A stretch of 39,345 nucleotides of DNA from an uncultured Selenomonadaceae bacterium (GTDB taxonomy: Bacteria; Bacillota; Negativicutes; Selenomonadales; Selenomonadaceae), in NCBI GenBank assembly GCA_905234705.1, contig CAJOIB010000012.1, forward strand, positions 21,407 to 60,751. Reading direction: 5' to 3'. The notes under the pieces were generated by a model, which saw only the letters and a list, made by a program, of their open reading frames with translations, had not been told where the DNA came from and did not search any database. This document shows positions 1 to 39,345 of this stretch, piece after piece. The position numbers and the translations under genes are program-made. Position 1 is the first letter of the stretch; each line of letters begins with the position of its first letter.

Positions 1-350
1 GTTGCGGCGGCGACCGCGATAATACCAAGCGCCCGATTATGGGGCGGCTGGCGGCTGAACTTTCCGATATTGTCATTGCCACGAGCGATAATCCTCGCAG
101 TGAAGATCCGGCTCAAATTCTGCGCGAGATTGAAGTTGGTATCAAAGAAAAAATCGGCGGCAAGATTTATGAATGCATACCCGACAGACGGGTGGCAATT
201 TTCCGTGCGGTTGAAATTGCTAAGGCGGGCGACATCATTTTGATTTTGGGCAAAGGTCACGAAAATTATCAGATTCTCAAGGATAAAACCATTCACTTCG
301 ACGATAAGGAAGTAGCTCACGAGGCTATTGGAGGTTTGATTAATGGATAA
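1..350 (+). CDS. murE: UDP-N-acetylmuramoyl-tripeptide synthetase, C-terminal fragment (5' end outside window)
   Basis: This is the last part of MurE, the cytoplasmic ATP-dependent ligase that adds the third residue of the peptidoglycan stem peptide to UDP-MurNAc-L-Ala-D-Glu. The reading frame is open from position 3, so the gene runs in from outside the window; the ATG at 39 is internal. The Mur ligase C-terminal domain is visible: the phrase [10 protein letters not shown] just before position 39, then SDNPRSEDP. The DNPR tetrapeptide is the known signature of enzymes that add meso-diaminopimelate rather than lysine. GKGHE follows near the end, as in the family. The stop codon overlaps the start of murF by 8 bases, which indicates translational coupling in the division/cell-wall cluster. 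Identity is secure; only the amino-terminal two thirds cannot be judged. Confidence 0.95.
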
Positions 351-1743
351 ATTGAGTTTGCAGGAAATTTTGAAAGCCACCGGCGCTGAATTAGGGAATA
401 GTGAAAAGGGAATAGGGACTAGTTCCATTACTAATCCCTATCCACTAACCCCTAAACCCTTTACTGGTGTAACGACTGACAGCCGCAAAATTACTGAAGG
501 CTTGCTTTTCGTTGCCTTGAAGGGCGAAAATTTTAACGGTGAAGATTTCGCGCAGGACGCAATTAATAAAGGCGCGGCGGCAGTTTTGGTCAGCAAATCC
601 GCAAAAAATATTGATGGCGTTATGATTATTGTTGACGATACATTGACTGCTTATCAGCAAATCGCCCGCAACTGGCGCGAACGTTTCAATATTCCTGTTG
701 TGGCGATAACCGGCTCAAACGGCAAAACTACCACCAAAGATTTAACCGCCGCTGTTCTCAGTTCATTGGGCAAAGTTTGTAAGACTACCGCGAATTTTAA
801 TAACGAAATCGGCGTACCGATGACTTTGCTTGAACTGAATGAAAATCACAAAGCCGCCGTTGTCGAAATTGGCATGCGCGGACTTCACCAAATCGAAAAT
901 CTCGCGCAGTACGTCAAGCCCACCATTGCCATTGTTACCAACGTTAACGAAACTCATATTGAATTGCTCGGCTCGATTGAAAATATCGCGCGGGCGAAAG
1001 GTGAACTTGTGCAGGCGATTAAAGCGGGCGGCACTGTCATTCTTAACGCCGATAATCCTTATACGCTGAATATGAAAAAAATTGCCGCGCCCAACGTCCG
1101 GATTTTTACGTACGGTCTGGAAAATGCGGCTGATTTGACGGCGGAAAATATTTTTGTCAATGGCAGTATGACGAATTTTGTTTTGAAATATGGCGGCGAA
1201 AGTTACGATTTTGAGATACCGGTAATTGGGCGGCACAATGTTTCAAATGCGTTGGCGGCGATAGCGGCGGGCTTGAGCGTCGGCTTGACGATTGACGAAA
1301 TTAAGCGCGGCATTTCCACTTTGACAACAACAAAAATGCGCTTTGAAGTTATTCGCCGCGACGGTTTGACGATTGTTAATGACGCTTACAACGCCAGCCC
1401 TGCGTCGATGCGTGCCGCGATTCAAACTGTGGCTGAAGTTTATAACGCGCGCAAAATTGCCGTGCTGGGCGATATGCTTGAACTCGGCGATATTTCTAAA
1501 AAAGTTCATCGCGAAATTGGCGCTGAAGTGGTTGCAAATAATTTCGACACGCTGATAACTTATGGCGAACTTGGGAAATTTATTGCGGACGGCGCGAAGG
1601 ACGCGGGCTTGAAAAATATTTTCGTCACGGATACGCACGAAGCCGCCGCTAAAAAAATTCGTGAAGTTGTGCGGCAGGGCGACGTGATTTTATTCAAGGC
1701 GTCTCACGGTATGCATTTGGAAAAAGTTATCGAGCTGATTTGA
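343..1743 (+). CDS. murF: UDP-N-acetylmuramoyl-tripeptide--D-alanyl-D-alanine ligase with in-frame repeat insertion
   Basis: MurF joins D-Ala-D-Ala to the UDP-MurNAc-tripeptide, the last cytoplasmic step of stem-peptide synthesis. The 466-aa product has the three Mur ligase domains: an N-terminal UDP-binding part with GVTTDSRKI and LFVALKGE, the central ATPase domain with the P-loop [12 protein letters not shown] (about residues 123-134), and a C-terminal domain with NDAYNASP and LGDMLELG. Start ATG 343 overlaps the murE stop. The oddity is near residues 17-40: between the usual start helix and the TGVTTDSR motif lies a stretch (bases 391-460) that is a copy of an imperfect palindromic DNA repeat also found twice outside genes in this window. 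It is translated in frame and adds roughly 20 residues rich in N, P, T and S. All catalytic motifs remain, so the enzyme is probably active. Confidence 0.96.
391..460. repeat. Imperfect palindromic repeat, copy R1, in frame inside murF
   Basis: The segment begins TTAGGGAATAGTGAAAAGGG and ends CTAACCCCTAA, so its arms are imperfect inverted copies of one another. Similar arms and the inner phrase ATAGTGAAAAGGG recur at 20191-20229, and TTAGGGGATAG...CCCTAACCCCTAA recurs at 23088-23166. Here it sits inside the murF reading frame without a stop or frameshift, which resembles the in-frame palindromic elements known from Rickettsia. Exact borders are uncertain by a few bases. Confidence 0.75.
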
Positions 1744-1779
1744 GAGGTTTAAAATGTTAGAAATTTTATCAGCGTAGTT

Positions 1780-2688
1780 GTGCTGATTCTCGGACCGGTG
1801 GCAATTCCGTTACTTCACAGATTAAAATTCGGGCAAAGTATACGCACCGAAGGACCGGCGAGCCATCAGAAAAAAAGCGGTACGCCGACAATGGGCGGAA
1901 TTTTTATGATAACGGCAATAGTTATCGCCACGCTCATTCGCGCAGAATTAACCACGGAAATAATTTTGGCGCTGTTCATATTAATCGGGCATTTCGTACT
2001 TGGATTTTTGGACGATTATATAAAAGTCGTGAAGAAGCGCAATTTGGGGTTGCGGGCGTGGCAAAAACTTTTGGGACAAATAATAATCGCCGCTGTGACA
2101 ATTTTCATAGCGACGAAAGAATTAGGCATAGCCACAAACTTATGGATTCCGCTTGCAAATACGAATATAGATTTAGGCGTGCTTTATTACGTGCTGGTTT
2201 TGCTGGTAATAGTGGGCGCGTCGAACGCGGTAAATTTGACTGACGGATTAGACGGCTTAGCGTCGGGCGAAATGGCGATAGCGTCAAGCGTGTACTGCGC
2301 GATATGTTTAATAACGGGACACGGCGAATTGGCGATATTTTGCGCGGCGATAGTTGGCGCGTGCATAGGATTTTTGAGATTTAATTTTCATCCGGCAAAA
2401 ATTTTCATGGGCGACACCGGCTCATTGGCATTGGGCGGCGCATTCGCGGCGATGGGAATTTTGACGCACACCGAATTATTATTGCCAATCGTGGGATTCG
2501 TTTTTGTTTGCGAAGCGCTGTCAGTCATTTTGCAGGTAATATCATTTCAAACAACCGGCAGAAGAATTTTCAAAATGAGCCCGATACATCACCACTTTGA
2601 ACTTAGCGGCTGGAGCGAATTGAAAGTTGTATTCGTATTTTGGGCGACAGGATTAATCGCGGGCATTATTGGCTTGCTGATTATATGA
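1780..2688 (+). CDS. mraY: Phospho-N-acetylmuramoyl-pentapeptide transferase, 5' end frameshifted
   Basis: MraY is the multi-pass membrane enzyme that transfers phospho-MurNAc-pentapeptide to undecaprenyl phosphate, making lipid I. Family motifs are clear: LLHRLKFGQSIR, HQKKSGTPTMGG, the catalytic DD in FLDDYIKV, NLTDGLDGLASG with its Asp residues, and SPIHHHFEL near the end. About ten hydrophobic segments are present. The natural start is almost certainly ATG 1754, preceded by GAGAGG and reading MLEILSA, but that frame hits TAG at 1775; the conserved frame continues as VVVLILGP one register away. Compared with homologues about six or seven residues of the first membrane helix are missing, so a deletion of roughly 19-22 bases explains both the shift and the loss. 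The listed start 1780 is only the first in-frame GTG. MraY is normally essential, so sequence error is a serious possibility. Confidence 0.9.
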   Translation: MLILGPVAIPLLHRLKFGQSIRTEGPASHQKKSGTPTMGGIFMITAIVIATLIRAELTTEIILALFILIGHFVLGFLDDYIKVVKKRNLGLRAWQKLLGQIIIAAVTIFIATKELGIATNLWIPLANTNIDLGVLYYVLVLLVIVGASNAVNLTDGLDGLASGEMAIASSVYCAICLITGHGELAIFCAAIVGACIGFLRFNFHPAKIFMGDTGSLALGGAFAAMGILTHTELLLPIVGFVFVCEALSVILQVISFQTTGRRIFKMSPIHHHFELSGWSELKVVFVFWATGLIAGIIGLLII

Positions 2689-2719
2689 TTTCGTAAATTG
2701 GAGGTGGAATGCGGCTGTT

Positions 2720-3268
2720 ATGGATCAGTTGCTTTTCTTGAGAAAATTTATTGACGACCCGCGGCACATTGGGAGCGTTGCTCCGAGTTCAAATTCCTTG
2801 ACGAAAAAAATGTTAGGCGGATTGGATTGGGAAAATTTTAATCACGTTGCGGAATTGGGAACTGGCACGGGCGTTTTTACGGATTATATTATGCAACACA
2901 AGCGCTTGAACTGTAAATTTTTAGGAATTGAGCAGGATTATGAAATGCGGCAGAATTTGCAGGAAAAATATCCGGAAATTTATTGGGGCGCGCAGGCTGA
3001 AAATTTGTGCGCGATTCTCAAAAAATACAATTTCCCGCAATTAGACTGCGTGGTATCGGGCTTACCGTTCGCGGTTTTGGATAAATCGGTGCGCCTTCAA
3101 ATTATGGAAAATGTAACTCAAGCATTAGCGCCAGGCGGAATTTTCGTAGCGTTCCAATATTCTCTGCAAATGCGCAGCACACTTAAAAAATATTTCGACG
3201 CGGTAAAAATCGAATTTACGCTTTTCAATTTGCCGCCAGCATTCATATATTTTTGTCACAACAATTAA
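2720..3268 (+). CDS. Class I SAM-dependent methyltransferase, PmtA/phospholipid N-methyltransferase-like
   Basis: A 182-aa cytoplasmic protein with the fold of small SAM-dependent methyltransferases. The start (FLRKFIDDPRHIGSVAPSS) is the typical opening of the phospholipid N-methyltransferase / rRNA adenine dimethyltransferase-like group. Motif I is ELGTGTGVFT (about residues 43-52), the acidic end of strand 2 is GIEQD, and the motif IV position reads SGLPFAV instead of the NPPY of DNA and RNA N6-adenine methylases, which points away from rRNA substrates. The substrate cannot be named from sequence; a phospholipid head group is the family-level guess. It follows mraY by about 30 bases where murD would be expected, and its stop overlaps the convergent lysA end by four bases. 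The GGAGGTGG at 2699-2706 is farther from ATG 2720 than usual, so the true start may have been disturbed. Confidence 0.75.
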   Translation: MDQLLFLRKFIDDPRHIGSVAPSSNSLTKKMLGGLDWENFNHVAELGTGTGVFTDYIMQHKRLNCKFLGIEQDYEMRQNLQEKYPEIYWGAQAENLCAILKKYNFPQLDCVVSGLPFAVLDKSVRLQIMENVTQALAPGGIFVAFQYSLQMRSTLKKYFDAVKIEFTLFNLPPAFIYFCHNN

Positions 3269-4506
3269 ATCAACGTAGCAAAATAATCGTCAAGGGTTTC
3301 TGCGCGACGAATCAATTCAATTTCGCCGCTCTCGCGCAGTAAAAGTTCAGCGCTCCGCAATTTTCCATTGTAATTAAAGCCCATGGCGTGCCCGTGCGCG
3401 CCGGTATCGTGAATAATCAAAATGTCGCCAATGTCAATTTTCGGCAGGGCGCGGTCAATCGCGAATTTATCATTGTTTTCGCAAAGTGAGCCCGTCACGT
3501 CGTAAATATTTTCAGCAGCGGCATTTTCTTTGTCCAAAATTGTAATGTGGTGATACGCGCCATAAAGCGCCGGACGCATCAGATTTGCCATACAAGAATC
3601 CAAGCCGATATAATTTTTGTAAGTATTTTTTTCGTGAATGACAGTCGAAACAAGCCAGCCCGCGTCGCCGGTCATAGCGCGCCCGCTCTCGGTGGCGATT
3701 CTGATTTTGTCTAAGCCGTTAGCAATTAAAATTTTATCGTAAAGTTCGTGGATACCCGCGCCAATCGCTTTATAATCGACAGGCAAATCTTCTGGACGAT
3801 ACGGAATGCCGAAGCCGCCGCCCAAATTCACAAATTCTAAATCAATGCCAAGCCGATTTTTAATTTCAACCGCCAGCTCAAACATAATCCGCGCCGTGTA
3901 CAAAAAAGTTTCAGTGCCGCGTTCGTTCGAGGCTATCATTGTATGCAAGCCAAAACGTTTAACGCCCTTGTCCTGCGCGATTTTGTAAGCGTCGAAAATT
4001 TGTTGCCGCGTCAAACCGTATTTCGCCTCAGCCGGACGCCCGATAATGTCATTGCCAACATTCATAATATCGGCGGGATTGTAGCGGAAGGACAAAACTT
4101 TTGGCATACCGGCGTTTTTTTCAAGAAAATCAATATGAGTAATATCGTCAAGATTGATAATCGCGCCGAGTTTAATTGCCGCTTGAAATTCATCGGCGGG
4201 CGTATCGTTTGACGTGAGCATAATTTTTTCGCCGGTAACGCCAGCCATTTCGCTAATTTTCAATTCGGCAAGAGAACTGCAATCTGTACCCGCGCCGTCT
4301 TTCGCCAAAATTTTTACAATGTGCGGATTGGGCGTAGCTTTTACCGCGAAATGCTCAATGTAGCTTGGCGCAAATGAAAAAGTTTCGCGCAGGCGGCGGA
4401 AATTCGCACGGATTTTCTTTTCGTCGTAAATGTGAAATGGCGTCGGATATTTTTTTATCACTTCGCGCAGAGTCTTTGAATCCAGCGGAAATGTTTTGTT
4501 CGTCAT
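3265..4506 (-). CDS. lysA: Diaminopimelate decarboxylase
   Basis: PLP-dependent fold-III decarboxylase of 413 aa that converts meso-diaminopimelate to lysine in the cytoplasm. Visible motifs: HFAVKATPNP carrying the PLP lysine (about residue 50), GLHTMI and LGGGFGIPY of the phosphate-binding barrel loops, ESGRAM, and SLCENNDKFA with the active-site Cys-Glu of the C-terminal beta domain contributed across the dimer. The start ATG 4506 is chosen because AAAGGTGG lies 8 bases upstream and because the extra 29 residues of the longer frame have no family counterpart. Related fold-III enzymes act on lysine/ornithine or carboxynorspermidine; the CEN motif and overall resemblance favour diaminopimelate. 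It is transcribed from its own promoter at 4535-4543. Confidence 0.87.
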   Translation of the reverse strand: MTNKTFPLDSKTLREVIKKYPTPFHIYDEKKIRANFRRLRETFSFAPSYIEHFAVKATPNPHIVKILAKDGAGTDCSSLAELKISEMAGVTGEKIMLTSNDTPADEFQAAIKLGAIINLDDITHIDFLEKNAGMPKVLSFRYNPADIMNVGNDIIGRPAEAKYGLTRQQIFDAYKIAQDKGVKRFGLHTMIASNERGTETFLYTARIMFELAVEIKNRLGIDLEFVNLGGGFGIPYRPEDLPVDYKAIGAGIHELYDKILIANGLDKIRIATESGRAMTGDAGWLVSTVIHEKNTYKNYIGLDSCMANLMRPALYGAYHHITILDKENAAAENIYDVTGSLCENNDKFAIDRALPKIDIGDILIIHDTGAHGHAMGFNYNGKLRSAELLLRESGEIELIRRAETLDDYFATLI

Positions 4507-4534
4507 TAAAAATACCACCTTTCTATAACGAATA

Positions 4535-4562
4535 ATTATAGCAATTCCGGAAAAATCCTGCA
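4535..4562 (-). promoter_or_regulatory. Promoter of lysA (extended -10) with upstream TGCAGG box
   Basis: On the minus strand TATAAT (4540-4535) is preceded by TGC, an extended -10 that can work without a good -35. A TGCAGG box lies at 4562-4557, the same hexamer that heads the element repeated at 12899, 25499 and 39300. Start of lysA is about 30 bases downstream. Confidence 0.55.
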
Positions 4563-4639
4563 CGAAAATTTTTAGCCGCTTGACTGATAGCATACTCTCA
4601 AGTTTAAACTAAACAAAATATTTCAAGGGGGCAATAACT

Positions 4640-5426
4640 ATGAATAAATTTTTCAAGAGAGTGCTGACGCTTAGCTTGACTCTGGCGTTTCGCGGGCAAT
4701 TTGTATTTGCCGAAAAATTATAAAGCCGGTAAAAAATATCCTGCGATTATTACGGTTCATCCTGGCGGCGGCGTCAAGGAGCAAACTTCCGGACTTTACG
4801 CAATGAAGCTTGCTGAAAAAGGTTATGTGACGCTGGCATTTGATGCAACTCATCAAGGCGAAAGTGAAGGAACGCCGCGCTATCTTGAAAATCCTGCTGA
4901 CAGGGTTGAAGATATTCGTAGCGCAGTTGATATTGGCACGACTTTTCGTCAAGGCTGGACGGGCGACGGCACGCTTGAAAGTCAAATCGCTACTTTGAAC
5001 GCCATAGCTAAACAACGTACCGCCGAAGCTAACGGCGCTGCTCCGCAATATACAAAATACGTTCCGGAACAAAATGAAATTACGGCTGACACTCACCGCG
5101 ATATGGCGGAGGCGTCCGAATATTACCGTACAAAGCGCGGGCAACATAAAAACGCGGCTAACAGAGTTTTATTCACCAGCTTTGATAAAGTTTTGGCGTA
5201 TAATTCTTTCGCGCAGATTGACACTTTATTGACGCAACCGTTGCTTTTAATCGCCGGAACTGAAGCAGGTTCGTTGTGGCAAAGTCAATTAGCGTATGAC
5301 AAGGCGACCGGTTCAAAAGAATTGTATTTGATTGACGGCGCGACGCATATGGATTTGTACGATATTGAAAAGTACGTTAATCAAGCCGTCGAAAAGATGA
5401 ATAAATTTTTCAAGCAGAATTTGTAA
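4640..5426 (+). pseudogene. Secreted alpha/beta hydrolase (dienelactone-hydrolase-like), degraded
   Basis: ATG 4640, with AAGGGGG upstream, opens a signal peptide (MNKFFKRVLTLSLTLAF) but this frame ends at a TAA after about 27 codons. The hydrolase body continues in another frame from about 4701: LPKNYKAGKKYPAIITVHPGGG, then LAFDATHQGESEG, ending with a conserved GATHMDLYD that carries the catalytic His. Between DIRSAVD and IGTTFRQGWTGDG roughly 40 residues expected in this family are missing in frame, and they include the nucleophile elbow (GxSxG or GxCxG); no such motif remains. So both the export signal and the nucleophile are disconnected or gone. The downstream MerR gene starts 2 bases after its stop, suggesting that the two were one operon. 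I treat it as a pseudogene, unless the gaps are assembly errors. Confidence 0.75.
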
Positions 5427-5428
5427 TT

Positions 5429-5905
5429 ATGACAGTTAAAGACGTTGCGAAAAAAACGGGCTTGACGCCGCACACGATTAGATATTATGCTAAGGAAGGA
5501 CTTTTGCCGACGGTCAAGCGCAATAGTCACGGCGTGCGGATTTTCACGGAAAATGATTTAGAGGCAATTTATATTATCGAGTGCTTGAAAAATTGCGGAA
5601 TGACGCTGAAAGAAATTAAGCAATTCACTGATTGGACAATGGCGGGCGATTCGACGATTGATAAGCGCCTTGAACTTTTTCGTAATAAATTTGCCGATTT
5701 GCAGGAAAAAATTCGTTGTATGAATGAAACGCTTGATGCTCTGCGCTATAAAATTTGGTTTTACGAAGTCGCGCAGGACGCAGGCACGGTTGACATTCAC
5801 GATACATTGGCGGCTGAAGAAATTCCTGTTGAAATGCGTGAAATTCGCGCGCGTATGAAACACGTTGACCGCTTTACCAACAGAAATTTTTGGAAGGAGT
5901 CGTGA
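5429..5905 (+). CDS. MerR-family transcriptional regulator
   Basis: A 158-aa cytoplasmic DNA-binding protein. Residues 1-70 form the MerR winged helix-turn-helix: MTVKDVAKKTGLTPHTIRYY, then EGLLPTVKR and RIFTENDLEAI, and GMTLKEIKQF at the second helix-turn-helix. Residues 80-125 form the dimerisation coiled coil. There is no cysteine cluster of the metal-sensing type; the pattern fits the YfmP/AdhR-like group that responds to aldehydes or oxidative stress and is often linked to aldo/keto reductases and glyoxalases, which is exactly what surrounds it here in broken form. It follows the hydrolase relic by 2 bases and precedes the glyoxalase relic by 5 bases. The gene appears intact while its likely targets are decaying. 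Confidence 0.88.
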   Translation: MTVKDVAKKTGLTPHTIRYYAKEGLLPTVKRNSHGVRIFTENDLEAIYIIECLKNCGMTLKEIKQFTDWTMAGDSTIDKRLELFRNKFADLQEKIRCMNETLDALRYKIWFYEVAQDAGTVDIHDTLAAEEIPVEMREIRARMKHVDRFTNRNFWKES

Positions 5906-5910
5906 GCCAA

Positions 5911-6233
5911 ATGCAAGCGTTGCAAAAGATTCATCACGTGGCGATAATCGGCAGTGATTATGAGCGCACTAAGCATTTTTACGTCAATTTGCTCGGCTTT
6001 GAAGTGATACGCGAAAATCGCCGCGCCCAGGATACCCGAATGAAGAAGCGGCAGGGTTACGGCACTTAGCATTTCGCGTTGAATCGGTCGAGGAAACCAC
6101 GCGGGAATTAAACAAATTGGGAATAGCGACAGAGCCGATTCGCACTGACACATTTACTGGCAAAAAGATGACATTTATATCAAATGGTGAAGGCGACTGG
6201 GCGCAGCAGTTTTTACGCGATGCTGGCGAATAA
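5911..6233 (+). pseudogene. Glyoxalase/VOC-family protein, interrupted
   Basis: ATG 5911 has GGAAGGAG upstream and opens the first beta-alpha-beta module of a vicinal-oxygen-chelate protein: KIHHVAIIGSDYERTKHFY and LLGFEVIREN. Translation then stops at TAG 6067. The second module resumes in a different frame from about 6033: YPNEEAAGLRHLAFRV, then TTRELNKLGIATEPIRTDTF and TGKKMTFIS, ending TAA 6231-6233. Compared with the family about 35 residues between the two blocks are missing with a frame change, and the last strand (normally DPDGLPLELYE) is replaced by an unrelated tail. The metal-binding His and Glu pairs are therefore incomplete. It resembles the YaeR/GloA2 subgroup. The protein cannot be functional as read. 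Confidence 0.75.
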
Positions 6234-6335
6234 ATTTTCCGGCAAATGGCAGGAATTTAGCGCCGACGAAAGTAAAGCCTTTGCGTGCACAGCGGCGTAA
6301 AAGTTCCGGTGTGGTCTGCCGAAGATTTAAAATAA
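6190..6335 (+). pseudogene. Fragment of an unidentified gene fused to the glyoxalase relic
   Basis: Overlapping the broken glyoxalase tail, another frame encodes a protein-like stretch (SSFYAMLANKFSGKWQEF, then SADESKAF, from about 6205), which shifts frame near 6285 and continues as HSGVKVPVWSAEDLK to TAA 6333-6335. Together this looks like the last 45 or so residues of a gene whose front was deleted. I do not recognise the family. Codon use matches the neighbours. It ends 12 bases before the start of the oxidoreductase gene, so it was probably the preceding gene of that operon. Confidence 0.45.
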
Positions 6336-6347
6336 GGGGCGGTACAT

Positions 6348-7340
6348 ATGAAATTGGCGATTTTGGGCACAGGTTTTATTGTCAAAGAGGGCGCGTTGCC
6401 AGCGCTGAAAAATGTTCCGGAGATTGAAGTTGCGGCGATATTTGCTTTGCCGCGCAGTAAAGAAACTGCTGAAGCGCTCGCGGCGAAAAATGAAATTCCG
6501 GCAGTTTATACCGATTATGACGAATTGCTCGCGAATCCGGAGATTGATTTTGTTTATATCGGATTAGTCAACAGCGTGCATTACGAATACACAAAGCGCG
6601 CGCTCTTGGCTGGCAAAAATGTTATCGTCGAAAAACCTTTCGCGTCGACGGCGGCTGAAGTTGCTGAACTGCGCGATTTGGCTTTGTCAAAAAATCTGTA
6701 CGTGTTTGAAGCGGTGACTTTGAGATATTTACCAAATTTCGCGGCGATACGTGAGGCTTTGCCGAAATTGGGCAAGATTCGCGCAGTGGTTGCAAATTAT
6801 TCGCAGTATTCGAGCCGCTATGACAAATATTTAGCCGGTGAAGTTTTGCCGGTGTTCGACCCGCAACGTTCGGGCGGCGCTCTTTACGATATCAATATTT
6901 ACAATTTGAATTTTATAATTGGGCTGTTCGGCGCGCCTGCGGAAGTTCAATACACGGCGAATATCGGCTTTAACGGCGTTGACATTTCGGGTTTGGTTAC
7001 TATGAAGTACGACGGATTTTTTGCGACGGCGTTGGGCGCGAAAGATTCAGAAAGTCCCAGCTTTGTCAGCATTCAAGGCGAAAAGGGCTACGTCAAAGTT
7101 TTGGGCGCGCCAAATGAATTGACTGCATTTGAAATGCACCTGCGCAATTCCGGCGAAATTACCAAGTATGAGCTGAATAAATATTCTCATCGAATGGTTC
7201 ACGAATTTAAAGAATTTGAGCGCATTTATCGCGAGAAAAATTTTAACGAAATGCGCGATTGGCTTGACGTTTCACTGGCGGTGTTGCAGACGGCGGAAAA
7301 AGCGCGTAAGCAAGCCGGAATAGTTTTTGCGTGTGATTGA
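6348..7340 (+). CDS. Gfo/Idh/MocA-family NAD(P)-dependent oxidoreductase
   Basis: A 330-aa cytoplasmic dehydrogenase. The Rossmann start is AILGTGFIV (residues 3-11), the catalytic lysine motif EKPFAST lies near residue 96, and the C-terminal alpha/beta half contains SGGALYDINIYN, which holds the Asp and His-equivalent positions of the family. Homologues oxidise or reduce sugars, inositols or dihydrodiols; the exact substrate cannot be read from sequence. The start at ATG 6348 is preceded by GGGGCGG. Twelve bases separate its stop from the aldo/keto reductase relic, with GAGGAGG in the gap, so both were an oxidoreductase pair in one operon. Full length with no missing motif. Confidence 0.88.
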   Translation: MKLAILGTGFIVKEGALPALKNVPEIEVAAIFALPRSKETAEALAAKNEIPAVYTDYDELLANPEIDFVYIGLVNSVHYEYTKRALLAGKNVIVEKPFASTAAEVAELRDLALSKNLYVFEAVTLRYLPNFAAIREALPKLGKIRAVVANYSQYSSRYDKYLAGEVLPVFDPQRSGGALYDINIYNLNFIIGLFGAPAEVQYTANIGFNGVDISGLVTMKYDGFFATALGAKDSESPSFVSIQGEKGYVKVLGAPNELTAFEMHLRNSGEITKYELNKYSHRMVHEFKEFERIYREKNFNEMRDWLDVSLAVLQTAEKARKQAGIVFACD

Positions 7341-7352
7341 GGAGGTTTTAAA

Positions 7353-8489
7353 ATGAGCGGTAAACTTGGATTTGGAATGATGCGGTTGCCATTAGTGGAA
7401 ATTAAAAATCCTGCGAATGACGCGGTGAGTGCAAATCGCGTTAATGGTTGGGACGACCGCTATGAAATTAATCACGAGCAGGTTAAGCAAATGGTTGACG
7501 CATTTATCGACGCGGGCTTTACTTATTTTGATACCAGCTACGTTTATCTGAAAATGCGCAGTGAGCCGGAAGTTCGCGAGACTCTGGTTTACATTGGCGA
7601 CGAAATTGCCGACTTTCAGCATTACTGAAAAATCTCAAGTCGCGCAGATTTTCGAGGAACAACTTCAAAAATGCGGCGTTGACTACTTCGACTATTATTT
7701 GCTGCATAACATTCAAAATCACCTGTACGACCAATATATTACACCGCTGAAAGAATTTGAGTACGCGAAACAGCAGAAAGACGCGGGGCGGATTCGGAAT
7801 TTGGGCTTTTCATTTCACGATTCGCCGGAGTTGCTCGACAGGATTTTGACTGAGCACCCCGAAGTTGATTTTGTGCAAATTGCGCTCAGTTATTACGATT
7901 GGAACAGCCCGTTTGTACGGTCGCGCAGGTGTTATGAAGTTAAGTTGTGGTTATGCAGCCGGTTAAGGGCGGCACTTTGGCGAATATTCCGGCTGAGGCT
8001 GTCGAGATTTTGAAGGCGGCTAATCCAAATCTTTCGCCCGCGTCTTGGGCTATCAGATTCGGCGCGAGTTTGGACGGCGTTATCACCGTTTTATCCGGTA
8101 TGTCATCTCTCGCGCAGGTCAATGATAATATTTCCTATATGAAAGATTTTACGCCGCTGACTGACGCCGAAAAAGATATGCTCGTCAATCAGATTGTGCC
8201 GATAATAAAGCGCAGTGGTCCTTTCAAAACGGCGGATTTCAGCAAATATGAAGGTATCGCCGATAATGGAATGCCGGTCGCCGCAATGCTCGACGCTTAC
8301 AACAGCTGTATGATTCAGCCAGATCCCACTTACAGCACTGAAAATAATTACTATAAAACGTTCCGGCTTGACGCGAAAATTCCTGCGGGACAAAGCTGGA
8401 TTAGCGGCAAACTCATTGACAAAGACGGTAACGACGTTACTGAAACCGTCCGCAAAGTCGAAAAGTGGCTTATGGATAATACTTTCTAA
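7353..8489 (+). pseudogene. Aldo/keto reductase broken by two frame-shifting deletions
   Basis: Three frames together spell one aldo/keto reductase. Frame one (7353-7560) gives KLGFGMMRLPL and GFTYFDTSYVY, with the catalytic Asp and Tyr. Frame two (about 7570-7940) gives TLATKLPTFS, KCGVDYFDYYLLHN and IRNLGFSFHDSPELLD. Frame three (about 7947-8489) gives VVMQPVKGGTLANIP, SPASWAIRFGAS and VLSGMSS. At the first junction (RETLV to TLATKLP) homologues have seven extra residues, consistent with a 23-base loss; at the second (CYEV to VVVMQP) about seven residues are missing, consistent with 19 or 22 bases. The C-terminus lacks the ferredoxin-like cysteines seen in many relatives. A good GAGGAGG lies 9-15 bases before ATG 7353. 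As read the product would be short fragments. Confidence 0.85.
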
Positions 8490-8509
8490 GTATACATTTT
8501 GGGGCGGCT

Positions 8510-8537
8510 TTGCAAAATTCCTATAATTTGCTACAAT
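8510..8537 (+). promoter_or_regulatory. Promoter of the malic enzyme gene
   Basis: TTGCAA (8510-8515) and TACAAT (8532-8537) are separated by 16 bases, a plausible housekeeping promoter. The start codon lies 40 bases downstream of the -10, preceded by GGAGAGGAAG. Confidence 0.6.
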
Positions 8538-8577
8538 ACCACAGTAATTATTTTTTTGGAGAGGAAGAATCTTTAAA

Positions 8578-9822
8578 ATGTCTAACGTCAATGAAGAGGC
8601 AATCGCCCTGCATAAAAAATTCCGTGGCAAATTGGAAGTTGTAAGCAAAGTTCCGCTTAAATCCAACTACGATTTGACGCTGGCTTATACTCCAGGCGTT
8701 GCCGCTCCTTGCCTTGAAATTCAGAAAAATCCCGAACTGAGCTATGAATATACAAATCGCGGCAATTTGGTCGCCGTCGTCACCAATGGCACTGCCGTTT
8801 TAGGATTAGGCGATATTGGCGCGCTTGCCGGTATGCCGGTTATGGAAGGCAAATCGATTTTGTTCAAAGGTTTCGCGGGCGTTGACGCCATTCCCATTTG
8901 CTTGAATACTCACAGTGTCGACGAAATTATCAAAACTATTCAGCTTATGGCGCCGAGTTTTGGCGGTATCAATCTTGAAGATATAAAAGCGCCCGAATGC
9001 TTTGACATTGAGCAGGCGCTGAAAGATTCGGTTGACATTCCGGTTTTCCATGACGACCAGCACGGCACGGCTATTGTTGTTAGCGCGGCGCTGATTAATG
9101 CGTTGAAAATTGTTGGCAAAAAGTTTTCTGATATTAAAGTTGTTGTCAATGGCGCGGGCGCGGCTGGTATGGCGATAACCTACCTTATTCAGAAAATGGG
9201 CGCGGAAAATATTATGCTCTGCGATTCGACCGGCGCGATTTACGAAGGGCGCGGCAAAGGCATGAATCCTTACAAAGATCAAATCGCCGCTGTCACCAAT
9301 TCGCAGCACGAAGCAGGACAACTTACTGATGTTATTCACGGCGCGGACGTATTTATCGGCGTGTCGAAGGGCAATTTGCTCAATGAAGAAATGATTCAGA
9401 AGATGAACAAAGACGCGATAATTATGGCTATGGCGAATCCTACGCCGGAGATTTTGCCGGACAAAGCTAAGGCAGCAGGCGCGCGCGTTGTTTGCACGGG
9501 ACGCAGTGATTTTCCTAACCAGGTTAATAATCTGCTTGCGTTTCCTGGAATTTTCCGCGGCGCTCTTGATGTTCGCGCAACTGACATTAACGAAGAAATG
9601 AAAATTGCGGCGGCTTATGCGATTGCGTCATTAATCACCGACGCTGAACTTAATGAAGAAAATGTTATCGCAAGTCCGCTTGATAAGCGCGTTGCTCCGA
9701 CTGTTGCGGCGGCTGTTGCCAAGGCGGCGATTGAATCTGGCGTTGCTCAAAATAAAAATATCACGCCGGAGCAGGTTGCTCAACATACGCGTGATTTGCT
9801 TAGTGATTTGCTTAGTAAATAA
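8578..9822 (+). CDS. NAD-dependent malic enzyme
   Basis: A 414-aa cytoplasmic enzyme that oxidatively decarboxylates malate to pyruvate and CO2 with reduction of NAD(P). The malic N-terminal domain shows [24 protein letters not shown] and [23 protein letters not shown] carries the metal-binding Asp residues. The NAD domain has [11 protein letters not shown] (about residues 190-200), and [10 protein letters not shown] and SDFPNQVNN follow as in the family. The length is that of the short bacterial group without a phosphotransacetylase domain. The start is ATG 8578 behind GGAGAGG. It is a single-gene unit between its own promoter and the terminator at 9841. The NAD preference is family-level inference. 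Confidence 0.95.
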
Positions 9823-9840
9823 TAATTTTATTTGACGGTT

Positions 9841-9867
9841 GCCGTCCTTGATTGGGCGGCTTTTTTT
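9841..9867. terminator. Rho-independent terminator after the malic enzyme gene
   Basis: GCCGTCC and GGGCGGC form a stem around a short loop, followed by seven T (9861-9867). The same hairpin may also end the convergent DUF1850 gene, whose stop codon lies at its edge. Confidence 0.8.
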
Positions 9868-10318
9868 ATTTTATTGCAACGTTAATTTTAGTGCCAGGCG
9901 GAAATTTTTCGTACAGCTTAATTTCTTCACCTGCAAGATTAATCGTCAATTCAGTACCAACGCCCGTCCGCAGCGACAAATTTTTTATGCGGCGATTCAT
10001 ATTGTCCATTATAAACCAATCGCCGTCTTTGCGAAAAACGCCGTCGCTCTCCATAAAAGGCAAACCTACGCCTTGCGATTTGTACCGCGTTCGACGCAAA
10101 ACAAAATCTGCGCCGTCAAATTCCAGTTCCTCGATAACCGGAGTTTTCTGCACAGAATGAATAAATTTTATTGTCAGCGGCAAATTCTTTTTCACGGCGG
10201 CTGTCGTCACAATTTCCGTTGAACCGCCAACTTCCGCCGTCACGTAAACTTTTTCTTCGGCAAAGACGAATACCAGCACCAGCAATATTGCCGCGATTAA
10301 AATTTTCTTAATCAACAT
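9866..10318 (-). CDS. DUF1850 domain protein
   Basis: A 150-aa protein with one N-terminal hydrophobic segment (IKKILIAAILLVLVFVFA), either a signal anchor or an uncleaved signal. The rest is a small beta-rich domain with IKFIHSVQKTPVIEE and TRYKSQGVGLPF, the hallmarks of DUF1850. DUF1850 proteins are often found next to TAXI-type TRAP transporters, but no such transporter is in this window, so its role here is unknown. The start ATG 10318 overlaps the end of the VanW-family gene by 11 bases, so the two are translationally coupled; the longer frame upstream merely reads the end of that gene in another phase. Confidence 0.8.
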   Translation of the reverse strand: MLIKKILIAAILLVLVFVFAEEKVYVTAEVGGSTEIVTTAAVKKNLPLTIKFIHSVQKTPVIEELEFDGADFVLRRTRYKSQGVGLPFMESDGVFRKDGDWFIMDNMNRRIKNLSLRTGVGTELTINLAGEEIKLYEKFPPGTKINVAIK

Positions 10319-11588
10319 TCTCAAAATCTTTCGGGCTGTAATATTTATCGGTGTGCAAAAATTCATCCTTGACAACTTGCCCGTTGTTGTAATACACGCG
10401 ATAAATCGAAGGATTCATACCGTTGCCGTCGCTCTCAATGACAATTTCGTTGCCGCCCAAATCAGCCTTCGTTCCCAAAACAAAAACCGTCAGCGTCGAA
10501 CCCGAAGCGTAAGCCGTCAGATAAACCGGATGCGGCAAATCATTTCTAAATTTAAAATCAATCTGCTCGTCAGCAACCGTGGCGTCCCTACCCGCGCTAA
10601 CATAACCGGACGGGAAAAAATGCGCTGTACGTTCGGTAGGTGTCAAGCCCGCCAAAAGTACCGCGTTATAAAGCGTAGAACTGACTTGACAAACACCGCC
10701 GCCTACGCCGTCTTCAGTTTTGCCGTTGATAATAACTGGCGCATTTTGATAACCGGCGCTGTACGTGCGCGGACCAACCGTATCGTTGAAGGAAAATACC
10801 CAGCCGGTTTTTAAAATTTTATCGGAAATGGAATTAGCCGCCAGCCAAATATTATCGCCGCGCGCGCCTGGATAATAATAAGTCGTGTATTCGCCGAGAA
10901 TCGAATCAATCTGCGCGACATCTTCAGTTGTAATGAACGGCGGAATTTCTTCGGGCGTCAAATCGATTTTGTTAGGCAGATTTAAATTCGTGAGCGGCTC
11001 TTTCAAAGACGCGGCGAGTTGGTCGCGGTCGAGTTTTTTGCCGATAACGCCAGGAATTTTCTCAACGCCATTTTCTGAAACGTAGCAAACAGCGTTAACC
11101 GGCTGCGTATCGATTTTGTCAGCAATTTCGTCGATTTTTTGAGCTAAAAGTTTTTCGTCGTACTTAGCCGTCAATGGAACTTCGCGCCCTTTGGTAAAAC
11201 AGCTGATTTGTTCACCGAGATTTTGAAAAAAAGTACCGCCGCGCCCGTAACTTTCAGCCTGCGCGACAGATTTGTCGATTTGCGGCGTCAAGGCAATTTC
11301 AGCCGGATTGATTTTAAATTCTTCGTTGCCGTAAGTGAAAGTCAGCGGATGAATTTTTTGATTAGCGGCGCTCTGAAAAAAAGTTCGAGCGGAAGGCTCG
11401 CTCAAGCCGCCAATCGGACGCCCTTCAAATTTGACGCCGGAAATAATTTTGTCGCTATCAGCAATGGAACTTGAAACCGCCGCCGCCGTTATTCCCGTCG
11501 CCAAAACCAGCGCCGAGGCTATTATCGGCAATTTGTTTGTCGCCAATATATTTTTCCAGTCGAGATTTTCTAAATTTAAAACTTGCAT
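10308..11588 (-). CDS. VanW family protein with peptidoglycan-binding-like domain
   Basis: A 426-aa envelope protein. It begins with a short cytoplasmic stretch and one membrane segment (about residues 19-40), followed by an extracytoplasmic domain of the YoaR-like/putative peptidoglycan-binding type (about residues 90-215, GVKFEGRPIGGLS at its start), and then the VanW domain with GWVFSFNDTVGPRT and GGGVCQVSSTLYNA (about residues 265-305). VanW was named from glycopeptide-resistance clusters, but its biochemical activity is not established; it is widespread in Firmicutes as a cell-wall-associated protein. ATG 11588 is chosen because AAAGGAG lies 8-9 bases upstream; 13 extra codons of the longer frame are not needed. 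It heads a two-gene operon with DUF1850. A TTGACA at 11664-11659 on the minus strand could be its -35, but I find no convincing -10. Confidence 0.9.
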   Translation of the reverse strand: MQVLNLENLDWKNILATNKLPIIASALVLATGITAAAVSSSIADSDKIISGVKFEGRPIGGLSEPSARTFFQSAANQKIHPLTFTYGNEEFKINPAEIALTPQIDKSVAQAESYGRGGTFFQNLGEQISCFTKGREVPLTAKYDEKLLAQKIDEIADKIDTQPVNAVCYVSENGVEKIPGVIGKKLDRDQLAASLKEPLTNLNLPNKIDLTPEEIPPFITTEDVAQIDSILGEYTTYYYPGARGDNIWLAANSISDKILKTGWVFSFNDTVGPRTYSAGYQNAPVIINGKTEDGVGGGVCQVSSTLYNAVLLAGLTPTERTAHFFPSGYVSAGRDATVADEQIDFKFRNDLPHPVYLTAYASGSTLTVFVLGTKADLGGNEIVIESDGNGMNPSIYRVYYNNGQVVKDEFLHTDKYYSPKDFENVD

Positions 11589-11682
11589 TGCGCATACTCC
11601 TTTGGATAAAAAAACCGTGTGTGCCACTATGATTTTTAACTGTAAATACGCCGCGCGTTGTCAATATCCTTTTTTTCGCAAA

Positions 11683-11708
11683 TAAAAAATGCGCGAGTCC
11701 ATCGCGCC
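11683..11708 (-). terminator. Terminator after the alpha-hydroxy-acid oxidase relic
   Basis: On the minus strand GCGCGA and TCGCGC form a stem around a 5-base loop and are followed by ATTTTTTATT. It lies 20 bases after the stop of the broken oxidase gene. Confidence 0.75.
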
Positions 11709-11730
11709 AAAAGTAAATATTTTTTATAGT

Positions 11731-12327
11731 TTACAAAAGTTTGGTTTGCTTTATCGCCTCAATATTTTTAGTACCGGCGAGTTGCATTGTAATTGAGAGT
11801 TCCTTGTTGAAATGCTCGAATACGGATTTAACGCCGTCCGCGCCGTCCGAATTACCATAAGCAGAAAGATTTGGCATAGGCAACGGAAATTGAAATTTAT
11901 TAACAACATCTTCTTCACGGTAGCCGCCCAAAGTCGAATCCACCGTCATAATAATCGCCTTGACGCCTGCGCGAACGGCTTTATCAATGAGAAATTTATT
12001 AAAATTATCGTCCTTGCTCATATAGATTTGAAAAAATTGCGGCGCGCCATTTACCGCCTTAGCCGCATCTTCAATCGCCGTGCTACCGTAAGTGCTCATT
12101 GAAAAAAGCGAACCCGCCGCCGCTTGTACCATTCCCTGCAAAACGCGCGGCACAATCTGCTTGTCATTAAAAGCGCGGGTATTTTCCCGAAGCGTCCATT
12201 AATCTTCAGCGCCGCCACGAATATAACCAAACGCGCCGCGTTCCATTCGCGCCCTTACGCGCTCTTCCAATGACGCAATGTTGACAATTTCAATCGGGTG
12301 TTCCTCAGTGCTAGTGTAATAAGCCAT
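11731..12327 (-). pseudogene. FMN-dependent alpha-hydroxy-acid (lactate) oxidase, nonsense mutation plus large internal deletions
   Basis: The frame from ATG 12327 (AGGAAAATTTTT upstream) gives HPIEIVNIASLEERVRARM and GAFGYIRGGAED, then a TAA exactly where homologues have Glu (EDEWTLREN), then continues in the same frame: WTLRENTRAFND, STYGSTAIEDAA, APQFFQIYMSKD and AGVKAIIMTVD. About 30 residues are missing between VPRVLQGM and VQAAAG. Some 150 residues are missing between YGNSDGA and GVKSVFEHF; these would include the catalytic His, the FMN-contacting Lys and the HGGRQ loop. The true C-terminus (MQLAGTKNIE, KQTKLL) survives. A nonsense change plus two in-frame losses make this a genuine pseudogene. 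It lies downstream of a MarR gene on the same strand. Loss of lactate oxidase suits an anaerobe. Confidence 0.88.
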
Positions 12328-12410
12328 AAAAATTTTCCTCCATTACTTATTCAATGTTCGCTTTGAACTTTTGATTTTATTTTTCGCAACATTTATATTA
12401 CCTACGATAA

Positions 12411-12420
12411 TCTAATTAGA
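12411..12420. promoter_or_regulatory. Palindromic operator candidate between marR and the oxidase relic
   Basis: TCTAATTAGA is a perfect 10-base palindrome 84 bases upstream of the relic's start. The MarR gene's own promoter contains ATCTAGAT at 12883-12890. The shared TCTA...TAGA arms suggest one regulator binds both; this is inference. Confidence 0.4.
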
Positions 12421-12441
12421 CACATTATCAGAAAAATTTTG

Positions 12442-12858
12442 CTATCGGGATTTCCGGTATTTGTTCAGCAATACCATCAGAATTTGCTTTTCCTCCGGCG
12501 TCCAAACTGAAAATTTATCGCTAATCATTTGATTATTTTTCGGTTTGACTTGCTGAATAATTTCGCGACCTTTGTCAGTCAATTCAACGATACTGTAACG
12601 GCGATCCTCATCATTCTTAGTTTTGGTGACGAGCCCCATTTTAATCAAGTTGCCGATAATCACCGGCACAGTTCCGTCACTGCTCAAAATGGTTTCTTTA
12701 ATTTCGCCAACATTCAAAGCGCCTTTTCGATTGAGCGCTTCAAGTACAGCAAATTGCCCGAACGTCAAACCGTAAGCCGCACTTATCCTGGAAGTTGCCC
12801 AATCCAATTCTTTCGTCATACGATAAAGACAGCCCAGAATGAAAAAATCTTCGTGCAT
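12442..12858 (-). CDS. MarR-family transcriptional regulator
   Basis: A 138-aa winged helix-turn-helix repressor acting as a dimer. The recognition region reads LTFGQFAVLEALNRKGALNV, then GTVPVIIGNLIKMGLV, and the wing is KNDEDRRYSIVELTDKG, all standard for MarR. The start ATG 12858 lies 18 bases downstream of the -10 of its promoter, implying a very short leader. Its promoter spacer contains an 8-base palindrome, the expected place for autorepression. On the same strand it precedes the broken alpha-hydroxy-acid oxidase gene, which was probably its regulated target. The ligand cannot be inferred. The protein looks complete, so it may still control itself or genes elsewhere. Confidence 0.9.
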   Translation of the reverse strand: MHEDFFILGCLYRMTKELDWATSRISAAYGLTFGQFAVLEALNRKGALNVGEIKETILSSDGTVPVIIGNLIKMGLVTKTKNDEDRRYSIVELTDKGREIIQQVKPKNNQMISDKFSVWTPEEKQILMVLLNKYRKSR

Positions 12859-12875
12859 AATTTATCACCGGCTGA

Positions 12876-12904
12876 ATAATAAATCTAGATAAATATTTTG
12901 TCAA
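12876..12904 (-). promoter_or_regulatory. marR promoter with operator palindrome in the spacer
   Basis: On the minus strand TTGACA (12904-12899) and TATTAT (12881-12876) are 17 bases apart. The spacer contains ATCTAGAT (12883-12890), a perfect palindrome where a bound MarR dimer would block RNA polymerase. Confidence 0.7.
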
Positions 12905-12916
12905 GCGAAAAAATAC

Positions 12917-12945
12917 TTGCCTGCAACGGAAATTCAACGTAAAAT
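12917..12945 (+). promoter_or_regulatory. Promoter of the CNNM/CBS protein gene
   Basis: TTGCCT (12917-12922) and TAAAAT (12940-12945) are 17 bases apart. It is divergent from and adjacent to the marR promoter, so both could be affected by the same regulator. Confidence 0.55.
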
Positions 12946-12976
12946 ATTAAAAAACTGCGAAAGGGAAGTTGAAATT

Positions 12977-14254
12977 TTGGACGACTCAATGTTGCCGCTG
13001 GCGCTGATAATAATTTTGGCGTTTGTAAGCGGCTATTTCTCATTAATGGAAACCGCGCTGTCAGAAAGTCGGCACGGGAAAATCGAAAAACTCGCGCAGG
13101 ACGGCAATTCCGATGCGAAAGTAGCGTTGTCAATGGTCGAAGAGCCGGAAATTTTTTTAGCGGTGGCGAAAGTCGGCGCAATTTCCGCGGGAATTTTATC
13201 CGGCGTCTGCGCGGTATTTTCAGCCAAATTGATTTTAGAGCAGATAAGTTTTTTGGAACAGGCGCAAATCGTCTCAATCGCCGCGGCAATTTTAATCGTG
13301 ATATTTTTAATGGTGGTGTTCGGCGCGCTGTTGCCGATACGCACCGCGCAGCAAATGCCCGAAAAAGTTTTGCTGGAGCATTACAAAAGTTTTCGGTTAA
13401 TCTCAAAAATAATCAGCCCGCCGATTTTATTAATTTCAAAAATAACTGACGGCGCAATGATGATTTTCGGTATCAGCGCCGAAACTTCCGACGTTGTGAC
13501 CGAAGACGAAGTTAAAGATTTAATCGAGCAGGGCACTGAAGACGGCACTTTCGAGAAATCGGAGCGGGCTATGGTTGACAAAATTTTTTATTTGAGCGAC
13601 CAAACTGCAAATGCGCTTATGACGCCGCGAATTAAAATGATTTGGCTGGATATTTCGGACGGAATTGAACAGAATTTGAAAATTATCCGCGAAAGTCAGC
13701 AGAATGTTTTTCCGGTGGGCGAAGGCAATTTGGACGAATGCCGCGGCGTGATTTACGCGAAAGATTTGCTTGACGCCGTGCTTGATAAAAATTCTGACGC
13801 CGAAATTGATTTGACTAAACTTTTGAAAAAGCCGGTGTACATTCCGCGCACGGTTGAGGCTTTTCGACTGGTTGAGAAATTCAAGGAGAGCGGCGAATCG
13901 GTCGCGATTGTCAACGACGAATACGGCGGCGTTGTCGGGATAATCACGCTTGACGATATCGCGCAGGAGATAGTTGGGCTTGAAGAATCTGACGAGCCGC
14001 AATTTAAATTGAAGCGCGATAATGTTTGGCTGGTCGACGGGCTTTGTGACATTGACGAATTTAAGCGGCGGTTTAAGTTTGAATTTTTGCCCGATGAAGA
14101 ACGCGACCATTTTCAGACGATGGGCGGCTTTTTGACTTCGCTGTTCGGCTACATTCCGAAAGTTGGCGAGATTCGCGAATGGAATAATTTTAAATTTAGA
14201 GTTGAGGCGATGGACGGCGCGCGCATTGATAAAATTTTGTTGACACGCGGCTAA
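12977..14254 (+). CDS. CNNM/DUF21 transporter-like membrane protein with CBS pair and CorC domain
   Basis: A membrane protein of about 425 aa. The DUF21/CNNM domain (about residues 5-190) opens with LPLALIIILAFVSGYFSLME and has about four hydrophobic segments. A tandem CBS pair follows (about 210-335), with ALMTPRIKMIW and VAIVNDEYGGVVGIITLDD, and a CorC_HlyC domain (about 345-425) with GLCDIDEFKRRF. Such proteins are linked to magnesium or cobalt efflux, with CBS domains sensing adenine nucleotides; older names are hemolysin-like or YtfL/YrkA. The start is uncertain: TTG 12977 is preferred because GGGA lies about 10 bases upstream; ATG 12989 is the next candidate. Its 3' end carries the promoter of the following tRNA gene. 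Confidence 0.88.
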   Translation: MDDSMLPLALIIILAFVSGYFSLMETALSESRHGKIEKLAQDGNSDAKVALSMVEEPEIFLAVAKVGAISAGILSGVCAVFSAKLILEQISFLEQAQIVSIAAAILIVIFLMVVFGALLPIRTAQQMPEKVLLEHYKSFRLISKIISPPILLISKITDGAMMIFGISAETSDVVTEDEVKDLIEQGTEDGTFEKSERAMVDKIFYLSDQTANALMTPRIKMIWLDISDGIEQNLKIIRESQQNVFPVGEGNLDECRGVIYAKDLLDAVLDKNSDAEIDLTKLLKKPVYIPRTVEAFRLVEKFKESGESVAIVNDEYGGVVGIITLDDIAQEIVGLEESDEPQFKLKRDNVWLVDGLCDIDEFKRRFKFEFLPDEERDHFQTMGGFLTSLFGYIPKVGEIREWNNFKFRVEAMDGARIDKILLTRG

Positions 14255-14268
14255 GTTTGTGATAGCAT
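14240..14268 (+). promoter_or_regulatory. Promoter of tRNA-Ser
   Basis: TTGACA (14240-14245) and TAGCAT (14263-14268) with a 17-base spacer, partly inside the preceding coding region. The mature tRNA begins 14 bases after the -10. The -10 is preceded by GTGA, as in the larC and infC promoters here. Confidence 0.65.
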
Positions 14269-14281
14269 TGACAGGCTTAAT

Positions 14282-14370
14282 GGAGGAGTGTCCGAGCGGT
14301 TGAAGGTGCTTGACTCGAAATCAAGTGTAGCTAATAACTACCGTGGGTTCGAATCCCACCCCCTCCGCCA
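14282..14370 (+). tRNA. tRNA-Ser (anticodon CGA)
   Basis: A class II tRNA of 89 bases with encoded CCA. The anticodon stem CTTGA/TCAAG encloses CTCGAAA, giving anticodon CGA for UCG codons. The long variable arm pairs GTAG with CTAC, which is typical of serine tRNAs, and the T arm is GTGGG-TTCGAAT-CCCAC. The acceptor stem GGAGGAG/CCCCTCC has an A-C mismatch at the sixth pair. It is followed by a terminator at 14388. Confidence 0.96.
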
Positions 14371-14387
14371 TATTTTGAAATTAACAA

Positions 14388-14412
14388 GTCCCGCGTTCAA
14401 CGGGGCTTTTTT
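14388..14412 (+). terminator. Terminator after tRNA-Ser
   Basis: GTCCCG and CGGGGC form a six-pair stem (one G-T pair) and are followed by TTTTTT. Confidence 0.8.
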
Positions 14413-14513
14413 CGTACATTAACGATTTGCACGTCAGTTAGGAATTGTTATTAACAGTTTGAAAAATGTTGAAGTGAAATTTTAAATAAATTTTCGTAAT
14501 TGGGGGCGACGGT

Positions 14514-15272
14514 ATGAAATTTGTATCTTGGAATGTTAACGGTTTGCGCGCGTGTCTCAAAAAAAATTTTATGGACAGCTTTAAAAATTTGGACGCGGAT
14601 ATTTTTGCTGTGCAGGAAACGCGGATGTTGCAAAGTCAAGCGCTTATCGAAATTGACGGCTATTCGCAATATTGGAACAGCGCCGAGAAAAAAGGCTATT
14701 CCGGCACGGCGATTTTCACGCGCATTCAGCCGCGCTCCGCCACTTACGGCATAGGCTACGACGAACACGACCACGAAGGGCGCGTTATCACTTTGGGCTT
14801 CGACAATTTTTATTTTGTCAACGTTTACGCGCCAAATTCGCGCAGGACGCTTGAGCGGCTTGATTATCGTATGACCTGGGAAAATTCTTTTCGCGAATAC
14901 ATTGCCAAATTGGACGACGTTAATCCGGTGATAATTTGCGGCGATTTGAATGTGGCTCATAACGAAATTGATTTGAAAAATCCGGCGTCGAATCACCAAA
15001 ACGCGGGCTTTACTGACAGCGAGCGCGAAAAATTTGCCGAACTTTTGAACGCGGGTTTCACCGACACTTTCAGATGTTTGTATCCCGATAAAATTGGCGC
15101 TTACAGTTGGTGGTCGAATTTCCGCAACGCCCGTGAAAATAATTCCGGCTGGCGCATTGATTATTTTTTAGTGTCGAATAGAATTGCCGATAAAATTTCC
15201 GCCGCTACGATTGAATCACAAATTTTCGGCAGCGATCATTGCCCCGTCACTTTAACTTTAGAAAAATTTTAA
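14514..15272 (+). CDS. xth: Exodeoxyribonuclease III / AP endonuclease
   Basis: A 252-aa cytoplasmic DNA-repair nuclease that cuts at abasic sites and trims 3' ends. Motifs of the ExoIII/APE1 family are in order: MKFVSWNVNGLRA at the start, the metal-binding Glu in VQETR (about residue 36), VNVYAPNS, the catalytic Asp-Asn in CGDLNVAHNEID (about 143-154), WWSNFRNAR, and GWRIDYFLVS, ending with the catalytic GSDHCPV near residue 245. ATG 14514 is preceded by GGGGGCG. No promoter motif was convincing in the 100 bases between the tRNA terminator and the start. It converges on the amidase gene, with the two 3' ends overlapping by 15 bases. Confidence 0.95.
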   Translation: MKFVSWNVNGLRACLKKNFMDSFKNLDADIFAVQETRMLQSQALIEIDGYSQYWNSAEKKGYSGTAIFTRIQPRSATYGIGYDEHDHEGRVITLGFDNFYFVNVYAPNSRRTLERLDYRMTWENSFREYIAKLDDVNPVIICGDLNVAHNEIDLKNPASNHQNAGFTDSEREKFAELLNAGFTDTFRCLYPDKIGAYSWWSNFRNARENNSGWRIDYFLVSNRIADKISAATIESQIFGSDHCPVTLTLEKF

Positions 15273-15911
15273 ACCGTACCGTGAAAGATTTTCGCGCAGG
15301 AGTCGCATAAAAATTTTACCAGGGTCAATTTTTTCAGCGTAATAATCCGGCACTTTTTCAATATACAAGCCGCTAGCCCGCGCCTCATTCTGCTGATAAT
15401 GCCCAAAAACATATTTAATCGTGGGATATTTTTCATGCAGATATTGAATCAGATGAATATTTGAAAGTAACTGCGCGGCTGTCAAATCTTGTTCGCCATT
15501 AACGCCGCCGACATTTTCAATACCAATGGCACACCAATTATAGCCGATAGCGTGACGATTCAGCGCGGTTTCGGGCGTCAAGCGGTAAATCGTGCCGTCC
15601 CTGTCAACTACAAAGTGCGACGCAACATTGAGCGTGCCCGCGTCAATCCCGCTGGTGAATTCTTCATTGTAAAAATAATCGTAAGTAGCTTCAAAAGTTT
15701 CAGTCGCCGTCCAATGAACTACCACTGCGCGAGGAATAATTGTAGTTTCAGAAAAACCGTAATGTTCCTGCGCGTATTCCCTAATCAAGCGCTCGCGATT
15801 TTCCGACCATTCGATTGGTTTATAAATTATCGGCAAATCTTCAACGTGCTTTTTCGCGGCGGCTGCATTCGCCATTAACAAAATTAATCCTATCAATAAA
15901 AATTTTTTCAA
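15258..15911 (-). CDS. Secreted N-acetylmuramoyl-L-alanine amidase (amidase_2 family)
   Basis: A 217-aa exported zinc amidase that cleaves the bond between MurNAc and the stem peptide. It has a signal peptide (KKFLLIGLILLMANAAAA, cleavage about residue 19). The amidase_2/PGRP-like fold is shown by AVVVHWTATETF with the first zinc His (about residue 66), ASHFVVDRDGTIYRL, the RHAIGYNWCAIGIENVGG block, and VFGHYQQNEARASG, where the third ligand region lies. The last His-x-Asp pair of classical enzymes is less obvious. ATG 15911 lies 10 bases after the stop of the permease-kinase gene, so the two are probably co-transcribed, a cell-wall hydrolase downstream of a sensor. Confidence 0.85.
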   Translation of the reverse strand: MKKFLLIGLILLMANAAAAKKHVEDLPIIYKPIEWSENRERLIREYAQEHYGFSETTIIPRAVVVHWTATETFEATYDYFYNEEFTSGIDAGTLNVASHFVVDRDGTIYRLTPETALNRHAIGYNWCAIGIENVGGVNGEQDLTAAQLLSNIHLIQYLHEKYPTIKYVFGHYQQNEARASGLYIEKVPDYYAEKIDPGKIFMRLLRENLSRYGLKFF

Positions 15912-15921
15912 AATAAGCGCC

Positions 15922-18828
15922 TCATTTCTTAGCTAAAACTCTCTGCAAAGTCTCCATCATTTTCGGCACATCAAGCGGCTTTGCAACGTGATCATTCATA
16001 CCCGCCGCCTTGGCTCGCTCGACATCTTCAGAAAAAGCATTCGCCGTCATTGCTATTATCGGAATCTCGGCGAGTTTTTTATTTTCCAATTTGCGAATCG
16101 CTTGAGCCGCCTCGTAGCCGTTCATTATCGGCATTTGAATATCCATCAAAATCGCATCGTAATCGCCAGGTTTCGACGCCGCAACTTTTTCAACCGCCTC
16201 CTTGCCATTTACCGCAAAATCGACTTCAAAACCGACCTCTTCCAAAATCATCAGCGCAATTTCGCGATTGACTTCAATATCTTCGACGAGCAAAAGTTTT
16301 TTGTTGGTGAAGTCCATATCTTTAACCTGCGCGACAGCCGGAATTTCCTCCGGAACTTCGGATTTATCAACCAGCGGCAACTCGATATTCAAAATAAATT
16401 CCGTACCTTTGCCAGGCGCAGTCACAACTTCAATCGTGCCGTTCATCAAATCAATAATGCTCTTGGTTATCGCCATACCTAAGCCCGTGCCTTGAATGCC
16501 GCTGACAGTGGAAGTTCTTTCGCGAGTAAACGGCTCAAATACAGTCTTGGCAAATTCGGGGCTCATACCGATTCCGCTGTCCTTGACGCGCAACTCATAA
16601 TAGCCGCGGTTATCGACGCAATTTTTTTCAGTGAGCGTGATTGAAACTGTGCCGCCTTCCGGAGTAAATTTGTAGGCGTTGCTGGTAAGATTCAAAAGTA
16701 CTCGATTCAGCCGGTGCTTATCGCAGGAAACGTACGGATTTTGAATGCCGGAACTATCGACAACGAAATTAATTTTCTTGCCCTGCATTTGATTAGCAAA
16801 CATATCGCGCAGGTCGTCAAGTACTTTGGTAATATTAGCGGGCGCGGCGTCCAAATCCATTTTGCCGGATTCAATCCTGCTCATTTCGAGAACGTCATTA
16901 ATCAGCGCGAGTAAGTGCTTGCTGGAATTTTCGATTTTCAATAAAAAATCTTGAACCTCCGCTTGACTGACACCGTGCCGCCGCGCAAGATTTGTATAGC
17001 CAATAATCGCATTCATCGGCGTCCTAATATCGTGGCTCATATTCGACAGAAAATTAGTTTTGGCGCGGCTGTTTTCCTCGGCTTTAATTTTCTCCATTTC
17101 AGCTTGACGCCCGCGCCGCAGTATCGCCGAATAAATATTAAACATTATGAACAGGCTCAGCAAAATAAATCCCATTTGAATGACGCTGTTTTTGAAAAGC
17201 GAATCACGGATTGTGTTCATTTGGCTCTTCAGATAATGTTCTTCTTGAAGTTGCTGCATAGAATGATTTTTGACACCGTAACTTTCCAATTCGCCCTGGT
17301 AAAATTCGCCGATATTTTTAACAACGATTTTCATATTGTTGTCGTTTTCTTGGCGAACCCACATTAGCGAGCCGAAAAATATAAAAAACAACATGACAAT
17401 CCAAACCACAACCGATTTGCCAAAACGCTGCTCAACGTCACGGTCGAAAACTTTTTGAAAAAATACAAAGCCGCATACGCTCCACGCAACCAGCACGAAG
17501 TAAGATTCTGTTGCTAAAATGTCCGCCGACCAGAAATTTGGAAACAGCAAAAACATTGCAAATACCGTTGAAAAAATTATTCCCGCTATGCCCGTTATTT
17601 CAAATTTTTTATCGCCCGCCTCTCGCGCAGTGATATATGCGCACGCCGAAGTGTAGCCGTAAACAATCGTCGCGCCAACAGTTGTGGCGTCAACCACCCA
17701 GCTAATCATCGTCCGCCCAACAAACGGCACTGACAGCGAAATTATTATCAAAAACAAAATCGCATTGCTCGGCACGCCGCGCTCATTCAGTTTCGCAAAC
17801 CATTTCGATAAAATATTATCTTCAGCTGTCGCGTAAATCAAGCGGCTTGTTCCCAAATACAGCCCCAGTAAAGTTGTGGAGATGGCGGCTAATATCGTTA
17901 AGCCCATGAAAAATAATCCCGTCGAACCGAAAATTTGATTGACAGCGTTAAAAGTTGGAACTGCGATTAAGCCGCTGAGTTTGTGCAAGTTTTTGGTGTA
18001 GTCGCCCCAATGCGCGAATTGCTCCGGAACGACCGACGCCGCTAAAATCGTCATTGCGATATAAAAAATTGCCGCCGCGATTATTCCCAACGTCATCAGC
18101 TTAAATGATTTTTTCGGCGAAAAATTAAATTCGTCAACCAAATTGGAAATCGATTCAAAGCCCACAAACGCCCACGGCGACAGCGCAATTATGCTGAACA
18201 TTCCATAGAAAACCGAATTGCTTTGCGAAAACGCCGGTAAATAAGTTTCAAAGTCATTGCTGTTAAAAATTCCGCCAATCGCAAAAATTACGCCGCACGC
18301 CAGAAAAAATATCGTCAAGAGCGTGGTTAATCGAATGGCAAAAATTTTCCTGTAAATATCCAGCACGCCAAAGATAATCAAGCCAAAAAGCGTCAGCGCC
18401 ACTTCGCCAAAATAAATATCGTAGCCGAACAAAACGTAATGGAAACCGAATTGCAAAACGTCGCCGATTAAATTTCGCCCGACCAAAACAAGCGCGGTAG
18501 CATTTGCCCAAATAATTGAAAGGTAAGTAAGCCACATCGCCCAGGCGCAAAGCAAAGCGTGATCGTAGCCGAGAATTTTTTTTGTATAAGTGAAGACGCC
18601 GCCCGAATCCGGATAACGATTCATCATGTAATGGTAATTGGCGGCAATGATAATCATAACGAGCGCGCCGAGCGTTAAGGCGATTGTCGAGCCCAAAGGT
18701 CCGGCAAATGGCAGAAAAGTCGTCGCGGGCATAATGAATGAGCCCCAGCCCACGCAACAGCAAAATGACAGCGCCCAAACATTAAGCGGCGTTAAGTATC
18801 GTGTCAAACCTTCTTTCGCGTGTTCCAA
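15922..18828 (-). CDS. APC-family amino-acid permease fused to hybrid histidine kinase and receiver domain
   Basis: One uninterrupted 968-aa protein. Residues 1 to about 480 are an APC-superfamily amino-acid transporter with about 12 membrane segments (LTPLNVWALSFCCCVGWGSF; YPDSGGVFTYTKKI; PWAFVGFESISNL; LGTSRLIYATAED). Two further membrane segments flank a roughly 60-residue extracytoplasmic loop. A kinase core follows: H box NFLSNMSHDIRTPMNAIIGY fragment with His at about 598, N box LLNLTSNAYKFTPEGG, G1 DSGIGM, F FEPFTRERTS, G2 GTGLGMAI. A receiver ends the protein: LLLVEDIEVNRE, phospho-Asp in LMDIQMP near 894, the MTAN switch and KPLD. TTG 18828 is chosen because AAGGGGAG lies 8 bases upstream. 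No separate DNA-binding response regulator is nearby. The plan parallels CbrA-type transporter-kinases but uses a different transporter fold; the likely role is sensing an amino acid or related solute. Confidence 0.93.
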   Translation of the reverse strand: MEHAKEGLTRYLTPLNVWALSFCCCVGWGSFIMPATTFLPFAGPLGSTIALTLGALVMIIIAANYHYMMNRYPDSGGVFTYTKKILGYDHALLCAWAMWLTYLSIIWANATALVLVGRNLIGDVLQFGFHYVLFGYDIYFGEVALTLFGLIIFGVLDIYRKIFAIRLTTLLTIFFLACGVIFAIGGIFNSNDFETYLPAFSQSNSVFYGMFSIIALSPWAFVGFESISNLVDEFNFSPKKSFKLMTLGIIAAAIFYIAMTILAASVVPEQFAHWGDYTKNLHKLSGLIAVPTFNAVNQIFGSTGLFFMGLTILAAISTTLLGLYLGTSRLIYATAEDNILSKWFAKLNERGVPSNAILFLIIISLSVPFVGRTMISWVVDATTVGATIVYGYTSACAYITAREAGDKKFEITGIAGIIFSTVFAMFLLFPNFWSADILATESYFVLVAWSVCGFVFFQKVFDRDVEQRFGKSVVVWIVMLFFIFFGSLMWVRQENDNNMKIVVKNIGEFYQGELESYGVKNHSMQQLQEEHYLKSQMNTIRDSLFKNSVIQMGFILLSLFIMFNIYSAILRRGRQAEMEKIKAEENSRAKTNFLSNMSHDIRTPMNAIIGYTNLARRHGVSQAEVQDFLLKIENSSKHLLALINDVLEMSRIESGKMDLDAAPANITKVLDDLRDMFANQMQGKKINFVVDSSGIQNPYVSCDKHRLNRVLLNLTSNAYKFTPEGGTVSITLTEKNCVDNRGYYELRVKDSGIGMSPEFAKTVFEPFTRERTSTVSGIQGTGLGMAITKSIIDLMNGTIEVVTAPGKGTEFILNIELPLVDKSEVPEEIPAVAQVKDMDFTNKKLLLVEDIEVNREIALMILEEVGFEVDFAVNGKEAVEKVAASKPGDYDAILMDIQMPIMNGYEAAQAIRKLENKKLAEIPIIAMTANAFSEDVERAKAAGMNDHVAKPLDVPKMMETLQRVLAKK

Positions 18829-18860
18829 TGGAATTGCTCCCCTTAAAAAAACTCTGCCCA

Positions 18861-18890
18861 ATTATACTGTCAATCTCAGAAATTGTCCAA
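18861..18890 (-). promoter_or_regulatory. Promoter of the permease-kinase gene
   Basis: On the minus strand TTGGAC (18890-18885) and a perfect TATAAT (18866-18861) are 18 bases apart. It is back to back with the larC promoter, leaving only six bases between the two -35 boxes. Confidence 0.6.
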
Positions 18891-18896
18891 AAATTT

Positions 18897-18925
18897 TTGA
18901 CGCGGCGGGCGATTTATGATAGAGT
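18897..18925 (+). promoter_or_regulatory. Promoter of larC
   Basis: TTGACG (18897-18902) and TAGAGT (18920-18925) with 17 bases between; the -10 is preceded by ATGA. Confidence 0.6.
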
Positions 18926-18952
18926 TTTGAAAATAAATTCGAGGTGATTTTT

Positions 18953-20194
18953 TTGAAAGCGTTGTACTTGGATTGTGCGTCGGGGATTAGCGGGAATATG
19001 TTTTTGGGCGCGTGTTTGCAGTTGGGCGTGCCGGAAAAATATTTGCGTCAAGAGCTGGATAAATTGAAATTACCGCACGAATATGATTTGCGCATTTCTG
19101 ACGTCAGCAAAAATGGAATAGGCGCGGCTTATGTTGACGTTAAACTTCTGCGCGAATTTGAGCCGGAAAAAATTCAGCAGGAGGGCAATAACATTCGCAG
19201 ACTACCGCGACAAATTCATTCGCACGAACACAGAACTTTTGCCGATATTCGCGAAATAATCAATGCGGCGGAATTATCGGCGGCGGTGAAAAATACTGCG
19301 CTGAAAATTTTTGAAGTGATTGCACAGGCTGAGGGCAAAGTTCATCAGCGGGCGGCGGACGAAGTTCATTTTCACGAAGTCGGCGCGGTTGATTCGATTG
19401 TGGATATTGTGGGCTGTGCGATTTGCCTTGATTATCTTGAAGTGGCGAAAATTTTTGTTGGCAAGGTGAATGTTGGCAGCGGCTTTGTTAAATGCGCTCA
19501 CGGTTTAATGGCAGTGCCAGCTCCGGCGACGGCTGAACTTTTACAGGGCTTTAAAACTTACAGTTACGGCGCGGAAAAGGAATTGACAACACCGACGGGC
19601 GCGGCGATTATCAAGGCGCTTGCGGGATATCGCGCAGATTTGCCGGAAGATTTTACTTCAGAAAAAATCGGATATGGCGCGGGAACTTTGGATTTGCCGA
19701 TACCGAATGTTTTAAGGATTTATTTTGGCGAATGCAGCGGGAATATTGAGCGGCGGCTTGTGAAACTTGAGACGAATATTGACGATATGAATCCGCAGAT
19801 TTACGGCTGGCTGTACGAAAAACTTTTTGCGGCGGGCGCGTTGGACGTTTGGACGACGAATATTAATATGAAAAAAAATCGTCCGGCGCAAATGCTCAGT
19901 GTTTTGGTTGACAATGAACATCAGGCGGACTGCGCGAAAATTATTTTTGAGGAAACGACGACGCTTGGCTTGCGCGTGATAAATATTGAGCGGCGAATTG
20001 AGGCGACGCGCAAAATGGCGAAGGTTGAAACGAGTTACGGCGAAGTTCAATGCAAAGTCAGCGCGTATGACGGCAAAATTGTTTCGATAACGCCGGAATA
20101 TGAAGACTGCAAAAAATTAGCTGAAAAAAATAATGTGCCGCTGAAAATTATTTGGCAAGAGGCGCTCGCTAATCAACAGGCACGTCTTAGTTAG
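18953..20194 (+). CDS. larC: LarC, nickel insertion protein for the lactate-racemase cofactor
   Basis: LarC inserts nickel into pyridinium-3,5-bisthiocarboxylic acid mononucleotide, producing the nickel-pincer cofactor of lactate racemase and related LarA-type enzymes. The 413-aa protein shows LYLDCASGISGNMFLGA at its start, HFHEVGAVDSIVDIVG (about residues 140-155), MAVPAPATAELLQG, KELTTPTGAAI and ETNIDDMNPQ. It is read as a single open frame, unlike the lactobacillus gene, which needs a frameshift between LarC1 and LarC2. The start TTG 18953 follows GAGGTG at 18942-18947. No larA, larB or larE is in the window, so partners must lie elsewhere. The stop codon TAG (20192-20194) lies within a copy of the palindromic repeat, so the repeat insertion may have set the protein's end. 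Confidence 0.92.
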   Translation: MKALYLDCASGISGNMFLGACLQLGVPEKYLRQELDKLKLPHEYDLRISDVSKNGIGAAYVDVKLLREFEPEKIQQEGNNIRRLPRQIHSHEHRTFADIREIINAAELSAAVKNTALKIFEVIAQAEGKVHQRAADEVHFHEVGAVDSIVDIVGCAICLDYLEVAKIFVGKVNVGSGFVKCAHGLMAVPAPATAELLQGFKTYSYGAEKELTTPTGAAIIKALAGYRADLPEDFTSEKIGYGAGTLDLPIPNVLRIYFGECSGNIERRLVKLETNIDDMNPQIYGWLYEKLFAAGALDVWTTNINMKKNRPAQMLSVLVDNEHQADCAKIIFEETTTLGLRVINIERRIEATRKMAKVETSYGEVQCKVSAYDGKIVSITPEYEDCKKLAEKNNVPLKIIWQEALANQQARLS

Positions 20195-20229
20195 GGCATA
20201 GTGAAAAGGGGCTAGCGAATAGTGAAAAA
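20191..20229. repeat. Palindromic repeat family, copy R3, at the larC stop codon
   Basis: TTAGGGCATAGTGAAAAGGG closely matches the left arm of the copy inside murF (TTAGGGAATAGTGAAAAGGG, one difference), and ATAGTGAAAA occurs again at 20219. The right arm is absent or has become the terminator that follows, so this is a half element. Confidence 0.65.
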
Positions 20230-20264
20230 CCCATCGGGCTTAGAAAAACTCGGTGGGCTTTTTT
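20230..20264 (+). terminator. Terminator after larC
   Basis: CCCATCGGG and CTCGGTGGG make a nine-pair stem with two G-T pairs, followed by TTTTTT (20259-20264). Confidence 0.8.
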
Positions 20265-20347
20265 AATTTACTCAGACACCGCAAGCGGTATGAATGCTGA
20301 ATTTATATCATACAATCAAGCAAATTGCAAGAAATTTTTTTCACAAC

Positions 20348-20378
20348 AAAAAACTCACAGCCCGATTAAAACTGTGAG
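20348..20378 (-). terminator. Terminator after the 136-aa hypothetical gene
   Basis: On the minus strand CTCACAG and CTGTGAG form a perfect seven-pair stem followed by TTTTTTG. Between this and the larC terminator (20265-20345) I see no gene. Confidence 0.75.
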
Positions 20379-20399
20379 CAAAATATTTTCGCACAGAGC

Positions 20400-20810
20400 T
20401 TATTTTTTCTGTGTCAAAAATTGATTGAGCAAAGACATCGCCACTTGAGCGCCGACGTTTGCATTTGCGTTTGAATTAGCATTTGCCGTGCTGCCGCCCA
20501 AGCCTGGTATCAAACTTGAAAGTGCGCCGCCAAGTCCATTTTGCATTTGTTGCGTCACGACGAATTTTGCGCCGTTTACCATAATCGTTTTGCCAATTTC
20601 GCTTGTCGCCACTTGCATTAAAAATTTTTGAAAAGCTTCAGTTGTAACCAGTTGCGTCGCCGCCGCTTTGAATATCGGATTTACCGCTAATTTTTTCAAG
20701 ACTTCCGAATTGCTGTTGCTCATTAAAGAAGTCGCCAGCTGCGTTGCGAGTTGAGGATTTTGTTTAAGTGCGGCATTCGCCATGTTCAAAATCGAATCTT
20801 CCACTGCCAT
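20400..20810 (-). CDS. Hypothetical helical protein with Asn/Ala-rich low-complexity segment
   Basis: A 136-aa protein that I do not recognise. There is no signal peptide or membrane helix. Most of it looks alpha-helical and amphipathic (SILNMANAALKQNPQLATQL; AFQKFLMQVATSEIGKTI), with a glycine-rich stretch GGALSSLIPGLGG and a low-complexity TANANSNANANVG near residue 115, ending in another helix (SLLNQFLTQKK). The repeated helical blocks could be internal repeats of about 35 residues. Start ATG 20810 has GGAGATGG upstream. It is on the same strand as NDH-2, 16 bases after that gene's stop, and is followed by a terminator, so the two form an operon. Its function is unknown; a link to the membrane dehydrogenase is only contextual. 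Confidence 0.75.
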   Translation of the reverse strand: MAVEDSILNMANAALKQNPQLATQLATSLMSNSNSEVLKKLAVNPIFKAAATQLVTTEAFQKFLMQVATSEIGKTIMVNGAKFVVTQQMQNGLGGALSSLIPGLGGSTANANSNANANVGAQVAMSLLNQFLTQKK

Positions 20811-20826
20811 TCAAACCATCTCCAAT

Positions 20827-22089
20827 TTAATCGAGTTTAATATTTGTGATAATGCGCCCAAGTCTGACGCCGGAAAGCAAATTCCAGGACCATTTGAGCG
20901 CAACCGTGAAATTCGTAAACGCGCCGGATAATCTGAGCAAATGTACAAACATCCACGCGCACCACGCAAAAAATCCCGTCATATGCGGCTTGTTGACAAC
21001 GGCTTGACCGCGCCCAATCGTAGCCATAGCGCCCAAATCTTTATAAACAAATTTTTCAAGGTTGGTATCGCCTTTGAGCAGCTTCATAATATTTTTGTGA
21101 GCAACAGCCGCCTCTTGAGTGGCAACCGGCGCAACCGTCGGCAAGGGGCGTTTCATATCGCCGTGCATAAACGCCGCACAATCGCCAATCGCAAATACAT
21201 TTTTATGAACCGCGCCGCGAACCATTAAATCTTCTTCAATCCAGATTCGCCCGTCGCGCGCACATTCTCCGCCACAATTTTTCATCATATCAACTGCGCG
21301 AACGCCCGCCGCCCAAATTACCGTTGTGGTAGGAATTTCCGCGCCGCTCTTCAATTTCAAAACATCGCCGTCATAGCCTACAACCTGCGTATTCAGCATA
21401 ACTTCAACGCCTTTACTGCGCAAAACTCGAACCGTTTCTTCCTGCAAATCTTCAGTCATCATCGGCAAAACGCGCCCAGTCGCCTCAATCAGATAAACTT
21501 TTACGTCGTTCCAATCAAGGTTGTGAATTTCCTTTTTTTGAATCTCGATAAGCTCAGTTAAAGCGCCGGCTTCTTCAACGCCCGTCGGTCCGCCGCCTAC
21601 TACAACAAATGTCATGCGCTTTTTACGATCTTCGGGCGTGCGGTATGGCTTACAGGCGCGCTCAAATTCGTGCAGGACGTGATTTCTGATATGCAGCGCC
21701 TCTTGCAAAGTCTTCATACCAAATGAATGTTCCTCGACTTCCTTCATACCAAAAAAATTCGTGGTAGCACCGGCGGCTAATATCAGATAATCGTAATGAA
21801 TTTCGCCGTGATTCGTCAGCAAAACGTCGCGTTCCTGGTCGACGCCCTGCGCCTTCGCCATAAATAAATTGACATTTTTATTATTGCGGAAAAATGAGCG
21901 AATCGGATATGCAATTTCGTCGGTGGAGAGTACGGAAGTTGAAACCTGGTACAACAGCGGCTGAAACAAATGGAAATTATGCCTGTCAACCAGCGTCACT
22001 TCAACATTTTCTTTGGCGAAAAGTTTAGCAAGTTTAATCCCGCCGAATCCGCCGCCGACTATAACGATTTGGGGCTTTCCATTGGACAT
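20827..22089 (-). CDS. ndh: Type II NADH dehydrogenase (NDH-2)
   Basis: A 420-aa single-subunit FAD enzyme that passes electrons from NADH to quinones at the inner face of the membrane without pumping protons. The FAD-binding start is IVIVGGGFGGIKLAKLF (residues 8-24), the second dinucleotide fold for NADH is FVVVGGGPTGVEEAGAL (about 160-176), followed by VIWAAGVRA and FAIGDCAAF, which contacts FAD. The C-terminal amphipathic part (GFFAWCAWMFVHLLRLSG) is the membrane anchor region. The quinone-site AQ pair position reads TQEAAVAHKN, close to the family norm. ATG 22089 is preceded by GGGAGG. An NDH-2 in an apparently anaerobic lineage suggests fumarate- or oxygen-linked quinone reduction. A weak promoter pair (TTTTCA, 17 bases, TATTAT) lies at 22175-22147 on the minus strand. 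Confidence 0.93.
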   Translation of the reverse strand: MSNGKPQIVIVGGGFGGIKLAKLFAKENVEVTLVDRHNFHLFQPLLYQVSTSVLSTDEIAYPIRSFFRNNKNVNLFMAKAQGVDQERDVLLTNHGEIHYDYLILAAGATTNFFGMKEVEEHSFGMKTLQEALHIRNHVLHEFERACKPYRTPEDRKKRMTFVVVGGGPTGVEEAGALTELIEIQKKEIHNLDWNDVKVYLIEATGRVLPMMTEDLQEETVRVLRSKGVEVMLNTQVVGYDGDVLKLKSGAEIPTTTVIWAAGVRAVDMMKNCGGECARDGRIWIEEDLMVRGAVHKNVFAIGDCAAFMHGDMKRPLPTVAPVATQEAAVAHKNIMKLLKGDTNLEKFVYKDLGAMATIGRGQAVVNKPHMTGFFAWCAWMFVHLLRLSGAFTNFTVALKWSWNLLSGVRLGRIITNIKLD

Positions 22090-22180
22090 CGTAAGACCTC
22101 CCAAAAAATTTTACGTGCAAAACAAAATATTAATAATTCCGTGGGTATAATATCACAGATTTATCGAAATGAAAATAGGC

Positions 22181-22209
22181 TTGACATAGATTTTTGTATG
22201 TGATAGACT
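22181..22209 (+). promoter_or_regulatory. Promoter of the infC-rpmI-rplT operon
   Basis: TTGACA (22181-22186) and TAGACT (22204-22209) have an ideal 17-base spacer; the -10 is preceded by TGTGA. The start codon of infC is more than 150 bases downstream, leaving room for a regulatory leader. Confidence 0.75.
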
Positions 22210-22306
22210 TTCGCACGTTAAGCAGGAGTCATCGCTTCTCACCCGTCGACCTTGAATGAGTTGGCTGGTTGCGTCAAATGGCGCATTGTAATTATTTGCA
22301 AGAGTT

Positions 22307-22337
22307 GAGGTGGCTTTGATGCCGCCTTTAATTTTTA
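22307..22337 (+). terminator. Leader attenuator before infC
   Basis: AGGTGGC and GCCGCCTT form a hairpin around TTTGAT and are followed by a T-rich tract (TTTAATTTTTATTT). It ends 28 bases before the infC start. In many Firmicutes this operon is controlled by an L20-binding leader or a related attenuator; the leader 22215-22340 is the place for it, although I cannot confirm the L20 fold by eye. Confidence 0.65.
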
Positions 22338-22365
22338 TTTGAGCGCCGCAGGAGGTGTATTTACA

Positions 22366-23091
22366 ATTAGCAGGGATAGTTTGAGAATCAATGAGGAAAT
22401 TCGCATTCGTGAAGTCAGAGTAACCGACGTAAACGGCGAGCAACTGGGTATTATGGCGACAAAGGACGCTTTGAGATTGGCTGAGGAACAGCATTTAGAT
22501 TTGGTTGAAGTTGCGCCCAAGGCTCGTCCGCCAGTTTGCCGGATTATGGACTTTGGCAAATACCGTTACGAACAGCAGAAGCGTGACAAGGAAGCGCGCA
22601 AAAAGCAAAAAGTCATCACCGTTAAGGAAGTCAAACTTAGACCGAATATTGAGCAACACGATTTCGACGTTAAATTGAAAAATGCCCAGCGTTTTATTGA
22701 GGACGGCGACAAAGTCAAAGTTACCGTTATGTTTCGCGGGCGTGAACTTTCGCACCCCGAATTGGGCAATGCTATTTTGGATAAGATGGCTAAGGCGTTG
22801 GAAGAAAACGTTACCATTGAACGTGCCGCGAAGCTTGAAGGTAAAAATATGACGATGATTCTCTCTCCTAAGGCGCAGAATGCTAAGAAAACTAAAAAAG
22901 GAGGGGTAGCCAATGCCCAAGATAAAGACTCACCGTCACCGGCAGTGGCGAATTTAAACGTAATAAAGCTTATAAAAGCCATATCCTGGAGAAAAAAACT
23001 CGTAAGCGCAAGAGAAATCTCCGCAAAGCCACGCTTGCTTCGGCTTCGGATCGTTCCAACGTTAAAAAAATGCTCCCGTACGCTTGATTAG
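22366..23091 (+). CDS. infC: Translation initiation factor IF-3, AUU start, abnormal read-through into rpmI
   Basis: IF-3 binds the 30S subunit and checks start-codon choice. The product has [51 protein letters not shown] and the C-terminal domain with [15 protein letters not shown] and [15 protein letters not shown], ending near [11 protein letters not shown]. The start is read as ATT 22366, eight bases after AGGAGGTG; no ATG or GTG fits, and AUU starts are the known autoregulatory feature of infC. The natural end should be near 22905 (about 180 residues), but no stop occurs in frame, so the open frame runs on through rpmI out of phase to TAG 23091, adding about 60 meaningless residues. One base lost from the A6 run at 22895-22900 would place TAG 22907 in frame. 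A small indel or the rpmI deletion has probably altered this region. Confidence 0.88.
22913..23087 (+). pseudogene. rpmI: Ribosomal protein L35, interrupted by an apparent 23-base deletion
   Basis: ATG 22913, with GGAGGGG upstream, starts MPKIKTHR exactly as bacterial L35. The frame then reads HRQWRI and stops at TAA. In another phase the rest of L35 follows without fault: [17 protein letters not shown], then [35 protein letters not shown] 23085-23087. Between HR and TG the family has AAAKRFKV; the loss of 23 bases explains both the missing residues and the frame change. L35 is a 50S subunit protein encoded between infC and rplT as usual. If the sequence is right, L35 is lost or encoded elsewhere; assembly error is at least as likely. 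Confidence 0.88.
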
Positions 23092-23166
23092 GGGATAGGT
23101 TTTAGGGAATAGGGAATAGCGATTTTTTACACTAATCTCTGGGCTCTTTGCCCTAACCCCTAAAAT
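23088..23166. repeat. Palindromic repeat family, copy R2, between rpmI and rplT
   Basis: It begins TTAGGGGATAGG one base after the rpmI stop and ends CCCTAACCCCTAA, with TTAGGGAATAGGGAATAG inside. The arms are imperfect inverted copies, so the transcript can fold into a long hairpin in the middle of the ribosomal operon. It shares its arms with copies at 391-460 (in murF) and 20191-20229. Confidence 0.75.
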
Positions 23167-23187
23167 CGACTGAAAGGAGATTTTATT

Positions 23188-23541
23188 GTGCCAAGAGTAA
23201 AAACAGGCGTAACTGCTCACAGACGCCATAAAAAAATTCTCAAGCTGGCGAAAGGTTATCGCGGCGCGAGAAGTAAACAGTTTAAAAAAGCTAACGAATC
23301 CGTCATGAAGGCTGGGCAGTACGCCTACCGTGACAGAAAAGTTAAGAAACGCGAATTTCGCCGTCTCTGGATTACCCGTATCAATGCGGCGGCGCGTCTT
23401 AATGGTATTTCTTACAGCAAGCTCATTTGCGGACTTACCAAGGCTGGCGTTGAAATCGACCGCAAAATGATGGCTGAATTGGCTGTTTCCGACGCGGCGG
23501 CTTTCACCAAGCTTGTTGAAGTTGCTAAGAAAAATATTTAA
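23188..23541 (+). CDS. rplT: Ribosomal protein L20
   Basis: A 117-aa RNA-binding 50S assembly protein. The sequence is a textbook L20: [20 protein letters not shown] fragment at the start, [40 protein letters not shown] and a C-terminal globular half with [18 protein letters not shown]. The start is GTG 23188, with GAAAGGAG 9-16 bases upstream. In many Firmicutes L20 also represses its own operon by binding the infC leader; the leader present here is compatible with that. The gene is complete and followed by a terminator. It is separated from rpmI by the 79-base palindromic repeat, an unusual gap for this operon. Confidence 0.97.
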
Positions 23542-23564
23542 TCCGATTCACATAAACAAAAAAG

Positions 23565-23597
23565 CGGGCTCAATCCTTTTGGAAAGAGTCCGTTTTT
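23565..23597 (+). terminator. Terminator after rplT
   Basis: CGGGCTC and GAGTCCG pair with one G-T pair and are followed by TTTTT. Confidence 0.8.
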
Positions 23598-23616
23598 AGT
23601 TTGCGGAAAATTTATT

Positions 23617-24630
23617 TCACGGAATATAATTCATTGACAAGTCGATAAATTTATTTGCAAGTTTAGCCTTTTGAAGAACTTCCTCGGTAATTTCCGCGCC
23701 CGCTTCGACGATAACCGCGCCGGTATCAGCTTTAATGGTACGCGCGGCTTTTTTACCGAGCAACATCATGCGGCGTCTTTCTTCAGCGCCTGTTTTTTTA
23801 GTGGTAGATGCGGCTGGCGTCGAACTTTTTTTAGGCGCGACGGTTGGCGCAGGGTCGGCGGCTTTTTTCTGATTTTCCATGGCGCGCTTGAGTGCCGCCC
23901 TCAAAGCTTCAGCCTGTTGAACTTTCGGCTGCGCTTCCGGCTCTGGTTCGGGTTCGTCCTGCGCGACTGGCTCTTCAACAACCGGCGGAATTTCCGGCTC
24001 AGGTTCGGGCTTAGAAATTTCTTCAACCGGCGGCTCAAAAATCGGCGGTGGAGTTTCAATTACCGGCGGTGGCGCAGGAATTTCTTCCTTAACCGGCTCA
24101 ACTATCGCATTTGCAGGAACGCTCGCAGTTTTCTTTCGCGCAGGATTTACTCGCGCAGGATTATTTTTCGCGGTTGGGTCAATCATTGTAACCTGTTTGC
24201 CGAAAATAGAAATTTGGTCAGCGTTAATTTCAGAAACAGTACCGTCGCTCGCCGTAACTTCGCATTTCTCAATTTTGCCGTCGTCGCCTATCAGAATTTC
24301 GGTAATCTTGCCTTGAATCGAGCCGTTTTTAGTAATAGCCTTAGTGCCGAGAACGCGGATATTTTCGTCAAGCATCGTCTCATAGTCACCGGCTTCGTTA
24401 TAACGCAAAATATTTTCGCTGTGAACAATGGTAATGGCGTCGTCGCCAATCGCAATAACCGCGTCGTAGGGAATGAGTTTCACGCCGCGATACCATTCGT
24501 CATCTTCAATCGTAATTGCCGCGACTATGCCTTTTTTGGCGTCAATCAGCAAAGTTTTACTCGTACCCAGCTCGCGCCCTTCAGTTATACTGATTATCGG
24601 CAAGCCAAGAATTTCCGCACTTTTTTTCAT
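23617..24630 (-). CDS. PRC-barrel domain protein with Pro/Glu-rich linker
   Basis: A 337-aa cytoplasmic protein. Residues 1-75 and 85-155 look like two PRC-barrel beta domains (SAEILGLPIISITEGRELG; GTKAITKNGSIQGKITEILI), the type found in RimM and photosynthetic reaction-centre H subunits. Residues about 165-265 are a disordered linker rich in Pro, Glu and Val (PPPVIETPPPIFEPP; KPEPEPEIPPVVEEP). The C-terminal 75 residues are charged and helical (EERRRMMLLGKKAARTI). Two-domain PRC proteins are common in Firmicutes and have no settled function. Two tandem copies of TCGCGCAGGATT in the DNA (24136-24162) encode the repeated N-P-A-R in the linker. ATG 24630 lies 24 bases after the stop of the TPR gene, with GGAGGC in the gap, so the two form an operon. 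Confidence 0.82.
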   Translation of the reverse strand: MKKSAEILGLPIISITEGRELGTSKTLLIDAKKGIVAAITIEDDEWYRGVKLIPYDAVIAIGDDAITIVHSENILRYNEAGDYETMLDENIRVLGTKAITKNGSIQGKITEILIGDDGKIEKCEVTASDGTVSEINADQISIFGKQVTMIDPTAKNNPARVNPARKKTASVPANAIVEPVKEEIPAPPPVIETPPPIFEPPVEEISKPEPEPEIPPVVEEPVAQDEPEPEPEAQPKVQQAEALRAALKRAMENQKKAADPAPTVAPKKSSTPAASTTKKTGAEERRRMMLLGKKAARTIKADTGAVIVEAGAEITEEVLQKAKLANKFIDLSMNYIP

Positions 24631-24654
24631 CGTGTAGCCTCCAGTAATGCGTGT

Positions 24655-25452
24655 TTATAATTTTTTGAAGTTGGACTGCGCCGCTTGAAATTCAGTTTCA
24701 ATTTCCTGTAAATAATCTTTAGGAATTTTGCTGAAAGGCGTAGACAGCGCGTCGTGTTTCAAAAGAACTAAATGCACGGTTCGCAGATATACCAAATTTT
24801 TTTGAAATTCAGTTTTAGTAGTGAAATTTTTTTTAACGGCAGGAAGATTCAGCGCGCGCTCATAAATTTTAATGGCGTTCGTATAAGCCGCCTGCTCTTT
24901 GTAAATATTGCCCAAATCGATAGCCACGAACGGCGCGTAATCGTCATTTGAATAAACTTCGAGCGCTTTTTTGTAAGCAGAAATAGCCGCGCTCAAATTG
25001 CCGCGTTTTTTTTCGGAATCGGCGCGGTCTAAAATTTCGTCCAAAGTTTCGTCGTCCTGCGCGAAAGTTTTCGCTTTGAAAAATTTCACGGCGGATTTAT
25101 CGGCAAATTTTTTGGTTAATTGCTCCGCTTCGGTTTTCGGCGGCTCAATTTGTTTTGGAACTTCAATTTCTTGAACCGGCGGCGAAATTTCCACGGGCGC
25201 TTTTTTAGTCAAAAAATAATTTAACACCGTCACCACTACCGACGCTAAAAATATTAATCCGAACAGGCGAAAAAAATAATCTTGATTCGGTTCGGGCGAC
25301 AGCGCCATTGCGCCCAAATCTACCAGCAATGACAGTACCGCGCCCAACGCCAGCGCGCCATACGAAATTTTCAGCCCCAATCTGCTCAAAATCCCATTTA
25401 TCAAAAGTATGCTGACAATCATCACGCTCGGCACTATCAAAAAAAATGTCAA
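24655..25452 (-). CDS. Membrane-anchored TPR protein
   Basis: A protein of about 265 aa with three hydrophobic segments in the first 100 residues (FFLIVPSVMIVSILLINGIL; GALALGAVLSLLVDLGAMAL; FGLIFLASVVVTVLNYFL), then a Pro/Glu-rich linker and a cytoplasmic part with tetratricopeptide-like helices (SEKKRGNLSAAISAYKKALE; AIDLGNIYKEQAAYTNAIKI; YERALNLP). The TPR region suggests protein binding; no enzyme motif is seen. The start is set at TTG 25452 because GAGGCGGG lies just upstream; the longer frame begins at TTG 25476 without a ribosome site. It precedes the PRC-barrel gene by 24 bases; both share acidic proline-rich linkers, so they may act together at the membrane. Function unknown. Confidence 0.8.
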   Translation of the reverse strand: MTFFLIVPSVMIVSILLINGILSRLGLKISYGALALGAVLSLLVDLGAMALSPEPNQDYFFRLFGLIFLASVVVTVLNYFLTKKAPVEISPPVQEIEVPKQIEPPKTEAEQLTKKFADKSAVKFFKAKTFAQDDETLDEILDRADSEKKRGNLSAAISAYKKALEVYSNDDYAPFVAIDLGNIYKEQAAYTNAIKIYERALNLPAVKKNFTTKTEFQKNLVYLRTVHLVLLKHDALSTPFSKIPKDYLQEIETEFQAAQSNFKKL

Positions 25453-25498
25453 ATTACCCGCCTCACGATTAACCAAAATATTTACTTACCGAAATTTG

Positions 25499-25531
25499 AA
25501 ACTTCGACGCGCTAAAAGAAATTCCTGCAAA
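25499..25531 (-). repeat. Intergenic element TGCAGG-N15-GTCGAA, copy 1
   Basis: On the minus strand it reads TGCAGG, 15 bases, GTCGAAG. A close copy lies at 39300-39331, with 18 consecutive identical bases (AACTTCGACGCGCTAAAA on the plus strand) and identical box spacing. Both lie just upstream of minus-strand genes (the TPR gene here, atpI there). Confidence 0.6.
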
Positions 25532-25534
25532 CGA

Positions 25535-25563
25535 TTGAAAAACGATATTGAACGTGGTATACT
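25535..25563 (+). promoter_or_regulatory. Promoter of the hydroxyisobutyrate-dehydrogenase-like gene
   Basis: TTGAAA (25535-25540) and TATACT (25558-25563) have a 17-base spacer. The start codon is 31 bases downstream. Confidence 0.65.
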
Positions 25564-25594
25564 TGCCGCTGTTTGAAAGAGGGTGATTTTAAAA

Positions 25595-26473
25595 ATGGCT
25601 AAATTGAAAAAAATTGGCTTTATCGGCACTGGGATAATGGGCGCGGCTATGGCTGGACATTTGCTTAACGCCGGTTACGAAGTCAGCGTTTATAATCGCA
25701 CGAAATCTAAGGCGCAGGCTCTGATTGACAAAGGCGCGCGTTGGTGCGAAACTGCCGGTGAATGCGCGAAAAATCAAGACGTTGTTATTACGATGGTTGG
25801 CTATCCGAAAGACGTTGAGCAAATTTATTTGGCGGAAGGCGGGATTGTCGATTCTGCTAAAAAGGGCGCGTATCTTATCGATATGACGACTTCCTCGCCG
25901 ATTGTTGCTGAAAAAATTTACGCGGCGGCCAAGGCGAAAAATTTGCACGCGCTTGACGCTCCGGTTACCGGCGGCGATATTGGCGCTAAAGACGCGACGC
26001 TTTCAATTTTGATTGGCGGCGACAAAGAAGATTTTGAAGTGTTGATACCGATTTTTGAAGTTATCGGCAAAAATATTGTTTACGAAGGAGGCGCGGGTTC
26101 TGGGCAGAAAACTAAGGCGTGTAACCAGATAGCGATTGCGGGCGCGCTTGCCGGAGTATGTGAGGCTTTTGCTTATGCTAAGGCGGCTGGGCTTGACATT
26201 GAGAAAGTTTACGCGGCGATTTCCAAAGGCGCGGCTAGTAGCGTTCAAATGACGGGCGTTGTGCGCAAAGGGCTTGACGGCGATTTTAAGCCAGGATTTA
26301 TGCTGAAACATTTAGCAAAAGATTTAGCAATTGGCAATGAAACTGCCACGGCTTACGGGCAAGCTTTGCCGATTTTAGGTATGGTTCTTCATGAGATTCG
26401 GAATATGGAAAAATCCGGTCAAGGCGCAGAGGGAACTCAAGCTTTACTCAAATATTATGGTGTTGTCGATTAG
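25595..26473 (+). CDS. 3-hydroxyisobutyrate dehydrogenase / 2-hydroxy-3-oxopropionate reductase family protein
   Basis: A 292-aa NAD(P)-dependent beta-hydroxyacid dehydrogenase. The Rossmann motif is IGFIGTGIMGAAMAGHLL (about residues 6-23), the substrate-binding signature is DAPVTGGDIGAKDATLSIL (about 118-136), and the catalytic lysine lies in GSGQKTKACNQI (about 167-178). LKHLAKDLAIG matches the late family motif. Members act on 3-hydroxyisobutyrate, tartronate semialdehyde or similar small acids; sequence alone does not decide between them, though the GarR-like subgroup fits well. ATG 25595 is preceded by GAGGGTG. Its stop is 12 bases before mscL, with AGGAGG in between, so the two share an operon. 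Confidence 0.9.
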   Translation: MAKLKKIGFIGTGIMGAAMAGHLLNAGYEVSVYNRTKSKAQALIDKGARWCETAGECAKNQDVVITMVGYPKDVEQIYLAEGGIVDSAKKGAYLIDMTTSSPIVAEKIYAAAKAKNLHALDAPVTGGDIGAKDATLSILIGGDKEDFEVLIPIFEVIGKNIVYEGGAGSGQKTKACNQIAIAGALAGVCEAFAYAKAAGLDIEKVYAAISKGAASSVQMTGVVRKGLDGDFKPGFMLKHLAKDLAIGNETATAYGQALPILGMVLHEIRNMEKSGQGAEGTQALLKYYGVVD

Positions 26474-26485
26474 GAGGAAAATATT

Positions 26486-26926
26486 TTGTTTGACGAATTT
26501 AAAAAATTTATAATGCGCGGCAATGTTGTTGATATGGCGACTGGTGTTATTATCGGCGCGGCTTTCGGCAAGATTGTTTCATCTTTTACTTCGGATATTT
26601 TGATGCCGCCTTTGGGTCTTATGCTCGGCAAGGTTGATTTTTCTAATTTGTTTATTAATTTGTCCAGCGTGGAATATGAGAGTTACGCCGCGGCTAAGGA
26701 AGCGGGCGCGCCGGTTATCGCGTATGGCGTTTTCTTAAATACTTGCCTTGATTTCTTGATTATGGCAACTGCAATTTTTATTCTTATCAAATGGGTTAAT
26801 AGAATAATGCCGCCGCCCAAACCTGCTCCAACCAAAGATCCGCGTAAATGCCCGTACTGCAAAGAAGTTGTCGCTGACGACGCGACCAAATGTCCGCATT
26901 GTGCGTCCGATATTGCTGGAAAATAG
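26486..26926 (+). CDS. mscL: Large-conductance mechanosensitive channel with C-terminal zinc ribbon
   Basis: MscL forms a pentameric membrane pore that opens under tension and releases solutes during osmotic downshock. The 146-aa product has the family N-terminal helix and TM1 ([20 protein letters not shown]), [11 protein letters not shown], a periplasmic loop with [15 protein letters not shown], and TM2 ([19 protein letters not shown]), followed by a proline-rich link [12 protein letters not shown]. Instead of the usual short cytoplasmic helix alone, the tail continues with CPYC...CPHC (about residues 129-144), a compact treble-clef zinc ribbon. The start TTG 26486 lies nine bases after AGGAGG. 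The zinc ribbon could cap the cytoplasmic vestibule or bind a partner; that is inference. Confidence 0.93.
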
Positions 26927-26936
26927 ATAAATAAAT

Positions 26937-27036
26937 CAACTTTCTTTCTCATTGCCGAAAGAAAGTTGCAAAGAAAGGCTAGCCCGCGCTTAATTAATTC
27001 GCTTCACGCTCATTAAGGGCGCGGGCGTGGGGTTCG
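26937..27036. repeat. Composite palindromic element downstream of mscL
   Basis: Two hairpins in a row: a perfect 12-pair stem (CAACTTTCTTTC at 26937-26948 with GAAAGAAAGTTG at 26957-26968, eight-base loop), then an 8-pair stem (GCCCGCGC at 26982-26989 with GCGCGGGC at 27019-27026) extended by TTAAT/ATTAA. No protein-like frame is present. The layout resembles mobile REP-like intergenic elements rather than a plain terminator. Confidence 0.6.
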
Positions 27037-27037
27037 C

Positions 27038-27059
27038 GCCGCCATCCGTGGCGGCTTTT
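27038..27059 (+). terminator. Terminator after mscL
   Basis: GCCGCCA and TGGCGGC form a seven-pair stem with a four-base loop, followed by TTTT. It lies just before the convergent thiE stop. Confidence 0.7.
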
Positions 27060-27072
27060 GTTGGTTATTTAG

Positions 27073-27768
27073 TTATTTGTTCATTCGCCAAACGTCAACT
27101 AATTCTTTAGCCGCAACGTACGGATTTTCAGCGCCCGCCACTGCTGACACTACAAAAAATCCTGCAACACCAGTTTTTACCAACGCCGGAATATCCGCCA
27201 TTTTAACGCCGCCGCCAACAACTACCGGCAATGAACTAATTTTCGCCAACATAGAAAGTTCAGCCAAATCACGCGTAATAATCCTGCCGTCAGCTGTAAC
27301 TCCGCAATCCGGCTTTGTCGCCGTCTCGTGCAACGGTCCTGCTCCAAAATAATCTATCTGCGAAATGTCCGCCGTCTTCACATAATCAATCAAATTTTCA
27401 GTGCGCGCGCTCAATCCAACAACCGAATCTTCGCCCAAATATTTCCGGCACACTTCAACCGGAATATCACTTTGCCCAACGTGCACGCCGTCAACTTTAA
27501 CGCCAATTTCACGCGCCGCCAATGCAATATCCAGCCGGTCATTGACAATCAACGCGACGCTTTCACTTTTGCCAAGATTAGCAATAACGTCGGCACATTT
27601 TTTCAGCGTAGAAATAATTTCGCGGGCGCTTGACTTCTTCGAGCGAATCTGAACAAATGTAAATCCTGCGCGAATCGCCTGTTCAACAACGTCCTCAACA
27701 GGGCGCGAAGTATTTTCAGCGCCGATTATCAAATAAGCCGATAAATCAAAATTCTTGCGAATGCTCAT
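27073..27768 (-). CDS. thiE: Thiamine phosphate synthase
   Basis: ThiE couples hydroxymethylpyrimidine pyrophosphate and thiazole phosphate to thiamine phosphate in the cytoplasm. The 231-aa TIM-barrel protein has FVQIRSKKSSAREI (substrate pyrophosphate region), LIVNDRLDIALAA, GVHVGQSDIP, VVGLSARTE, YFGAGPLHETATKPD and VVVGGGVK, in family order. The GPL-HET-TK loop replaces the more common GPVFPTPTK, a variant seen in several ThiE proteins. Its ATG overlaps the thiM stop by four bases (ATGA), so the two are translationally coupled. The pyrimidine-providing thiC/thiD are not in the window; with thiM next door this pair fits thiazole salvage. Confidence 0.93.
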   Translation of the reverse strand: MSIRKNFDLSAYLIIGAENTSRPVEDVVEQAIRAGFTFVQIRSKKSSAREIISTLKKCADVIANLGKSESVALIVNDRLDIALAAREIGVKVDGVHVGQSDIPVEVCRKYLGEDSVVGLSARTENLIDYVKTADISQIDYFGAGPLHETATKPDCGVTADGRIITRDLAELSMLAKISSLPVVVGGGVKMADIPALVKTGVAGFFVVSAVAGAENPYVAAKELVDVWRMNK

Positions 27769-28598
27769 TTTGCCGCCTCAATTCGCAATGGATTTTCCGC
27801 AACTTCCGCCGCGTCAATTTTATAAAGTTCGTCCAAAAACTTAACTTTGAAACTGGCTGGCGCATCAGTCAATTTTTCCGCACAAGCCGCCGCGCAGTTG
27901 AAAATAACCGTCCCTGTCAAAGCCGCTGTCAATGGTTCAGCCACAGCCGCGTAAATCGCTGTAACGCCGCCCAATGCGCAACCGCTACCGGTAATTTTCG
28001 ACAAAAACGCCGAGCCGCCTGTTGAATAAATAAAAATCTCGCCGTCAGTGATTAAATCTTCGACGCCGGAAACTGCCACTGCGCCACCTGTAAATTTCGC
28101 CAAAATCGCCGCTGAATTTTTCGCCGCATTAACCGTATCCGTCGAATCGACGCCGCGCACTTTGCCGGTTTCAGAATCATTCAAGCCCCAAAGTTTTGCC
28201 AATGCAATAATTTCTGAAGCGTTGCCGCGGATTATCGTTGGCGGAAAATTTTTCATTTGCAAAAAAAGTTCCGTCCGCAATTCGCCGAAACCTATTCCAA
28301 CTGGGTCAAGTACAAATGGCGTCGAAAATTTTTTCAGAGCGCGCAAAGTTCGCGGAATTGTTTCTGCATAAAATGGCATCAGCGTTCCCAAATTCAAATA
28401 AAGCGCCGGTGCGATTTGCGACATTGTTTCGCCCTCGTCCGGCAGGTAAAACATTGCCGCTGAGCCGCCGACTGCTAATTGTGCATTGGCGACGAAATCT
28501 TGTGTTACCGTGTTTGTTATTGACGGCGCTAATGGATTTGCCGCGCGTGCTTTTTCAACTGTTTCTTGAATTTTTGTGCGTAAAATTTTTTCTGTCAT
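27765..28598 (-). CDS. thiM: Hydroxyethylthiazole kinase
   Basis: ThiM phosphorylates 4-methyl-5-hydroxyethylthiazole, a salvage step whose product is used by ThiE. The 277-aa ribokinase-fold protein shows NPLAPSITNTVTQDFVAN at its start, GGSAAMFYLPDE, VLDPVGIGFG, TIIRGNASEI, GVDSTD, and the ATP/anion-hole motif SKITGSGCALGG with the catalytic Cys near residue 200. ATG 28598 is chosen because GGAGGC lies 4-9 bases upstream. No thiamine-pyrophosphate riboswitch is recognisable in the short gap before it; the gene begins 17 bases after the terminator of the preceding gene, so its promoter must overlap that region or transcription reads through. Confidence 0.92.
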   Translation of the reverse strand: MTEKILRTKIQETVEKARAANPLAPSITNTVTQDFVANAQLAVGGSAAMFYLPDEGETMSQIAPALYLNLGTLMPFYAETIPRTLRALKKFSTPFVLDPVGIGFGELRTELFLQMKNFPPTIIRGNASEIIALAKLWGLNDSETGKVRGVDSTDTVNAAKNSAAILAKFTGGAVAVSGVEDLITDGEIFIYSTGGSAFLSKITGSGCALGGVTAIYAAVAEPLTAALTGTVIFNCAAACAEKLTDAPASFKVKFLDELYKIDAAEVAENPLRIEAAK

Positions 28599-28614
28599 AA
28601 TTGCCTCCAAAACT

Positions 28615-28639
28615 AAAAAAGCCTTCCAACTCAGAAGGC
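28615..28639 (-). terminator. Terminator between the small secreted protein gene and thiM
   Basis: On the minus strand GCCTTC and GGAAGGC pair around a short loop and are followed by TTTTTTAG. Confidence 0.8.
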
Positions 28640-28651
28640 GAATCTTGCAAT

Positions 28652-29032
28652 TTATTTTCTTGATGAAGGTTGATTTTCACGTTGCCAGCGAGTCCTGGCT
28701 TCGTCGAACCATTTTTCACGTTCCGCTTCTTGTTTGCGCCAATTTTTTTTCTGCTTATCAGTCAAGAATGGCGGCGCAGGCTTCGGGTCATATTGTGGTG
28801 GCGGCGGTTGCCTACGATTTTTTGAAGAATTATCGTTGTCATGATTTCGTGGGCAATCGCGCCTGGAATTATAATCGTCGGAATCACGATCGACGGATTT
28901 TTGAGGTGCGCCGGAACTGTACACGGTAAAGCCACAGTTAACCTTGTCAACGTTGTTAGCCGCCGCGTCCGAAATATTTGCCACGTTGAAAATAAACGCT
29001 GCGGACAAAGCCACGATTAAATTTTTCTTCAT
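28652..29032 (-). CDS. Small secreted hypothetical protein, charged and proline-rich
   Basis: A 126-aa protein with a clear signal peptide (KKNLIVALSAAFIFNVANIS, cleavage near DAAA). The mature part is polar and low in hydrophobic residues: an Asp/Arg/Asn-rich region (DRDSDDYNSRRDCPRN), a proline-rich segment (QPPPPQYDPKPAPP), and a helical tail rich in Lys, Arg, Glu and Trp (KKNWRKQEAEREKWFDEA). Two cysteines (about residues 33 and 60) could pair after export. I recognise no family. ATG 29032 is chosen because GGGCGGTG lies 7-14 bases upstream; ATG 29041 is the alternative. It lies between the tRNA-Glu gene and its own terminator, so it may be a single gene. Confidence 0.7.
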   Translation of the reverse strand: MKKNLIVALSAAFIFNVANISDAAANNVDKVNCGFTVYSSGAPQKSVDRDSDDYNSRRDCPRNHDNDNSSKNRRQPPPPQYDPKPAPPFLTDKQKKNWRKQEAEREKWFDEARTRWQRENQPSSRK

Positions 29033-29102
29033 GATTATCACCGCCCGATAAAAAATGTCCAGATTTAGGGATTTGCTACCCGCCGTGAGTAGGTAAAAAA
29101 AA

Positions 29103-29177
29103 TGGTGACGCCTAAGGGATTCGAACCCTTGAACCCGCCGTGAGAGGGCGGTGTCTTAACCACTTGACGAAGGCGCC
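29103..29177 (-). tRNA. tRNA-Glu (anticodon CTC)
   Basis: 75 bases including encoded CCA. The anticodon stem CCGCC/GGCGG encloses CTCTCAC, so the anticodon is CTC (GAG codons). GGCGCCT pairs with the 3' AGGCGTC (one mismatch or wobble), and the T loop is TTCGAAT. A run of eight T follows the CCA and may help termination. Confidence 0.95.
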
Positions 29178-29194
29178 ACATTGTTAGCTTATGA

Positions 29195-29223
29195 ATATTA
29201 ACACAGTCGCCGCTTGCAGTCAA
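29195..29223 (-). promoter_or_regulatory. Promoter of tRNA-Glu
   Basis: On the minus strand TTGACT (29223-29218) and TAATAT (29200-29195) are 17 bases apart, followed after 17 bases by the mature tRNA. It is the strongest-looking promoter in the window. Confidence 0.8.
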
Positions 29224-29295
29224 GAAATTTTTTGCGTTGCCAAAATCGCCGCTCATAAGTTATAATTGCGAAAAATATTAGGAGGTCGCGCAGAT

Positions 29296-30075
29296 TTGGA
29301 TTTTGTAGATACTCACTGCCACTTGAATGACGAAAAATTTGCTGACGATTTGCTTGAAGTTGTCGGGCGCGCTGAAAATGCGGGCGTGCGGCGGGTTATA
29401 AATTTTGGCGATACGCTGAAAAGTTCTGCGGCGGTTGTGGAACTTGCGGCGAAATTTGCGAATATGTTTGCGGGCGTCGGCGTTCACCCCGAAGAAATTT
29501 CCGGCTTTGATAAAAATTCTGCCGATAAAATTATTGAGCTGGCGGCGCAGAAAAAAGTTGTGGCGATTGGCGAAATTGGGCTTGATTATTATTGGGAAAA
29601 AGATTCTGACGCGCGGCTAATGCAGCAGAAAATTTTCATTGAGCAGCTTGACATTGCGCGGCAGTTGAATTTGCCGGTATGCATTCACGAACGCGAGGCT
29701 CACGGCGACGCTTTAAAAATTTTAAAAACTGAAGCTAAGGGTTTACGCGGCGTTATGCATTGTTATTCGGGCAGTTTGGAAATGGCGCGTGAAATTTGGA
29801 GACTTGGCTGGTTAATTGGCGTTGACGGTCCGCTGACTTTTAAAAATTCGGCGAAACTTCCTGAGATTGTCAAAGCCGCTCCGCGCGAAATGATTTTGCT
29901 TGAAACTGATTCGCCTTACTTAGCGCCCGTGCCCAATCGCGGCAAACGCAATGAGCCGAGTTTTGTTGTTGACGTGGCGAAAAAAATTGCTGAAATTCGC
30001 GGCGAAAATCTTGAAACCGTCGCGCAGTACACGACCGAAAATGCCGAAAGACTTTACAATATCAAGGAGGGCTGA
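29296..30075 (+). CDS. tatD: TatD-family metal-dependent hydrolase (DNase)
   Basis: A 259-aa TIM-barrel metalloenzyme of the TatD group, which shows 3'-5' exonuclease or deoxyribonuclease activity in characterised members. Metal-binding motifs are complete: DTHCHLND at the start, IGEIGLDYYW with the bridging Glu (about residue 91), IHERE, MHCYSG, and ETDSPYLAP near residue 205. The start TTG 29296 is favoured because the protein family begins just before xDTHCHL and GGAGG lies 10 bases upstream. Its stop is 4 bases before the DUF4127 gene, with AAGGAGG overlapping the end, so both are one transcription unit. Family identity is certain, cellular role less so. Confidence 0.92.
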   Translation: MDFVDTHCHLNDEKFADDLLEVVGRAENAGVRRVINFGDTLKSSAAVVELAAKFANMFAGVGVHPEEISGFDKNSADKIIELAAQKKVVAIGEIGLDYYWEKDSDARLMQQKIFIEQLDIARQLNLPVCIHEREAHGDALKILKTEAKGLRGVMHCYSGSLEMAREIWRLGWLIGVDGPLTFKNSAKLPEIVKAAPREMILLETDSPYLAPVPNRGKRNEPSFVVDVAKKIAEIRGENLETVAQYTTENAERLYNIKEG

Positions 30076-30079
30076 CATT

Positions 30080-31699
30080 TTGAAACGGCGAATATTTTTT
30101 TTGTTGATAATGGCGGGGGTGATGATTTTTTCGATGGCGGCGGCGTTCGCGGAAGACATTGGGCGCGGCAAAACGCTGATTTACATTCCGATTGACAACC
30201 GCCCCGTGAATTTGAAGCAAACCGTTGAATTGGCGGAGCGACTTGGTTATGAAGTGCTTGTACCGCCGCAAATTTTTTTAGGGACGGGCGCTGACAGTTC
30301 CAAATTCGGCAACCCCGAGGAACTTTGGTATTGGCTGAATAAAAATGCGCATCGTGCGGACGCGGCGATTATTTCAACTGACGCCGTGCTTTATGGCAGT
30401 TTAGTTGCGTCGCGGCAACACGAAATGAGCGTTGAGGAAGTTTTGACGCGCGCTAGAAATTTTGAGATTTTTCATGAGGATTTTCCCTACCTGCCGATTT
30501 ACGCCTTTGGTACGATTATGAGGACGCCGCGCTCCGGCAGTTATTCCAGCGCCGAGCCAGAATATTACAAGCAATTCGGCGAAATGATTTTTAACTACAC
30601 CGCGCTCAAAGATAAATCCGAAACCGATAAACTTACTGAAAAAGAGCAGGCTGAATTTGCGCGCCTTGAAAATGAAATTCCCAAAGAGGCGCTTGAAGAT
30701 TGGCTAGGTCGCCGCGCGAAAAATTATGACGTTCACCAATACCTTGCTGAATTGACGGCGGCGGGCATTTTCAATTATTTTTTGGTGGGCTGCGACGATA
30801 GCGCGATGTTTTCGCAGACGCATTTGGAGAGCCGCCACTTGACAGCTTACGGCAACGATTTGGATTTGGGCAAGACGCGTTTTCAAGTTATGTCCGGCGC
30901 TGATGAACTTGGTATGCTGATGATTTCGCGCGCCATTAATAACGATTTGCACCGCATTCCGCTTATTGCAATTGATTATAACATTGGCACAGGCGCTAAT
31001 ACTGTTCCTACTTTCAGCAATGAAAAAATCAGCGAATCCCTTGAAGGTGCGATAATTTCTGTGGGCGGCGTTCGCATTCAGAATATCGAAAATGCCGATT
31101 TGATTTTGTCAGTGAATACTTTTCCGAATGGCAAAACTTTTAGCTCGGATAACAAAATTAATCGCGTTAAGCCGCACAGTGGCATTGGCTTTTTTGTTGA
31201 CGATATGAAAAAATTTATCAAGAAAGGCTACGCTGTGGGCGTTGTGGATATTTCTATGAGCAACGGCGCGGACAATTCTTTGATGCGGCGACTCAGAGAT
31301 GCCAAATTGCAATTCAAAATTCGCTCGTACGGCGGCTGGAATACTGCGTCGAACAGCGCGGGATTTTTGATTGGTGCGGGCGTTTTGACGCGCTATATGA
31401 GCGACAACGATTTTTACAATTTGCTTTTGCAGAGATATTTGGACGATTGGGTTTATCAAGCGAATCTTCGCACGCAGATTAACGGCGGCTTGATTTGGAC
31501 AGTTCCTGGCGAGGGTGGCTTGTGGAATTTAGACGGACGTCGCGCAGGACTTGAAACTTTAACTGCCGATTTGGTTAAAAAATTTGTCGACGAAAATATA
31601 ATCTTGCCGGACGGTTACGTTTTGGAAAATATTTCGGTTGATTTTCCCTGGAATAGAACTTTCGAGGCGGATATTTCCTTCGATTTGATTAAGCAATAA
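30080..31699 (+). CDS. Secreted DUF4127 family protein
   Basis: A 539-aa exported protein. The N-terminus is a signal peptide (KRRIFFLLIMAGVMIFSMAA, cleavage after AFA near residue 24). The mature chain matches DUF4127: IYIPIDNRPVNLKQTVELAE at the start, ISTDAVLYGSLVASRQH, AFGTIMRTPRSGSYSSAEPE, LVGCDDSAMFSQTHLE and YGGWNTASNSAGFLIG. The function of DUF4127 is unknown; homologues are secreted or periplasmic and common in Firmicutes. The start TTG 30080 follows AAGGAGG by nine bases and overlaps no other gene. It forms an operon with tatD. TCGCGCAGG at 31540 encodes R-A-G in it. The gene is complete. Confidence 0.88.
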   Translation: MKRRIFFLLIMAGVMIFSMAAAFAEDIGRGKTLIYIPIDNRPVNLKQTVELAERLGYEVLVPPQIFLGTGADSSKFGNPEELWYWLNKNAHRADAAIISTDAVLYGSLVASRQHEMSVEEVLTRARNFEIFHEDFPYLPIYAFGTIMRTPRSGSYSSAEPEYYKQFGEMIFNYTALKDKSETDKLTEKEQAEFARLENEIPKEALEDWLGRRAKNYDVHQYLAELTAAGIFNYFLVGCDDSAMFSQTHLESRHLTAYGNDLDLGKTRFQVMSGADELGMLMISRAINNDLHRIPLIAIDYNIGTGANTVPTFSNEKISESLEGAIISVGGVRIQNIENADLILSVNTFPNGKTFSSDNKINRVKPHSGIGFFVDDMKKFIKKGYAVGVVDISMSNGADNSLMRRLRDAKLQFKIRSYGGWNTASNSAGFLIGAGVLTRYMSDNDFYNLLLQRYLDDWVYQANLRTQINGGLIWTVPGEGGLWNLDGRRAGLETLTADLVKKFVDENIILPDGYVLENISVDFPWNRTFEADISFDLIKQ

Positions 31700-31718
31700 A
31701 TTTTTCCGCAAAATAAAA

Positions 31719-31758
31719 AGCCCACCGACATTTTTGCCGATGGACTTATTTTTTTTAT
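31719..31758. terminator. Bidirectional terminator between DUF4127 and atpC
   Basis: AGCCCACCGAC and GCCGATGGACT form a stem; T-rich tracts follow on the plus side (31748-31756), and TTTTTATTTT follows on the minus side. It separates two convergent operons. Confidence 0.75.
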
Positions 31759-31768
31759 AAAATTTGAT

Positions 31769-32191
31769 TTAAAAGGTTACATGTTTAACAAGCAGCCGCG
31801 CCTTGGCTCTGGCGAGTGCTTTATTTGCGCGGTCAATGTCGATTAGTGAATCTTTCGTCGCGCGCTTGTACTCTGCAATGCGTTCTTCAGCGCGTTTCAT
31901 AGCCGCCTTAGCGCGGTCAACGTCAATGCCGTCTGGAAGTTCCGCTGAATCCGCCAAAATTGTAATTTGTTCGGGCGTGACTTCCATAAATCCGCCGCCT
32001 ATTGCAACTAAATCTTCATTTGCGCCGGTTTTAACTCTCATTGCGTGCGGTAGTAATTCTGTCAAAAGTCTTGCGTGCCGCGGCAATATTCCCAATTCGC
32101 CCGCCGTCGAACGCACTATTAACATATCAATATCTTTGGATAGGACTTCGCCCTTATCCGGTGTGACCAACTCAAGCCGAATCGTCGCCAT
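31769..32191 (-). CDS. atpC: ATP synthase epsilon subunit
   Basis: A 140-aa central-stalk subunit of F1 that regulates ATPase activity. The N-terminal beta sandwich shows RLELVTPDKGEVLSKDIDML, STAGELGILPRHARLLTEL and IGGGFMEVTPEQITILADSA; the C-terminal helical hairpin (RAKAAMKRAEERIAEYKRAT; DRANKALARAKARL) is present, so the inhibitory extended form is possible. It is the last gene of the operon. ATG 32191 lies four bases after the position where atpD would stop (32195) if its frame were restored, with AAGGAGG upstream. Confidence 0.95.
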   Translation of the reverse strand: MATIRLELVTPDKGEVLSKDIDMLIVRSTAGELGILPRHARLLTELLPHAMRVKTGANEDLVAIGGGFMEVTPEQITILADSAELPDGIDVDRAKAAMKRAEERIAEYKRATKDSLIDIDRANKALARAKARLLVKHVTF

Positions 32192-32234
32192 AGCTTACGC
32201 CTCCTTGAGTTTAGCTGCCTTTTGGACTGCCTCC

Positions 32235-33611
<1,377 letters not shown>

Positions 33612-33621
33612 TTATTTAATA

Positions 33622-33813
33622 TTAGTCGTCGTAATAATCGTCTTCGTCATCATAATAATCATCGTCGTCATAATCATATTCGTAATAATCGTCTTCGTCA
33701 AAATCATCTTCGTAGTAATCTTCGTCATCATAATCTTCATCGTCATAAGGTTCCGCGAAAGTTTGCCCGCTCATCAAAAAGGTTATTAAAGCCGCTAAAA
33801 TTATTTTTTTCAA
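33622..33813 (-). CDS. Small secreted Asp/Tyr-rich acidic protein inside the ATP synthase operon
   Basis: A 63-aa protein with a signal peptide (KKIILAALITFLMSGQTFA) followed by about 42 residues made almost wholly of Asp, Glu and Tyr, in runs such as YDDEDYDDEDYYEDDFDED. The estimated charge is extremely negative. The DNA shows trinucleotide-like repetition (TCG/TCATAA on the plus strand). It lies between atpG and atpD on the same strand, 19 bases after the atpG stop and 25 bases before the atpD start. The start TTG 33813 is inferred from GAAGGGAAG upstream and from the signal peptide; a longer frame starts inside atpG. No family is known to me. Metal or cation binding, or a cell-surface polyanion, are possible roles. 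Confidence 0.65.
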   Translation of the reverse strand: MKKIILAALITFLMSGQTFAEPYDDEDYDDEDYYEDDFDEDDYYEYDYDDDDYYDDEDDYYDD

Positions 33814-33832
33814 GGCTGTTACTTCCCTTCGA

Positions 33833-34909
33833 TTATTCGAGTGCATTAGCGCCGCCGACAATTTCGTTAATTTCATTGGTAATACCGGCTTGACGAACTT
33901 TATTATAGTAAAGATTGAGTTTGCCGACCAGTTCCTGCGCGTTATCAGTAGCGTTGCTCATAGCGTTCATTCGCGAGCTCAATTCTGACGCCGCACTGTG
34001 CAACATAGCGCCGTAAATTCGCGTGGCAATTCTGCGCGGCAGGAAATCATTCAGCACCGATACAACGTCCGGCTCGTAAATGTATTCTTCCTTAGCATTA
34101 TTTTCGGAAGGATAATCATCAGTAACCAGCGGCAAAAGTGTAACATCGTCCGGCGTGCAACTGATAGCCGAATTGAATCGCGTATAAATCATAGTCACGT
34201 CGATAATCTCGCCGCTCATAAACCGCTCAATGATTAAATCGGCAATTTCTTTCGCGTACTGGTAACTGGGGCGCTCGCTGATACCGCTGTAATTTTTGAT
34301 AATATTGTAGCCGCGTTGTTTGAAATGACCGGTAGCCTTTCTGCCAACCGTGATTAATTCGATACCTTCAATATAATCTGCGTCGTGGTATTCCTGCGCG
34401 ACATTGACGGTTTTATTAGGCGTACGACGCCCGCCAGCCTTAGCAAAAGATTTTTGCGCGCGAAGTTGATCGGCGTCAATTCCAGTCATATTTTTAAGCG
34501 CGTCAACGTTTTGCTTATGAAAATTTTCTTCCTTAGATTCACCGGTCGGGCTAGTGCCGTCATATTCAATCGTAGCGTGAGCCTCTTTGAAAACGTTGCT
34601 CGAATAAGCGCCGGCTAAGCCTTTATCGGACGCAATTACCAAAAATAAAAATTTACCGTCCGTGCGTCCTTGCGCTTCAATTAATTCTTGCCGCGACATT
34701 ATGAAGGGACTTTCGCTCTCGGAACTGTTCATTTGCGTCATAAGCCGCGTTAAAATTTCGCGCGTCTTTTCTACGTACGGAATATTTGACAGTAAAGTAT
34801 CTCGCGCAGCGTTGAATCTGGAGCGGGCAATCATATCCATTGCGTTGGTTATTTTTTGAATGCTCTTGACGCTGCGGATACGGCGGCGAATGTTTTGTAA
34901 ATTTGCCAT
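33833..34909 (-). CDS. atpG: ATP synthase gamma subunit with internal insertion
   Basis: The rotating shaft of F1. The N- and C-terminal coiled-coil helices are clear (NLQNIRRRIRSVKSIQKIT; HSAASELSSRMNAMSNATDN; NLYYNKVRQAGITNEINEIV). At 358 aa it is about 65-70 residues longer than the usual 285-295. The extra length lies between SDKGLAGAYSSNVFKEA (about residue 105) and ELITVGRKATGHFKQRGYNI (about 195), a charged segment including ESKEENFHKQNVDALKNM and GGRRTPNKTVNVAQEYHDAD. This falls in the Rossmann-like globular part facing the foot of the stalk. ATG 34909 follows atpA with AAGGCGG upstream. Confidence 0.95.
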   Translation of the reverse strand: MANLQNIRRRIRSVKSIQKITNAMDMIARSRFNAARDTLLSNIPYVEKTREILTRLMTQMNSSESESPFIMSRQELIEAQGRTDGKFLFLVIASDKGLAGAYSSNVFKEAHATIEYDGTSPTGESKEENFHKQNVDALKNMTGIDADQLRAQKSFAKAGGRRTPNKTVNVAQEYHDADYIEGIELITVGRKATGHFKQRGYNIIKNYSGISERPSYQYAKEIADLIIERFMSGEIIDVTMIYTRFNSAISCTPDDVTLLPLVTDDYPSENNAKEEYIYEPDVVSVLNDFLPRRIATRIYGAMLHSAASELSSRMNAMSNATDNAQELVGKLNLYYNKVRQAGITNEINEIVGGANALE

Positions 34910-34929
34910 TTACGCCACCGCCTTAACCT

Positions 34930-36408
34930 TCAGTAGTCTTGTACGCCTTCAAGCGCGTCGTCAAGTTTTTTCTTCTCAACAATTTTCTTGCCAATATCGG
35001 CGTGCCGCGAATGCATAAATTTCAAAAAGTCTGCGTGGAATTGAACAACTTTATCGACAGGAATATCAGTTAAAAATCCACGAACCGCCGTGAAAATCGT
35101 TAAAATCTGATCTTCAACCGGCAACGGCGAATATTGAGCCTGTTTCAAAGTTTCAACCATACGCGCGCCGCGGTCGAGCTGTGCCTTAGTCGCTTTGTCC
35201 AAATCTGAACCGAATTGAGCAAACGCCGCCAATTCACGATACTGAGCCAAATCAAGGCGCATTGTACCAGCAACCTGTTTCATAGCTTTAATCTGCGCTG
35301 AACCACCAACGCGCGAAACCGACAAACCAACGCTGATAGCCGGACGAATACCGGAATAAAACGAGTCAGTTTCCAACATAATCTGCCCGTCAGTAATTGA
35401 AATAACGTTAGTCGGAATGTAAGCCGAAACGTCGCCCGCCTGCGTTTCAATAATCGGCAAAGCGGTAATTGAGCCAGCGCCGAGCCTGTCACTAAGTTTA
35501 GCCGCGCGCTCCAAAAGTCTTGAGTGCAGATAAAAAACGTCACCAGGATAAGCTTCACGCCCAGGCGGACGTCTTAAAAGCAATGACATTGCACGATAAG
35601 CCGCCGCGTGTTTCGTCAAATCGTCGTAAATGCAAAGGCAATGTCCATGTTTTTCGTACATAAAATATTCCGCCATCGCAACGCCGGAGTACGGAGCAAG
35701 ATATTGCAACGGCGCAGAATCAGCCGCAGTAGCCGCAACGACGATTGAATATTCCATAGCGCCGCGGTCTTCCAACGTTTTAACAACGCGCGCAACTGTC
35801 GACGCCTTTTGTCCAATCGCCACGTAAATACAAATACAGTTTTGCCCTTTTTGGTTAATAATCGTGTCGATAGCAATAGCAGATTTACCGATACCGCGGT
35901 CGCCGATAATCAACTCACGCTGTCCGCGTCCAATCGGAACAAGCGCGTCGATAGCCTTTAAGCCGGTTTGCAGCGGCTCATGAACTGATTTTCTGTCAGC
36001 AATACCAGGCGCGGGATTTTCGACAGGGCGGAATTGCGAAGTTTCAATAGGTCCTTTGCCGTCAATCGGACGCCCGAGCGCATCAACTACGCGCCCAATC
36101 ATATTTTCGCCAACCGGAACTTGCATGATTCGCGCAGTGCGTTTAACGGTCGCGCCTTCTTTAATTTCGTTATCGCGACCAAGAATAACCGCGCCGACGT
36201 TGTCCTGTTCCAAGTTAAGAACCAAACCGTAAATATCATCGCCAAAATCAAGCAACTCGCCGGACATAGCCTTATCAAGCCCGTGAATGTGCGCGATACC
36301 GTCACCGACCTCAATAACCGTGCCGACCTCGTCAACATTCAAATCGACGTTGTAATTTTTAATCTGATTCTTGATTATGGCAGTAATTTCATCTGGATTA
36401 ATTTTCAT
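34930..36408 (-). CDS. atpA: ATP synthase alpha subunit, C-terminus probably frameshifted
   Basis: The regulatory nucleotide-binding F1 subunit, 492 aa as read. The Walker A is [15 protein letters not shown] (about residues 169-183); [14 protein letters not shown], the Arg-finger region [16 protein letters not shown], and the C-terminal helical domain are present. ATG 36408 (MKINPDEI) is chosen because the 24 residues before it read into atpH. Near the end, KKLDDALE is followed by GVQDY and a stop, whereas the next phase reads AYKTTEG and stops just before an atpG ribosome site. Homologues have about seven more residues between these blocks. A short deletion near 34945-34955 is therefore likely, the same pattern as in atpD, mraY and rpmI. 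Confidence 0.95.
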
Positions 36409-36418
36409 ATTTGTTGAG

Positions 36419-36961
36419 TCACCTCTGGACCGAAAGAGTATTTTGCAGGGAGCGCAGGCGACCGGCGGCGCTGCCGTCAATGCGTCTGTCTCCGATTGTT
36501 ACGATAAGTCCGCCGAGAATTGATGAATCTTCATGCTTGCGGATTTTAATTTTTTTGCCGGTAACGCTTGCAAGTTTTTTGCCGAGCTGATTTTCCTGTG
36601 TCTTAGTGAGCGGAAAAGCTGAAATAACGTCCGCCACCAAAATTCCCTGCGCGGCATTTTTCAACGCGGTGAAAATTTCGTAAATCTCATTGAAAATGCC
36701 AATGCGCCCTTTGTCAACCAGAATCATTAAGAAATTCATGGTGTTATCGGAAATTTCGCCGTCGAATGCCTTAGCAAGCAAATCTTTTTTAGCTTTGTGC
36801 GGAACGAGCGGATTTTGAAAAAACTTCACAGCTTCCGGCAGATTGAAAACATCTTCCTGGATTTTGGAAAGATCCTTATCGTATTCGTCAAGTTGATTGT
36901 CTTCCTGCGCGAGTTCAAAAATAGCGCGCGCGTACTTCGTGGCAAGCTGAATATTTAACAT
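36419..36961 (-). CDS. atpH: ATP synthase delta subunit
   Basis: A 180-aa peripheral-stalk subunit that joins subunit b to the top of F1. The N-terminal helical domain ([20 protein letters not shown]) and the conserved C-terminal block ([20 protein letters not shown], then RLRSLQNTL) are standard. ATG 36961 lies 12 bases after the atpF stop, with GAGGGGCGAG across the junction. Its stop is 10 bases before the atpA start. Complete. Confidence 0.94.
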
Positions 36962-36973
36962 TTAACTCGCCCC

Positions 36974-37474
36974 TCACTTAGCATCTTCAAACATATTTTT
37001 ATCGAGACCGGAAATAAAATCGCTGACAAGTTTATCGTTTTCCTTGGAAGAAAGATTTTTGGCAACGATTTTTTCAGCCGCCGCTAAACTCAGCGAAATA
37101 ATTTCAGCCTTCATCTGGTCAAATGCGCGGTCGCGTTCGTTTTGGATTTCAAGCTGTGCATTTTGTTTCATGCGGTCAATTTCTTTTTTAGTTTCGGCAA
37201 CAAGTGCTTCGCGTTCTTGGCGCGCGGTTATTTCCGCTTTGTCGACGATTTCTTGAGCGCGTTTTTGAGCGTCGGCTAATTGACTTTTGTATTGCGCTAA
37301 AGTGTCTTCAGCGGCTTTTTTATCGGAATTAGCTTTGTCGATAGTTTCTTGGATTTTATCGGCGCGCTGTTGAAGCATTTTCGCAACGGGCTTGTACGCC
37401 AATGCACGCAGTATTGCGACCAAAATTAGGAAGTTCAAAATCTGCGCGATAAGTGTTGCGTTAAGTTCTATCAA
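36974..37474 (-). CDS. atpF: ATP synthase b subunit
   Basis: A 166-aa stator subunit: one N-terminal membrane helix (LIAQILNFLILVAILRALAY) and a long charged coiled coil that dimerises and reaches up to delta (ADKIQETIDKANSDKKAAED; AEITARQEREALVAETKKEI). The end (AAAEKIVAKNLSSKENDKL) matches the delta-binding part. ATG 37474 is preceded by GAAGGGGGG. Only one b gene is present, so the stator is a homodimer. Complete. Confidence 0.95.
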   Translation of the reverse strand: MIELNATLIAQILNFLILVAILRALAYKPVAKMLQQRADKIQETIDKANSDKKAAEDTLAQYKSQLADAQKRAQEIVDKAEITARQEREALVAETKKEIDRMKQNAQLEIQNERDRAFDQMKAEIISLSLAAAEKIVAKNLSSKENDKLVSDFISGLDKNMFEDAK

Positions 37475-37514
37475 AGAAAATTCCCCCCTTCAAGAAAATT
37501 TTGCGGGAAATTAA

Positions 37515-37769
37515 TTACGCGCCGATGAGCGGGTTAGCGTAGAGCATAATCAAAGCGATAACGGCTGCGATAATCGCCATAGCTTCAATCAAGCCGACGG
37601 AGATAAGCGTATTGGTGAAAAGCGTGCCTTGAGCTTCTGGCTGACGCGTGATACCTTCGATAAATTTACTTGTGACAAGACCGTCGCCCAAACCAGCGCC
37701 GACAGCCGCCAAACCCATTGTAATGCCTGCTCCGATAAGAGCCGCCGCTACCATAATTGCATGTTCCAT
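37515..37769 (-). CDS. atpE: ATP synthase c subunit
   Basis: An 84-aa hairpin of two membrane helices that builds the rotor ring. Helix 1 contains GAGITMGLAAVGAGLGDG, the polar loop is TRQPEAQG, and helix 2 carries the ion-binding carboxylate in GLIEAMAIIAAVIAL (about residue 64). The residues after the Glu are Ala-Met rather than Ser-Thr, and helix 1 lacks the Gln of sodium-binding rings, so proton coupling is inferred. ATG 37769 follows AGGAGGAAAATTTAA. It is separated from atpB by the inserted secreted-protein gene. Confidence 0.96.
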   Translation of the reverse strand: MEHAIMVAAALIGAGITMGLAAVGAGLGDGLVTSKFIEGITRQPEAQGTLFTNTLISVGLIEAMAIIAAVIALIMLYANPLIGA

Positions 37770-37800
37770 TTAAATTTTCCTCCTCAAAATTTAAAATTAA

Positions 37801-38253
37801 TCAATCCTCAATGGAAGTGTAAAAATCTTCGTCGTAAGTACCGTAAAATTTTTCGCCGAATACAAGGTAAAAAATTTTTTCCGCGCCCATAGCGTAGCCG
37901 CTGCCTTCAGCAATAGTGCCTTTCGGATTCAAAAACATTAAAGTCTTATTTTCACCGACAAAGTAAACTTTTCTTTCTGCAACGTCGTAAGCAAATTCCA
38001 TAACTTTTACGTTATCCCAATTAGTACGGGCGGGCGTCCTGCTGTCGTAAATGATGTAGTTGAACGAAACGCAGCGCAAAGAATCTTCGTTTTCCCAGTC
38101 CAAAGAATTTTTCTTCAAAAAATATTCGTAACCTTGATGTTGGTAAAAAAGCATAAGATTTTTATCGTCACGAGGATTTTTCGCCGCCGCTGCCACTGAA
38201 ATTGTCAGCATTACACCTAAAATCAGCATTACCGAAAAAATTTTTTTTACCAA
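37801..38253 (-). CDS. Secreted hypothetical protein inserted between atpB and atpE
   Basis: A 150-aa protein with a signal peptide (VKKIFSVMLILGVMLTISVA, cleavage after AAAA). The mature domain is small and beta-rich with many aromatic residues: NLMLFYQHQGYEYFLKKNSL, SLRCVSFNYIIYDSRTPA, VKVMEFAYDVAERKVYFVG, SGYAMGAEKIFYLVFGEKFY. The pattern (reporting of a value, conversion to a change upon NYIIYDSR, then VYFVGENKTL) resembles small secreted proteins of Negativicutes, but I know no named family. The start TTG 38253 is nine bases after AAGGAG at the end of atpB; TTG 38259 is the alternative. Its position, tightly packed between atpB and atpE on the same strand, means that it is co-transcribed with the ATP synthase. 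Function unknown. Confidence 0.8.
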   Translation of the reverse strand: MVKKIFSVMLILGVMLTISVAAAAKNPRDDKNLMLFYQHQGYEYFLKKNSLDWENEDSLRCVSFNYIIYDSRTPARTNWDNVKVMEFAYDVAERKVYFVGENKTLMFLNPKGTIAEGSGYAMGAEKIFYLVFGEKFYGTYDEDFYTSIED

Positions 38254-38259
38254 TGTCAA

Positions 38260-38922
38260 TTACTCCTTAACAGCGTTGCCCAGGTAAGCCATACTGAGCA
38301 TAGTAAAGATAACCGCGTGAACGCAACTGATAAAAATACTGAATCCGAGCCACAGGACGCTTGGTATCGGCATCCAAATCGGCAGCAAATGCAGTAAGAC
38401 GATAATCAGAATTTCGCCCGCGAGGATGTTACCGAATAGACGGAAAGCTAACGTTATCGGCTTAGCGATTTCTTCAATCATGTTGATAATGACAAACGGC
38501 GGAAAAGGCTGGAAGAAATGCGCGATGTAATGACCGCCCTTGAAGTACAAGCCAAAGAAATGCACCATACAAACAACCAGCAAAGCAAGTCCAAGCGTTG
38601 TGTTCAAATCGTTGGTTGGAGACGCCAAAGTTGGAATCAAGCCCAACAAGTTGCACGTAAGCAAGAACAAAAACAGCGACACGATAAACGGCGCGAACAT
38701 TTTGCCGCGTTTGCCCATCATATTTTCGAGCTGTCCGTGCAGCCACACGACGATTATCTCAATGAAATTTTGCCAGCCCTTTGGAATAATCGATAAACTT
38801 TTAACGGCGAGACAGGAAATTATTATCACTATCGCCATAGCCAGCCACGTCATACACAGAGTTTCCCAGTTGAAAGTCAAGCCCATAAACTGTACAGTCT
38901 CGCGGACACCAATATGTTCCAT
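38260..38922 (-). CDS. atpB: ATP synthase a subunit
   Basis: A 220-aa membrane subunit that forms the ion path against the c ring. Five to six hydrophobic segments are visible. The essential Arg lies in ITLAFRLFGNILAGEIL (about residue 162); NLLGLIPTLASPTNDLNTTL and the last helix (SIFISCVHAVIFTMLSMAYL) are conserved. ATG 38922 is preceded by GGAGGAGGTG, which itself overlaps the end of atpI, and the frame upstream has no family counterpart. Complete. Confidence 0.95.
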   Translation of the reverse strand: MEHIGVRETVQFMGLTFNWETLCMTWLAMAIVIIISCLAVKSLSIIPKGWQNFIEIIVVWLHGQLENMMGKRGKMFAPFIVSLFLFLLTCNLLGLIPTLASPTNDLNTTLGLALLVVCMVHFFGLYFKGGHYIAHFFQPFPPFVIINMIEEIAKPITLAFRLFGNILAGEILIIVLLHLLPIWMPIPSVLWLGFSIFISCVHAVIFTMLSMAYLGNAVKE

Positions 38923-38926
38923 AAAT

Positions 38927-39292
38927 TCACCTCCTCCCGAAATACGACAAAACACCCAGCGAGGTCAGGTAAAACATAACAAAACACACCGACGTTGCGA
39001 AAAAAAGCTCCGTCGATATGTGAACAGCCACCGCCAAAACTACAAAAACCATAGCCAGCCGCAATAACATTCCGATTAACATAATTCTCTTAGCTTGAGC
39101 CTGCTCGAATTTTGCCGCCGTTTCCAATCTTGCCGCCGCCGATACGAAATAGAAAACATTTAGAATCGCGCCAATCAAAATTGCGCCGCAAAGATAAATT
39201 TGCCCGCTGGAAAATAATTGTATCGCCATTATCGCGGCGACCGCTACGAACATTTTGTAACCTCGCCCGAAATTTAAAATAACCTGTCTCAT
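38927..39292 (-). CDS. atpI: ATP synthase protein I (AtpI-like)
   Basis: A 121-aa membrane protein with four hydrophobic segments (MFVAVAAIMAIQLFSSG; LCGAILIGAILNVFYFVSAA; IMLIGMLLRLAMVFVVLAVA; FFATSVCFVMFYLTSLGVL) and a polar centre (ARLETAAKFEQAQAKR). This matches the ATP synthase I family, which assists c-ring assembly or magnesium handling. It is the first gene of the operon here. ATG 39292 fits the family length, but no ribosome site is visible; an element repeated at 25499 lies directly upstream (39300-39331). A longer frame from TTG 39331 would translate that element. Confidence 0.82.
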   Translation of the reverse strand: MRQVILNFGRGYKMFVAVAAIMAIQLFSSGQIYLCGAILIGAILNVFYFVSAAARLETAAKFEQAQAKRIMLIGMLLRLAMVFVVLAVAVHISTELFFATSVCFVMFYLTSLGVLSYFGRR

Positions 39293-39299
39293 ATTGGCT

Positions 39300-39331
39300 A
39301 AACTTCGACGCGCTAAAAAATTTCCCTGCAA
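39300..39331 (-). repeat. Intergenic element TGCAGG-N15-GTCGAA, copy 2, upstream of atpI
   Basis: On the minus strand it reads TGCAGG, 15 bases, GTCGAAG, matching the copy at 25499-25531 with identical spacing and a shared 18-base block. A looser copy with TTGACA in place of GTCGAA forms the marR -35 at 12899-12926. It ends eight bases before the atpI start, so it may act in transcription or translation of the operon. Confidence 0.6.
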
Positions 39332-39345
39332 AAAAATTAATCGTA

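Follow-up and report, generated by a model that had tools for sequence, protein, structure and literature searches.

The DUS of the Neisseriaceae are asymmetric and occur on both strands, the USS of the Pasteurellaceae carry AT tracts, and classic uptake words are accompanied by enriched near-misses. Sequence-tagged DNA uptake is described for these two families (PMC1939737, PMC7811141), and Elhai 2015 names Chi, uptake words and HIP as classes of over-represented oligomers (PMC4390886). DUS are short words present in thousands of copies, and their dialects share a core and follow phylogeny (PMC3630211). The USS occurs about once per kb (PMC5397411) and has a minor pilin as its predicted reader (PMC12616744). 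HIP1 of cyanobacteria is an over-represented exact octamer that is replaceable by another in related genomes; in exceptional genomes HIP1 was lost while other HIP words were acquired (PMC4390886). Action of a DNA methyltransferase or of methylation-dependent repair has been proposed to keep HIP1 in place. No report of a self-DNA word was found in the literature for the branch of the host considered here, a Quinella-like bacterium (Negativicutes) of the ruminant gut. Quinella is without cultures (PMC9585023).

The window, the whole stretch of 39,345 nucleotides analysed here, carries a short word that resembles the DUS, although it stems from another phylum and consists of eight bases followed by any base except C. 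With about one copy per 0.8–0.9 kb, counting both strands, it is about as dense as the USS, with which it has no sequence in common, and only a mild AT preference is seen downstream, weaker than the AT tracts of the USS.

A genome-wide octamer with a restricted ninth base

The 9-mer TCGCGCAGG, for which about 20 copies had been found by eye, was counted 22 times on the two strands of the window, while 100 dinucleotide-preserving shuffles gave a mean of 0.72 and a maximum of 3. Together with its extensions it heads the enrichment ranking of 9- to 12-mers in the window. The motif CGCGCAG, estimated at about 50 copies, occurs 55 times compared with 14.3 expected from an order-2 Markov model. All 15 coordinates named in the original prediction belong to real copies, some being off by 1 to 5 bases (3972 for 3969, 25056 for 25051). 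The genome from which the window was taken, an assembly of 128 contigs totalling 2.05 Mb and 85% complete, has 855 copies of TCGCGCAGG (423 forward and 432 reverse) compared with 42 (19 and 23) of the reversed-word control, and hence the enrichment is genome-wide.

The over-representation held, but the exact unit had to be revised. The true unit is the 8-mer TCGCGCAG followed by any base except C, one base shorter than TCGCGCAGG. TCGCGCAG occurs 45 times in the window and 2294 times in its own genome (control: 253). A, G or T is allowed as ninth base and C is not enriched, a rule found in both dialects of the word (TCGCGCAG and CCGCGCAG). In a 431 kb sample of the own genome, the word was observed 523 times with 16.8 expected. 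The GAC tail is no more than a tendency, TCGCGCAGGAC accounting for 8 of the 22 copies of TCGCGCAGG in the window.

Copies of TCGCGCAG with G as ninth base lie on the plus strand at positions 548–555, 4385–4392, 5769–5776, 7921–7928, 8110–8117, 13092–13099, 13959–13966, 14838–14845, 15292–15299, 16805–16812, 24136–24143, 24151–24158 and 31540–31547, and on the minus strand at 3973–3980, 11259–11266, 11967–11974, 16327–16334, 23959–23966, 25057–25064, 27666–27673, 34394–34401 and 36905–36912. The remaining copies are located at 902–909, 1938–1945, 3332–3339, 4463–4470, 5209–5216, 6779–6786, 7640–7647, 17623–17630, 19630–19637, 29286–29293, 30020–30027, 34802–34809 and 36130–36137 on the plus strand and at 120–127, 2295–2302, 3300–3307, 6669–6676, 10911–10918, 15725–15732, 19148–19155, 19930–19937, 21294–21301 and 37442–37449 on the minus strand.

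Conservation and dialects in the genus

Alignment of the own genome with its 89.8%-identical sister G012 showed 135 of 148 word sites intact, compared with 51% of all 8-mers. Column identity was 0.966–0.986 inside the word, against 0.905 immediately ahead of it and 0.892 immediately behind (alignments of at least 400 b), demonstrating a conserved block sharply bounded at 8 bases. Among 105 8-mers with at least 40 occurrences TCGCGCAG was the most conserved (alignments of at least 500 b); overlapping lower-scoring alignments were dropped in both comparisons. No recombination tract is visible around the sites because their flanks are hardly more conserved than average, a point against the uptake reading discussed below. 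Conservation and genome-wide spread, together with independence from coding bias and composition (see below), strongly support a genome-wide signal word.

The comparison of related genomes suggested with the original prediction revealed two dialects, a pattern reminiscent of the DUS dialects (PMC3630211). At a threshold of at least 3 times the control, 7 of the 66 genomes of the genus use TCGCGCAG only (T-dialect), 24 CCGCGCAG only (C-dialect), 2 both and 33 neither. In 36 pooled loci of relatives (L049–L056, L084, L093, L094 and the other-genus loci L096–L127 left out) CCGCGCAG occurs 211 times versus 31, and synonymous shuffling confirmed its excess in the C-dialect genomes G144 (188 versus 15.2) and G128 (106 versus 7.5). 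Individual sites are mostly not shared between dialects. Among 294 aligned pairs of T-dialect sites and C-dialect relatives, 35 keep T, 22 carry C and 1 carries A or G, while the word is lost in 236 (ungapped sites in alignments of at least 200 b, overlapping lower-scoring ones dropped).

Uptake and other readings of the word

As to the class of signal word, the best fit is a self-recognition word of the DNA-uptake type that natural transformation keeps in place in a subclade of Quinella-like Negativicutes, a reading we consider slightly more likely than not. Like uptake words, the Quinella word is short, non-palindromic and present in hundreds to thousands of copies, it occupies both strands without replication polarity, and related species use the related forms TCGCGCAG and CCGCGCAG across the 66 genomes. 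A pilus-borne DNA receptor would prefer word-bearing fragments, which would enter via the type IV pilus/ComEA/ComEC route and then recombine. Word-bearing alleles would replace word-less ones, so that the word would build up where codons allow. The first base would be a species-specific letter, because sister species read CCGCGCAG[AGT].

The suggested search for competence and pilin genes was successful in part. ComEA-ComEC and PilT-PilC genes are present in the own genome, while the pilin motif PF07963 was not detected in this 85%-complete assembly, which speaks against the uptake reading, and pseudopilins were seen only in relatives. ComEC was found in 62 and T2SSF (PilC-type, Tad genes counted) in 64 of the 66 genomes. 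The 33 genomes with neither word thus exist despite near-universal ComEC and PilC-type genes, and this lack of specificity for word users also argues against uptake. PF07963 matched in 16 of 66 genomes at E values up to 0.1, 4 of them over the cut-off. Given these few matches a hand-written N-terminus scan was also used, which was applied to 13 stretches of genomes rich in or leaning to the C form; 7 of these stretches gave pilin-like frames, the remaining 6 none. In the stretches of the T-dialect genome G138 that were searched, only Tad-type pilins were found. A pseudopilin cluster occurs in the sister G012 and in G079, G150, G160 and G167. Its first pilin, the candidate receptor, ends in a C-terminal GRxR in 10 of 11 aligned genomes, the sister among them, and shares this feature with the minor pilin FimT of Legionella, although its family matches are weak (best E 4.9e-06; GspH 7.1e-06 among members). 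GRxR is described as helping FimT to bind DNA (PMC8897410). For duplex binding, CCGCGCAGG, TCGCGCAGC and scrambled words were named as comparison words beside TCGCGCAGG. Matches to PF11104 (PilM_2) in 60 of 66 genomes were set aside, as most fall within open frames of about 640–950 aa of uncertain identity.

Unlike classic uptake words, the Quinella word has neither enriched near-misses nor enriched intergenic copies in its own genome, and both points count against uptake. The 24 single-base near-misses were observed 458 times with 474 expected (416 versus 490 to 502 by synonymous shuffle) and showed no excess in G012 either (514 versus 529). An excess appeared only in weaker genomes such as G167 (214 versus 130) and G150 (225 versus 149); G010 samples (<2.5 kb) were left out of this comparison. 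Called genes leave 10.8% of the sample uncovered, yet only 33 of the 523 copies are found there. Inverted pairs, too, are not favoured as they are among the DUS: 15 neighbouring pairs are closer than 60 b, and 4 of the 15 are in opposite orientation.

If the uptake reading is true, the word would represent an independent origin in outer-membraned Bacillota, showing that self-DNA tagging evolves repeatedly, and the two readable dialects could locate the reader through co-evolution. The word would also bear on the genomic-DNA preference of Veillonella parvula, which belongs to the same class as the Quinella host. The study describing this preference considered an uptake word improbable; it reports no sequence of at least 10 bases in 100 copies and leaves shorter ones open (PMC5397411).

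A HIP-like exact octamer, kept by a DNA methyltransferase or methylation-dependent repair and unlinked to uptake, seems unlikely. A high-frequency, sharply bounded octamer recalls HIP1, and two C5 methylase family matches each were found in the own genome and in G012. HIP1, however, is a palindrome associated with orphan methyltransferases, whereas TCGCGCAG differs from its own reverse complement and has a one-sided not-C rule. Moreover, C5 methylases, the methylase family searched, occur in 46 of 66 genomes without tracking the word. The enriched G150 (81% complete) gave no match and the weakly enriched G070 gave 5, some partial, a distribution inconsistent with a C5 methylase as the cause of the word.

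It is similarly improbable that the word serves non-polar chromosome organisation or repair through an unknown reader protein and weak selection per site, with neither uptake nor methylation involved. The exact sequence, the lack of polarity and the strong per-site conservation at 90% identity are in line with such a function, as is the shortage of gaps below 100 b (25 versus 60). Spacing is otherwise near random, with a coefficient of variation of 0.98 and a single gap above 6.4 kb versus 0.1 expected, the sites are mostly turned over relative to C-dialect relatives, and half of the genus has neither word at the 3-fold line, all of which argues against it. The idea that word-free gaps are deserts of mobile DNA was rejected for the two longest gaps of the sample, where the reading frames look like dnaK-dnaJ and ffh/flagellin genes.

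Assignment to a fourth class of genome-wide signal words, in addition to Chi, uptake words and HIP, is doubtful but conceivable; such a word would combine asymmetry with a lack of polarity and have its own reader in diderm Bacillota. Its traits would be the one-base exactness, the single forbidden next base, the spread through genes and a first letter that switches between sister clades. If the word does not act in uptake, it would still be preserved throughout the genome for some other use, in relatives of an iconic rumen bacterium that is uncultured.

Strand polarity and codon usage

Chi sites are likewise over-represented, short and asymmetric, and length and copy number of the Quinella word fall in the range suitable for a Chi (recombination) or KOPS (FtsK) word. 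In contrast to Chi, no regional strand polarity was detected, which excludes this class, leaving it a very small probability. In the 431 kb sample, 235 of 502 neighbouring copies lie on the same strand and 267 on opposite strands (0.468, CI 0.424–0.512), corresponding to an orientation bias of at most 58:42. Its orientation does not follow local GC skew (120:133 and 139:131), and no polarity was seen in the C-dialect genomes G144 (97 same, 117 opposite) and G128 (45 same, 64 opposite).

Codon usage, composition and repeats can practically be dismissed as the source of the word. The copies are not spread evenly over the phases (135 of 492 fall in antisense phase 0), but genes contain 492 copies where synonymous codon shuffling yields 39.3 on average and at most 51 in 20 shuffles (40.0 and 53 in a repeat), one changed base abolishes the excess, and conservation stops at the edges of the word. 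Neither the Markov nor the codon-aware model predicts the count, and a codon or composition artefact was rejected on these grounds. The predicted use in all codon phases and both orientations, on which protein sequence had been discounted as the cause, was confirmed, all six phases being enriched with 249 sense and 241 antisense copies.

Outside the genus, in Selenomonas artemidis, all copies of the word seemed to lie on the plus strand, but this turned out to be a listing artefact, as 9 of 9 sampled stretches carry it on both strands. The word is absent from the top enriched 7- to 9-mers of these nine stretches; the whole genome contains 669 copies versus 326 of the control. Other genera showed a several-fold excess of the 9-mer over the reversed control, for example 161 versus 19 in G003 and 123 versus 16 in G057.

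Abundance, form and layout of the word

The original prediction had put the 9-mer TCGCGCAGG at about 20 copies in the window, and this was borne out: 22 were counted, as against a mean of 0.72 and a maximum of 3 in 100 dinucleotide shuffles. Ranked by enrichment, TCGCGCAGG and its extensions headed the window's 9- to 12-mers. The assembly of the same genome (2.05 Mb, 128 contigs, 85% complete) contained 855 copies (423 on one strand, 432 on the other) and 42 copies of the reversed word, the crude control against which whole-genome enrichment was measured. In a sample of this genome comprising 20 stretches and the window (430,901 bases, about one fifth of the genome), the 8-mer core TCGCGCAG was by far the strongest 8-mer, with 523 copies where an order-3 Markov model, trained on sequence from which the word had been masked, predicts 16.8. 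Its 24 single-base neighbours were not enriched in the sample (458 together versus 474 expected), demonstrating that one altered letter abolishes the excess. Within 379 genes, which are our own simple calls on genomes that are bins or drafts, 492 copies were found versus a mean of 39.3 after synonymous-codon shuffling (top of 20 shuffles 51), and enrichment was seen in six of six codon phases. A, G or T as ninth base was enriched 11.6- to 17.5-fold in the sample, whereas C was hardly enriched (9 versus 6.7 expected). The unit is therefore TCGCGCAG[AGT].

In the sample, copies of TCGCGCAG were on average 788 bases apart, and their spacing was near random (coefficient of variation 0.98). Gaps below 100 bases were scarcer than random (25 versus 60), gaps of 3.2–6.4 kb numbered 3 versus 8.5, and one longer gap occurred versus 0.1 expected. 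Adjacent copies had the same orientation in 235 of 502 cases. Neighbour counts are compatible with a regional strand bias of at most 58:42, and orientation was not predicted by local GC skew in the sample. Copies in genes (249 sense, 241 antisense) were distributed along the gene length and were sparser in its first tenth. Since 33 of the 523 copies lay outside called genes, DNA that makes up 10.8% of the sample, there is no preference for intergenic DNA. The two longest word-free gaps (positions 8922–16429 of sampled stretch L020 and 7257–13189 of L028) are occupied by dnaK-dnaJ-like and ffh/flagellin-like genes, as though genes under strong codon constraint resisted the word.

Conservation and dialects among relatives

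Relatives of the window's AtpG in named genomes were mostly uncultured ruminant Selenomonadaceae, including Quinella sp. 1Q5, 1Q7 and 2Q5, the closest being a reindeer bin (94%). Quinella is placed in the Negativicutes by NCBI taxonomy; Negativicutes are outer-membraned Bacillota. A 34-row AtpG tree placed the window together with five other rows (support 100/99), and all six rows come from genomes in which the 8-mer numbers 636 to 2335. The ATP synthase gamma subunit (window 33833–34909) has 358 residues in this clade; because matches in Selenomonas montiformis and Mitsuokella cover 852 bases, it is about 75 residues longer.

In the alignment with the sister genome G012 (119 kb, 89.8% identical), 135 of 148 word sites were intact, as against 51.0% for 8-mers overall and 52.0% for those with equal GC content. 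Across the eight positions of the word, column identity ranged from 0.966 to 0.986; it was 0.905 immediately before and 0.892 immediately after them. Of the 105 8-mers that occurred 40 times or more, the word ranked as the most conserved. For the reversed word, 20 of 24 sites were unchanged, a high share from small numbers. At 86.6% identity (G079), 20 of 22 word sites were intact. The signal fades at about 76–77% identity: 17 of 42 sites were intact in G167 and 3 of 8 in G150, on a background of about 18% of all and 23–24% of GC-matched 8-mers. G138 retained 4 of 18 sites versus a background of 18.6%.

Other relatives use a C dialect, CCGCGCAG, in which the first base is changed. Their pooled loci (36 loci, 538 kb) contained CCGCGCAG 211 times versus 31 expected and TCGCGCAG just 75 times versus 27. 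When T sites were aligned to C-dialect relatives (294 pairs, 73.5% identity), the partner sequence carried T at 35, C at 22, either A or G at 1 and other sequence at 236; most sites have therefore turned over. A dialect was called where the whole-genome count reached at least three times the reversed-word control, an arbitrary line. By this measure, 7 of the 66 Quinella-like genomes use TCGCGCAG only, 24 CCGCGCAG only, two both (G172 and, on small counts, G168) and 33 neither, several of the last barely under the line (e.g. G070, G170 and G152, each 2.9). Whole-genome counts of the T and C forms were 2294 and 132 in the window's genome, 2335 and 170 in G012, 306 and 2007 in G144, and 270 and 1602 in G128. 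Among genes of the 240 kb sampled from G144 and the 160 kb sampled from G128, 188 and 106 copies of CCGCGCAG were counted versus 15.2 and 7.5 by synonymous shuffle. The C dialect likewise avoids C as the next base, CCGCGCAGC occurring once in the G144 sample and not at all in that of G128.

Sharpness of the word is uneven across genomes. Totals of the 24 single-base neighbours were raised in G144 (273 versus 234) and G128 (154 versus 118) and, within the T dialect, in G167 (214 versus 130) and G150 (225 versus 149), the latter two with TCGCGCTG 4 to 5 times up; they were flat in G000, G012 (514 versus 529) and G138 (64 versus 65). Both dialects are abundant in G172 (C 1244, T 772) and G159 (C 1058, T 625), which may be intermediates or mixed bins. 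In some other genera of the family (G003, G057, G071, G122) the 9-mer lies several-fold above the reversed control.

Competence machinery and candidate roles

The pattern is that of a genome-wide word that is maintained, exact and non-polar and that differs in dialect between clades. A passage in Elhai (PMC4390886) assigns over-represented oligomers to three classes, Chi, uptake words and HIP. We give about even chances to a putative role as an uptake word, which fits layout and dialects best and for which machinery is at hand. In the window's genome, ComEA (helix-hairpin-helix, E 4.7e-26) adjoins ComEC (E 7.3e-55) and PilT adjoins PilC. ComEC is present in 62 of the 66 genus members and the PilC/T2SSF domain, Tad homologues included, in 64. 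T-dialect pseudopilin clusters comprise four genes each in G012 and G079 and three each in G150, G160 and G167; in the two surroundings read, G012 and G167, they lie near a gene that reads as trpC-like. The stretches searched in G138, also of the T dialect, gave Tad-type pilins only. Of 13 stretches taken from genomes rich in or leaning towards the C form, 7 contained pilin-like genes, as did the genomes G058 and G098, where neither dialect is used.

In 10 of 11 aligned genomes the first pilin carries GRxR at its C terminus (GRWS in G092). According to an excerpt of Braus et al. (PMC8897410), a conserved C-terminal GRxR aids DNA binding by FimT, and a similar motif exists in Com pilins of Gram-positives. 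Family matches of the first pilin were weak (best E 4.9e-06; among members GspH 7.1e-06), and its match to solved pilins was limited to the N-terminal helix. The pilin motif was not found in the window's own assembly, which is weak evidence of absence, given that this assembly reaches 85% completeness and that even the sister's hit had an E value of only 0.0036. Against an uptake word stand the near-misses and intergenic copies of the window's genome, which behave unlike classic cases, and the equal presence of the machinery in genomes lacking the word.

In the open-licence literature we found no report of an uptake word in Negativicutes or of over-represented uptake words in Firmicutes/Bacillota (the latter by title and abstract start), nor of this word under uptake sequences in Veillonella or Veillonella with Selenomonas. 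Among the matches listed there for the letters of TCGCGCAGG, none concerned these bacteria by title. By term search, the main text of the Quinella genome paper (PMC9585023) lacks 'motif', 'competence' and 'pili'.

A methylation-linked, HIP-like word appears doubtful: the word lacks the palindromy of that class, and the single methylase family tested (46 of 66 genomes; none in the enriched G150) does not track it. That a non-polar reader other than uptake or methylation reads the word is about equally improbable. We also consider it unlikely that the word represents a fourth class of signal beside Chi, uptake words and HIP, asymmetric, non-polar, exact, with one forbidden next base and switching dialects; the near-random rather than even spacing slightly lowered its already small probability. 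Chi fails on polarity, with 235 of 502 neighbours the same way and a bias of at most 58:42.

Other elements in the sequences

Dispersed hairpin-like repeats occur at window 26935–27062, in sampled stretches L009 (7950), L011 (15362) and L015 (5056, 12188 and 16199), and elsewhere. Those in the named stretches have a common core like AGTCACGTGATGTGACT between GC-rich arms; nine stretches of the sample contained 11 copies between them, and G012 has it too. The window repeat, whose AAAGAAAG arms are similar, has matches at many sites in sister genomes. At window 7561–8489, two overlapping open frames together resemble, by eye, parts of one aldo/keto-reductase-like protein with an uninterrupted relative at L028 13267–14388; this would be either a disrupted gene or a misassembly. 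Positions 22–1934 of L157, a stretch of G172, hold 29 copies of a CACGCACCCCGTGA-containing repeat spaced by about 68 bases, which looks like a CRISPR array.
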